From: Agrocybe praecox
Taxonomy: Eukaryota; Basidiomycota; Agaricomycetes; Agaricales; Agrocybaceae
NCBI GenBank assembly: GCA_964017145.1
Contig: OZ024847.1
Coordinates: forward strand, 3,596,001 to 3,660,000
DNA: 64,000 nt
Direction: 5' to 3'
The notes under the pieces are model-generated. The model did no database searches. It saw only the letters and a list, made by a program, of their open reading frames with translations, and was not told where the DNA came from. How positions within the stretch are numbered: position 1 is the first letter of the stretch; the number at the start of each line of letters is the position of its first letter. A program made the position numbers and the translations under genes. This document shows positions 1 through 64,000 of the stretch, piece after piece.

Positions 1-165
1 AATGTTTTTGAATTTATATTTAGAAGTATAGAAATGTTTTATATTGTAAAATGTTTTAAAATATGCTAAAATGTTTCAAAGTGCAAAAACATTTTTAAAG
101 GACAAAAATGTTTTAAAAGAAATGTTTTGCACAAAAATGTTTCGATAAAAACATTCTAAAGGGCC
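1..165. repeat. A/T-rich degenerate repeat of an AAATGTTT motif
   Basis: The first 165 bases repeat the motif AAATGTTT, or its complement AAACATTT, at irregular spacing. I see no coding potential. It could be the end of a decayed mobile element lying left of the hAT relic, or simple AT-rich satellite-like DNA. Confidence 0.5.
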
Positions 166-325
166 TATTAGGCTGTTTTTTTATCAGAAATTAATTGACC
201 TAATAGGTCCTTACTGTGGTTCACTGAAGTGGCCTATTGCAGGACCCTCTTTCCAGAATCATCAGCCTCAGCAATCTATCTCACTAAATTCACCTTGCCA
301 TCTTCACACTGATTTTCTGAATGAC

Positions 326-1830
326 TTGGATAAGAACATTGATAATCAACCCTGTTTCCATCCTTATCGTTGTCTGGACTCTGGTATGGAGCTCGCTTCT
401 CCCTCAAATAATCCTTCACCACCAACCTCAGCCTATCTCCAACGCAACTCTTCAGTCAACAGTCTTTCCCCTTACAATTCTATATCTGCTAGTGGGACTC
501 ATTCATGTGTAAGTTCACAGCCTCCTTCACGTTTTGTTTCACAAGTGGGCTCTCAAGTTCGTCAACACAGTTCTTATGCTCCAGGAACAATTCTACTGGA
601 TGCTTTTGTTCCACATTGGTCAATAACTTGTAAAAGATTATTTGAGAAGCACATTATGCATCTCACTGCATCTGCTGGCTTCCCTTTATCATGGACCAAA
701 AATCAGAAATAGCATCTCTTCTGTGATGAGTTTGTATCTGGCACACCCACAATCTCTCAAAAAGTCATGAAACAGAACATCCTTACTGAGGTTGTTGAAG
801 AATTTCGGGCTACAGTGAGGCAGAAGGTTGCAAAGCAGGAGATTACCAATCAATCTGATGGATGGACTGGCCCCAACAATCATCACCTGGTGGTGTTCAT
901 GATTATGGCCAATAAAAAGGTGTATGGTGCACAGTTACATTTCTGATCACTGCTAGCACTTGGCCAGTGCTAATCTATATTATTTATCTGATATGCAGGT
1001 ACATACTGTTGAAGTTCATAACACAACAAAAGAAAGAAAAACCGCTGAGAACTTCCTCCAGTAGGTCAATAATGTCAATAATAAATTGAAGAATGAATGG
1101 GGTGTTGTTATAGTTGGGCTTGTAATGGATACATCTGGTGAAGCTTGAAAAGCTCATCGCCTCTTTGCTCACAAGTATCCTTTCCTCATTGTCCTTGATT
1201 GCTACTTGCACCAAGTAATTTTACTGCCAGTCTAGCATATAGCAATTGATCAATGGCTCTTGTACTATCTAGGTCAATCTTGTAGTTGGGGATTATTTTA
1301 GATGTGGTTCTGAAATCTTGAAATATACTGACCTTGCAACACAACTAATTATTTGGCTGCAGAGTAAAACTTGCGTTCTTGTTCACCTCCCGCTCCCCAC
1401 ACTATGTGCTGTTTTAACATGTTGGACCACTCATTATGTGGCCTATTGGTGTCTCCTACAGTTATATCCTTGATTAAAAGGCCTTGTCCTCTCTGATCTC
1501 ACAAAACCCAATTCCAAGAAGGTCCTCATTTCTGGTGACTCAGCAGCAAAAAAAAGGGAGGGAAATAGTCGCTATTATTGAGAACCCATCATTCTGGCAT
1601 AGCATAGCATTGTGAGTTTTTTACCATCTATTAGTAATTCAAATGCTAATGCAATTTTATACAGAATTTCCTGTTATCTCGAACCTTTGCTATCGCTGCA
1701 AATGTGGTTCAAGAATCTTTTTGCTGATCAAATCAGGTTATTCTTATGTTTGGATTCCTCCTCATGCAGTACTGCGATGAAAAGATGAATGAAGATCCAG
1801 TCGGTCGTGATGTGATTATTGCCAGTATTG
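326..1830 (+). pseudogene. Decayed hAT-family (DUF659-like) transposase
   Basis: The reading frame from 326 ends at a stop near 710, but a hAT-like transposase signal continues downstream. Around 840-900 the translation gives a 'DGWTG..NHH' segment, typical of the start of the hAT DUF659 region. From 1000 it gives 'KERKTAENFL', then an in-frame stop at the AGTAG near 1062, then 'LVMDTSGEA', another stop near 1145, and 'VLDCYLHQ', matching the conserved hAT 'D.SGE..KA......P....LDC..HQ' pattern. Weaker remnants run through 'ENPSFWHSIA' (about 1580) and 'LEPL' (about 1680). Several stops and frame changes show that it is dead. hAT elements move by cut-and-paste with 8-bp target duplications; I could not define ends. 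Family call is confident, borders are not. Confidence 0.7.
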
Positions 1831-1929
1831 AGGTGGGTTGGGATAAATGAGACAGTGTGGACAGGGTACTTACCTTGTAGTGCCTATTCCCCTGTTCCCC
1901 CCCTTTAATGTCATCCTATAACCCATCCC

Positions 1930-2460
1930 CACCATGCCACATCATGCCTCTACCACCACCTGCGTGCCTTCATGCTCATTGATGTATGTGCTGGCAATTT
2001 TTTTCATCATCGTGGGCGGTGTTTTGTCGTGTTCACATTGTTGTCATTTGTGTCCACATTGTCATCATTCATGTTTGTGCCATCGCCATCATGTTTATGT
2101 CCTTGTTTGTGTCATCATGTTTGCATTGTCATCATTGTGTTTGTATTTGTGTTTATGTTGTTATTTGTGTTTGCATCATTGTTTGTGTTTGCATCATCAT
2201 CATGTTCACATCATTGAGCTTGGCCCTCCTTGCATTGGTTGGCAGGTGTGCTGATAGCCATTGGTGGCGGCAGTGATCTGTGTTTGGGTTGTGTTATGCT
2301 CATTGTAAAGGTGTGGTGGCAATGGGGAATGGTAGTGGTGGACATTGGTGGTGGCAAATGGCAGTGGTGGATGGTGGTGTTTGTGCAACAAACAGTGTGA
2401 TGTGTCAACATCACACTGTCTGTCACTGTCATACATGGTGAGTGTGACATTGTCATCATT
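1930..2460. repeat. Low-complexity TTTGTGT/CATCATC tract
   Basis: A strongly biased stretch made of runs such as TTTGTGTTTGCATCATCATC on the + strand up to about 2215, then GGTGG/TGGCAGTGG-type repeats to about 2460. The short open frames here encode Cys/His/Val or Thr/His strings and are composition artefacts. It probably arose by slippage. Confidence 0.7.
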
Positions 2461-3013
2461 GTATCCTGTTTCTTGTTAAAAACAGGACAACATAAGATTG
2501 TTGAGAAGGAAGAAATATATTCATTCTCTAAATCCCTACAATTACATTGATACTAACTCTCTTAGAAACAATAAAACCCAAGCTACATGTGCGAGAAAGA
2601 TATGATACATGTGAAAAACTAGCACGACACATATGTCGGCCTATAAATGACATATTTGTCAGCTTAACAAAAAAACACACAGTTACAAGCTCAACAACAT
2701 TATGATTATGACATATGCAACAAACTAGCATAACACATGTGTCAACTTAAGTATGACATATTTGTCAGTCTAACAGAAGATACATGGTTACCAGCCTAAA
2801 AGCATTATGATTAACACCTTTCACTATGAAACATGAACAAGGAAGTAAGATAGAAAATAGTATAAATATGTAGTAGATAACAGACAACAATGATCATCTT
2901 ACCTTTCCCCACAACTTTACTGATTTAAACCTCTTACTAAGAAAGCTTTTACTTACAAAGTTTTACTACTTACTTTCAGGATCACTTACTTTTATTAAAA
3001 AGTTGAGGTAACT

Positions 3014-3755
3014 CAGAAGTGGCAAGCATTGATAAGCCTTGTCATCCAGATTCTGTTTTGCCAAGAAAATTTATCTTTCTTTTTTCCCACAGTATTTCAG
3101 AAGTGATAAGCATCCTTATCATCCAGATTCTGACTTACAAATAAGATATATCCCTGTCTCTCAAGATACATCAGGAAACAAACACTTTGCTTTGGCTGGC
3201 TTTGGGATGCTCTGTGTAGCTTTGCCAGTGATTGGCTGCATATCTGGGTCTGAATATTCTTCTGTGAACCAAAAATTATATTATTAGGTTATTCAAGCAA
3301 AAATAATGTGTTTATCTAATCTACTTCATTTTATATAAATTTAATGATGTTTTACATCACATCAAAGCCAAGCTATCATATAATTACATAATTTTTCTTT
3401 AAATTATTCAGAAATATATATTTATAGCTTTATACAAAATTTAAGACTCAGAGATACAGCCAATCACTGGCAAAGCCAGTCAAAGCATCCCAAAGCCAGC
3501 CAAAACAAAGTGTTTGTTTCCTGATGTATACAAGCTACAAATTCAGTACTTCAGAAGTGTTAAGCATTGATAAGTCTTAGCATCCAGATTCTGTTTTACA
3601 TGGTCTATGAATAAGATATTTCAGAAGTGATAAGCATTGATAAGCCTTATCATCCAGATTCTGATCTACAAGGATACTTCTACTTCAAGTATTAACAGGA
3701 TAAGGCATAAAGGTCAAAAAGTGATAAGCTAATATACTCTTCATCATCCAGATTT
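3014..3755 (+). repeat. Five copies of a 35-42 bp motif (AAGTGATAAGC...ATCCAGATTCTG)
   Basis: Units begin near 3014, 3098, 3552, 3622 and 3718. Each starts CAGAAGTG(A)TAAGC and ends with CATCCAGATTCTG. The unit at 3622 is the clearest; the one at 3098 has lost the internal TTGATAAGC copy and the one at 3718 is the most diverged. All lie in the same direction, spaced irregularly, with two on one side and three on the other side of an inverted repeat. The half-unit 'gataagc..' occurs twice inside each full unit, so the motif is itself partly duplicated. No gene is associated. Confidence 0.7.
3166..3529. mobile_element. MITE-like inverted repeat, ~87-bp arms
   Basis: The left arm (3166-3252) begins ATACATCAGGAAACAAACAC and the right arm (3444-3529) is its reverse complement with scattered differences, including the block that reads GCCAGTGATTGGCTG on the left. 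The spacer of about 190 bp is very A/T-rich. There is no coding sequence. The layout fits a non-autonomous foldback element or MITE. I did not find a convincing target-site duplication. Confidence 0.55.
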
Positions 3756-3759
3756 TTGA

Positions 3760-5675
3760 CCTACTTTCTTTTTGTTACTTTTATACTCTTTGTGTATTAC
3801 TCACCCTTATACTTTCATTACAGCACTACTATTTCACACTTTTGACACATACTAAAATTTACCTTTGAACCCATTGGTATATCCCAAACATAACAGTTCC
3901 GGTAAACCCAAGTAAAAACTTTTTTCAAGTTGACAATGTCATCTGCATAAGTATGTAAAATTGTGCAAGTCCTAAGTCAAGTTATCTTATCTTATCTATA
4001 GTGTGACTGTGGAAATGTCACATGATTGTAGAAAAGCACCATTGTGCATAACTGTGATTTCCCACACTGGATGCTTGCATGGCTGGTTGGCTTGTAGGTA
4101 CATGCTCCTTTTGCATAGCCACATCAAATATTTTTATATGGTTGTATAGAGAAAAATCGGGGCATGTGTATAAATATTTATTATGACATAAGCTTTGTTT
4201 GTTCAGGCACAAATGCAAAAAGATTTTTGAAGCAGCTGTTACAATCAAAATAAATAATGTAAATATTTGTACAGAGCCAAATATTTATGCTAAAAATATG
4301 AAAAAATGTGTTTGGTGCTTATTTGTGGCCAAATATTTGTAAATTACAAAGTGGTATAAAAATAGATTTTGCATAAATATAAATGGATCTAACATAGACT
4401 ATGATTGTCTATCATGTGTCAATAGTGTTTATTTCAAAATCTCAAAGTCCAAAATCATCTTGCTTATTTGTTTGTTTTAATTCAAAAATAGTTTTTGGCA
4501 TCTTGGAAAGAGCCTAAAGGACAGTTTGGTAATCAGAGAGATGAACTTGGTCTCAAAGATGCCCAAAGACTCAGAAAGATACAAAAAGACTCAAAAAGAT
4601 TTGATCAGTCTATTAATTACCTAAAGTGCCCCAGACCAAAATAGGTTTTCCTGATGTGGTATCATTGGTCGACATTAGGAAGCTCCACCCAGTGGTTAAG
4701 CAACCAGTGTGCGCTATGCATGTTTTTATATATTCTCGGAAGGGTTTGTATGGTTGGGCAAGCCACTAACTTGAGCGTGACACTCCAAGGGTGCTTATTT
4801 CAATTAACTGATCATTATTGATTGACATTCTAGAGTCTAAAGCATTGGGCCAATATGGTATCATAAGGATCTGCAATCCTTGGCTCCACAACTGCCATTT
4901 AAGGCAACTGCATATATCTGAGGGTCCTAATGTCCATGTGAAGATGTTTCTCAGAAACTTCCCATTTGGGTTTATTAGCAATCTGACTTGAACAGATGTT
5001 GGCAAGTCCTAATTGACATAACTAGTGCTTGTCCCTTTGTTTGCATAGTGCCGCCTATGTTCCTAGGGACCAGTAATGTATTTGTGAACACTAGGACTGG
5101 TCCTACATGTACTTTCATATGGTGGGAACTTTTCATTTCCATACTAAGTAGATGTGGACATGTCATGCACTACATAATAATAGGTTTGCTGTTAAAGTAT
5201 TCTACGTATTTTCCGAAAAACTGCTCGTAACTAACTCTAGCACTCATAAGGTTCGTCCTTTGGTTCTAGAATGGTTTCCCTTAGCCAAACATGTAGCTAT
5301 CCTTGCTTTGTATTTATGTAGACTATTAACATGTTTATTATACTAAAAATTAAGTAGGACAGGTGCTAGGACTATTGTTCAGTTGCAGCCAAACCCTATT
5401 TGTATCAAAGTGAACCCCATATATCAACAGAAAGATCCAGAGCATTTAGAATTTTGCCTTCTGGATCTCTTGAACACTCAAGGATTTGAAGGAGAGTTCC
5501 CGTCTCCATTTGACCTGTCCAATATTCTCCTCGAAAGGTAAGTAAGAATTATCTAGAAAGAAATCAATATATTGTAAAATACAAAACAATTGCACTCTTT
5601 ACCTTGAATGGAAGTGACTGAATCTGGGTCCATGATTCTGCTAAGATTCTCTGCATCAAAGTGGGAAACTTCAAA
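3760..5675. other. Gene-poor A/T-rich stretch, no supported gene
   Basis: About 1.9 kb without a believable reading frame. Short frames around 4770-5340, for example one ending 'VRPLVLEWFPLAKH', look like scraps of a decayed mobile-element protein that I cannot identify. Small tandem slips such as CAAAAAGACTCAAAAAGAT occur near 4580. I see no RNA gene. Confidence 0.4.
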
Positions 5676-5678
5676 CTA

Positions 5679-5943
5679 TTAGGAGACCTGGAAAATAAAT
5701 AAAATAAAGCAAAAGACTTACTAATCTATTAATCAGAATTGGTTTTAGCATTTTTGGCTTAGAAGAAGTCATTGTAATAACTTGCTAGTAATTCAGAAAA
5801 ATAATTGTAAATTAGAATACTACCCTAGTAAAAGAAGCAGAATACACAAATCAAACCAACCTGGTATGCAAAAAGTGCTGAAAGGAATACTATTTTTAGC
5901 ACAAATACAGATGATGGTGGTTCAGGTTCAAGAGAGTGTAATA
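5679..5943 (+). repeat. Dispersed ~265-bp repeat, copy 1
   Basis: This block, starting TTAGGAGACCTGGAAAATAA and ending near GGTTCAGGTTCAAGAGAG, recurs in the same orientation at 35994-36246 with scattered substitutions and small indels. Shared landmarks are CAGAATTGGTTTTAGC and CACAAATACAGAT. It is non-coding and presumably part of a transposable element. Confidence 0.65.
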
Positions 5944-5993
5944 TAAGGCGAAGCAATGCTGACTTCGAATACTATTGATTATATAAGCATTAT

Positions 5994-6200
5994 GTAATCT
6001 AATTTAAGTACTGAATTTGCAAACAAAACTCCGGAGGAACAACATATCTGTAAGTATTTTAAGGAGCCACCCATAATTTCGATACATAGCTGTAGTTGAA
6101 TGCTGTCAGTTATAGATATAGCAATAGAGAAAGAAATATAACATTCGACACAGAACTATTGACACATAGACAAGTACTATCGGCGTCCTCAGCAGAAATA
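5994..6200 (+). repeat. Left end of GC-rich dispersed repeat (uncertain)
   Basis: A transition zone between A/T-rich DNA and the GC-rich dispersed repeat that follows. No gene. The boundary is set only by the compositional change. Confidence 0.25.
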
Positions 6201-7134
6201 GAATGTGTACGCGCAAATGCCTACCAACGATAACATAGACCATAGGGTGTTCCGAACGGTGATGGGTAAGACTCAAAATTCAGAGGTGGTTGATCGCGAA
6301 GACGAGGTGGGAGTGAACGTGAACGAGTATGGGGACGGAGTCGACTCGAAAGGAAGGAAGAAGGTGCGAAGGAGGGCGCTGGTGCGGGTGGGCCTGTGAT
6401 GCGTAGTCGGGTCATGGAACATGGTCGGCAGCGAAGCGAAAAGGAGAGAGAAACGGCGGTGGGTTAATATTCAATGAATAGTTGCGTTACTAGTGTGGGC
6501 GCGTGGAAGTGGAAGTTGACTAAACGAATTGAGGGCTCGGAGGAAGGCGGAGGCGAATCGAAGCGGGGCAAGGTTGTGGCTAGTGATGGCGAAGTGATGT
6601 CTGAGTCGGTAGTATAAGTCGTACGAAGAGCAAAACGGGTAGGAGGGTGCGGGTGAGCGATCCTTCAGTTGGAATGCGCTCGAATTGTACATGGACGGAC
6701 TAGATGCGGGGGTACGTCATTTCTGTGATGATTCGGCGAGGTTGGTTGATCGTGAAGTGAGAAAGTGAGAGCGGATGAATATGGAGTCAGACGAAGGGAA
6801 AATGTGGAAGTGCACCAAGGCCGAGGAGCAAGGCGGGGTTGAAGCAATGCTGGTGGAAGTGACGTGGATGGAACGTGTGTTGAATGCGAGGACGGTTGAT
6901 CGTAATCGCGCCTATGTTAGAGTGGACGCCAGCGGATACAAAGACGAAGGGAGGAAGACGCGAGTCAGACAGGACGTAGAAGTGCTCTAAGTAGTCGAAG
7001 TGAATGGTGGAGGTAGATGGCATATCGTGCCAGTGGCGATCCTAGTCGGTCAATCCGAAGAAGTGCGCGGAGAGCCGAGACGACACACGAGTGCAGTGGT
7101 CAGGGCTACAGTCATAGGTCGCGCGACGACTAAT
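6200..7134 (+). repeat. Dispersed GC-rich repeat family, left part of an interrupted copy
   Basis: Contains family landmarks such as GTTGATCGCGAAGACGAGGT (near 6290) and TCGGTCAATCCGAAGAAGTG (near 7047). The first recurs near 34120 and the second near 43350. The copy breaks off near 7130. Sequence resembling the continuation of the family (GAGCTAGCAACCTTCATAG) appears only after 29775, on the other side of the giant element, so the element seems to sit inside this copy. Open frames here are spurious: complementary frames are open on both strands with no conserved protein. Confidence 0.6.
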
Positions 7135-7190
7135 CACACCGTACCTTGGCTCATTGACCACACTGTACATTTGATATAGTACCGCACCAT
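7135..7190 (+). other. Left subterminal motif cluster (CACACYGTAC)
   Basis: Within 56 bases there are three related motifs: CACACCGTACCTT at 7135, CACACTGTACATT at about 7160, and the degenerate CCGCACCATACACT at about 7182. Similar motifs occur in inverse orientation at 29704-29764. Repeated short motifs at transposon ends are typical transposase-binding sites; that role here is inference. Confidence 0.45.
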
Positions 7191-7519
7191 ACACTACACT
7201 CAAAATATATTAGTATACTGTTGTCAATGGGATCATTTTAAAAGTTAAGATCCTGTTTGTTGGATCAGGATATGAGTGATACACCGTATGGGAACAGCAA
7301 TGAATTATTTTTGGATAACCAGGACTTAATCAATTATTATCGAACGTATTACAGCCTAGTGGGCGGCACGGAAAAAAATAACATGCAATGATCAACGTAG
7401 TATACATCATGAAATAAATTTTGGAGTGCCACAGGCATGTTGATTTACTATCGGGTTAGAGAGAATAACATCAATTCTATGATATCCCATGGAATTTAGG
7501 GACTCCTGTGTGTATTGAG

Positions 7520-9375
7520 CGGCGTCTGACAGGGTTCCGGTCGAGATTGTGTTGATAGAGACAGGATACACAGCTATTCATAAATTCTTGTCGTAAGAAA
7601 CATAGTACTCACGTGTCTCTCCTGTACTATCTAACAGGCCTGGGGATGATCTGTGTGTATCGGGTACTGTCCGACAGTGTTGTACTCGAGATACAGTCGG
7701 TAGGGACAGGACATACAGCTATTTTAATATCTTGTCGAAAGCAACACAGTATCCACGTGTCACTCCTGTACAATCCAACAGGCTTGGGGAGATATGTGCG
7801 TATCCGGTACTGTACAAGCATACAAAACAAGCGAATTTCAAAAAATCCCATTGATATTTGATATGTATACACCATCAGGATTGTCAGCCGAAATCATGTA
7901 GCTGCGCACAGAAAATAGCATCCATAGATTCAATGGTCAGCACGAATTCTGTGTGAGACAGCCGTTTCATGCTTTCAATCCAGTAGTTTCGGACAGGATC
8001 CCGCACAAACCATGTGATCAACCGAATTTAGAAACACATCTTTCGGCACTGATGGCCGCTAAATCGGAGATAGAAACTGCGCAAGAAAGCGCCGGTTTCG
8101 CGCTACAATATGCTTTTTAACAATGAGGGGTATTTACCTAAGGTCTGAAATTTTTATTGAGTATTATATAGGTAGAACTAGTACTGAATACGAAGAAGAT
8201 AGATCGTCACTACTGTATTGCGTACAAAACAAGCAAATTTCGAGCAATCCCATGATTGAGAAATGGAATTTACCACGCTAAAATTAGAACGTTAGCCAGG
8301 ATCCTGGCTATCATCGTTTGTCCAAGTTTTATCCCATAGTCTGTACTTTTGACTCTTTTATTAAAACTTGAAGCTTACAGATGGAGAGCATAGACAAGAA
8401 TATGGCTTGACTTTGACAAATTCGTCGACATTAGCATTGGATGGCAGAGAAAGCGACGGCATCAGCGGCATCAGCGGCATGATGCACAGGATGGGCCATA
8501 TGGATCAGAATGGTTTGATCCGAAGTCAAGGAATTTGATCTAATCTTGTATGATCAGCGCGTCTGAGAGGGTCCACATGAGATTCTGTCGGTTGGGACAG
8601 GATATACAGATATTCATAATATCTTGTCACAAGGAACATAGTACTCATGTGTCCCTCATGCGCGATCCAACAAGTTTGCGGAAATCTCAGTGTATTGGGT
8701 ATTGGCTGACAGGGTTCTACTAGAGATCCCGTTGGTTCGGACAGTATTATATACAGTAATTCAGTAGATCTTGCCAGAAGAAACACAGTACTCGCGTGTC
8801 ACTCTTGTGCGATCCAACAAGTTTGGGCAGATCTCTACGTATCCGGTACTGTACGACAGTGTTCCACTAGAGATCCTGTTAGTAGAGACACAATATACCG
8901 GTACTCAAGGAATTTGATCTAATTTCGTATGATCAGGACCGGTCTGGCAGGGTTCAACGCGAGATCCTGTCTGTTGGGACAGGATATACAGATATTCATA
9001 ATATCTCGTCGCAAGAAATACAGTACTCATGTGTCACTCCTGTACGATCCAACATGATTTAGGAGATTTATGGGTATCAGGTATTGTCTGACAGTGTTCC
9101 ACTCGAGATCCTGTTGGTAGGGACGGGATATGCGGCTATTCATAATATCTTGTCCAAAGGAACACAGTACTCGCGTGTCATTCCTGTACAATCCAACAGG
9201 TTTGGGGAGATCTATGCGTATCCGGTTCTGTACGACAGTGTTCTACTCGAGATCCTGTTGGTAGAGACGCAATATCCAGGTATCCACAATATCTTGTGTA
9301 AAGGAACACAATACTCACACATTATTCTTGCACGATCCAACAGGTTTGGGGAGATTTTTGTGTATCCGGCATCAC
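7520..9375 (+). repeat. Satellite of ~146-bp units, left block
   Basis: The phrase TGTCACTCCTGTACGATCCA and close variants recurs at about 7613, 7757, 8649, 8797, 9031, 9177 and 9319. Adjacent copies lie 142-148 bp apart. Each unit also carries TCCACTCGAGATCCTGTTGG and a CATAATATCTTGTC block. The units are diverged and interrupted by unique DNA at about 7860-8520. The mirrored right arm carries the same units. Reading frames through these units are repeat artefacts. Confidence 0.75.
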
Positions 9376-9490
9376 GGTAGGCGCCGATACTTGTTTCTCC
9401 GAGAAACAGGTTAATAATACAGGTGGCGTGTATCTATTAATCTGTATGTCGAAGATACAGTCTCGGGCTTTCCATATAAAGTATGGCCGA
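7855..9490 (+). repeat. Left inverted arm (1,636 bp)
   Basis: Reverse complement of 28060-29695, with exactly equal length. Stretches compared base by base (7855-7990, 8100-8330 and the inner end) match except at 7862, and two long open frames (8526-8786 and 9084-9380) translate identically from both arms. The outer edge begins TATTTGAYATGTATACACC. The inner edge lies in a MITE-like sequence related to the element at 47775. Near-identity implies a young duplication or maintenance by gene conversion. Confidence 0.9.
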
Positions 9491-9500
9491 TGCCGTATCT
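9370..9500. mobile_element. MITE-like remnant at the inner edge of the left arm
   Basis: Contains CACGGTAGGCGCCGATAC at one end and a diverged inverse GGCCGATGCCGTAT at the other. Between them is a stretch (TGTATGTCGAAGATACAG and neighbours) shared, on the opposite strand, with the 167-bp MITE at 47775-47941. The right arm carries the same remnant but its far end differs. Arm identity therefore stops inside this small element. Confidence 0.5.
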
Positions 9501-9539
9501 TAGCAATACAGGTCAATCTATTTACACCACCTGCATATA

Positions 9540-10010
9540 TGAGGCTGAATTTCTAATGAACAGGGATCCTGTCGGTTGGGACGGGATATACATGCATTAT
9601 GAATATCTATGAATATCCTGCTAAAAGGAACACGACACTCACATGTCATTCCTGCACAATCCAACAGGTCTGTGGAAATTTGTGTATATCGAGTATTGTC
9701 CGGCAGTGTTCCACTCGAGATCCTGTCGGTGGTGACAGTATATACCGGTATTAAGTATACGCGTTTATTACGTAGTGTCTGCGAGGGTTCCACGCGATAT
9801 CCTGTCGGTTGGGACAGAATATACAGATATTCATACTATCTTGTTGCAGGAAACATGATACTCACGTGTCACTCCTGTACGGTCCAACAGGTTTGAAGAG
9901 ATCTGTGCGTATCTGGTACTGTCAAACAGTGTTTAACCAGAGATCCTGTTGGTGTAGACGGTATCACATACTAATACAAGAATTTAGTATATCGTTCCAG
10001 AAGAAACACA
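9540..10010 (+). repeat. Satellite of ~146-bp units, second block
   Basis: Further diverged units of the same satellite, with the TGTCAYTCCTG landmark near 9646 and 9868 and ATCCTGTCGGTTGGGAC near 9566 and 9800. They lie just inside the left arm and are not mirrored on the right. Confidence 0.65.
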
Positions 10011-10734
10011 GTACTCACACATATGAACAGCTGCTATCCATCACTTCCAGTGAGTAATTGATCGGTTTAATTATGAAAAGGTTATAACGCGAGTAATGAG
10101 GGTAGAACATGAGTGAAATCGTGCATGAAACATACCCTTGGCAGCGCGCGCCCACAAGCAGGACATATATATCCCACGTGATGGTAAGTATCGACAATCC
10201 GGTCGACTTGAACATGATATTTTGAAGGCAGGTTCATTTTGTTGTTTGCCACTTAGGATTCCCGTGTGTATTGTGTTGGTCCGAACTGGATATATAGTCC
10301 TGCAGTATATCCTGCAGAACCCAACATAGTAATCATGTGTCAATCCTGCGATCTACAATGGTATGTGACCGATTTTGTGAGAGTACTGTTGTACAAGGCA
10401 GGTTTTTTACATGAAACCCAGTCTCTCTGGACAAGATATGAGCAAACATAATCTGTTTTACTTGATGCAAGATGTTTCTTACCTGTGGATTTGGGTCCTA
10501 GGTAGTAGTACATAAGTTTAGGTGCGGCAGGGAAGTTAAAAATAGTGCACGCCTTTGCGCGCGTGTCAATCCTGCGCAATCGACCGCGTACGATATTTAT
10601 GCGAGGTCAGCAACCAGGTTAAATTCCACAGGATATGAACACATTCTCTGTGGTGATCTACTCTAGGTTGTATCATAAGGAAAGTGTTGTTTCAGGGATG
10701 ATCGTCCACCAAATCTCTTTTTTGTACGTCCAGC
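10011..10734. other. Upstream region of the transposase gene
   Basis: No supported gene. Contains short ATATCCTGCAG-like hairpin fragments (about 10300) and presumably the promoter of the KDZ-like gene. I cannot point to a convincing TATA box. Confidence 0.35.
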
Positions 10735-13700
10735 ATGCCCAAGGAGTCACAGTTCAAGTTAATCGCTCCTCCGTCATCTCCAAGAGCGCGTATCAGCTTG
10801 CGGGCAGCTGCAGAGTCTTTCCAAGATGAGAAAATACCTACGCCACGCAGAATCCCACGAAAGGTGGACCAAACATCCAGAGTAGCACGAAAGAGAATCA
10901 CATCGTGCCCGCTAGTCCCTCCACCCAAGAGTCCAGAATCCATTGATATATTTGATTCATCATTCTTGCCCACAACTAATTCCTCACCTATCCTACCCTT
11001 ACCTGTACATAGTGGAACAGATGACGGTGAGACAGCTACAGCCTCCCTGTTCTTCAATATGCTAGACTAACTATGCGCACTAGTGGAACAACAACAGGAC
11101 ACGCCAAGCGAGACAATGTCTGCTACAATCACAACAACACCATACCAGTACTTTGTAGAGTCGGTATTTGCAGAGGAATGCTATTTTTATCAGTTATCAT
11201 ACCGCCTGTTTGTGGTTAGTGGATGGAATCAGAAAACACGAACGATTACAGTACATTGGCGTGTACATTTTTTTTGTCCCAGGTCTACTTACGATAATTC
11301 CAAGAACGAACTTTATCATTTACAGCGGATGGATTTGGGCAACGAAAGAATAGTTGTCTGTATGTGTCCGGCTGAGAGAAGACATGGGACATGCTTCCAT
11401 CAACAGTTTCTGGCTGATTTTGCAGATGAACACTTTCCTCCAAGCGACGAACTTGCAGGCACGTACTTGTGTTATTTGATGAATCAGATGGCACCTGATA
11501 ACCTTATTTGACTTGTTTCTCAGTTAGCGACGATCAAAAATTCCTCATTACACGAGCTCGAAGCCATGAGGACGATATTTACACAAACATATTTTCTGTT
11601 CCAGCACCCCGTTTACCTACCATCAAAAACCGGGCCATAGTCCAGTTCTCTGGCTATGATAATGGAAACGGCTCCTGGACGTGCACGAAGGATCCCAAAG
11701 CAACAAGCTGCAGTCATATTGTATCTGCCCGTCACTCACTACAGCAACATGTTCAATCCAGCATCCATGCAGTTGACCCGAACGCCGGTAATGATGATCC
11801 ACAGTACTTTGGTAAGTAACTCATTGTTGCACCCTACTTGAATTAAGCTCAACCTAATTTTAGAACCAATTGTACGTACTGCCACTGGCTCCAACAACCT
11901 CTCGGTATCCTACCTGCCAATCCCCCCCCCAATTTGGGCGCGAATCCCTTCAGATCCTAGCTTTGACTATGTCAAACCTCTGCTAGTCAGGCCGGAGCGA
12001 ATTACAATAACGCCCGATACTTCCACATGCTGTTGCAAAGCCGAACGAATCCCTTATAATCCCTTTCTCCCAACCGAAATGCGACCGTGTATTATATATA
12101 CCGCCACAGATGTCTGGGAAACCGAGATTGAGGTCCAGAAATGTTATTCCTGCAAAATGCGATTTGTTGGATCGGATTGTGGGGATATCGGTCTGTTTAA
12201 TTGGAATAATCGCCTTCTATTTACGCACCAGCTTCTCGACGAATATACCATGGCCTTTACCTCCTCCGAAACACCGTTTACAGCATGGATATCAGTGGTT
12301 TCCCGTCGGTACGAGGCATACCATCCTTTCAGCAATCTATTTATTAGTGAAAAGATATTCCGGGCCGCATGGTTCTCCTACTCGTCTCTTCTCCAGCTCG
12401 AGGGTGACATGAGCTGCTACCTGTGTGGACCGTCTCCTGAAGCTGTTATATTCGACGGTGTTTCGCTTTCCTTCAACAGAAAGCACCTACTTACGTCATT
12501 ACGCCCGCCCACAACGATAGATGAAGCATCTCCCGTACACAATATGGTCGAACGCGTCAAAAAGCTTCAATGGATAACCGATACGGACCTTAGAAAGGCT
12601 ATTCGAAAAATCATTACTGGACCATCTCTTATTGAAAACAGTACTGAAAATCAGATCAAGAGAGACCTCAATGACGACGATTCAAGTAGCTCATCGTCTG
12701 CGGATGAAGAACAAATACAGGCCCGGATAAACTCTCATCGCCAGAGGGCTTTTATTCAGCGACAGAATGCTCGCCTGGAGCGATTTAAGCTCATCCCCGA
12801 CGTGGTTGCTAAACTTCACAAGGTAGACCCTTCCCTGAGCTCCTTGTTTGACCGATGCTTTGGCATGGATGCTGTTCTACAGAAGATCGAAACGGACAAA
12901 GTCTATGAGAGACTTTTTGTACAAGTACGTACCGCGAACTATCCATTACTCGAATATTCAATCTAATTTACTAAGATATCGGCAGAGGAAACGGCTCTTC
13001 AAATGGCAAATCTTTCTGCCTTAGAAAAGCTCGTACACTTTCTACGTGAACCGAGCAAACCGAAAGCTTCAGAACTCGTACTCATACCCGCCCTCTATAA
13101 TGTAATTCACCACGAGCTCAATACGCATGGGGGAATTAGGCAGGATACATTTGGTGTCTGCGTCTGGATTTATAAGCGTGGGGAGACTGTTCGCCGCACA
13201 CTTATTGTACACGAGCTCTTGCCTCCAGATCCCTCAATCGCTGAGCACCCCTTAGACTGGCACAAGGTATGGAAGATATTTATTAGCGAGCTGCTCTGAC
13301 CCTGATTATGACAGACTGGGGCTTGCTATGGCATGCCGCAAGTGCGCTACCGCCCTCAGTATCCCAAATTAAAAGAAGATACTCACCGCGATCCAGGAAG
13401 TGAGACTAAAGCCGGGTGCCGCAAGTTTTATTCCAGGTACAGTCCAAAACGACTGACCGGAGGAATAATGGTCGCATGGTGTACGCATAGCGTCAGCTAT
13501 GGGTTTCATTGTATCCCAGTGGCGGAAGGAAGGAATGACGTATTTTCGGCGCTGTACACAAGGTGGAGTGTAGCCCCGAAAATCGTTGTGTATGACTTTG
13601 CATGTGCGCTTCAGCCATACTGCATGCTTAGGGAGCCAGAGTTCTTCCAAAACACTTTATTTGTTATTGACGCGTTTCACGCCCCGGATCACACCAGATG

Positions 13701-13917
13701 CTGCCCATCGTCCTTCCTTACCACTTATTCCGACACAGATCCGCGTCTTGTTCGACTCAATTCCAGTGCAGGAGAGTGTGGGAATGGTGGCCTTGCACGA
13801 ATTCCCAAATCTGTCAGCTATATGGGTCAAGACCGAGCCATAAAATATTCCAAGATCTTTTTCTCAATATGGAACCGACTTCGAATAGGGGAGATGATCA
13901 AAAACGGCAATCAATAG
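10735..13917 (+). CDS. KDZ-like transposase with SWIM-type zinc finger, 973 aa
   Basis: Six exons join in frame: 10735-11026, 11084-11470, 11524-11811, 11864-12924, 12976-13266 and 13315-13917, total 2,922 nt. The second donor (GTTATT) is weak but keeps phase. Residues 190-203 form a C-x-C...C-x-H SWIM-type zinc finger (CMCPAERRHGTCFH), and a second, looser Cys/His pair follows in exon 3. Cysteine pairs near 416/419 and 507/510 flank a 'FNWNNRLLFTHQL' segment resembling the HMGXB3-like/KDZ-associated cysteine cluster. Exon 6 carries the transposase-like core: 'TGGIMVAWCTH', 'VYDFACAL' (Asp 867), 'IDAFHAPDHTRC' (Asp 892) and 'NSSAGECGNGG' (Glu 927). The last three fit KDZ acidic positions; I did not identify the first catalytic Asp with confidence. 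It lies just inside the left arm and probably mobilises the whole element. Intactness suggests recent activity. Confidence 0.8.
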
Positions 13918-13979
13918 AGTTCTTCAACTGGGGTATTTAGCATCGAATGTAGTGTCATAATTCAGGTAATATTAGAGTA

Positions 13980-14290
13980 CTACTGTTAGAATACCACGAG
14001 ATTTATATGTATTAGGTACTATCTGACAGTGTTCCACTCGATATCCTGTCGGTAAGGACGGGATCTACAGATATTCATAATATCTTGTTCAAGGGAACAC
14101 AGTGCTCACGTGTCACTCCTGTACGACCCAACAGGTTTGAGGAGATCTGTGCGTATCCGGTACTGTGTAACAGTGTTCCACTCTAAATCCTGTTGGTAGA
14201 GACAAAATATACGGGTATCCATAATATCTTGTGTAAAGTAACACAGTACTCACACATTATTCTTGCACGATCCAACAGGTTTGAGAATGA
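13980..14290 (+). repeat. Satellite of ~146-bp units, third block (two units)
   Basis: Two units follow the transposase stop, with landmarks TGTCACTCCTGTACGACCCA at about 14110 and TTATTCTTGCACGATCCA at about 14256, 146 bp apart. They resemble the units at 9031-9340 most closely. They show that the satellite is spread inside the element and not confined to its arms. Confidence 0.7.
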
Positions 14291-14294
14291 TCTA

Positions 14295-14545
14295 TTTATA
14301 TCCACAATCTCGCGGTGTTGTGCTATTTATGGAGACTCGTACCGGATGAGGTGTTCTTTAAACTCAATTGTACCACCTAGTTTGAGAAACCCACCAAATA
14401 TAAAAGAAAACTTTATAATTTGTATTACATGTATATGTAGTGTATCCATGCTAGAAATCTTGGATCCCCGAGGGGTATTAGCTTTTTGAAATTACAACAG
14501 GCTTTGTTTCATACAACTTGAAAGTCCGCCGAATATGCCGAGCAT
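14295..14545 (+). repeat. Internal direct repeat, copy 1 (~250 bp)
   Basis: Starts TTTATATCCACAATCTCGCG and runs past CCCGAGGGGTATTAGC to about 14545. A diverged copy in the same orientation lies at 17873-18135. No coding frame. The region from here to 15056 has no other supported feature and probably contains the promoter of the next gene. Confidence 0.65.
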
Positions 14546-15056
14546 GCCGCTTGTGTTCTAATTCTATGGCGGTGATGGCCGACCATACCCGTCTCCGAGA
14601 GAATACATTACTATGGCTGCACCTCAATTCTTTTTGTCCAGCTAATGCACTCACTTAGAAAATAAATTTTAGCTTCTCTCACAGACATATACCACAAATA
14701 TATGTAGTTATATCTCAAGCACACCGTCTGTAACAGTTTGTGCGGGTATCTACATGCGTGGGAAATTGTGTAAATTGTATCGTCAAGGGCAGACCTGAGG
14801 CACCAGAGACATCAATAACTCAAAATTCGGCATCGTAAAAATACTTATGTGTTTGGAGCTATGCTATTGGCATTCCTGTGGGTATCTACAGGATTTGGAT
14901 CTGTGGAAACTCGCAACGCTTGAACGTGACTGTGACTCTGTCATTAGGTTGACTTCGACAGGATAATGATTATATCTTGTATGTCCTTACAGAGAGTATT
15001 GATACTTGACCAAGGCGACTAACCAGGACTTTGATTCCGTATTCTTTCCACCACTC

Positions 15057-16510
15057 ATGCCCAAAGCCAGTACATTGACCAGACGCGCTCCCCGTGTTCC
15101 ATCCGAGTCTCCTTCTAAATCGCGTGCAGCCCAGACCTGCCGACAGTGTCCAGATAACCCTCTTCGAAGTCAGTGCAAGCATACAAAAGCAGGACAAGAG
15201 TACCTTGCAAAACAAGCTGAAGTGCGTAATTCCAAGTGGCTCTCTCATTTTAGACAGTATTGTTCATTGTTCTATATAGCTCGCCACGGCTAGCGCCGGA
15301 CGCATGGGGTCTAGGTGCACCAAATGTCAGGGAAGGCCTTTGCGATCTGAATGCCAGCATACAAAAAAGGGACAGGCTCACTTAAAAATGATTGCCATTT
15401 CTGAGGTACGATATCTCAGTTACAATTTCTCAATGTAAGAATATATGTACTGAAATCACCAGAGCGTTGAAGCGTCGCTGGATCAAAATATTTCTGCCAG
15501 AGACCAGAACAGCGGGAGCGATGGACACAGCGGCAGCATAATCCGCCCACCAGCTAACGCTGCCCATATACCACATGGCCTGCCTGGCCTACCATCTATT
15601 TATGAGTCGCCAAACGCTGGGCCTCCCTCTCCTATGTCATCAGAGCACCATCTTCGGACAGAGAAAAGCCCTATAACGCCAATCGCATTTCCCCGTGTAA
15701 GTTTATAAACATATTCTCGCGCTTATAATAACACACTTACCTGACAACGCACAAACAGTTTAACGTCCCCATCCCTATTGACCCCAGGCTGGATGCCATG
15801 CGTCATAACAATCCACAACCACAGATACCTATCACTCCGCATCATCTTACTAGCCGCCCTCAAACCAATACTGTCAGCCAAGTGACCCAAAGTACCCCAG
15901 ACCCACATGTTGAGGGTGTTACCTCGCCTACAAAGAAAGCATACTCTCGTGCAACAAAGAAGAATCCCAAGTTTGGGCACGTAAGTGGTGCCATGCGAGG
16001 AGGAGAGCTTCATGGTACGTTAACTTATATGTGCTCACACTAAACCTTAATATATTTATTATACTACACAACACAGAGGTCATTCGACATCACGAGCGCC
16101 CCAAATTCCTCAAAGATTCTAAGCCAGCCAGCAAATACTTCTTGGAGGGTATGAATCGCTTGATCGAGAGGGCTGACGACATCGCAGCAGCCACTGGGTG
16201 CTGGCTTTTTGTTGGCGCTCAGCACGCCAACGGGACAGGTGCTACCATTCATTATACTTCTGCACGATTGCTCCGTGATGCAGCAGAGAGAATAGATGTG
16301 ATAGCTAATGATTACAACGATTTGATGAGCGATATTCTATCCGCGCGGCGGACTGATGCCGTATCACTCTCACGCAAACTCAGTGATTCGAAGAAAGAAA
16401 ACCAGAGGATGGCGAACAGATTGGAAGATATGGAGACTCGTATGGGACAGATGGGAGAAATGCTCGAATTATATTCAAGACGTTTGGGTATCCCTTCTAT
16501 AGCCGAGTAA
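15057..16510 (+). CDS. Protein with two C2CH knuckles and C-terminal coiled coil, 404 aa
   Basis: Five exons join in frame: 15057-15221, 15280-15405, 15463-15696, 15759-16014 and 16077-16510 (1,215 nt). Exon 1 carries CRQCPDNPLRSQCKH (residues 28-42) and exon 2 CTKCQGRPLRSECQH. Both fit C-x2-C-x8-C-x-H followed by T-K-x-G-Q, so one knuckle per exon suggests exon duplication. The middle is Pro/Ser/Gln-rich and probably disordered. The C-terminal exon has a conserved-looking 'WLFVGAQHANGTGATIHYTSARLL' region and a heptad-rich tail ending at 'RRLGIPSIAE'. I do not recognise the family. Knuckles plus coiled coil suggest an oligomeric nucleic-acid-binding accessory factor; that is inference. It is convergent with the next gene, and part of its last exon is duplicated downstream. 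Confidence 0.75.
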
Positions 16511-16550
16511 TTTGATAGCAACAATATATCCTAATTCCCTTCAAACTTCA

Positions 16551-16893
16551 AGAAAACGCGCTGGAATGGTCGACGAACGCTGCGATGAACATTCACTTCA
16601 ACCCAAAACACTTTACCTCCGGTAACGCTGTTGGCTTCAACAAGATTGGCCCATATGATGCAGTCGAAATGGGATGATGCGGATCAAAATCCATCCATTC
16701 CCGTTGCATGGGTCGTACATCGAGTACTCGACGGGCGCTACCATCCATTACACCTCTTCAAAATTGCTCCGAGATGCCGAAGAGAGAATCAATATCATAG
16801 CAAATGATTACAATGGAGCTTGACGCGTATGAGTCGGATGGGAGAAATGCTCGAAATGTATTCAAAGAGGTTGGGAATCCCTATCAGCGAGTA
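16551..16893. pseudogene. Partial tandem copy of a convergent gene-pair junction
   Basis: 16551-16727, read on the minus strand, is a diverged piece of the C-terminal coding end of the gene at 16938-17387 (landmarks GGTCGTACATCGAGTA and GGGATGATGCGGATCAAAATCC). 16736-16893, read on the plus strand, is a diverged and internally deleted piece of the last exon of the gene at 15057-16510 (landmarks CAAATGATTACAATGGAGCT and GGGAGAAATGCTCGAAATGT). The order is therefore gene-2 end, gene-3 end, gene-2 end, gene-3: a tandem duplication across the junction, with a deletion in the second copy of gene 2. Confidence 0.7.
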
Positions 16894-16937
16894 ACTTTGT
16901 AGTAGATAGTCATAGTAATATACCCCTATTCTCCCTT

Positions 16938-17387
16938 TCACACATCAGCAAATCGGGCTGGGATGGACCACGAACGAGCGCTCCGGTGAATCTTTGCCAC
17001 TATATGTTTCAATCCAAAGCATTTTCCCTCCGACAATGCCGTTGGCTTGAGGAGGATCGGCGTATATGATGCCGATGAAATGGGATGATTCGGATCAAAA
17101 TCCAACCATTGGCCGTCAAGTGGGTCGTACATCGAGTATTCCGTGGTGCGCATACTTGTGATATGGCAAAGGTGCTTGTCTTTGGCACAGATAAAGAAGC
17201 CATCCTCGATCCGCCCAAGCCAATTGATTGGCAGCTCGCCGTTTCTCTGAATGTGAATGTGTAAGTAACTAGAATAAGGAATACGGAGGTCACATACACC
17301 GAGATAGACTGCTAACTCAAGGGCGGGCATTGACATGCATTTGATGTTCGCACAATCGGGATCCCCACAGTAGCGGTTTGACGACAT
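16938..17387 (-). CDS. Small protein of unknown family, 149 aa (or 132 aa if spliced)
   Basis: Open frame from ATG at 17387 to the stop at 16938. The N-terminus carries Cys residues in 'CGDPDCANIKC', a possible metal site. The rest is Trp-containing and globular-looking, with 'LPINWLGRIEDGFFICAKDKHL' and a C-terminal 'GKCFGLKHIVAKIHRSARS'. A 51-nt in-frame segment (GTATGT donor, CACATTCAG acceptor, about 17250-17300) has perfect intron borders. Removing it gives 'YLGRNGELPINWLG', which I slightly prefer, for 132 aa. It is convergent with the two-knuckle gene. No family recognised. A truncated relative of its C-terminus at 16551-16727 shows that the locus has been duplicated. Confidence 0.6.
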   Translation of the reverse strand: MSSNRYCGDPDCANIKCMSMPALELAVYLGVCDLRIPYSSYLHIHIQRNGELPINWLGRIEDGFFICAKDKHLCHITSMRTTEYSMYDPLDGQWLDFDPNHPISSASYTPILLKPTALSEGKCFGLKHIVAKIHRSARSWSIPARFADV

Positions 17388-17872
17388 AATGATATCAGTT
17401 GATGTACGTACACCACAGGTATCGACTGTCTTATATATAGGTTATTGTACCCCTATGCCCTGATCCCTTGGATACGTGCGAGTCCCCATCTTTCCACATC
17501 GCGAAGGTGCCTCAGAAATGTCGGCTAGTTATTTCAAAAGGAATTGGTTGGATCCTGTTGAGCTTAACAGGGCGGGGGGTCGCATTCGCATATTTTACGG
17601 ACACATGTGGTCACTTCACAGATACTGTCATTTATCCCATATGGTTTTTTTTTTGTACCTGTGGAGCAGTCCCGTATGCAGCTAGATGGCATAGCCGGTC
17701 TCGGAAGCGCGTCGAGCAGCCTCGCATGATGTCAGTTGAAGTCAAGGCAAGGTGGGATTCCGCTATGGATGTGTCACTGTTCACAGTCATACAGGTAATG
17801 GATCTAATCTAATCTACCTATACGGATTGGGCAATCAGCCAGATTGCACTGCCATACCGGTATCCCGGGTGG
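17388..17872. other. Intergenic stretch inside the element
   Basis: About 480 bases with no supported gene. A 114-codon frame at 17468-17812 has no recognisable domain and no clean splice context. The region likely holds the promoter of the minus-strand gene ending at 16938. Confidence 0.35.
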
Positions 17873-18135
17873 TATTTATATCCACAATCATATGACTGCG
17901 CGCGGCATTGAGTTATTTATGGAAATTTGTACCGACTGAGGCGTTTGTTGAGCTCAATTGTACTGCCTGGTTTGAGGAACACACCAAATTTAAAAGAAAT
18001 TTTTATAGTATGCACTACATATATATGCAGAGTATACCTTCCAAAAATCTCAGACCCCTGAGGGGTATTAACCTTTTGAAATAACAAGTTCGTTTTATGC
18101 AATTTCAAAGTCCGACAGGAAATGCCGAACCCGCT
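17873..18135 (+). repeat. Internal direct repeat, copy 2 (~260 bp)
   Basis: Diverged copy of 14295-14545. Both begin TTTATATCCACAATC, share CTCAATTGTAC and end around CCTGAGGGGTATTA / CCGAGGGGTATTA and a GTCCGnCnG stretch. The two copies bracket the two-knuckle gene and its convergent neighbour, so that block could have entered or duplicated as a unit. Confidence 0.6.
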
Positions 18136-18350
18136 ACCTAATTGCTAATTTACTCATCTCTCGCAATGTATGAACTATTATTATACCATACCCCGCAATA
18201 ATACTATAAATGTACGTTATAACATAAATATAATTTAAAAATTGAGGCCAGATTCTCTGGTACTGAAAAACATGAGACCTTATCGACCAGACGTATATTG
18301 ATGGCCGAACATGATGCATTCAAAGCGGAGCTTTAATTAATCGAAAGAGC

Positions 18351-18434
18351 AGTCGTAAACAGGTCGTAAACGAGCCGCGAGTCGTAAACAAGTCGTAAAC
18401 AGGTCGTAAACAGGTCGTAAACAGGTCGCAAACA
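18351..18434 (+). repeat. Minisatellite, 11-bp unit AGGTCGTAAAC
   Basis: About seven copies of AGGTCGTAAAC (variants AAGTCGTAAAC, AGGTCGCAAAC) in 84 bases, one interrupted by GAGCCGCG. It lies about 400 bp from the symmetry axis of the inverted arms (18775). Confidence 0.85.
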
Positions 18435-18521
18435 GATTTAAAATGGATATTAAACATCGGCGAGAGGTCCTAATGCCTCTGAAACATCGTGTTTGTGATG
18501 CTCTCAACGAGAACATATTTA

Positions 18522-18615
18522 CGAGTTTTGAGTGAACGGGCTTAGTGAGTTTTGAGTGAACGTAATTAGTGAGTTTGAGTGAACGTAATTAGTGAGTTTG
18601 AGTGAACGGACTTGG
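18522..18615 (+). repeat. Minisatellite, ~26-bp unit (GAGTTTTGAGTGAACG)
   Basis: Four units of about 24-26 bp, each containing GAGT(TT)TGAGTGAACG and followed by TAATTAGT or GGCTTAGT. It sits 90 bases after the 11-bp minisatellite, between two gene blocks. No coding frame. Confidence 0.8.
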
Positions 18616-18825
18616 CAGGTTCTTATTCAACGATATTCATGAGATTTTCTTAGGGTTGCAATAAAATGCACCAATAGTCTGCCTTTTCTATAGACAGGTT
18701 TACATAAAAGATAGCTAGCTTCATAACGATGACCCTTTCTATCAGACCCTTGTTTGCTAGAGGTATTTTCAATCAGTATACAAGATCCTCAAAAGTCGAT
18801 TTTATATTGCTCACCAACGATACAT

Positions 18826-19798
18826 TCAGACTTCTTCTTCCTGTTCTGAAATATCGCTTGGGGGAAGAGAATCCATACTTCTAGGCCAATCCATCATTGT
18901 TGCAGCACTGAGAAGATGATCCCTTTCTTTCCCGAGTATATTAGTTGAATCCTGGGAAAATCCGATTCTTTGCCAGAGAAGTGGCAGCTGTGTGCGAATG
19001 ATAGCTACCCCCTGGGATATAGCAATTACTTGCTCCTGTTGGAAGGTCCAGACGACCTTGACCGCCGTATAATCCTTGGGTAACTGACCTATAAGGATCT
19101 GAAGCGTGTGTAATATTTGGCGTCCACGAAGTTCGTGAGTCCAGAGCTTCTCGACAAAGGTTCGTTCTTTGCCAAGGTCCACTGCGCAACGAAAAAGATA
19201 CTCGAGTGTATCTTGCCACATATTAACTCCACTCCAGTAGCTGCTCCACTTCACGACTGTTTTTCGCAACTCCATAAAGTTATCGTATGCTGGGAAATTG
19301 TGCGAGATATCGTACATCTCCTCAACAGGTAGTGTGAAGTGCGGTGATCCCAATTTATCTTTGCGTGCTATAAGCTCAGCCAACTCTTTGAAGTCCGGGG
19401 TTGGGGGCTCGCTCCAAAGATTATTTGCATAAAGCTCTTGGATGTTTTGGTCCTCTAGGATGGTCTGTACTCCTTTCTCCGCGCTATGTTGAAGTTAATA
19501 ATAGATTGGTGATGGGCGCTAGTGCTTATGTCTCTTACGTTTGTTTTTCTGGGATTATTAAACCAGGCTCTATTTCTTCCTCTGCTTGTCTACTCCCGCT
19601 GGCCTTAGAAACAACCATCATATGTATTTGAAAACTTCAGTTACCTTTTTCTGCGCCGCTTATTAAGTTCTCGACACTGGGATTGTCTAGCTGCTTGATT
19701 CCTTTAGGGGGTAAGCAACACCGATTAGGAAGTAGGAGGAGGACAAACTTTAAATAATATCTGCGATCTTTCTCTGCTCTTGAAGCCTTGGAGCTCAT
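18826..19798 (-). CDS. Protein with basic N-terminus, unknown family, 274 aa
   Basis: Four exons join in frame on the minus strand: 19798-19749, 19701-19645, 19598-19539 and 19483-18826 (825 nt). The N-terminus is strongly basic and helical-looking: 'DRRYYLKNQAARQSQCRELN' then KRRRK. This resembles basic DNA-contact helices found in some fungal regulators and transposon accessory proteins, but no full bZIP heptad follows. The large last exon is Trp- and Leu-rich ('VKWSSYWSGVNMW', 'LPLLWQRIGF') with a very acidic end (SEQEEEV). I do not recognise the family. A basic head with a globular Trp-rich body suggests a DNA-binding regulator; that is inference. It heads away from the 191-aa gene on the same strand. 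Confidence 0.7.
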
Positions 19799-19962
19799 GG
19801 CGGTATAGAGGAAAGCGTTGAGCCGTATTGATATTTAAGGCATTCGTACAAATTCAAATTATAACTATTGAATCAATTTATTTGATGTGCTATCAGACAG
19901 ACGGTGTAACATTGTCTATTCACACAAGTATAATTGGCACTAAGCATAATACAAATGTAAAA

Positions 19963-20753
19963 CTACTCAGACGAGTCTAAAAAGTTAGCAAAGTCTTTTT
20001 CCCACATCGTCTCGGAGCTACAATCCCATTGTACCTGGAACACTTGGTGAGCGTTGAGAGCGCCAGTCATATAGTCGACTGCTTCCTCTTGAGTGAGGCA
20101 CTTGACGCAACGGCCGCCGGGGATGTTCTGCACGTTTGGAGAAACATATGTCCTGTCATAAAGATTCCATTCAGTACGTCAAACGAGATCAATCCAACAT
20201 AAACATGCTCACGTTCCACAGAATACGCCTGGTCTGCGGCCAACAACTACTGCGTAGAACTTCTCCCCATCAGGATTGTCGAGAGCACCTATGATAGTGT
20301 CAGCATAATATATAATAAATTCATAATAAGAGACTCACCGTTGAGTCCATGCATAGATTCTGCATCGTGCGGCTGCAGCAAATGTGATGTATGGGTGATG
20401 GTCACTCGCTTGACAACATTCATGTGCAAGAATACACGCAGTGTATCCTTCGCAGCCACAAGTGAGTGCCGCTTGACCACAAGTGCACCTGGCACGGACT
20501 CCGTGTTAGCGGAAATGCCATCACTATCAAAGGGATGAGCGGAGAAGTCTGTCAACAAAGTACCACAACTTACGGTCCAGCAAAAATACCAGGACTACGT
20601 CCAACACATACAACGTAGAACACAGGCAACTCCTCTGCTTGAAGACGGTGCACATCAGTATGACTCGTGAAAAGAAAGGAGTATGCGCATACCTCTCTGG
20701 GTCGTATTGTTTACGACGGCGCCAGGCTCGTTATGGACGGAGTCAGAGGACAT
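19963..20753 (-). CDS. Tandem RNase H1 N-terminal/viroplasmin-like domain protein, 191 aa
   Basis: Five exons join in frame on the minus strand: 20753-20693, 20637-20574, 20523-20339, 20288-20213 and 20152-19963 (576 nt). Two copies of a hybrid-binding-type domain are visible. The first starts 'FYVVCVGRSPGIFAG' and continues across an intron to 'VKRHSLVAAKDTLRVFL'. The second starts 'FYAVVVGRRPGVFCGT' and continues to 'VKCLTQEEAVDYM'. The pattern FY.V..GR.PGIF...V.....A followed by a helix is that of the RNase H1 N-terminal domain (viroplasmin-like fold), which binds RNA:DNA hybrids or dsRNA. No RNase H catalytic domain follows. The Trp expected after the G-x-F strand is absent in both copies. 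An intron sits at the same place in both domains, pointing to duplication. Confidence 0.75.
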
Positions 20754-20950
20754 CGTACTACAAACAGGCAATGAGTGGGATATGGAAGTAGTGGTAAGAG
20801 GAGAAAATATGAAGATTCACGTTCATATCTTTTCCTCAGGAACGCAAGTCGGATATTTGCACGTGATACTACGCACCGACATCCGAAATTTCCTCTTCCC
20901 GAGTCTTTTGGTAGTGATATACATCAGATAGATCAGACATTGTTTCTCCC

Positions 20951-21110
20951 TTTAAGTTTCCATGTACGATGATCGCACCATACAATCGAAGTCACTAGTC
21001 CCTGCTGACCGTCTGTAACACATGAGTGAGGTCGCCTATGAGAGTGGTCCCCTTAAGTTTCCATGTACGATGATCGCACCAAACAATTGAAGTCTCCTGC
21101 TGATCGCGGT
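20951..21110 (+). repeat. Local ~101-bp-offset tandem duplication
   Basis: The segment TTTAAGTTTCCATGTACGATGATCGCACCA... at 20951-21010 recurs at 21052-21110 with a few changes, including the following CCTGCTGA(C/T)CG block. It lies in the divergent interval between the 191-aa gene (minus) and the 902-aa gene (plus) and could carry duplicated regulatory sites. The rest of 21111-21755 shows nothing I can name. Confidence 0.7.
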
Positions 21111-21755
21111 TGAGGCCGCCGGTGACAATGCCGAGATAGTGCCGAGACATTGAAATTAGCGCCGTCCGTTGTGTTCTTTTGATTATTAATACACATAAAC
21201 ATATGTTGTAGTTGCTTGATAACACCTCAAAGATAGCCCTTTTATATATGTTTACAGATTATAAGATTGCTGGCATGGATGCAAAATTCCCGTGTTTAGC
21301 AGTCCAAATCCCACTTGGCGACAATATTCAAATTCGACACTAAGACCATCAGAATCAATATAACGCCGTCAAATTCCTGTGCGGCATACTGCAAGTTTCT
21401 CAAAAGATCAATCCTGTTGAGATCCCCACAATACAATGCCGTATGAGATTACAGGAAAAACATATGGACGATAAGGCGATAAGACCGGGAAATCCGACGA
21501 ATTTTGGTTGGAATGCTGCGTTCATGAACATCAATTCGCAAAGTACGGCCCAACAGAAGTCAACCAACGTATGACTCCACTGGGCCCTACATTCGATTCG
21601 CTAAGTAGGTAGTAGGGCGCAGTCTTTAATATTTGATATATTATGATACGTGAATGTACGGTGTGAGAAATATTAAAAACCAAACATTTGGCCTGATCCT
21701 TTCCCCCTTTCTCTCTGAAGTCGCATATCCCCTTCACAAAGCACAGAAAGAATCG

Positions 21756-24700
21756 ATGTCGTCTATGCAAGACGTATTGAACGGTGACGGTGTTCGTAAA
21801 CGTTGTAAGCATATATTTTTCTGTTCAATTCCTTGAGTAACCACACGCTTTGACAGACATGCACGTACTCTCAGTCTGGCAGAAAGAGCTGCAGACTGCT
21901 GAGGGAATTTGGAAAACCGTCAGATATAAACGCAAAAACACTGGCAAGTCTTACATGACCTTACCTGTTTGCTCACGCTAACATTTCCCACAGATTATAA
22001 AGACGCTGTGAAGACTCGCAAAGAAAGGGCGCAGCGCATTATTGAAGACTTGCAAAGGTCCGACCACACCGACCCCAGTCTTATTCCGGAACTGCCTGAG
22101 AGCCACGATACCGAGTGAGTCTCCGAATTTAGTTTTACATTAGACGTAGTGTTCTCAATGATTCACATAGAACACGACTGAGCCCAAGTTCAGAAATAGA
22201 AACCCAAGTCAGCGGGGAAGGGGACATGGATGTTGATATGACGTACGTAATAATTGTAATTAGTGATGCATATTTTCAAGCTAACTGTCCGCAGAGGTCC
22301 CACTCAGACTTCAGAAACTGGGGGTCAGGAGAGCGCACAGGGAACCAGCGGAACCATGGACGTTGACGCACGGTACGTCATTTGTTCCTATCATCTACAC
22401 GGCCTCCAGTGTTTAACAATTTATATGTGTGTATCTAGATCCCCTGTGGCATTTGGAGTCATAGCCGCGTCTTTGGGAGTTCAAGAAAGTTCAATTAACG
22501 TGGATCCGAAGATGGGAAGTCAAGAGAGCATGGATCCGAACTTATTTTCGAGGGACGGCGATGTTCTAAAGTATGTTATATTGGCATTTATGATGAATCT
22601 TGGATATCAGGCGCTAACATCGTATGAACCAGGGATAATGCGCGTGCAGGGCCGGTTCAAGATGTCACTGCGAACGTCAGTCCAGAGGTTGATCCCCGGT
22701 ATGTTCTTTAACTCCTGATATTTGCGTTCTAAATTCACCTGTCCTAGGACTCCCACCACTAAAGAGGATCTTGCTACGGCCACGGGTCTCTCTTCCGAGA
22801 ATGATTCCACGCAAAAGTGAGTTTATTACCGTTCTATTTTTTGGTCCTGGCATTAATGTGAATCTAGTAATGTCACAACAACAACTGGAACTCAAGCTAG
22901 CGCAGCTCCATTGTCCTTAGACAAGAACACACCATCTGGGTTTAGGTAAGAAAGGATTGCTTCGATGTACATGAAACGTTAATACTGATACTTAGTATGC
23001 GCTATTAGTTCACAGGTCTCCACGACGACTTTGATGCAGACAACCTTCGGAGGCTTTGTTTTCCCACATAACATGACTATGTCTCAACAGGTGCAAGAGG
23101 AACAAGTCTATCCTCCGCTCGTTAGCGCAGAAGCTCCATCGGCTTTTCAGGACCTAGATGAACAGGAGTTATTTGGGGGTCTGTCCAGTTTCCCGTCGTC
23201 CTCTTCCATGGATGCCCATGATATGGGGACGAGTCTTCCCATTCTTCCTCACTCTACGTCGTCAAATTTCTCTGCCAATGCGCTGGTGGCATCCTCCGGC
23301 CCCGTCAGATCTTCCTCATTTGGTAAAATGGATGCCTCTCACTTTGACGACATGCGACTGCTAAAAGAAGGCGAGGATATTGATGGGTAAGCTGTTCTAT
23401 TATTAGATATGTATGAATGCAGCGCTAATCACCGTTCTATAATAGATTTCAAATGGGGGAGCTCGAAAAACCTCATCAGTCGTCTGTCTATGCAAAGTAA
23501 GCTTTTTGACGGATCCATCTTGGTCTCTTGCTCATGAATACAAATTAGAGATGGATATGGAGTCGAGCAGTCGTTTGGAAGTATCCCTGCAGACGTTATG
23601 GAGATCCTTGTATATGAGTTTGACTATAAAGAATTCAAATACGAGGATGTGCCTCCGGAACAACGCGCCGAAATACTTCCCAAGGAATCGCGGTCACAAT
23701 TCAAGCTTCGCGAGGCGTATCATATTGCCGACTTGCGTATGGATTACTACCAGACGATGAGGAATGAGCTACACGCCAGACTCACAAAATTCAAGGCTAT
23801 CACGCGAGGGGAGGGACCGGCAAACCTAAAGTGTATCAGTCTCACCAACCACCTCACCAAAGTCGACCGTGTCTTAGTTGAATCAAGGGATGTCAGGGAA
23901 ACTTCTCTCACCGCATTTCAGAAGAAGAAGCTGAGCATGGAAGCCAAGCAGCGTATCGAGCAGCTAACAGCCGAAGCTCAAGTCGTCGTCCAACAATTGT
24001 CTATTCCAAACAACAAGACCGCCCAGGAAAGATTCAACGAGATTGAAGTCGAAAAGGCGGGACTGATGGCGTCTCACCTCAAGACGGATAACTCGAAGAA
24101 GGGAGTCAATCCATTTCCAGCGCAGTCTACGTTTCTTTCGAAGGATGAGTCAGGAAGGGATGCCAGGACAAGTACGCTGTTTGTGATAATGTGAATATTT
24201 GCTCAATGCTGATCAGTAACGTGCAGAAAAGGCCAAAAATTATCTCATCAAGTACAACGCCGCCAAGACTGCCATAGACCGCGAGGAGGTACTCAGCGAA
24301 ATCGACCCCAGCACCCGCCTCGCTGTACGTGAGGTACAATTCTTTTGCCCGGAGTTTGCGTCTACCAGCTTGGAGATGACGATGGCTATTCTCTCTGCTG
24401 GCAAAGATGAGAAGATGGTCTGTCGCTGCCGTCACCATTTCAACCACCGTGGAGGCCCGGATATTGTTGACAACGCCAGTGAACTACATGGCCAATCTTT
24501 CAATCGAACGGACCCACCTGGAGTGCCCCATCCAAATCATATGCATTGCGGATGCAGCAAGAATCATACGGCAGGCGAATTCTTCATCTATAAGTCGGTT
24601 CAGGTGTTCTCCGAGAATCCGCTGCTGCGTGGGATTGGCTTCTACATGAACCACAGGGAAGTCATCGATCCACGCACCCGGAGCTTCCTTGTCACCGTCT

Positions 24701-25131
24701 TCTTCCAGTTCTCGGGACTCACCCTTGACGACATCTTCGGGGGAAAATATCCATATGGTACCCCTGAATGGGACGCTCGCATTGCTGCCACTATGGCCAT
24801 TCGAAAAATTACCTATCTGGTCACTGTTAGCGGAATCGAGGACGTACTCGGATGTATCGCAAATAACGATAGACTTCCAATTTCCGACCGCTCAGCCGCT
24901 ATGGCTCAATTTCTCAAATATACCGGCATTCCGTATGAGCAGATGTTCGGTGACCATTTGCCTCGCCATGGAACAGTTGCTTGGAACGGACGACTTGCTG
25001 CTCTTACTTTAAAGGAAAGGATTAAATACCTCTCTAACGCTCACAATATTGGTGCTTATATTGGTTTCAATACGCCAGAGGATAGGGAGAAGTTCTTTTG
25101 TCTTGTTGGTGGTGAGTTTCCTGGGTTGTAA
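21756..25131 (+). CDS. Large protein of unknown family with duplicated C-terminal module, 902 aa
   Basis: Thirteen exons join in frame: 21756-21804, 21857-21943, 21994-22114, 22171-22242, 22295-22372, 22439-22570, 22633-22698, 22748-22816, 22868-22945, 23009-23386, 23446-23496, 23549-24171 and 24227-25131 (2,709 nt). Intron 2 uses a GC donor (GCAAGT). The N-terminal third is low-complexity and Ser/Thr/Glu-rich, with two exons both ending in a 'G(E/T)MDVD' phrase, so exon duplication is likely. The middle (exon 12) is Lys/Glu-rich and helical. The C-terminus has Cys pairs at 667/669 and 709/711 with many His residues, a possible metal site. Two ~60-aa repeats follow (about 749-812 and 819-882), each with an FG....GT..W..R.AA core. 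No known domain recognised. It is the largest cargo gene and preserved over 13 exons, so it is probably functional. Confidence 0.75.
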
Positions 25132-25465
25132 ATAGTTAGTATGATCCTTTGTATTCGATTTTCAATGCATCGACTGTTGGGCATCACTGGCGTAAGAGTA
25201 ATGGTATCGGTCAAAACAGTTTAAATGGTACATATATTGCTTATTAGGCCACGATCTGAGCTGTGAATAATGTTGCAGTCGACAGGATTTTCACGCCCAA
25301 GTCCATATTCCCACGGCACAGCCACGCGACTTGTACATGACGCACACCTGAAATTCTGTTGAACACAACACGATTTGGTAATGAAAAGCTGCACTATCTA
25401 ACACATTGAGGTGTACGCAAAATATATAAAGGGCTTGAAACTGAGAATTATCGCCTGGCCAAATA

Positions 25466-26214
25466 ATGCCACCCACATATTCTGGTGATGATGCCAATGA
25501 CGATGCTTGCTCGAGATCATCAACTCCTGATTCTTGGGCCGACGCTGTCTGGGAACGTGACGACGACGACGCCCTGGGTATTTATGAGTCAGCGTTCCGT
25601 GTCTTCATATACCTCGAATTCGACGTAAGCTTGTACTAATCATCACACTGATTCAACTTGTGCTTATTTTTTTATTTTTTTAGACGGGCCCACATTTACC
25701 TTTATACTTCCCCATTATAATTACCGACAAGACGTTCACTTACAAGGACCACCCCGACCTTTGCCGGGCATTCCATCCATCAACTGCCTGTCTCGAGTGC
25801 TGGAATCCATCGGGTTTTTTTTATCCCTTTGATTGCTACCGTCCCTTCGACGTCTCCTGCCGACCATACATGATTATTCTCAGGCCTCAAGATCAGCCAA
25901 ACAATTATCTTTCAGCTTGTATAGGCTTTCGGGAGCTTACATACGAGCTGTACTGGTCCCCTGGACGCTTTAGGTGGACGACAATTTGCAAGGGGATCGC
26001 ACCACCCGACACCGAGCTTTCGTTACTCAATACGGGCTGTCTTGAGTACCTCAAAGAGACGGACGATTGGAAAAGTGGGTCGTGGGACTTCCGAGATCGT
26101 AGTATGGCAAGAGAATTTGGGGTTTGGGAAGGAGACGAGGACGAGTATGATAGCGACGATTACAAACATGTCGTGATCAGAGGTTCAATGGTTTACTTTA
26201 ATGATTTTGACTAG
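25466..26214 (+). CDS. Cargo paralogue A, unknown family, 229 aa
   Basis: Two exons join in frame: 25466-25624 and 25684-26214 (690 nt). The N-terminus is acidic and Ser-rich; the rest looks globular. It shares the block 'IGFRELTYELYWS' and the preceding 'NYLSACIGF' with the downstream gene ('DYLKLCIGLRELTYELYWS'). It also shares the later 'G.CLE.L.E' segment. It ends with an acidic stretch (EGDEDEYDSDDY). I do not recognise the family. It follows the 902-aa gene on the same strand with about 330 bp between them. Confidence 0.7.
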
Positions 26215-26488
26215 GTTGTAGTTCATCAGTTAAAATGAGACGATACTTCTGATCTAAATGCTGGGATATTGAACAGGATTTCGTTTTTTCATTATCGTGC
26301 GTGTGAACCGACCCCGGATAACTACCTAAAATTATGTCGTATACAACAGTATCCTTCCCTAACATTCACACCGTTTATATGATGCCTTGTTTAACTGTAG
26401 ATCAAGGATACTGCTGATTCTCACTGTTTACATCGACCTGATTTGCTGTACCCTACGTTAGAGAACTCGCCCTCTTTTTGCCACCACT

Positions 26489-27321
26489 ATGGCAGCCTCT
26501 AGCAGCGCCTTACCCACTACCCAAGTCTCCCATCCTACTTTGGAAATACACCCAAATCATCGCAGTGAAGATACCTCTGAAATCATACCCTCGCCAACAA
26601 CCACACACTGCGAAAGCGATGAAGAAATAGAGCCTGGCTCTGACCATGACCGTCTCATGGCATCTGCCCTAGAGTGCCCAGACATCACACCCGAAAATGA
26701 CCAACTAGTCCCTGTCTCCGTTAAAACATTGGAGTGGTGGGGACGTAATAAAAGGCTGCGTGAATGCACAAATAGACGTGGACGAGACATCTACGTATAC
26801 GTATACGGTGACCACACGGTAAGAGTTTTTTTATCTGTTAGCCATTGCGGTTTAACGTTGTATCTTAGAGAGGAAAGCACCTACCGGAACCTGTTGACTT
26901 ACGCATATACGACAATACACTTCAGTACGACAAATGTACAGAAGTCTGGCCAGATTTAAACTATGAGAAGGTTCCCATCTGCCTTTGGACCCCTCGAGGA
27001 CGATTTACATCTATTTCTGCCAAGTTCCCATACAAGATCGAGCGCCATATTAATACGATTATTATGTGCCCTGGAAACCAGCCCAAAGATTACCTCAAGC
27101 TGTGCATCGGATTGCGCGAATTGACCTACGAGCTGTACTGGTCAAGCAAAGGCCGTGACTGGACCCCAATTTCGAAGGACGTAGGCGCACCGCCTGATCG
27201 GGATCTCGAACTAACCAGGATGGGGAATTGTTTGGAGAAGCTTCGGGAGCACGGAGAATATGACAAATACTTGTGGAAGTTTCCAGATATTTCTCGCGCA
27301 AAACGTAGCTATAGATATTAA
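26489..27321 (+). CDS. Cargo paralogue B, unknown family, 260 aa
   Basis: Two exons join in frame: 26489-26818 and 26869-27321 (783 nt). The C-terminal 90 residues are clearly paralogous to the 229-aa upstream gene (RELTYELYWS core), so the pair arose by tandem duplication. The N-terminal 110 residues are different: Ser/Thr/Glu-rich, then 'LEWWGRNKRLRECTNRRGRD', which has no counterpart in copy A. The intron lies in a comparable place. Function unknown. It is the last gene before the right inverted arm. Confidence 0.7.
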
Positions 27322-27329
27322 ATTTCTTA

Positions 27330-28059
27330 TTCTTCAATACGAGAGACACTTGTTGTTTGAATACTCCCTGGAATGACACCACCACTTAATAATATCCTGT
27401 CGAATTAAACATAAAACGTTGTCAGTACCCTATATTTCTCAGTGGATATGTACAGGATTACTATATACAGGGCCTCTGGATGTCCGTATCTACAGATTTG
27501 CGGTGTACATATCTACATGATTTCGGTGTCGGGCTAATTATAGATCTCATGTATGATGTAAGCAGGGATTAATCCCGCTTGGCCCCAACCGACCAATAAA
27601 CACTAATATCCTGTAGAACTCTACAGGATATTTGAATGACATTCTGCGGAACATTGCTGAGATTAAATCTCTCCAGGAATTTAAATGATCGCTGGTATCC
27701 TGTTAGAATCCACAGGATGATCATTACTGAGTTTATTACTTGAAACTTCCGTCGAGGACCATCACTCATCAATATCCCGCTACAACGAGCTGGATATACA
27801 GAGCCAAACTAGGTGCATTTCTACTAGACCCATAGTTCCCACTGAGTTCCTGTTTCAATTATCAGGATGGAGACTGCCAAATTAAGTACCTCAAAACGGG
27901 ATTGCCACTTGGGATTGATATCCAGTGAAATTGAACAGGTTGTACCCAATGCAACGGAGTGTGTATGTACAGGAATCTTGCATACTTCCACTGATTTATG
28001 TAAATCAGTACAGAATTTGTAGTGTGCTGATTCTGTTATTATGTATTGCGCTACATAGA
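27330..28059. other. Hairpin-rich stretch before the right arm
   Basis: No gene. Several short inverted repeats of the form TATCCTGT...ACAGGATA occur, best at 27605-27633 (AATATCCTGTAGAAC followed by its complement) and a weaker one near 27694-27722. The ATCCTGT word is also frequent in the satellite units. The hairpins may be short palindromes left by small insertions or binding sites. Confidence 0.5.
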
Positions 28060-29695
28060 TCGGCCATACTTTATATGGAAAGCCCGAGACTGTATCTTCG
28101 ACATACAGATTAATAGATACACGCCACCTGTATTATTAACCTGTTTCTCGGAGAAACAAGTATCGGCGCCTACCGTGATGCCGGATACACAAAAATCTCC
28201 CCAAACCTGTTGGATCGTGCAAGAATAATGTGTGAGTATTGTGTTCCTTTACACAAGATATTGTGGATACCTGGATATTGCGTCTCTACCAACAGGATCT
28301 CGAGTAGAACACTGTCGTACAGAACCGGATACGCATAGATCTCCCCAAACCTGTTGGATTGTACAGGAATGACACGCGAGTACTGTGTTCCTTTGGACAA
28401 GATATTATGAATAGCCGCATATCCCGTCCCTACCAACAGGATCTCGAGTGGAACACTGTCAGACAATACCTGATACCCATAAATCTCCTAAATCATGTTG
28501 GATCGTACAGGAGTGACACATGAGTACTGTATTTCTTGCGACGAGATATTATGAATATCTGTATATCCTGTCCCAACAGACAGGATCTCGCGTTGAACCC
28601 TGCCAGACCGGTCCTGATCATACGAAATTAGATCAAATTCCTTGAGTACCGGTATATTGTGTCTCTACTAACAGGATCTCTAGTGGAACACTGTCGTACA
28701 GTACCGGATACGTAGAGATCTGCCCAAACTTGTTGGATCGCACAAGAGTGACACGCGAGTACTGTGTTTCTTCTGGCAAGATCTACTGAATTACTGTATA
28801 TAATACTGTCCGAACCAACGGGATCTCTAGTAGAACCCTGTCAGCCAATACCCAATACACTGAGATTTCCGCAAACTTGTTGGATCGCGCATGAGGGACA
28901 CATGAGTACTATGTTCCTTGTGACAAGATATTATGAATATCTGTATATCCTGTCCCAACCGACAGAATCTCATGTGGACCCTCTCAGACGCGCTGATCAT
29001 ACAAGATTAGATCAAATTCCTTGACTTCGGATCAAACCATTCTGATCCATATGGCCCATCCTGTGCATCATGCCGCTGATGCCGCTGATGCCGTCGCTTT
29101 CTCTGCCATCCAATGCTAATGTCGACGAATTTGTCAAAGTCAAGCCATATTCTTGTCTATGCTCTCCATCTGTAAGCTTCAAGTTTTAATAAAAGAGTCA
29201 AAAGTACAGACTATGGGATAAAACTTGGACAAACGATGATAGCCAGGATCCTGGCTAACGTTCTAATTTTAGCGTGGTAAATTCCATTTCTCAATCATGG
29301 GATTGCTCGAAATTTGCTTGTTTTGTACGCAATACAGTAGTGACGATCTATCTTCTTCGTATTCAGTACTAGTTCTACCTATATAATACTCAATAAAAAT
29401 TTCAGACCTTAGGTAAATACCCCTCATTGTTAAAAAGCATATTGTAGCGCGAAACCGGCGCTTTCTTGCGCAGTTTCTATCTCCGATTTAGCGGCCATCA
29501 GTGCCGAAAGATGTGTTTCTAAATTCGGTTGATCACATGGTTTGTGCGGGATCCTGTCCGAAACTACTGGATTGAAAGCATGAAACGGCTGTCTCACACA
29601 GAATTCGTGCTGACCATTGAATCTATGGATGCTATTTTCTGTGCGCAGCTACATGATTTCGGCTGACAATCCTGATGGTGTATACATGTCAAATA
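28060..29695 (-). repeat. Right inverted arm (1,636 bp)
   Basis: Reverse complement of 7855-9490, same length, with one difference noticed near the outer edge (29688 against 7862). It contains the mirrored satellite units and the unique GATCCTGGCTA-containing central part. It ends GGTGTATACATGTCAAATA at the outside. Beyond it the plus strand enters the right motif cluster directly, without the extra 650 bp seen on the left. Confidence 0.9.
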
Positions 29696-29703
29696 CATAG
29701 GCT

Positions 29704-29764
29704 AAGGTACGATGTGGTGCTCCTATTAATGTACGGTGTGCAACATACTGTACTGTACCGTGTG
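29704..29764 (-). other. Right subterminal motif cluster
   Basis: On the minus strand the cluster reads CACACGGTACAGT, then CACACCGTACATT, then CCACATCGTACCTTAGC towards the arm. These match the left cluster (CACACCGTACCTTGGC, CACACTGTACATT) in inverse orientation. The end at 29764 is set by the last GTACCGTGTG. Confidence 0.45.
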
Positions 29765-29774
29765 TTATTCTCCC

Positions 29775-30090
29775 CTACATACTATGGCTTTATTCGAGTG
29801 GTCACGTACCGAATGTTTGCCGTGTGAGCTAGCAACCTTCATAGAATTTCGCGCCCAAGGTCCCCTCAACTTCGTTCGTCTTCCTAGCCATAAAAACATC
29901 CTCCAGCCTGCCCTTCAAAGCCTCCGGCCTCAGGCCTCAGGCTTCAGATTTCCTCATCCGTTCGTTTGTGGAGAGGGAGTCGTGGCTGTACGATGTGGTT
30001 GATGTAAACAAGCGAAAGAATTGACGCCAATTGCACCCCATATGCACGCGTCTGTCAACCAGAACGTGTCGTGTCGTTTCGCGTAATATA
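29775..30090 (+). repeat. Dispersed GC-rich repeat, right part of the interrupted copy
   Basis: Begins near GAATGTTTGCCGTGTGAGCT. It matches the family at 34600 and 43395 (GAGCTAGC / GACTAGCTACCTTGATAG) and continues through a CCTCCAG..CCTTCAA block and a CGTTCGTTTGTGG block. It ends in the family tail AATTGCACCCCATATGCACGCG...GTCAACC. The 29736-30002 open frame runs through this repeat and is not a gene. Confidence 0.6.
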
Positions 30091-31940
30091 AAAAGGATGG
30101 AAGAAAAGAATACGAACGAACGAGCGCACGACGAGCCTTAAAACCAAAATTTAGAAACCCCGATAACAAAAGAAAAGGAAAGGAAACCCACTGAAACGCA
30201 ATGCAACGCGCAGCCTCTTCCTTTTTCCTCGGCACCTCAAACTGGCTACACCACACGCACCGCTCCTCGTTGTCGTTGTCTTCTTGCTCCCTTCCTCAAG
30301 CTCAAGGCCTTCCATCGGTGGTCGTATCAAATCCACGCTCTGCGGTGAGACGGTTTAGTTTGGTTTGGCTGGGAGTAAGTAGATGACAATGACATGGCGA
30401 TAGACGATGTGCATGGAAGGGTCCGAATGCGCATGGGGCCATAACGACAGCTGGCATACGAAAATAGGGGCGAACATTGATGTTGATGTTGACCGTGCTC
30501 ATGACGTGGTGGGAGTGGGAATGATCAACGACGGAAGAGAGAGAGAAGGCGAAGAAAATCTAGGGATGTGTACGCAAGTCAGGGAGGCACGACGAGGACG
30601 GAGAGGCCGAGGGTTGACATTAAATGGAAGCTGTGCAGTGGGGACGGGATTTGTGGGTTCGGAGTGATGGACGTGGCCTCCTAGGTTGCCTTCAGGCGTC
30701 GGGTGTGTGAATATTGGCGATGAACGACCCCTGCTGGTGGTGCTGTCAGCTGGAAGGATCGGAATGCGCGATTTGCGTGGATCATACGACCGTCGACCAT
30801 GAAGCGGATTGGAGCAGAACACATACACCCCGGACTTCCTTCTGATCTTCCTTGTTATCAGTCCTGCACTACCCTCCAATCGACTCCTGAACGTGGAGAG
30901 TTTCGCGGGTGTCCCGTGCTATTACTGCCTGCAGAGCTGCATAGCATTTAGGCTTTGCTGGGACTTGCGTGCATTTTCGATACGGGTACGGATACAGAGC
31001 ACGTACGCGGGCTGGCCACCTCGTTAGACTTTGAGTTTGGGAGTGAGAAGGGCGCCGATGAGCTTAGGAAGGGAATGTCGGTGGTATGTTGCTTGTACGA
31101 AGACTTGAACGACGTGTGGAGGACGGTTGGTGGATAAAAGGGGAGGGTGATGCAAATGGACGTAGGTGTTGGGAGCCGCCGGGAGTAGTAATACCCATCT
31201 CCAGATAGGGCTAAGGCCGGCAGTTAGTTGAGGTCGGGATTCTCATGGGCGTGTTTTGCGTGTTTGGGCTATGCGTGTTTGGGCTATGCGGATTTGTGGC
31301 GGCTGTGTTTGGTACGTGGATCCCTGGTTTGTGGATGTGAAAGCCTAAAAACGTAGCTACAGTTATTGGTTGGATTCAGATAAACCACCCGCGTTGGTTC
31401 TAGAACAGAGGGGGTTGCGCTGTCGAGGTGGTGTTGTGAAGGATTCGTGGGAAGACAACGTGCGTGTACAAATAGGAGATTAGATTAGATGTGACCGAGT
31501 TTTAAGCCCCGATCCTTTGATTTTCGTTTCGCCGTCGTGCATGCATCATCTTCGTATGCACCAATGTCGAACTCTCCAAGGAGTCCCATGTTAACTCTTC
31601 ATTGCACCTCCAATGAGACTGCAACTCGAACGAGGTTCGCACTTTTCATCTTTTTCTGACGAAATATCCGTTAGCTGCCGACTTCCACGTCTTGAAAGGT
31701 GGGATCGATTTGGTGAGCTTTCATATCATACAAACTAAACAGCCTGTCAGGAACAACTCGGATAATGGAAATGTATGCATTTGTGTATTTCTTAACTAAA
31801 ATAATATAGTATCACGGAAGTTACATAAGAGGATGCCCTTTTGCACGAAGCTATTCCTCTGCTACGAGTAAAATAAGCGAGTAAAGACAATTCGAAAGAA
31901 ACTGTAACATAAAAATAACATAGGAGAATTAAATAAAATC
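30091..31940. other. GC-rich region without a supported gene
   Basis: About 1.85 kb with open frames on both strands but none with a recognisable domain or splice pattern. Words such as GTTTGGGCTATGCG are locally repeated (31260-31295). It is probably diverged dispersed-repeat DNA. Confidence 0.35.
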
Positions 31941-33640
31941 GAGAATTTGGATGATTATTGGAATAAAAGCACCTGCGTAGTACATGAAGAGCAAAAGTGC
32001 ATCATAAGAAAGGAGGAAAGAAGTACGACAAAAGAGGAAAGAAATATGGAGACAAAGGTGGGGAAAAAAAGTTCAAATAAACGGAAACAAGAGGATGTAC
32101 AAGGATGTATGTACGTGCCAATGAAACCAGTTTAATAACAGAATTACCAACAAATACGACCCACCCCACCCTGTAGCTTGAGGCAGATATAAATAGGAGA
32201 AGTAGTCGCCAACGTATCTCGTTGTCAACGAAAAAGAACACAGTTCGTGATTCGTCAACACGCGAAGAAGGAAAGGGAAGACCAAGGAAAACAGACTGAC
32301 GAGAAACAAAGAAGGGGTCACCGACGTCAAGCCAGTCCCCTTATCTAAAAGAAATCCTGCTCAGATTCTGGTCTCTCTCCGAGTCCTTCCTCTTGTTCGG
32401 TCTGCTTGTGGTTCGAGTTGTTGTTATAATTGGAGCTTGAATTTCCCCAGTAGTTGGCATTATTGTTCGACCGATGGTTTGGACTGTAGTGAGGAGGAGT
32501 GGCTCTTGCCTTGGGGAAGTCTCGTTTGAACTTTGTGGTGGTATTTTGTCCGAAACTCCTGTTACGCCTTCGGAAACTGTTGTCGGTTTTGATTGCATTG
32601 TTGTACCAGGCTTCGATATCTTCGGTTTTATATCCCACGCTGAGTCGTTCCCTGATGTGTTCGGGGAGGGATAGTTCGAATTTATTGATGACGCTACTAA
32701 TGTCTTGATCGTCTTTATATCCGGCTTTGATCACTAGGGTCTTGAAGAGAATGACGTGTTCTTCTGCAGTCTCCTCCATTCGAAGCATGTTGAGCTCACG
32801 TAGAGCTTCCTTTTTTGGGTCCTGAGATTGAAAGAATTCCAAAAATGCTGTATTGAAGTCTGCCCATGTTCCGTAGTCGAGATATTTGGACAAGTCTGGT
32901 GCAAGCATTCCTTGTTCTGCCTGCTTGGTGGTGATAAAGTAATCAGCCCATGACAAGGCTTTTCCTTGATTCAAGAAAGAGAGTACAAAGGTGATTCTCT
33001 TCTTGTCGCTGGTAAACAATTCCTCGTTTCCATCCATATAGAATCTGACTCGATGCCAGAAGTGAGTGAATTCCTTTCGACTTCCGTCGTAAAAAGGTGG
33101 AAGTGGAAGGTTCATTTCGAATGTTCCGAAGTTTTTGAGATTTGGGAGTTTTTTCAGGCGTGTCAATTGGTGAAAGGAATTGTCTTTGAGTATGTTCAGA
33201 GAGAGTAGATATGGTAGAGCCTGTTTTCACAGATCTGAGGCGGTTCCAGAGTTCTTCTTTTCCATTAAATAGAATAAAACATGCGGATAAAGCACCTTCT
33301 AGGTGCATGCAATGGAACAGATGCAATGAGGTTGTGAAACAGTATCTGAAACGTTACTGAAAGTGACTGGCCCCTGGGCTGCAGTTGGCCGCAGTCCGCA
33401 TGAAAGGAAATGAAAAAACGAGGCAAGCATGCGTAAATTGTCAGGGTCGTCAACGAACGCAGTTGCAGATTGCAGAAACAAATAAAACCTACACACCCCG
33501 AGAAGCTGAGGATAATGTCTGAGTGAGAATTTTACACGGTGGAATCGGTCTGAATTAGATGACAGCGACAACAAAAAAAACAGGCATATGAGAACTTCAG
33601 TGTGATTCAATACAACACCCAACAAGACAAAACGTCACGC
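31941..33640 (-). mobile_element. Gag-only retroelement A (degenerate)
   Basis: The element reads on the minus strand. Its leader (33265-33420) and its trailing part (32130-32345) match the equivalent parts of element B (40170-40320 and 38650-38860). Landmarks are TAAATAGAATAAAACATGCGG before gag and GAGAAACAAAG..GTCACCGACGTCAAG after gag. No protease, reverse transcriptase or integrase was seen. A piece of its trailing region recurs at 36690-36850. LTR borders not resolved. Confidence 0.6.
32345..33326 (-). pseudogene. Gag pseudogene (Ty3/gypsy-like), frameshifted, no zinc knuckle
   Basis: Frame 33166-32345 (273 aa) carries the gag core: 'PPFYDGSRKEFTHFWHRVRF', 'ALSWADYF' and 'LPEHIRERLSVG', then an Asn-rich tail. 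The N-terminal part lies upstream in another frame (33326-33170, 'KEELWNRLRS' and 'LSEHTQRQFLSPID'), so a frameshift separates them. Compared with element B, the region holding the CCHC knuckle is missing. Gag forms the virus-like particle of LTR retrotransposons and packages its RNA; this copy cannot make the full protein. Confidence 0.7.
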
Positions 33641-33839
33641 GAAAAATGTCGAGAAGTCGACTCATCTCCAAGGAGACTTGGAACTTCCTCTCGCGCACGG
33701 AGAACGTCGAAACATAAACATCAGTTCGATTGACATAACCGCAAACAAAAAGAAATACATAGTACCACCTAAAAATACGAGTACGTCGTACTTACTATCG
33801 TGATCCTTCTACCCCCGTAAACCGAAATTCTAAAGGTCA

Positions 33840-35010
33840 CAACTTGAAGAATCGAGTAAGGCCAATAGAGACGACCCGGAGCCGACGTGGTCGGTCAATC
33901 AGTAGTAGGTAAAATGAAAAGGGGGGTCCAAGGAGCACTATGACGGACGGACGAGAGACAAAAAGGCGAAGCGACGAGCTCGAGTCCACCGAGAGAAAAA
34001 GACAAAGACCTATAAAGGAAAAATATGAAAAGAACGGGAACGAAAACAAAGACATTAGAAAAAGCATGTGCGAATACAGAGATTCAGACTCGGTCCTCGG
34101 ATGATGTATGCGAGGGTGGTTGATCGCGAAGACGAGGTGGGAGCGAACGTGAACGTGTGCGGTGACGAATCGAGAGAAAGGTACAAAGGAGGGTGTGCGT
34201 GCGGATGGGCCTATGATTCGTGGTTGGCTCATGGAACGTGGTTGGCGGCAGACCGGAGCGGGGAAGGGAACAGCGGTTGGTTAATGGTTAGTTGAATTAC
34301 TAGTGCAGGCGCGTGGAGGGTTGGGGTTGGGGTGCCTGGAAGTGAGCGAGTATGAGGGCCGACGCGGGTTTTGGGCTAGTCACTGGCGTAAATTCTACGA
34401 ATAGAAAAGGGTGGGTGCGCGATCCTGCAGTTGGGGTATACTGGAATTGTACGTGGACGGACCGGATGCGTGGGGTACGGTACGTGGTTTGTACTATGTA
34501 TATGTGCGGGTGGTTGATTGTGAATTGACAAGGTGGGAGTAGATCTGTGCTCTACGTGATCATGGTTGATCGTAATCGTCCCTATGTGGCGTATCGAGTG
34601 TTGGCCGAGTGAGCTAGCTCCCGTGCTAAGAATCAAAATGGTCTCCGCGCCGAAGGTCCTAAAAATGACAGATCGGCAAAAATATCCATGGACGTGGTGG
34701 TGGTAGGGCAAAAAATGTGTTCAGAATGAGCAATCACTTACTAGCCATGAAAACACCCTCCAGGTCCTTCAACTCTCTTTCATGCGCATAAGGTATCCAG
34801 AACATCACATCGCAGCAAAAAGAGCCCTCGCTTTCGTTCGTTCGTTCGTTCGTTCGTGGCGAGGTGGTAGCAGCAGGATACGGTGGTGGCAGATGAAAGA
34901 GTTGACATAACGTTGAACGTTGATGGCGTTTGTCATCCCTGGGCCGGGATGCCGATTGTACCCCACGTGCACGCGTCCGTCAACCCCAACGCGTCGAGCC
35001 GTGTCACGTA
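33840..35010 (+). repeat. Dispersed GC-rich repeat copy
   Basis: Carries GGTTGATCGCGAAGACGAGG (about 34117), the CTCACTGGCG..CTAGC part, a CGTTCG repeat (34838-34857) and the tail GGCCGGGATGCCGATTGTAC...CACGTGCACGCG (about 34952). Open frames on both strands are spurious. It follows the gag element A leader directly. Confidence 0.6.
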
Positions 35011-35043
35011 ACTATCACGCGAGTAAGCGGGTATTTGGAAAAA

Positions 35044-35066
35044 CCTTATCTTATCTTATCTTATAT
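35044..35066 (+). repeat. (CTTAT)n microsatellite
   Basis: Four to five copies of CTTAT directly after the repeat tail. The same word recurs at about 3980 and 63357 and as its complement near 50117, suggesting a recurrent tail of an inserted sequence. Confidence 0.75.
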
Positions 35067-35993
35067 TTTTATTAAGAGAAATAACATATGTAGCATATAA
35101 AATAAAAAGCAGTGGGCCCTTAAAAATCCAGTAATGCAGAGATTCCAGAAACATGCGCAATACTTTGGTGCACCGTTGACTGGATACATGCAGGCAATCA
35201 TGCTGACAAATTGCCGTTGCTCTGCAATGATTGCCAGTGGGCCGCAAAAAAGTTAGGAACCACATCAAGGTGTCCATCATACCTTGATGGCATGTCCAGC
35301 ATCATAGCCGAGGTGTGTTGTACAACCCGGTGTTAGATGTGATATAATGCAATATTTATGTTGTTGGAATGATCGGGGTAAATACAAGCGCACCACAAAG
35401 TGGTCACTTGATAGCCGCAGATTATCTCGAGGAGATAATCTGCATTTCATTCTTATATTGACATTTGGTAGCATATTATGTGCCACTATCCCTTATTTTA
35501 TTTGATTTTCTTCTTATTACTTTGTAGCTACATATTTTGTATTTATACTGTAGCTACTTGAATGATAAACCTCGCTTGATTGCGAGGGTCCCTACTACAA
35601 CCCGAGTGACCTCGAAGACCTGGTCATTTTGACATATGTAATACACATGTTGTATAATCCAATGTCAATGTGGGATAACCAACTTTCCTATTATATAATC
35701 AGACATAGATATGGTATGATCCTACCTCTGTTGTATAATCATATTCATTTGTTGTATAGTATACAGTAAGTTATATATACATGTTCTACAGGGACATATG
35801 TATTTTAAATACTGTTGAAGGTGTATACATCTACTGATTTAATTTTTTGGCAGATGGGCAACCATACATGGGGAAAGGAAGAAAGTGAATTATAAAATAT
35901 ATCTGAAACATTGATGAAGTGATGGATAACACTGATGTGACCCATCCTCAAGAGGCTATGTTGCTCTGTAGTATTATTGTATTATATATACCA
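35067..35993. other. A/T-rich region, no supported gene
   Basis: No convincing coding frame. A short palindrome ATTATCTCGAGGAGATAAT lies near 35425. Words like TTGTATAATC recur near 35650-35760. Nature unknown. Confidence 0.35.
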
Positions 35994-36246
35994 TTAGGAG
36001 ACTTGGAAAATAAATAAACAAAGTAACAGACTCACAAATCTACTAATCAGAATTGGTTTTAGCCTTTTTGGCTTGGAAGACATCATTGAGATAACTTGCT
36101 AATAATTCAGAAAATCAGTTACAAATTAAAATATTACCCCGGTAAAAGAAACAGATCAAACTAACCTTGTATACGGAACGTGATAAAATAAAATCCTATT
36201 TTTATCACAAATACAGATTGTGGTGGTTCAAGTTCAAGAGAGAGCG
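35994..36246 (+). repeat. Dispersed ~265-bp repeat, copy 2
   Basis: Diverged match of 5679-5943 in the same orientation, with shared CAGAATTGGTTTTAGC, ATAACTTGCTA and CACAAATACAGAT. It is followed at about 36300 by a lone tail of the GC-rich dispersed repeat (GGCCGGGATGCCGATTGCAC). Confidence 0.65.
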
Positions 36247-36689
36247 CTACATATGACAAAGCAAGAAACCTTGATCAAACATTGATAATTACAACACTAG
36301 GCCGGGATGCCGATTGCACCCCCGCATGCATGTGTGTCAACCGGCGCGCGACGCAAACACGTCACATCGTATCGTTGGTAGCTGACGGAATGCATTCGCA
36401 CAAGTAGAAAAATGAGCAACGGTCAGCATAACAGTATTGCACCTATACAAGCATACTGTGAGCGAGCTATGACCCTTTCAGTTGGTACTAGCTTGTAATT
36501 CAAGTTTCCGCCACCACTTTTCTATGTTCGTTTGTGCACTGCGCGAGAATGCTGATGATATATAATAACCACTTTCATGTTTGAACTTTGCGTGATGAAA
36601 GCCAAGTCGCGATCGTCGATCGTCAAACAACTAGGTCTACGCATGCGTCGAGAACGATCCATCGTAGAGGATCTCGCAGATCACCGGGA

Positions 36690-36850
36690 GTAAATGAATA
36701 GAATTGGAATAAAAGCAACTGGGTAGTACATGAAGAGCTAAAGTGCAACATAAGAAAGGAGGAAAGAAGTACGACAAAAGAGGAAGGAAATATGGAGATA
36801 AAGTGCAAAAAAATGATTCAAATAAACGGAAACGAAAAAGGAGGAACGGA
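36690..36850 (-). mobile_element. Fragment of the gag-only retroelement family
   Basis: Matches 31950-32100 closely (landmarks GGAATAAAAGCA, TAGTACATGAAGAGC, AAGAAAGGAGGAAAGAAGTACGAC). This is the trailing region of the gag-only elements without gag. The flanking region 36370-37080 has no supported gene. Confidence 0.6.
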
Positions 36851-37079
36851 TGGAGTCTGACGACAGAGAAGTAGGGCATAGGGCCAGGGTTGGGTTGGGT
36901 GGAGTATGGGAAAACACCGCGGCGCACAAGAATAAGGAAGGAAATGAAAAAGGAAGGAGGGGAAAGAAAAAATACGCGCATGACCAAATTCGAGTCAGCA
37001 ATGTCCTTCGAAAAGCCAAACCAGAACGCTAAGAGACGTACGCCGCGTCCCATCACAGCGCAACGCCAAGGAGATCAAG

Positions 37080-38215
37080 GTGCTTAAATAGGATGCTTAA
37101 AAGCGGTATTGGTGGACGAGGCAGAGCAGGGCAGGGAGCGTTGGCATTTGCCGGGTGGGATTGAGGTGGGTGGGTCTGTTCGTTTTCTTGAATAAGAAAA
37201 GGAAGGGGAAAAAAGGAAACACTCACATGACATATACCACGCTCAGCCTTTCCTAGTAGTCCACCAGTACGGTTACGCTCTCCCTACACCATCCCCAACC
37301 GTTCTCGTGTCTCCCACTTCCCACCTTCCTCTTCGTCCTTTTCACCGCTCGCCTCCAATCGACCCGCCCATGCGAGAAATCAGTAATCCCTTCTCGAGTA
37401 GACTTCAGGTGCTGTTACGACGGTACTTGGAATGCTGGTGCGGGTACGGGTACGGGTAAGGATGGAGTGTATGTGAGCTCAGATCCGCGTTCGTGTTTCG
37501 TGTCGCAGTATTCGGTTCAGTTACATTCGCTTTGGTGGGACTCGCAGGAGGCTAAAACTAAGGGTACGGCTACGGGTGGGCCTATGGCTGGTAGTTGGTA
37601 GTTGGTAGTGCTTTCATGGGATGTAATTGGGAGCGCAGAACGTAGGGAAACGGATGGTTGTGCTGAGATTGGACCCGGAGGTTTTGGATGTGTATGCATT
37701 ACTTGGACTTGAAAGACGCTGTGCCGTGAAGTGACGAGGAAGGAGTGAGTGAACAGCCGACGAAAAGGAGGGTGCGGGAGTGCCTGTTGTTCGTAGTTAG
37801 TTCACGCGACATGTTAGCTTCCCGCTATTGGATGTGAACGGTTTAGACGCGTGGGTTACCGAAATGACGCAAGCATTCGGGGGAAGAAGAGGAAGGCGGA
37901 TCCGAGGAGAGTCGCAGTTGATTGTGGTCGCAAATGGAGTCAGAGACGAGGAGCGACACAAAGGCACCACGATACTACGATATCCGGTCCTCAAAGCTGG
38001 TCCTAAGAAGACCCGATGACGCGACAAATAAAGCTGTGTGTTTCTGCAAATAAGAATATCCTCCGCGCGCCCACGCATACCAAGAAGATGACAGCAATGG
38101 TAGAAGTAAGAGTTGACGGTATTGTCAGAGCACTAGGCCGGATGATGCCGATTCGAGCACGTGACTCTCAACACAACGCGTCGCGTCGTGTCAGTCCCAG
38201 CACACATTGACATTC
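37080..38215 (+). repeat. Diverged GC-rich dispersed repeat copy
   Basis: Composition and layout resemble the other copies. It ends with a variant tail, CTAGGCCGGATGATGCCGATTC...CACAACGCGTCGCGTCGTGTCAG (about 38132-38190). No protein-coding signal that I trust. Confidence 0.4.
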
Positions 38216-38639
38216 CCTTCTAATCTTTTAATGGGCAGCGGATAGACGTATATACGACTTGATGTAACACATTTTTGACCTTCCACAGCTTCGAAAAGCT
38301 CGCCAGTGTACCCTCAATCGGGTCTGAAGTGGAGAACCACCTCATGTGTAGTAGCCAGTACTTACTCGCATTTTATGGACCCTAGTTACCAAGTTCCGAT
38401 AATTAGAGACTTGGAACCAAAAGTCCCAAATAGAGGAGTATACTGTGAGCGCTCGAAATCGGAACCCAGAAATAGGGAAGACCAATCGATCAATATTAAC
38501 CTGCGCAAAACTCGTCAAGAGTTTGAGAATGACAAATAAGCGAACACTGAAAATAAATACAAAAAAATCCAGAAAAATGTGTAATAAATATATACAACAC
38601 CCGATGCTATCAAAAAAAAAAATCAAGTGTAGAGCTACA

Positions 38640-40330
38640 CGTGAGAACGACGAACAGAATCAAATAGATATGTCCCACCCTGGGGCTTGAGGCAAAATAT
38701 AAATAGAAGAAGTTGTCATAGCTGTCAAAGAAAAAGAACACAATTCATGCACATGACACATCAGCAGTCGAAAAACTAAGCCTGGAAATCCAAAGAAGGT
38801 GACGGACCGACGAGAAACAAAGACAAAAGGATCACTGACGTCAAGGCAAGACCTTTATCTAAAAACCAAATTCTGCTTCGATTTCCTGCGGGTCAAATGC
38901 CATGAGGCGCAATTCCCTTTTCTCCCGTACCGACATAGATCGGATGCATGCGACAATATCCTTTGGCGACATTTGATAGCGGTTTGAGCTGGTGTCGTTG
39001 TTGTTATTGCGATTATTCGAGCTTGACCCCTGGTATTTGGCGTTATAGTTTGATCGATATCGATAGTCTGGATTGTAGGAGGAACGAGAAAGAGTGCCTC
39101 GTGCCTCGGTGCAGTCTCGGGCGCGATGTCCGACTTCCTTGCAGTTGAAGCAAGCCCCTTTTTTCATGAGATTCGTCCGTTCGCTCGTGGTGAGAGTGTC
39201 TGCTTCGTCCATGAGGCCGTTGTTGTAAGTGGAGCGACTCCGTCGAAGATTCGCCTGAAGCCTGCGGAACTTGTCGTCTGCTTCGATCGCGGCTTCGTAC
39301 CAGGCTGTGAGATCTTCGGGTTCAACTCCAAAGTCGATTCGTTCCCTGATGTGTTCGGGGAGGGATGATTCGAACTTTGTGATGATATCTCTCTCTTCGT
39401 TGAGTCCGGCTTCGATCACCAGGATCTTGAAGTGACTGACGTGCTTTTGTGCTGTTTTTTTCCCCATTCGAAGGTTATCGAGTTTATAGAGAGCTTCCCT
39501 TTTGGAAATCTTAGGTCGAAATCTTTCCATGAATGCGGTTTTGAAGTCTTCCCATGTTCCGTATACGAGAAGCTCAAGGTCTTCTTCATGTGTTTCACGT
39601 TGTTCTGCTTCCTTGGTGGCCATAAAAGATCTTTTCCAAGTTGCAGCTGCTCCTTTTGTCAAGAAAGAGAGTACGAAGTCGATTTTCTGGGTGTCGCTGG
39701 TAAACAATTGTTTGTTTCCTTGCATATTGAGTGTGACTATCTGCCAGAAGTCAATGAATTTTCTTCGACTTCCGTCATATGAGGGTGGAAGGCGCATTTC
39801 GATGATTCCTTCTTGTAGAGGTATTGGAGCCGTTTCAAGCATGTTGATTGGGGAAAGAAAATGATCTTGGGTATGCTCAGAGGTAGTGAGGTCTGTTTCT
39901 TCTTCTTTGGGCGATCTGGGTCGGTTCCCGAGTTCTTCATCCGTTATTGAAGATTCGACGCACGCAGATGTATCAATAGGTGGTAGTGAAGACATGGTTG
40001 TGATTTTTCCACAATCAAGCTTGGTGGAAAGATTAGAGAGATCCTGTTCCTTTGTTACAACCACATACATTCTTTGATAGAATACCCTCAAATATCCCAG
40101 TGAAGAAGTCTTGAAGTTAAGAGGGAGTATAGCAGAAGAGATTGTTTTCTCGATACAAAAAAAAGCAAAGAGGTTTAAATAGAATAAAACATGCGGAGAA
40201 AGCACCTTCTAGGTGCGCACACCGGATGCACTGAGGTTGTCAAACAGCAGTATCTGAAACGTTACAGAAAGCGACTGGGCCGCAGCTTGCCGCAGTCATC
40301 AAGAAAGGAAATGAAAAGGAAAGATGCAGC
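38640..40330 (-). mobile_element. Gag-only retroelement B
   Basis: Minus-strand element with leader (40170-40320), an intact gag frame and a trailing region (38650-38860) shared with element A. No pol genes are present between gag and the trailing region: gag ends at 38859 and the shared trailing region begins at once. This fits a non-autonomous element that supplies gag and borrows reverse transcriptase, comparable to plant TR-GAG elements. LTR ends not resolved. Confidence 0.6.
38859..39995 (-). CDS. Retrotransposon Gag with CCHC zinc knuckle, ~378 aa
   Basis: The frame is open from 40205, but I prefer the start at 39995 (MSSLPPIDTSACVES), because upstream residues match the non-coding leader shared with element A. 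The core shows 'LPPSYDGSRRKFIDFWQIV', 'ATWKRSF' and 'LPEHIRERIDFG', typical of the fungal retrotransposon gag domain. A classical knuckle follows, CFNCKEVGHRARDC, fitting C-x2-C-x4-H-x4-C, for RNA binding. The C-terminus is Ser/Asn/Tyr-rich and ends 'EIEAEFGF'. No frameshift into a protease was seen. It is related to the broken gag at 32345-33326. Intact length suggests selection or recent insertion. Confidence 0.75.
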   Translation of the reverse strand: MSSLPPIDTSACVESSITDEELGNRPRSPKEEETDLTTSEHTQDHFLSPINMLETAPIPLQEGIIEMRLPPSYDGSRRKFIDFWQIVTLNMQGNKQLFTSDTQKIDFVLSFLTKGAAATWKRSFMATKEAEQRETHEEDLELLVYGTWEDFKTAFMERFRPKISKREALYKLDNLRMGKKTAQKHVSHFKILVIEAGLNEERDIITKFESSLPEHIRERIDFGVEPEDLTAWYEAAIEADDKFRRLQANLRRSRSTYNNGLMDEADTLTTSERTNLMKKGACFNCKEVGHRARDCTEARGTLSRSSYNPDYRYRSNYNAKYQGSSSNNRNNNNDTSSNRYQMSPKDIVACIRSMSVREKRELRLMAFDPQEIEAEFGF

Positions 40331-40339
40331 AAAAATAGT

Positions 40340-42000
40340 GCGATTGTCCTCGCTCTCACTGCCAGGTACCCTCCAAGCGTACATACGGAAACCGACATTC
40401 ACACGCCCCATGCGCTCATGGTAAGGTGCCGGATATTGCCGCAGGGTTTGTCTTCGATTAGCTTTCTCAATATGATTTATTTAAACATGGAGGGGTGTTT
40501 ACATAAGGCACAACAACATGTTAAATAATTTCATGGGGCTTATTAAAGAACAAAACGAAAGCACGAAAAGAGACGCAAGTAAGAAAAGAACAGGAAGTGT
40601 TCGAGCGCTGAGCGCGGAGATCCAATTAGCCTTAGCAGCTCTGCCGGTGCCCCGAACAACACATCGCCAGTCATTGTAAGCGACATCGGCTTGGCCGGCA
40701 TGCGTAAATATGATTAGCCGAGATCAGCAAATGCGCTGTGGGCCTGTGACAATATACACGATCCAACTTGATGGTTGCTTGATGGTCGCCAATTTATCAA
40801 GTAGTCGATGATTAGCTACTTATTTCCGGTAAGCTAGGTAAAGTATTCGACAATGCATAAGACTTGGTGGATAATATACAAATGCGAGTGTAAATCCGGC
40901 ATTTATTATATTTTAGCGCTGTTGTGTATCTCGTAGTAGATTTTAGCGTCGTTGTACAGCTATACAATGACAATATTTATTAGATATATACTGGTGATAT
41001 AAAGGATCTTTTTCGGTAACAAGAAAATATAATATATTACAAATTAAAGATCAAAAAACATAAACACCAGCTGGTCAGGGTATATACATCTCTAAAATAA
41101 ATTCGCAGTTCGACGTAACATCGGACAGCCTGTGATTCAATTGTTAGAATAGCTCTCCTCTCACCTGCCTGTTTTCCACTGGCAAAATAGAATCGTGCCG
41201 TTGCGTTGTATTTCTCCTGAAGGCTGCGGAGACCTGTGAAAATTATTGCTAAAAATATCACCAGTGTTAATGAAGAGGCATGAGAAATAAATAAATAAAT
41301 AAAGAACTCACGGATTGATGTTGGTTCCTCCGTTCACCTGCTCTCCTGGCGCGCTCCCAGCGATATCACTGCGGGACTTTGTGTTGTCCCACGCGGTGTA
41401 TAAAAGGTTGATGTCCGTAAAGATGCGCGTTCGCATTCGCAATGCGTTCTTCCAAGTTGGAGAAGGGGAGGGCTTCGAAATTCCGAAGCATTAGATCGTT
41501 CGCAGTGTTGTTGTGATGCGCTCGATAGTAGTGGTTGATAGTATGAGTGGTAAATAGATAATGTAAAGTCTGCGTCTGCTTCAGAAAAGGGCTCGACGCT
41601 GGCTTACTTATACATTATACGCCCTGTGGCTCAGGTCAGTTTGGTTGTCTATATATTTCGATAGAGCCTTAAATGCTACGAGACTGTTAATTCTGACGGA
41701 TGATTTCTGGAATTCTTAGAATCAGTATTTTTTATTGTTCGCAGTGTCCAACGGTAAGTGCACGTAATCTAAATCTGTATTGAGTGACATTCAAAATGCT
41801 TTTGGCCATGAGATCCATTCACGTAGATTTGGATTCTATAGAGTCGTAAACGTTACGCAACCGTTCGTTCTGACGAACGATTTCTGGAAATCCTGCCATC
41901 ACAAGTTCCTTGTTCACAATATCCATCGAGAAGTGGGCGTAACCAGTGGGACACAGTGGGCGTTAGTGTGTTTACACGCCCTATTCATCGTTTCCATCCA
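40340..42000. other. No supported gene
   Basis: About 1.65 kb of mixed composition. A short (AAAT)n run lies at about 41287-41302. Two similar stretches occur near 41680-41720 and 41840-41890 (TTCTGACGRAYGATTTCTGGAA), a local duplication about 185 bp apart. No RNA gene recognised. Confidence 0.4.
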
Positions 42001-42099
42001 AAGGTAAGTACTATTATACATCCTATTCCCGTGGTAGCAACCACAACGACAATCTCCAAACGATCGTATGCAGGGCTGATACGAAAAGGCGCACGGTCT

Positions 42100-44290
42100 A
42101 TTTATACCCCCTTCAATTGTCTGTGTCGTCAACGAACGCCGAATCGCAGAAACAAAAACAAAAATGAAAGCCCACACCCCCGGAGTCAAACACCTGTTAC
42201 CGAGGTACGCGACACTTCTCCGACATGAGATAAAAATGTGCTATTATTCGACAAAAAATAAGACATCAAAATTCTAGTACGACGTATGATGATGATAAAA
42301 CCCATTAGAACGTTTCCACGCATGAAAAACGAAAACGTCGAACGGGAAAATTTAGAAAAACGTGTGCTACTTACCGAGACCGGATAAGACAAGACAAAAG
42401 GTAAGCGTCAAGAAACAAATTCATAGCTATCCCCGAGGATAACGGATAGAACTTCCCGGTTTTAGGAACATCTGATACTCACTTTCCTCCCACCTTGGAA
42501 AAGAATGTGAGGAGAAGTAGAAGTAGATCTTCATTCGTCGATGTATCCTGTTGTTAAACAAAAAGAAAGGTAGTCAAAAACGAAAAAGGAAAGCAAAGCA
42601 AACACAAACCCAATGAAGACCATGACGGACCGACGTGAGACAATAATCGAAGTGATGAGCCTGAGTCCACCGGGAGGAAAGACAAAAAGCTGGGAAAGAT
42701 TGAAGGGTTTGGGTTTGGGTTTGGGTATTTGGAAGTGGAGGTTGAGTGAACGAGCATGAGGACGAAGGCGGATGTGAATCGGAGCAAGACAGGGTTGGCC
42801 AAGTGATGTCGAAGTGCGATGCGGAAAGAAGAAACAGGACACGAGTGTGTGCGCGTGCACGAGCCTGCAGTTGCGATGCGCTGGAATTGTGCGTGGGCGG
42901 ACCGCGTGGATGCAGAAGCGATCCGAGGGAACAAGACGAGGACATATGGGTGTCGGTGGAAGTGGGCTTGCAGGTGTTATTCGATGCATTGAGAAAAGGA
43001 TGCTCCGTTGTAAACAAGTACGAGGACCAGGGCGGACGCGAATCGGACGCGAATCAGAGCAAGACAGGATTGGTCGGGCTAACGTTGGCAGAGTGATATT
43101 GTAGTGGAATGGCGTAAGTCATGCGATGAGGAAAGCGAGGGTTAGCGAGCCTGTAGTTGGGATGTGCTGGAATGCGAGAGTAAGCAGACGTGAGGGAGCA
43201 AAGCAGGGTTGAAGCTATTGTTGGTGGAATTGCACAGTAGGGTGTTGTCTGACGCGGCGACGTTATTTATGCGAGGACGTAGAGTTTTCGGTGGAAGTGG
43301 AAGTTATCGGTTGCCATGCTATTGGTGGATGGCATGAGAGTGTCGGTCAATCCGAAGAAATGTGCTTAAGAATAGACGAGTAAGTTGGTTTGCGTTCCAA
43401 GTGTTGTCCGAGCGGACTAGCTACCTTGATAGAAATCAAAACATCCACAGTGCAAAACCAAGTCCGTTCGTATGTTCGTCGCAATAATCCTAGCTCCAGG
43501 CCCTTCAACTTCAAGCGTCAGCGCTTCAGCACTCAGCTTTCAGCTCCATGCTCAAGTTCTTGCGTTGGTGGAGAGGTACACATATTGAAAATAACACTTT
43601 ACGTGTCAGGTTTCCTCAATCGTTCCTTCGTGGGAAGGTCGTAGCGGTCCAATGTGGTTGTGGTTGTGAAACAGATTTGAAACGTTGACGCGTCGATTAT
43701 TGAGGTGGGTAATTAGGTGTGTGGGTCATGGAGGAGGGTGAAGACGCCGGGGAGCATTGGCTAGATTGGATTTGGAGTGAGAGGGCTGCTTTGAGGCAGT
43801 GAGTGCCGGTCCTGCTGGTGTTAGCATTCGTCAGATAGAAAAAGAGGAAATAATGGATACATCCCTTCAAACCGATTCCCCTGCAACTACCTGTTCTGAT
43901 TCCTCCCTCCGTTCATCCCTCTTCGTCACCAATCCCACTCCATTCCGCCCCAAATAAACCGAATCAAGTTATGGACGTGAAGAGACTTGGACTTCTGGTG
44001 CCGGTGCCGGTACGTGGGCGAGGCTGGCCTCTGCGTCATGATCGAGTATCAGGTTCCCGGTTCGGGTGGGTGGGATGAAAAACGTGAAGGGCGCCTCTGG
44101 TTGGATTGATTGAGAGTGAAGAATGCGAGGTGCGCGTGTGTGGGCGTACAGTTTGTCCGTTCATCAACATCGCTGGTCGTGACGGTGGTGGTGGTACTAG
44201 ACGTCATCAACTTTTTCATTAGGCGGGATGCCGGTCAATTATAGCCGCAAAATCACGTGCACGTGTACCGCCTCGCGCACAGATCACAAC
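42100..44290 (+). repeat. Long copy of the GC-rich dispersed repeat
   Basis: The longest copy seen. A leader region (GTCGTCAACGAACGC...CAGAAACAAA) resembles 33440-33490. A G-rich body follows, then TCGGTCAATCCGAAGAAATG (about 43347), GACTAGCTACCTTGATAG (about 43418) and a tail with GGCGGGATGCCGG...CACGTGCACGTG (about 44222-44270). It has open frames on both strands with low-complexity translations, none with a domain. The leader similarity hints that this family and the gag-only elements share parts. Confidence 0.55.
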
Positions 44291-44667
44291 CTGGTGCAAA
44301 CGGAAAGGTATAAGGTTGATGTCCGTAAGCAATGTTCCTCCTTGCAAAGTGTTTCTGTTCCTTGAAACATATTTTGGTCCCTGTGTTGTGTCTGGGGGTG
44401 GTTAATGTTGTATTTGACAATGTCCTATGTAGGACCCGCCAACTCGTCTACTTATGTGTTTCCCATGGGTTCGATCTCGACATTGCGAATTGTAGGGCGG
44501 GAGGCAGGCCAGAACTGGTCTTGCTGCATTTCTCATATCTCTGTCAATGTTTCTCCATTACATAGAACGCGCTTGGTCTAATATCAGTTATCCGTCTATA
44601 CTTCTCTATTTATATATCCTTCCTATGCTGGCCTTTGTAGTGGTAGATCAAGCTACATATACATTAT

Positions 44668-46341
44668 TTACGATATTTGGCTCTGTGTTGAAAACACCAA
44701 CGGTCCTGATGGTGCAACACTTTCCACTGCCGGCCCAACAACACCTTGCGTGAAGTTGAGATCATCACAAGGTATTTGAACATCATCCCGCGCCGCACTA
44801 CTAATATTTAGGATGAGCCTGGAAGCCATAATATTGGGGAAGCCAAAGGTAAACCCAGCGATGACTGCACCCAGGGCCTACAATTTAAATTAGCTTATTA
44901 CTCTTACTGGGGGTGAATATATAGCTAATATAGGAATGTGGTTCTTACTGGGGAAATCAAGGAAGTTACCATTATAGCAAGACAAGAAGCACCAATGCTA
45001 TGTCGAAGTGGTTCAAGGGTTACAATTTCATTCAAAAAATCGCAGCAGAGGAAGGGCTGACCATATAAAATATGTGAATGAGTCACGAATGATCACATGC
45101 AATAGTCGAAAGTGACGTTGATAAAATTGGCGCGGAGAGGATATGTCAGCTCTCGTTGCTGACACTGGTAACTTGGCAACAGCCATCCCACACAATAAGA
45201 GCTCGAATAGGAACAAAGGAATAAACGGGACATAAGCATGCCGGACCGTCGCTTTTTCAAATACGCACCTCTCCATTTGTAGTGGGAGAACTGTAGCAAC
45301 ACTGATTAGCAAGTATTGACAATTCGTACCTAATAAGCGTATATATGCGCACCCTTCAAAGTGGAAATCGCCCATCCAAAAAGTACACTCGTGGTTAATG
45401 TCGATAGGACGGACAAGCCAAACATCATGCGGAGAACTCTGTGGCTGCCTGCGTATAGAGCGTAGATGCGTAATTGCAAGATTACTGTGGCAAAGGTTAG
45501 TCGATTTAGTAGGGTAAAAATATTGCGTGGAAACCACATCTGATTACTTTGTATGATAAAAGTGTTTGCAAGGGAGCTACCCCTGACCCATTTTAGCGAC
45601 AGCATACCTAGTTTTGTAGGTCAGTATTGTCTCAAGTTCTGTGTAGGCGTCTACTCACATCTGACAAAGAAAGACGCGTAAATATCCGCGTATTATTTAA
45701 ATGTGCACAGGGATGAATGTCTTACGTCTATTTCGAACATATCGTTCGTTCTCGTTCGTCCTGAAAAAATATGTACAAGACTCACCGATATCTGCCGGTC
45801 TGGCATAAATTTCCCTCAAAAAACCGGAGATAAACACATGTTCCGAAAAATAAGCTAGTTGCAGAAGCAAAACTCACAGGTGGTGGTTACTCTAGACAGT
45901 TCAACCAAGTAAGAAATGGCCCGGATGATTGCTTTGATACGTACAGAATAAATAATAATCCGTAATAGCGATTCTGGAAAAGAGAATCAGTAATAAATTT
46001 CTGCTCACATGCCTCAGCTGGTATCTCTCACCACCAAATACAACACCTTTCCTAGCGAACAGCGCTCGCGCTAAATTGTGCGGATGAGACATGTTTGTGC
46101 TAATAAAGATAAATTCTCGCCATACCCATATAACAGTCAATTCTTTCTCGAATGTAAGAACTGCAGAAGTAGAAATAGTAGGTCAGTGCCACAAAAAATG
46201 GCATAGAGTCGACCACGTACCATAATCGTAAATCAGGAAGGTCGCCGCCGCCACTAGCAGTCAACACTGTTAGTCGTGGCGCTAAGAAGAAAAAAATCAC
46301 TCACGGTAAACACACAATGTGGGTTGAACAACTAAACTCAT
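44668..46341 (-). CDS. DUF6533-family seven-transmembrane protein
   Basis: A multi-exon minus-strand gene. The first exons join in frame: 46341-46305, 46253-46221 and 46160-46126, giving 'MSLVVQPTLCVYLAAATFLI' followed by YDYVLTFEKELTVIW, the hallmark start of DUF6533 membrane proteins. After a longer intron (about 115 nt) comes 'KFITDSLFQNRYYGLLFILY'. Later exons give 'LRIYALYAGSHRVLRMMFGL' and 'IPLFLFELLLCGMAVAKL' with 'IIRDSFTYFIW'. The last exon encodes 'ALGAVIAGFTFGFPNIMASR' and stops at 44668. These families are expanded in basidiomycetes and predicted to sit in the plasma membrane; their role is unknown. Exact middle exons were not worked out, but all expected blocks are present in order, so the gene is probably intact. 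Confidence 0.75.
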
Positions 46342-47771
46342 CGCAAGCTCACTACTTGATAAATGTGAAGGAGGTGTATGTGGGGCATAGGTTTGAGGTA
46401 ATGCAGTGCTTATAACATAAGGAATGCAGGTATAAATACTATAGCGTAACCCTGGGCAGTTGGAGCCAAAGCATCATATATATTTATATATGGATACTCA
46501 GGTGCGCGGAATATAATAGCCGTTAACTGTCGCGCCGCCGGATTCAAAAATAGTCAATCCATATCAAAAAGCCGAATATTGATGAACTGATGGGCTCTGG
46601 TCCTTTTTCGAGATGTGAACCTAAGAGATATGCGACGTTCTGAAGATCGAATCAAGTGCTGATGAATGCCTAAGAATTCCCATTTATGAGATTATGCACC
46701 GCCGGACTGTCTTTAGCATTGTCCCTTGGACCCTTTCTCACGAGTCACAACGGGACTCGTTGTGACACAATGCGCAAAGGCGGTGACCTTGCCGACGCCC
46801 CGCGCGCGGCGTATGCCACTCGTTCAACGTCGACGTTGTGCTCGACGTTGGCAACAGTATTGGTCCGCCTATAATTCGCCTGTAGTTCGCAGAGCAGAAA
46901 TTTCCTGCTGTGTCTTTGGATGTCCGTCAATGCTGCCAGACTCCCATGAGTGTCCGATGGTGAGTCCTTCAACATTTCCCTTCGGAACAGGTGAGCCTTC
47001 GCTTCGGCATTAGTTACTCCCCAGTAACATTGCGTCGAGGATGGGTGCCGCAATGGTCGGCCCGCTTGCTCGACAATGTTGATGCCAAAGCAGCCGTTCG
47101 GGCAATTGGGCGTCGGTGGTGATGACGACATCGTCAACAATGCCGACTCCATTTTCACGCACCAAGGCCAATTGTTCGGGGGACAGTCTCGCGAACAGTC
47201 CCGCGGATTTCAATCTCAGAAATGAGATGCCCTCTGAATATTGAATACCGATGGATTGATCAAACGTCGGAGTTGAATACACATAATACATGAGCATGGT
47301 TGACTGGCACACGTAGATAAGTATCTATAACCTATGCACATGAATAAAAAATGGCCTTCCCTTCTTTTCCTTTGCCATTGGCCTTGATTTTCAATCATTA
47401 TCCGTAGTTCCCCATCCATTCTCCAGCATATGATATTTTTTGTTGATCATTCATTGCTCCTTTTATTCATCCAATCCGTCATTATCCATCCTCCTCGTGG
47501 CTGAAAAATGTATCGTAATCCATTTGACCTCCCATTGATTAATCGAAACCGCCATCCATTATCCATCCAGTGTGCGTCATTATTTATCCTTGTTTAAACC
47601 ACCATCCATCATTATCAGTACAACCACCAGTCCATCAAATTTATATTTTTAGAAACAGTATTTCATGTCACTGATTTCTCCCCGCTGACTTAGGGAACAG
47701 GGAGAAATCAGTAACGTGAAAATTTTTTCACTACCCCTGACGGCATGACCGGTGTACCTGATTATTCGTGG
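46342..47771. other. Intergenic, no confident gene
   Basis: Includes a GC-richer block (46680-47320) with overlapping open frames on both strands, one giving 'VRENGVGIVDDVVITTDAQL' on the minus strand. I find no domain, start or splice pattern that settles it; it may be a decayed gene. 47400-47640 contains repeated CATCCAT/CATTATCCATC words (simple-sequence-like). Confidence 0.35.
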
Positions 47772-47774
47772 TTA

Positions 47775-47941
47775 CACGGCGGGCGCCGACACCTGTATAT
47801 CAAAAATACAGCGTGGTATATACTGGTCGCGTGTATATATTGACATGTATGGGAAGCCCGAAACCTGTATCTTCGACATACAGGTTGATAAATACACGCG
47901 ACCTATATTTATTAACCTGTTTCTCATCGGCGCCTGCCGTG
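47775..47941. mobile_element. 167-bp MITE with TTA target duplication (PIF/Harbinger-like)
   Basis: Terminal inverted repeats CACGGCGGGCGCCGA and TCGGCGCCTGCCGTG (one mismatch) are flanked by TTA at 47772-47774 and 47942-47944. A second, internal inverted repeat pairs GGTCGCGTGTAT with ATACACGCGACC, so the whole element folds. A 3-bp TTA/TAA duplication is the signature of PIF/Harbinger-type insertion. A relative lies at the inner edge of the giant element's arms. Confidence 0.75.
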
Positions 47942-47944
47942 TTA

Positions 47945-48861
47945 TCCATCCGACCTCCTCCTACTCATTATCCATCACTGCACGTCAGCAGAAACTAAGG
48001 AGGATATGTTTGATGGTGTGGGACTACGGGTAGTTGCATGATGAGCGTTAGGAAGCGATTTATGCTTAAAGATGTAATTGATCTTCTGAGAATATTTATT
48101 TCCTATGTGATTCATCTTCCCCGAGTCGTTTGATATCCAAATCGCTATGCTAGTACTGCAAACCGCCTGTGCTAGTGCCGCTAATGCCATCGGAGTTGAA
48201 ATCATAATTTTGATATCGGGGATGTCGGCACAATAGATCATATTCGTTATTCTTCGCTTCATACCTTTTTCCCGCATATAGCTGCTCCCTTCAATACTTA
48301 TGCCACCTGACACCATCTATGGACTTACATTGCTCGCTTGGATCATATGTTCCTTCCTCTCCGCACTACTCAGACCAAACCGAAACCCAGATTCGCATAT
48401 TCGCCTATAAAAATTGCAATAGATGCAACTCCAAAGATGTATGGGAAATGATAACGACGCGAAGACATGGGACGGATTCAGCACGGGGTGTGCTATATGT
48501 GTGATGAGGATGAGCCGTCTACGGCTGGCTATGTTGACCGCGCTACGCATTCTCCCACTTGCTTCATGCATCATTGACTATTTCTGCCATCAATACTGGA
48601 GTGATCTGTGATCTCCGTTCCTCTATTCCCTTGTTTGTCACTTTCTCCATTCCTATCGTCATTCCTGGATCTGAGACGGAGATCATTTTGCGCTGCCCGA
48701 CCCAGCGTTGTGCGAGTCAACAGCTAGTCATTGACGGCCGGTGACTAGTTATTGATGGGTCAAGCTTCTAGTCAAGAGTTTGTGTGACTGTGATAGTGCA
48801 TACATTACGTTGCTTAAATTGTCGAGATAAGATTTCCAAGTCTTTGCGCGGGTCGACCAAG
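47945..48861. other. Intergenic, no supported gene
   Basis: About 900 bases with short frames only. Nothing recognised. Confidence 0.35.
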
Positions 48862-48867
48862 TCCTTA

Positions 48868-49665
48868 TATGGTGGTCATTTAGGGGAAGTTTTCCCGCGC
48901 ACCGCTCATTGTGATTTTACCCTTTCCGCGCAATGCTAGGGTCAAATTAGGTCTAAATATGGTTAAGTCCAATTTGTCCCTGAAAGTGTGCGCGGACAGG
49001 AAAGTTGCGCGCAATTCTTTTAATTGAAGTGGAGTCATGTGCGCGGGTATTTGGACCAGCACGCGCAATTCTTTTAAGACTTGCACGCAACACTTTTGTG
49101 TGAGCGCGTGATTTTAGTATTTACTGGCGCGCAATTAATGTGTGCGGGCATGTGCCGGTTTGCCGAAGATCGGATCATCCGGCTGCATAAAAGCTTTCAA
49201 CGGAGCCATATGTCAGACTTCATTTACAATTCAAATACATACTATGTTATGAAGACCATTCTAACTTTCCAGTGGGAGTCTTTGCTTGTACTTACTTATC
49301 ACTTCTTAACCTTTTGTACTTGGACACTTGATTATATGATTTGATGCAAATAGTTCTATAGGAAATGATGAGTTTAAATATATACTAGACCATTCGTATC
49401 AGTAAATTACTTGCAGGTTATAATTTATGGGACATAAATTCAAGAATATACCGGAGATTTAAATTCTTCCAAGTGCCGGAATGCCAGACGGTGATTCGAC
49501 TTGCGGCAGACCGGCATACGCAGGCACACATTAATTGCGCGCCAGTAAAATCACGCGCTCACACAAAAATGTTGCGCACAATTCTCAAAATAATTGCGCG
49601 CTCTGCTCCGGGTAAAAATCTCAATGAGCGGTGCGCGGGAATACTTCCCCTAAATGACCGCCATA
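48868..49665. mobile_element. 798-bp TIR element with 6-bp TCCTTA duplication
   Basis: Ends TATGGYGGTCATTTAGGGGA continue as GTnTTCCCGCGCACCGCTCATTG, about 43 bp matched between the two ends with two mismatches. Inverted similarity runs further inwards: the TGTGAGCGCGTGATTTTA and TGGCGCGCAATTAATGTGTG blocks also occur at both sides. The flanks are TCCTTA at 48862-48867 and 49666-49671. The interior holds several GCGCGCAATT words and no transposase, so it is non-autonomous. I do not recognise the superfamily from the end sequence. Confidence 0.8.
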
Positions 49666-49671
49666 TCCTTA

Positions 49672-50950
49672 AGGCCTCACCGCTCGGGTAAGGCCGATAA
49701 GAAACTAAATTTGGGAAATGATGATTGATCAATCAGATAAGTACTGCCATCACGATGACTAGCCATGACTTGTCCATCAATTTTACTAGTCATGACTGGC
49801 ATGGGGTGTGACAAAGGGGAAAGGTAGGGAAATGTGGGTATACATCTCTGATGCCATGTATATGGAGGTACTTAGTTGTAATAGTACCTATTTTCGGAGT
49901 GAACTGGGACGAAGATGAAGGAAGGCGGACGCGAGCTGAGAACACGGGTGTACTCTTGCTGGTAGTATGGGTATGCCGCGCCGCTGTGAATCATACGAGG
50001 TTTATTTGGTGTCAGTAAAATCCAAAGACGTGTGCTTAGGGATCCCTGGAGTGGAGACGAAACTAGACGAGTATGTCCAAGTGAGCTACATGCGGTATGA
50101 CATCTTTATTCAGATAGGATAGGATAAGATAAGATCACATTAACGTGACCGTTTTTAAAACTCCGATTCGGAATGAAATGTAAATAACTGGTTTCGGTTT
50201 TCCGGTGTAGGCTATTCTTTGAATCGCACCACTCGAAGCCTAGTATGAATTTTTATTTATGATATTTACATTGGGTGACTTTCCGTAAAGTTTCTGATTA
50301 AAATAATCTTGAATAGACTTAGTCGGAGCTTGGAATTCGAGATTTATTCCAATAATCCATTCAGGTGAATAAACCGTAAGCTAACTGAATATATGTATAT
50401 AGATAATATTATTTCTTGCTATTCGAACCTGTCGCCTGCGGTAAAAGTCATGAAGGATACTTCACGCGAAAGAGATCTTACTGAATGAAATCGAGTGCGT
50501 TGATTACCTTCCTAAATGTGCCATTTTCTTCCCTTTTCAGACATAGAACGAGAGGATCCACTTTGGATCCACTCGGTGACAAGTGCTTAGAGAAGCAATC
50601 CGACCCTAATTAGCAGCATTTTTCGTTCAGGAATTTTTTATTTTGAGAAGGAGTACCGCGGATGTAAGTTTCTTCATCATTTGAAATGAGTGGGCAGAGT
50701 TGAGCAGCAAGAGAAAGACTTGATGACTGTCGCCTCATAGTCGAAGGGCGTGAGAATCATGTGTAGCCTTGTTTATTTAGAGGGGTCGCCAAATTAATCC
50801 AGAGGCTCCACCTTCCTAATCCGTCTCGGCATCACGGCCGCTCGACCAAATATAATATTTTATGATGCATAAATGATTAAAAAAGCTCACGGAAAGTCAC
50901 CCATTTTTCAAGTATTCACTTCAGCTTTGAATTTGTAGGTTTCGTACCCA
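49672..50950. other. Intergenic and promoter region of the first MYND gene
   Basis: About 1.3 kb. CATGACT(A/T)G words repeat near 49755-49800. A GATAAGATAAGATC tract lies near 50125. No gene. Confidence 0.4.
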
Positions 50951-52551
50951 ATGGCTTCGCTCTATCGAGACGCCCCGCGAAATTTGAAGCACAAATGTCT
51001 CAAATCATCCGTCGAGCTGCTGACGGACGTGCTGCGTCCTCCTATTTCATCTGAAATATGCTTTTGTAGAGTCCAAATTGCCGTTACGTGCTTGGACAAG
51101 GGGATCAGAGATCTCAGAATGACGTTGGCCACGGTCAAATTTGAGTCCTCGCAGCATGAGCTTCTCAGAGCTTCAATGTGATTCCTGACATTATGCCGCA
51201 CAACATCGGAGTACGAAGCGATGTCCTCCCAATTCCGCTCATGCAGATGCGATCTAACGAGCAGGGAGGTATATGATCTCTATAAACTATGCTCGAGCTC
51301 CCCCGTTCTCTCAGAGCTGACGTCCTTTCTCAGAGAAAATATGACACCTCCAACACACCCAGAGAACACGATATTCCTGGTCGTGCGTCTGGTTTCGAGA
51401 CTAGTTCATATGGCTATTAGTCGTAGGTCATTCAACAAGTTTCATGACACAAAACGAATGTCAAACGGAGACAGCGGCGTACAAAAATGGCCTCGGGATG
51501 AAGAAGACCTCTTCCCTTTCGGACTCGAACACTTCATCGAAGCTTTTAATACGCTGGCCAAGGTCAGCCATGCGCAATCGGCCTATTTTCCATTCTCTCT
51601 TACTGCCACTCTTTGTCAATTCTACCAAAAATTCGTGGATGGACTCTTCAAGGTCGAATTTTATATACCGAAACACGACCTGGCGTTCGTGACTATCATG
51701 AGAACCTTGAAAGATCTGGCCGGTTTGTACCCAACCTCCAGAAGTCCGAGGGATCCAGCAATACGCCAAAAGACCTCGCCGTGGCTCCATGCACAGAGTG
51801 ACAGTTTCAATGAAAGCGTGTATGCCGTTTACTGGTTACTTCACTTTCTCGTCACCCATCATGATATGGGAATGATTTTTATCCTCACTCAGCACAATGC
51901 CACGGAAATATTGGAACGTGTTTGGGAAATTGTTTGCAAGTTTGGACCTGCTCTCGAGGAAACCAAATTGACTCTTGAAATGCTTATAACCTTCTTACCG
52001 CGTAATTTCTATATCGATCCTAATACAGGTATGGTCGACGTCAAGAACGATACCCCCAAGAAACGATTGGAGCAGATGGTTTCCGAAACCGTCTACAATT
52101 ATCCTCATGCGTGGTTGAGGATAAAAGAAGTCCCAAAATTGGGCTGCTTTTCCATCGATTGCCCATCGGGGGGAAGGCAAAGTTTTGCCCTGCAAGCGTG
52201 TGGAAAATGTAATCTTGTTCGGTATTGCGGAAGAGAAGTAAGTATTTTATTTGCTCAGAGAATTTCAAACAAAATTTGACAAATCTTCAATAGTGCCAGA
52301 GAGATTCGTGGAAACATCCGAGATACCCGCATAAGCTTCTTTGCGACAAGATATGCCAGTTACAAGGTACGATCGGGTCGCAAATATTGTCCAGGCTGAT
52401 CACGGAATACGCTTCTTTCGAGGCTTTCCAGGAAGTCTGTGTATTGAAGAATGTGGACCCTGCACTGGTGTCATATATGGCGCACCTGGTTACTGCTACG
52501 ACGACGGAGAAAGCCGTTGATAAAATGGTTCGGACAGGATTTCAAATTTAA
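50951..52551 (+). pseudogene. MYND-finger protein gene with one premature stop (paralogue 1)
   Basis: Two exons, 50951-52237 and 52294-52551, would encode 514 aa, but codon 77 (51179-51181) is TGA. The paralogue at 61556-63169 has CGA (Arg) at this position ('LLRASMRFL' against 'LLRASM*FL'), so a single C-to-T change at a CpG broke it. The rest is open. The C-terminal MYND zinc finger spans the intron: 'CFSIDC', 'CGKCNLVRYC', then 'CQRDSWKHPRYPHKLLC' in exon 2. MYND fingers mediate protein-protein contacts. The long N-terminal helical region has no known domain. It could still be expressed by readthrough, or the downstream 352-codon frame (from 51221) could start anew. Closest relative is the minus-strand copy 9 kb away. 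Confidence 0.75.
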
Positions 52552-52619
52552 CTCAATTCAGGATGTACCGAGTAATGTTTTATATGTATTCATAATAAAT
52601 AAAATACAAATAAAATGTT

Positions 52620-53640
52620 AGGCCGACGTGGTCAGTAAACTATTTCAACCATTGCCAATTGAAAAAAGACAAAGGAAACCAACCCAAGGACAGATTCGGA
52701 CCGACGGGAGACAAAAAAGCGAAGTGATGGGCCTGGTTTCACCGAGAGGAAAAGAAAAAAACCTATGAAAGATAGGAAAGAAATCTCGAGGGCCGAGTAA
52801 GTACGATACTGAGACGGGAACCGCTTGATGGGGAGAGATGTGAGTCAAAGAGCTAAAGGGGGACCGAAAACGAGAACAATTAGAGAAGAAGGGCGTACGA
52901 ATGTGGATTGTGTAGGGGTTCAAACTTTGATGATGAACCGCGAAGGCGGCCGATCGTGAATAAGTGAACGAGTACGGGGACGGAGAAGAGGAGGAGGGTG
53001 GAGAGGACAGAAGGCTACGGGTTGGGGTGTGATCGATTTGTATTGAGCTTATGAGACGTGGCTGTGAACAAAGAGAAATGCGGACAAATCGCAGAAAGGC
53101 AGGGTTGGGTGGAGTAGCGTAAATCGTACGAAGAGGAAATTGAACAAGACGGTGTGGGTGGGCCTGCAATTGGGTTGAGCTATTAAAACTAGAATTGTGT
53201 GTGGACGCCTAGAGTACCTTGGTTTCACTTGATTAATGTATATATACGAGGGTGGATCAATTTTTGAGTGGACGAAGGGAAAAGTGGAAGTGAATCGAGG
53301 CGGAAGCTCATGCACAACGCTCGGCACCATCTATGAGATCATGTTTAGTCGTAATCTTGTGTATGTTTTGGAGTAGACGATGGGAAGCAGGCGCGAGCCA
53401 AGGGAGCAACGCAAGAGGAAGACGCATAGTTGTCAATGAAAGTGAACATGTTCGAAGTGCACTGTACGTGTCAGCCTTACTCGTTCGTTCGTTCGTGGCG
53501 ATGTCATAGCAGTACGATGTGGTGGTGGAGTTGACATTCGTCACTCGGCCGGGATCCCGATTGCATCCCATGTGCACGTGTATGTCAGCCAGGGCCCAGG
53601 ACGCGTCGCGTCGGCATTTGACTTCCCAAAATGTCCTATT
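52620..53640 (+). repeat. GC-rich dispersed repeat copy between MYND genes
   Basis: Starts TTAGGCCGACGTGGTCAGTAA, like GCCGACGTGGTCGGTCAAT near 33883. It continues through the G-rich body, a CGTTCGTTCGTGG block (about 53482) and the tail GGCCGGGATCCCGATTGCAT...GTGCACGTG (about 53548). Open frames within it are spurious. Confidence 0.6.
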
Positions 53641-53810
53641 TAATTTAAATATTTTTCACGCCCAAGCTCACGTGCTATGAGTTACATGACGTCATCGGTC
53701 ACGTCGCTTTCTAAATTAATCTGGTCCTGATTCCTGAACAACTGATTGTCGGTGGTCGAGCCACATTTTTTTCCATCCTTCGTCCATCTTCATTTCATCT
53801 GCCTTTCGAA

Positions 53811-55536
53811 ATGCCTTCAAAGACCAAAAGAAAGACCAAGAAACCTACCACAGGAAATCTACCTTCGGTAAATGCCGCAATCGCAGTGCTGACATTGGCA
53901 ATGCAGGACCCCTTACATGAGCAGGTTTGCGCATTCAGGCTCTCAGTAGCGTCCCATCGTATCGACCAAGAGCTGGAAAATTTCCAAAATTTTGCGGAGA
54001 AGTCGAAATTCGTCCGATCCTATCCTGAATTTCTCAGGGCGGGCATTAGGTTCCTTACAACATCGTATGAGTCGGTGCCGGAGTTCGATGCGTTTATAGA
54101 TAAAATGGGGAAGTGCAGCCATGGATGCCCATCAACTCGCCATCGTATTTATAGAGAATCGGGAATAATTGTGCCTCTGCGGGCTTCTTCTTCGACAACA
54201 TCTCCTCAAATTCGCCGCCATCGTTGCAGCGCAGTCCCAGCTGAAGAGTTGGTGGAGGACATTTTCCAGATCTTTGACGCACTGAATATCGCCAGCACAT
54301 TTATTGAAATTTCCCTTTCCGAGTTGACGCGTCATAAATTCCGGGCGTTTAACGCTGAGGACGCCGTACAGAATTGGCCTCAAGGACCAGACGATCTCCT
54401 TCCGTTCGGGCCCAAACAGTCAGTCGAAGCACTTGCGAATTGGGCGCGTAATCCTCCTCTGGGATCAGACTTATTCAGGCTGATAGGATCTTTGGCACTA
54501 TTCTATGCCCCATTTTCTAAAGTGATAGTTGGCTCAGCTATTCCTCACGAGTTATCGCTTCCCATCCCTGCCAATTATCTCCGACACATTATCGAGGATT
54601 ATGATACTTTGAGCGATAAATCACCTAGGCGCCCAGTACCCCTAGAAGCCGTTCATGACCACTTCAAAACGGTACTCGATTCGCTGTCTAACTACTACGA
54701 AAACATACAGCGGAGCGAAAACGGGCTTTTCCCTTCAGTTATGAAAGGATTTGGCAGAAATTACCACCTCACATTTTCCAAAGTGGTTGAAATATTGAAT
54801 TCGCCATCTCTTTCCTCGCCGGATTTCGACAGATCAAGGTTAATCATGAGTCGGATGGCAACTTATACTCTGCCTTTCTCTGAACCGGGAAACCCCCTAG
54901 GGATTTTTGGAGGGGCATCTCGTATACGGAATGCTATCAACGCAGAGCGGATGGAGCCTGCATTCGAACCGCTTCGGACCAGACGCAAAGCTGGCTGTGC
55001 GAACTTGGAGTGTCCCATCGGTCTCGAATCAGTTGTACACGCAAAGTTGTGTGGGAAATGCGATTTGGTTAGATTTTGCGATAAAAAGGTACGTTATCGT
55101 TTGTGAAAAACTTTTCCTGGCAGATGTTGACAGAATAATACAGTGCCTTCGCCAAGCGTGGAACTCGAGACGCCATCCACACAAGGAGTTGTGTGAGAGC
55201 ATATCTAAATTCAGGATATCTTTGGGTCCCGAAGCGTGGACGTCGATATGGGCGCATGGATTTACCGAGAAGGATTTCGAGGATCTGTGCAGAGGAAAAG
55301 GCGTAAGCATCGACCAGGTCAAGAACGATGTCTCCGTTCCACTCCGAATGCTTGCAATGTTTGCCGACTTTGAGCATCATGCCCAGGCGATACGCAACTT
55401 GGAATTTGGCAAAACGGCGAACGGCGCAAAGGCGAATGCGCACATGGATAAACTTAGGAAACAATTGGATAGAGTAATGGACGAGTCTAATGCGAATCTT
55501 TTAGAAGAGCTTATGGAAGGTTTGGAAGTGTGTTGA
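53811..55536 (+). CDS. MYND-finger protein, paralogue 2, 556 aa
   Basis: Two exons join in frame: 53811-55088 and 55144-55536 (1,671 nt). The N-terminus is Lys-rich (KTKRKTKKP), a possible nuclear signal. The long middle is helical and shares 'W..GPDDLLPFG...SVEAL' with the other two copies ('WPRDEEDLFPFGLEHSIEAL'). The MYND finger spans the intron at the same place as in the paralogues: 'CANLECP', 'CGKCDLVRFC', then 'CLRQAWNSRRHPHKELC'. Unlike the others it has a longer C-terminal tail (about 110 residues after the finger), rich in charged helices. Role unknown beyond protein binding. It is the most diverged of the three and has no defect. Confidence 0.8.
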
Positions 55537-57984
55537 CAAATAGATTATTAGTCCAAGTCTAGCTTAATCCAGACCAGAGAGGCTTTCCCAATGAGGCTCT
55601 ACCAATAAAATTACCTTTCAAGGAGCCCGCTGTGCGTATGCCATAGAGACCAGTCATCGAAAGCAAAGGAGAAGACTGACACAAAGAAATGGATTTTACC
55701 AGCTACTCGAGAGACGACGTGTGCCCAATTAGGCTTGTAGAGGCATCGTCTCGATTAAACTGAGAAAGATCCTCGACCACATTTATACCTTGCTGTTCAA
55801 GGAAGTGGGGAATATAACCCAACCGACAGTTGACCAGATTCTAAAGGGAAAAGTGTGTAGACGAAGAAAAGTCAAGGTTACGTGGGCCCGCCACGACGAA
55901 GAATATTTACAAGCAAGGCATCCAACCACGTACGGGAAGTACTTCAGAAGAAGAGATAAATGTGATTATCGTCTGACCTTCGTGCGTGTGGATAACCTAG
56001 TTAATTCACCTTGGTTTGATGTACCTTGGTTGCGCATATAATTTTGCCAATGCTTTCAGTTGGCTTGCATACCAACGATGATTTATGACGAGCACGCTAA
56101 CGTTTAAAAATAGATCTCCACCCGTCGACCCCGCTAAGGAATTCTATGAAAGATCCGTTCATTTTTGATGACCATAGGCGATGTTGAGCGAGCGTTTACA
56201 TCTTCATAATTCTTTTCCGCTCTTCTTTTCCACGCATATATGATGTGTACGCTATTGGAGGTGCGTGCTATACCAAAAGATGTCATCGGATGATAGCAAG
56301 GTACTAGGTAGTAGTATCAATTATTTAGCTTCATATCGGTCTCCCTGGTCCCAGTTCCACACTTGGATCGTTTTGAGCGTCAACTTTCAGTACATACGAG
56401 GAAATTTTTGTGGTTGCGGAGTTTCTTCTGTACAGACAACGATTTTCAGTATTTCTCTGGGTGACCCGCAGCGACATTGACTTCGTTGATACCGCATAAC
56501 GAACGCGTACTGAGCCCTTGACACGCCCGTCACGCAATCACGTGTATCTCGTAACACACAAAATTTCCACAGTCCGGTGTTTTCGGGTACCGCAAATGAC
56601 CGGATTTGGGCGGTCTAGCATGTTCTGTTTCGCCGAACGTGTTTTGACAAACACAGCCAGCTGCATACGGCGCACATGTAGGGTTTAACGTTCTCGCCCT
56701 TGACGTTAACGGCCATCTTTGGCCTTTTCCCTCTATCCACTCTCTTTTCTCCTCTACTTGGTTTTCCTTTCAGCGTCACCACCACTGCTGCGTACCGGAT
56801 TCGACGGGGGATTCGGATTTGCAGAGGAGACGAGATTAGATATACACTTTCGTGTGGTTAACTCGAGGTGAGTGATGTATCAATACATCTCATTACTTAC
56901 TGACATTTGTCGTGCTGTGTTCCTTTCTGCCACGCTGTCCGTGTTCTTATTCCCATTGCTGCATCCCGCCAGTCCTATTCTTAACCCCGCATCCTCTTTC
57001 ATTCATTCCTTCACGCATCCATCATCCTCTGTGGTCATCATCACTCTTCCTTCCCTTTTCGTGGGTGACAGACTACCGAAGAACGACGAGGAAAGTCAAA
57101 TCCGTAATACGGTTAGGAACGAAGCTTTTAGGCCGCTCCTTAGTCCGGTAGTAACGCCAGACAGTGCGTCTATCGATCTCAAATATCGGTATCGAACGAC
57201 CAGGCCGGGCTGATCGATACCTTTCACTCTACCTTCTTCTTCTCGCCCTCTCGATTACATCACACCGCCAGCTGCAGCCACATAGCGAGCGGAACGGAAC
57301 GGCACGCACACATTCAGTCCTAGTCCGCAGCAGCAGGAGCACCTACTTCAACCCTAGTATCTGGCGTTGCGGTCTCCTTTCAAGCTTTAACCAAGGTTCT
57401 AGCTTGATTTATACGTCGCTTGGACCTATATCACTGTCTTTGACGGTCCATTCTAGCGTCACTCTCGTTAGTTCCCGTCTTTCGTGCTCTCGGCATTATC
57501 GTTCGTCATACTTTCATCATGTTGGAATAGCTTCCGGTTGATTCTTGTATTCTAGGTTCGTTGGATTATCGCTGGATAAGGATAGGGGAGCTTACGACGT
57601 CCAGAACATTACGATAATTTGAGTGAGTTTTTTGCTCTTATTGCTTTTCTTGCTTTTCGTTTCTGGTCCTTTTCTTGTCATTCCGTTGGCCTTGGATTGA
57701 ATATCCCAAGAATCGATCGTGATGCACGGGTGTTCATCACGACGGGTCCCATCATTTGTTTAGCTATTTCCTCCTTCCTTCGTTGATTGGAGGTTGATTT
57801 TGACCACATTTTCTCATCGCTTCCTTCATTTCCCTTTATTTCTCTGATATGTTTCGTCTCATCCTGTTTGAAATTTTGCTTTACCTTTCTTTTTTCTTCT
57901 CCTATATTTGCTAAATCATTTGCAAACGCCAAACGTAAACCCCAACATTTTTTATTCCAGGCAACCAACGTCAACCCGTGAATC
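55537..57984. other. Intergenic and long 5' region of the next gene
   Basis: No confident gene. 56700-57980 is increasingly pyrimidine-rich with fungal promoter-like CT tracts and could contain spliced 5' UTR exons of the gene starting at 57985. Frames at 56872-57541 and 57787-57981 translate to Ser/Pro/Leu-rich strings without domains. Confidence 0.4.
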
Positions 57985-60935
57985 ATGTCTTCGAATAACA
58001 CCGTGACGAGTTCGAGTTCAAACTCGAACGCGAATGAAAGTCAAACGAATTTGAATTTAGCTTCGACGGTGAGAAATGGTAATGGAGATAGAGGATTCAG
58101 CGCGCCTTTGTTAGGGTCGCTCGATGAGGATGAAGAGGATCACGGTGTGTGATTTTACTTTTTCGTTTTCGCTTTTGGGGTTATAGTGTCTTGCGTTTGT
58201 TTGATTTCTGCTGCTTTGTCTCTGTCTGCTTCATCTTTATTCTTTATTTCTTTCTCTTTTTAGCGTCTTTTTCTTCTTTTTGGCGTAAATCTTCCTTCAT
58301 TTGCGTTTATCATGCAGTTAGATGCACTTCTTTCTTCTTTTTTACCCCCTTCTTCCATACTAACCTATACTTGGGTTTTATTACTATCCCTGAAGCGCAC
58401 TGGTATCCTTTTTTGTTTTCTTGATTCGTCGCTTCCTGGTTTCATTTCCCCCGGATTTATGTTTTTCTTTTTATTCTTTTTATTCTCATACGCCGTCCGA
58501 CTCCTTCCTTCCTTCCTTTCTCTTTGACATCTAGTTTTTTTTTTTCGGACCTTTCGTTCTTCATCATTCTTTCTGATTCCTTTTTTTCGTCTCGTTCCTT
58601 TCCTGTCGTTCAATCGTTCAATCCAAATTATTTTCTTTGCCCTCCTCATTTTCGTTGATATTCCTTCTCTTGATCTGCTTCTTCACCTAGCTTAAACTCA
58701 TTTTCTCTCACTTACATCACAGAACCCACCCACGCTCGCACAGCGCCTCGTCTCGTACCGCAAAATAATAACGACAACAAGGCGCCTTCACCTCCGCAGA
58801 TTCCGTCAAAGGAACCTTCGCTATCCCTTCCTCGACGCCTATCTGGACCTCCAGCATCTCCGCCCCAGCTCTTAGATCTCTCGTTGTCGGATTCGACGAT
58901 TGAGTTTGATGATGTGCTTGGTCGTGGATTAACAATTGGACTGGGTGAAGGTTCGGGCGAGGGTAAGACCAAGGGCAGTATCGTCAGTTTGAACGACGAA
59001 GATGGAGGGCGACATATCACGCGTTCGTGGTCGCAAGGGAATACCGGACTCGGAGGACCTGGTGCTTCCGGGCGGGGTGGATTTGGAGGGGCTGGTATGA
59101 ATGTTCCAGGTGGTACGTACTTTTTTCTTTCGTTTCTTTTCTTTCGTACATAAATACGTTTGTGCGTTCGTGGTGTCTTGCTTGTTCGCTATCTTGTCTG
59201 ATTGATTGACCGTCCATTCCTCGTGTTGAAGTCATACTAATCATTCCTTTCATATCGGTTATTTTACTCCCTTCATTTCGTTGGGTTTATAGTTCCGTCT
59301 GGCACAACGTTCTTTTCTTCCTCAACGGCGACTACTACCGCCCAGGCACCTCCACTCCCATCTTCAGTCACCGTCCAGAGAAAGACGCAATCACTCGCAT
59401 CACAACAACCACAATATAAACGCACGCCGCACGTCCCGACATCGTCTAACGCACCGACACCGACTGTCGTCCCACGCGTGTCATCGCCTCTTGCCGGTGG
59501 GATGTCCATAGAGTCGTCTTCATTTGGGTCGCATTCGCAGTCCCATGCAAGCTCTTATGCGCATTCAAGACCTGGGTCCATCTCGGCCTCGACATTAGCA
59601 GGGAATGGAGCCCTGTCACCTATGCCCGGGTCGGGGTTGACACCGCCGTTGCCGTTGCATGATAACGGGATAGACAATGGGCACCCAAGACCGAGATTAC
59701 TTAGTGAAATGAGCGCAAGTACGTCGAGTGGCATGAGTGGTCTTCACGGGTTTGGGCTTGATGTTATTGGAGGATCTGTGGCGGGTGCACCGCAGCGTAC
59801 GACTGGCGTTGGGCTGCGTGAGCCTTATTCTTCTTCTGGCGGGTTGACGCCCCCGAACGGAAGCAGCGGTAGGGGAAGTATGATTCTCTATCGGTTCTCG
59901 TCGCCTCCTCCTGATGGTTCAACCGGTGCCGGAGAAGATGGCGTACCGTACCCTCCTCCTACGAGGTCGGGACTAGGACTAGGATTTGGAGGTCAAGCAC
60001 AGGCACAAGGAGGAGGGATGTACTCCGCACTAGCACACGCCAACTCTGTCGACTCGGTCGTCTCCCTTGGACTTGGTGACTCCAAATATCCGATGATGCC
60101 TATGGGACACAATCACGCCATGAGACCGGACACACCGACGCCTGCGCCTAGCACATTTGGCGCGTCTTCGACCATGGGAAGTATTGGTGGCATGAGCGGG
60201 AGTGGAAGTATGGGCACGACGCCGCTCCTTGGCACGAGCATAACAGGGAGCTCGATTGCGAGTTGGGGCCGGCCAGGGATTGGGTTGGGCGGTTTAGGAG
60301 GGTTAGCACCCCTTGGATATGCGGGTGCCCAGTCAGAGTTCGGCTCGATCGCGTCGCCCGGTAATAATGGTGCCAATACACCCCCCATGATAGGCACTAT
60401 GCCGAGCCATCGAAGCGGACTCGTGGCGTACGCTTATGATCCCGAGCAGGACGATGACGCTGATGAACTAGACGAGGAGGAAAAGGAATGGGTGCGTACT
60501 GTGAGGGGCAAGGTCGTCGTTGATCCCAAAGGGAAGAGAAGTAAAGGCAAAGGCAAAGCTGGTGAATCATCATCGGCGTCGACGACATCCTCAGTCATAA
60601 CCACGCCTATACCCCCTAAAAATACCCTGCCCAGTCGTACAAGTACAAGCGGAAAGTCGTTTTCCTCCCGCGGCTTTGTGAACATCACAGCGCTCATTAT
60701 CCTCATAGCGGGCGTGCTGTCTCTGTTCGTGGTGTACCCCGTGACAGTCGCATTCAGGGACGACGTATTCGAGAGAAGTATATTGGGAAACACGAGAATT
60801 AATGCCACGGGGCAGGCGGTCGCGTTTGGGGTTGGCATTGACGGAGGAGATGGTGGGAGCACGAATGAGGATATTGGGAGACGAGCGACTATATGGGAGT
60901 GGGAGTGGACAGGTCTTTCCAGGGAAGTTGATTAG
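57985..60935 (+). CDS. KRE6/SKN1-like N-terminal membrane protein lacking the catalytic domain, 730 aa
   Basis: Three exons join in frame: 57985-58144, 58723-59112 and 59293-60935 (2,193 nt). The first intron is unusually long (578 nt, very T-rich). Residues 1 to about 620 are Ser/Gly/Pro-rich and disordered, with long glycine-rich stretches. One membrane span follows near the end ('ITALIILIAGVLSLFVVYPV'), preceded by 'SSRGFVN' and followed by 'LGNTRINATGQAV'. Basic cytosolic tail, single span and an N-A-T-G-Q motif just outside are typical of KRE6/SKN1 beta-1,6-glucan synthesis proteins, which continue with a GH16-like domain. Here the frame stops 60 residues later with no GH16 domain in any frame to 61555. 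Either the locus is truncated or it is a separate short protein. Family call is an inference. Confidence 0.6.
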
Positions 60936-61555
60936 TGGGATCCATCATGCCTTCTCGTTTTCTTTCTTTTTTTTCTTTCTTCCTCGATGCAGTCGAATAG
61001 ATCTTGGGATCTCTTGCTTTCTTTAATGGACAAAAGTCACGGACAACATACCTTCTTTTTTTGTCGTTTCCTCATCGCTCTCCAATTTTGGGTATTTGAT
61101 GTATGGCTTCTCGCTCTCATATCATATTCTTTATTATATACCACGCAGACACTTTCTTTACCATGAACTCTCTTTTGTTCGTAATTTAGATTATATACAT
61201 GCGCCAGAAATGAAGTAATTGCTCGGTTATGGTTTAAACATAAGTCCGAGTTCGTGGATACTACAGGTATCAGCCGCGCCGTCTCTGATGGTGTTGTTCC
61301 CAAAATTATTTTATTTTTCCAATCCCGCAGCGCACCATGAACACGAATTGACTTTTGTCGAGGTGTATTTAAATGTATAAGTTTGACCTCATAACGCGTT
61401 CGAATTTATGTTCTTCTCCTGCTTATTCCCGGGACCAATTGGTTCCCCACTGTGCTGATATTTTGCTGAAACGGTTACTATTGAATATTTACAGAAAAGG
61501 ATAACAAGCCATATTTATATAAGTATAATAAGTTTAGCCCCAATGAGTCTTGGAT
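60936..61555. other. Shared 3' region between convergent genes
   Basis: Convergent intergenic DNA, T-rich at the left (a TTTCTTTTTTTTCTTTC tract at about 60963). No gene and no remnant of a catalytic domain seen. Confidence 0.5.
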
Positions 61556-63169
61556 TTAGTTAAGAGATCCCACTTGCAGTCTCGGTCGAACCACTTTATC
61601 CATGATTTTCTCTGACATCGTACTCGTAATCAGGTGTGCAATAGATGACACCATCTCAGGGTCGATTTTTTGTAATAGACAGACTTCTTGGAAAGCCTCG
61701 AAAGAAGCGTATTGGGAGATTAACCGGGACCATGTTTGCAATCCGATCGCGTCTCGTAACTGGCATATTTTGGCACAAAGAAGTTTATGCGGGTACTTGG
61801 GGTGTTTCCACGAGTCTCGCTGGCACTATTAAAGATATTTCAGAACTCGTAGGACATTGAATGAGAAATTATTTACTTCTCTTCCGCAGTAACGAACCAA
61901 ATTACATTTCGCGCATGCTTGTAGGCCGGAATTTGCTCTTCCATCTGCTGGGCAATTGATGGAGAAGCAGCCATATTTGGGTACTTCTTTTATTCTTGAC
62001 CACGCATGAGGATAATTCTTGGCGGTTTGTGACACCATCTGGTTCAGTTGCTTGTGGGTAGAATCGTTCTTGAGGCGAAACACGCCTGTATTATGATCGA
62101 TATAGAAATTGCGCGGTAATAAGGCAATAAGGACGTCGAGCGTGATTTTGGTATCCTTGAGCGCGGATCCTGACTTGGAGACAATTTCCGATACGCGTTC
62201 CAATATCTCCGTAGCATTGTGCTGGGTGAGAATAAAAACCAGTTCAGTTGTAACCTGAGTGGAGAGAAAGTGAAGTGACCAGCAAACGGCGTGCATGCTG
62301 TCATAGAAGCCCTCGCTTTGCACCCGCACCCAGGGCGATGTCTTTTGGTGGATGATAGAAGTGCTTGACTTAAGCGAGTTTGGGTACGAATCAGCGAGAT
62401 CATTCAGTGTGCTCATGACAGTTGCAAACGGTAGGTCGTGTTTCGTCAAATGGTGCTCGACCTTGAAGAGTTCTTTTGCGAATTTGTCGTAGAATTGACA
62501 GAGAGCGGCAGTAAGAGAGAATGGAAAATAAGCCGATTGCGCATGGCTAACCTTAGCCAACGTATTCAATGCTTCAATGGAGTGTTCGAGTCCGAAAGGG
62601 AAGAGGTCTTCTTCATCCCGAGGCCATTTGCGTGCGCTTGCAGTATCTCCGTCAGAAATCTGTTTCGTGCCATGGAACTTGTTGAACGACCTATGGCTGA
62701 TGGCCATCTGGACAAGACTTGAAACAGTACTCGAGACCAGAAAGAGCGTGTCCTCGTCATGTGGAGGTGGTGTCATGGGATCCTTTTCCCTGATAAAGGA
62801 TGGAAGCTTGGCGATAACGAGGGAGCATGGTTTGTGGAGATCGTATATCTCCCTGCTCGTCAGATCACATCGACAAGCGCAAAAATTGGGATTGGAGGAC
62901 ATGGATTCATACTCAGATGTTGTGCGGCATAAATTGAGGAATCGCATTGAAGCTCTGAGAAGTTCATGTTGCGAGGATGCCAATTTGGCCCCTGCTGGCG
63001 TCGTGCTGTGATCTCTAATCTCCTTGTCCAAGCACGTTACAGCAGCTTGGACTCTCCAAAAGCATATTTGAGACGAGTAGGGATTGTGTAGGACGTCTAT
63101 CAGCAGCTCTATAGAGGATTTAAGGCATTTGTGCCGACTTCGAGGGGTATCCTGTTTGAACGAAGCCAT
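61556..63169 (-). CDS. MYND-finger protein, paralogue 3, 520 aa
   Basis: Two exons join in frame on the minus strand: 63169-61877 and 61825-61556 (1,563 nt). It is very similar throughout to paralogue 1 ('HKCLKSSIELLIDVL', 'VTCLDKEIRD', 'WPRDEEDLFPFGLEHSIEAL') and open where that copy has a stop. The MYND finger is split by the intron: 'CFSINCP', 'CAKCNLVRYC', then 'CQRDSWKHPKYPHKLLC'. A C-terminal helical tail ends 'RPRLQVGSLN'. Presumably a protein-interaction adaptor; cell role unknown. It lies in inverse orientation to paralogue 1, with paralogue 2 and the KRE6-like gene between. Confidence 0.85.
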
Positions 63170-63356
63170 TAGGTTCCCAATCTATTAACCGAAGTCTGAA
63201 GTAAAGATTTGAATAATTGAAATACCATTTTCAACAACAGAAACAGCTTACTACGTTTGAGGCGACGAATTCGAAGGTGAGCCTGCACGTACGATGATAG
63301 GAGAAGAACAAGAAACTCTAGTGCAAATCGGAAAGGCGGTCACGGTAATCGATTTA

Positions 63357-64000
63357 TATCTTATCTTATCTAATCGAGCGAGTTGGGGGAAATTCTATTT
63401 TTGGGCACGATGATTTCAATTGGACAACAAGATTTCACCGTCCCGCCATCAACGTCAACTGTTTTTGCGACCACGTCCATGTCCTAACCTTCGTCCATTT
63501 CCACCTCGACTTCACAATCAATCGAACTACCCTCGCATTTACAAATGAAACAGCTCCTCGTACAGCCCAGGTACTCCACACGTTCATGTACAATTCCAGT
63601 TTGAGCACAACCCAACTGCATGCCAACCCCCCTGTCCACTTTCCTCTTCGTACGATTTACGCTACCCCACTCTCGTCCGCATTTCTTTTCGTCGCTTACA
63701 GCCACGTCTCACGAGTTCACTAGAAATCAGAAACCCGGCCGTACCCTCCTGTCTGCTCCACCTTCCTCCTCGTCCTCGTCCCCGTACTCATTCAATCCTA
63801 TTGCGTCTTCACGATAAACCACCTTCGCGCTCATGTTCATCATTCAAGTCTGAATCCCTACACAACCCACATTCGCACGCGCTTCTCTTATTGTTTTCGT
63901 TTTCGTTTTCGTTTTCATTTGCGCTCTCCGGCTCTCTTCTCTCTCCCCGTCAAGCGGCCTCCACATCCCACGGACTCAGTCCTCAGGATTTCTCTCCTAT
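63357..64000 (-). repeat. GC-rich dispersed repeat, inverse copy, cut by the window end
   Basis: Begins at a CTTATCTTATC tract. Read on the minus strand it matches the G-rich body of the family near 52900-53150 (for example the complement of TTTCCTCTTCGTACGATTTACGC). It also contains CGTTTTCGTTTTCGTTTTC at 63897-63917. Frames such as 63620-63817 are repeat translations. Confidence 0.55.

Follow-up and report, generated by a model that had tools for sequence, protein, structure and literature searches.

Inverted arms of more than a kilobase, almost identical to each other, enclose eight genes in a 64,000-bp stretch of the Agrocybe praecox genome (the window; contig C8, 3,596,001-3,660,000, in an assembly of 59,170,728 bases and 347 contigs). 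Is this locus a mobile element, where does it end, and do the genes beside its transposase belong to its machinery or merely ride on it? An earlier note, made from the window alone, took it for a giant KDZ-type DNA transposon with seven cargo genes. We consider it very probable that the locus is a complete KDZ-type DNA transposon, in the CxC4 branch, which made a recent cut-and-paste move with 8-bp staggered insertion and has partner genes that would assist it.

Ends, copies and target duplications

A genome search with the arm region as query, for further copies as the earlier note proposed, gave strong matches at three more places, on contigs C9, C6 and C7. The four aligned copies (family A) have in common the start GGGCTACAG (window 7103) and the end TTTATTCG (window 29796), and their flanks are unrelated. 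Identity to the window copy is 99.1-99.6% for the C9 and C6 copies and about 95% for the older C7 copy; nested insertions stretch the C6 copy over 71,219 bp. The 8-bp flank duplications of the four are AGTGGTCA, CAAACTTG, CATTCCCG and TCTTGAAG. The alignment borders and the exact duplications move the extent from the 7135-29764 first proposed to 7103-29796.

7103..29796, no strand: whole family A element, 22,694 bp, GGGCTACAG...TTTATTCG, from the borders of four copies
7095..7102, no strand: target duplication, left copy (AGTGGTCA), from flank comparison
29797..29804, no strand: target duplication, right copy (AGTGGTCA), from flank comparison
7103..7189, no strand: left tip, with the motif CACNGTRC beginning 34 and 58 bp inward; pairs imperfectly with the right tip as a terminal inverted repeat
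29715..29796, no strand: right tip, with the motif CACNGTRC beginning 34 and 58 bp inward; pairs imperfectly with the left tip as a terminal inverted repeat

Genome searches with the KDZ part of the transposase and with the CxC4 model matched the same 15 loci. At five of these the KDZ part is 76-78% identical, and four of the five form family B, a 15-kb element with tips related to those of family A, present as three whole copies and one truncated copy.

C9 2398470-2413437, no strand: family B copy, whole
C8 2914369-2929487, no strand: family B copy, whole
C6 633645-649581, no strand: family B copy, whole
C5, no strand: family B copy, truncated at both ends

The whole B copies are flanked by the duplications CACAAGTG, GAATTTTT and CCTCCTTT. 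All seven copies with both ends (four of family A, three of family B) thus carry an exact duplication of fixed length, as the earlier note proposed to look for, here 8 bp and each of a different sequence, which exceeds chance.

The joined flanks of the seven insertions were also compared with the genome. Paralogous empty sites run through the junction for three of the seven: for B on C6 (135 of 150 columns identical, gap-free), for B on C8 (145 of 184 identical, 19 gap columns) and for A on C6, with four candidates of which the three fetched gave 124/158, 122/158 and 113/147; in one A-on-C6 site the 8-mer differs at its last base. The genome search gave none for the other four insertions, the window's included. 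These elements have moved in the past, between exact ends and with 8-bp staggered insertion, and the two families have a gene set in common (below).

The outer 100 bp of both family A ends pair as an imperfect inverted repeat with a score of 45, where the best of 500 shuffles reached 35; the family B tips score 49 against 42, so that in both families the pairing beats 500 of 500 shuffles. In family B the motif CACNGTRC lies at 34 and 58 bp of the left end and at 34 bp of the right end. The 12-mer TGGCTTTATTCG occurs 11 times in the genome (5 for the backward control): at the right ends of four A and three B copies, in one B end fragment and at three unrelated places. As a genome-wide end finder the paired CACNGTRC motif was discarded: its 13 matches include 9 ends of A or B, yet a backward control produced 8 matches, which means that the remaining four may be chance, and three of those four, when inspected, lacked the known tips.

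The transposase

10735..13917, + strand: G1, transposase, 951-aa model, with CxC4, a weak KDZ match and near-invariant D498, D845 and E905

G1 lies just inside the left arm (7855-9491); the earlier note had a transposase-like gene just inside one arm. It matches PF18717 (CxC4, a KDZ-associated cysteine cluster) at E 4e-45 and PF18758 (KDZ transposase domain) at E 4.9e-4, with 20.3 bits, under the Pfam cut-off of 26.6. The protein collection holds at least 161 homologues, of which 120 were listed; PF18717 is found on all 120 and a precomputed PF18758 on 6. Among the matches listed, the closest relatives are Agaricales proteins (Galerina marginata and Agrocybe pediades, 57%), and the listed Agaricales CxC4 proteins (Galerina, Agrocybe, Mycena, Coprinopsis and others), annotated as hypothetical or HMG/SWIM-domain, are 38-63% identical over the aligned part. 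Of the 120 listed relatives, the 117 longer than 600 aa were aligned with G1; D498, D845 and E905 are conserved almost without exception, in 116-117 of 117-118 aligned proteins, and we infer that they make up a putative catalytic triad. A Pfam scan that went up to E 1 and covered sequence pieces and gene models matched no TET/JBP domain, although a very diverged PE type could escape it.

Dispersed copies, common ends, 8-bp duplications, empty sites for three of seven insertions, the CxC4 domain and the weak KDZ match together support a giant DNA transposon of the KDZ type.

The putative partner genes

Besides G1 the element holds seven predicted genes.

15057..16510, + strand: G2, 401 aa, two cysteine/histidine repeats and a conserved C-terminal region; beside 14 of 15 CxC4 loci
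16938..17387, - strand: G3, 149 aa, single exon, gene model
18826..19798, - strand: G4b, 274 aa, basic N-terminus, gene model
19963..20753, - strand: G4a, 190 aa, PF01693 ribonuclease H1 N-terminal domain (3.6e-10)
21654..25131, + strand: G5, 916-aa gene model, first exons uncertain
25466..26214, + strand: G6, 229 aa, paralogue of G7, gene model
26489..27321, + strand: G7, 260 aa, paralogue of G6, gene model

All eight models are predicted, with the first exons of G5 least certain; in the window copy none has an internal stop, in keeping with the uninterrupted frames first described. The seven could be captured passengers of no use to the element, as in cargo-carrying giant transposons. In favour of that, a Pfam scan recognises no known function in most of them: beyond CxC4 in G1 and PF01693 in G4a nothing scored above cut-off, some genes being scanned as an exon piece or as their B homologue. 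A search of the protein collection with G2 and G5 likewise returned no relatives of G2 at E<=0.001 or of G5 at E<=1. The predicted fold of G4b is helical (mean pLDDT 60.6), with no Foldseek match in the PDB at E<=0.001; searching PDB sequences with profiles from both alignments gave nothing credible, and a fold of the G5 C-terminal region was unusable (mean pLDDT 45).

The sister family argues the other way. Each window protein was compared singly with the family B element, with shuffled controls alongside, and seven of the eight have a homologue there that scores above the controls: G1 (E 1e-134), G2 (3e-50), G3 (4e-8), G4b (2e-35), G5 (2e-22), G6 (8e-18) and G7 (3e-21), G6 and G7 matching one and the same B gene. 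Protein identities between A and B are 26-76%, depending on the stretch, and B differs from A in gene order and orientation. For G4a no homologue was found in B, where its best score, 25.0 bits, falls short of the 32.7 reached by shuffled controls; this again suits passengers.

Across the genome, 14 of the 15 CxC4 loci have G2 within 7 kb, and all G4b matches (10/10) and all G5 matches (12/12) fall within 32 kb of a CxC4 transposase, which counts against passengers. The association is looser in places: 5 of 19 G2 places have no CxC4 locus inside 10 kb, and at 5 of 15 CxC4 loci neither G4b nor G5 has a match inside 33 kb, the latter a point for the passengers. G6/G7 matches are limited to A and B (13 rows in the genome search).

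Ka/Ks ratios between the window and C7 copies also weigh against passengers, being well under 1: G1 0.23, G2 0.29, G3 0.26, G4b 0.31, G4a 0.25, G5 0.24 and G6 0.13, as point estimates without confidence limits that hang on predicted gene models. For G7, 182 of 261 codons could be aligned, with Ks 1.27, too poor for a judgement; the right end of the C7 copy seems to be of another lineage. Against the C9 or C6 copies several ratios are near or above 1, from small counts. On the C7 ratios, seven of the eight genes, including the six measurable partners, are under purifying selection. Some differences in the other copies break the predicted frames: one indel position in G1 in each of C9 and C6, and a stop each in G4a and G7 of C6; in C7, G5 has two stops besides three indel positions, G2 has one indel position and G7 has six.

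Most of the supposed passengers have counterparts in a distant sister element and so resemble parts of the element's own equipment, and we regard the passenger reading as unlikely. In our reading most of the 'cargo' is a putative accessory module whose genes are inherited together: the count of seven further genes stands, while the word is probably wrong, six of the seven having B homologues and six, those measurable, showing the ratios of purifying selection.

The arms

7855..9491, + strand: left arm, 1,637 bp, tandem units, from self-comparison
28059..29695, - strand: right arm, 1,637 bp, identical to the left arm but for one mismatch, from self-comparison
14015..14293, no strand: repeat units related to the arms, directly behind G1, from repeat comparison

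The near-identical inverted arms that first drew attention, given as 1,636 bp around some 18.6 kb, are indeed present, at 1,637 bp with one mismatch and 18,567 bp apart. Tandem units, some about 144 bp and others about 379 bp long, make up most of their length. They are subterminal, 752 bp inside the left tip and 101 bp inside the right, and as transposon ends they are ruled out by the copy borders and duplications, which fall outside them.

Nor are they a fixed feature. In C7 the right arm gives a match of about 430 bp at 79%; it may be an old, diverged long arm, because a looser alignment pairs the two C7 arms with 863 identities in 1,390 columns. Kilobase arms are absent from family B, which has instead inverted stretches of repeat array of about 320-420 bp at 75-79%; in both families repeat arrays lie close to the left tip and directly behind the transposase. 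Since the C7 right arm is diverged and B is without kilobase arms, near-identical arms are a trait of some A copies and dispensable for transposition as such; they probably arose late.

Left and right arms differ at 1 of 1,637 sites in the window copy, 2 of 1,637 in C9 and 5 of 1,368 in C6 (left-arm part), against 7-18 sites between copies. Fifteen of the 22 variable sites are alike within every copy and unlike between copies, the pattern expected from gene conversion. In the C9 copy the tips are unchanged and the interior, 99.6% identical, is reversed. The arms offer a natural case for the study of gene conversion and inversion within a mobile element.

It is improbable that the arms serve as a working inversion switch by which the element reorients its genes. 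One of four A copies is inverted, and in B the transposase lies close to the right tip, as in the flipped C9 copy; yet only a single flip is counted, long identical arms can recombine without a recombinase, the Pfam scan finds no recombinase domain in the eight genes, and B has a different gene order and no kilobase arms. A subtelomeric segmental duplication or a host gene cluster flanked by inverted repeats, with no transposon, would suit the window copy, about 0.1 Mb from its contig end, and the C7 copy, close to a contig start, but is very improbable given seven of seven copies with exact, different 8-bp duplications and unrelated flanks, the empty sites, and B copies well inside contigs C9 and C8.

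Proposed mechanism

In the transposon reading that we prefer, G1 is predicted to bind the paired CACNGTRC at the tips, to cut the element out by DDE-type chemistry and to insert it with an 8-bp stagger. The partners (G2 first, then G3, G4b, G5 and G6/G7) would aid movement, expression or escape from silencing, and would stay with the transposase as a result of such help. G2 almost always neighbours the transposase and contains cysteine/histidine repeats, and our guess for it is end binding or complex assembly; for the others we would guess regulation or counter-silencing. Arms within one copy may swap sequence by gene conversion, and recombination between them may have flipped the 18.6-kb interior in the one inverted copy. 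Against this reading we count the sub-cut-off KDZ match, the lack of an empty site for the window insertion and for three others, G4a's absence from B, G2 and G5 without protein-collection homologues although the transposase has at least 161, the five CxC4 loci without G4b or G5, and the Ka/Ks values near or above 1 against C9 and C6.

More tentatively, the transposon might move or survive by a multi-protein system, a KDZ transposase with at least five dedicated partners of unassigned fold, kept over deep divergence and reshuffled by inversion. We hold this below even odds because conservation of the module is known from A versus B of this one genome. If true, it would mark a new level of complexity for KDZ elements, rather than a carrier of cargo. 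Whether movement needs the partner genes is now directly testable.

Comparison with known systems

Starships are giant fungal cargo transposons of tens of kilobases with several genes, and they use a tyrosine recombinase. The present element differs in its DDE-like transposase, its 8-bp duplications and genes that are common to a distant sister element.

Mushroom genomes commonly hold CxC4 transposases, with at least 161 relatives of G1, and no published ends or gene content for their elements were found in the literature searched. No CxC4 element with these ends or genes was found in the open literature, judged by titles and the starts of abstracts, nor any paper joining CxC4 with KDZ in the literature searched. 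The present analysis gives, for a CxC4 element, exact ends, target size, empty sites and a candidate binding motif, and a partner gene, G2, beside 14 of 15 CxC4 loci of this genome.

The comparison literature includes PMC8290104 and PMC6431247, the latter with no mention of KDZ or Zisupton. A Marasmius library describes elements of up to about 42 kb (PMC9674265). In another mushroom, Pleurotus ostreatus, a mobile fragment likewise bears a cysteine-cluster reading frame; that insert, with CxC5/CxC6, is 6.8 kb, and its authors found no KDZ element nearby and linked it to Copia (PMC7641404).

KDZ1-KDZ3 of Cryptococcus neoformans resemble the present element in a cysteine cluster adjoining the KDZ transposase and, for KDZ1, in 8-bp duplications (4-8 bp for KDZ2 and KDZ3); they differ in being smaller (9-11 kb), with CxC1 rather than CxC4 and terminal inverted repeats of 139-241 bp (PMC12810828). 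Within Kyakuja-Dileera-Zisupton, the traits of Kyakuja (7-bp duplications, CA..TG ends, no terminal inverted repeats) are unmatched by the 8 bp, GGGCTA..TTCG ends and imperfect repeats found here. Zisupton and Dileera are alike in a KDZ-related transposase and in 8-bp target duplications (Kojima 2025, PMC12730594, also the source for the 7 bp of Kyakuja), the length seen in seven of seven copies here. Set against them, the present element has 22.7 kb, seven further genes, subterminal kilobase arms, CxC4 and no TET/JBP match.

Surroundings of the element in the window

Downstream of the element, two reading frames have gag-type matches (Retrotrans_gag, zinc knuckle and Ty3 capsid):
Window 32348-33226, reading frame with retrotransposon gag matches
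Window 38862-40208, reading frame with retrotransposon gag matches

Besides the transposon, the window holds another inverted structure (51182-63181), and reading frames at each of its ends have zf-MYND matches that are weak and below the cut-off. Its arms are paired as follows:
Window 51477-51738 and 62376-62637, inverted arm pair 1
Window 52248-52545 and 61574-61871, inverted arm pair 2

Related sequences elsewhere in the genome

Reading frames resembling G2, the partner gene with cysteine/histidine repeats, are found at five places in the genome with no CxC4 transposase within 10 kb (C10:2605784; C2:56540, 130497, 180406 and 190097). Pairs of CACNGTRC, the motif in the tips of family A (that of the window element) and its sister family B, are present at three places where the known tips are absent (L061, L062 and L063), the first two of which are alike (TTAACYACACCGTACATA). 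These pairs are perhaps the ends of other element families, but their number is within chance expectation.

Repeats and copies of the two families

Elements of both families have in common a non-coding stretch of ~260 bp, 77% alike, which also occurs elsewhere in the genome and may be a small non-autonomous element:
Window 14309-14561, non-coding stretch
Window 17871-18134, non-coding stretch
C9:2404531-2404811, non-coding stretch in family B

Family B has 62-bp units arrayed near its left tip (L043, 4346-5305), and a related array sits directly behind the transposase gene.

The C6 copy of family A (C6:475169-546387) is interrupted by about six nested insertions, at whose borders roughly 2-11 bp of the element are repeated; the unoccupied counterparts of these insertion sites can therefore be seen in the window copy. 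In the older C7 copy, divergence of the right end (C7:59790-62300, comprising the right arm and G7, the gene next to it) is far above that of the rest, as if this end had been swapped in from another element lineage.
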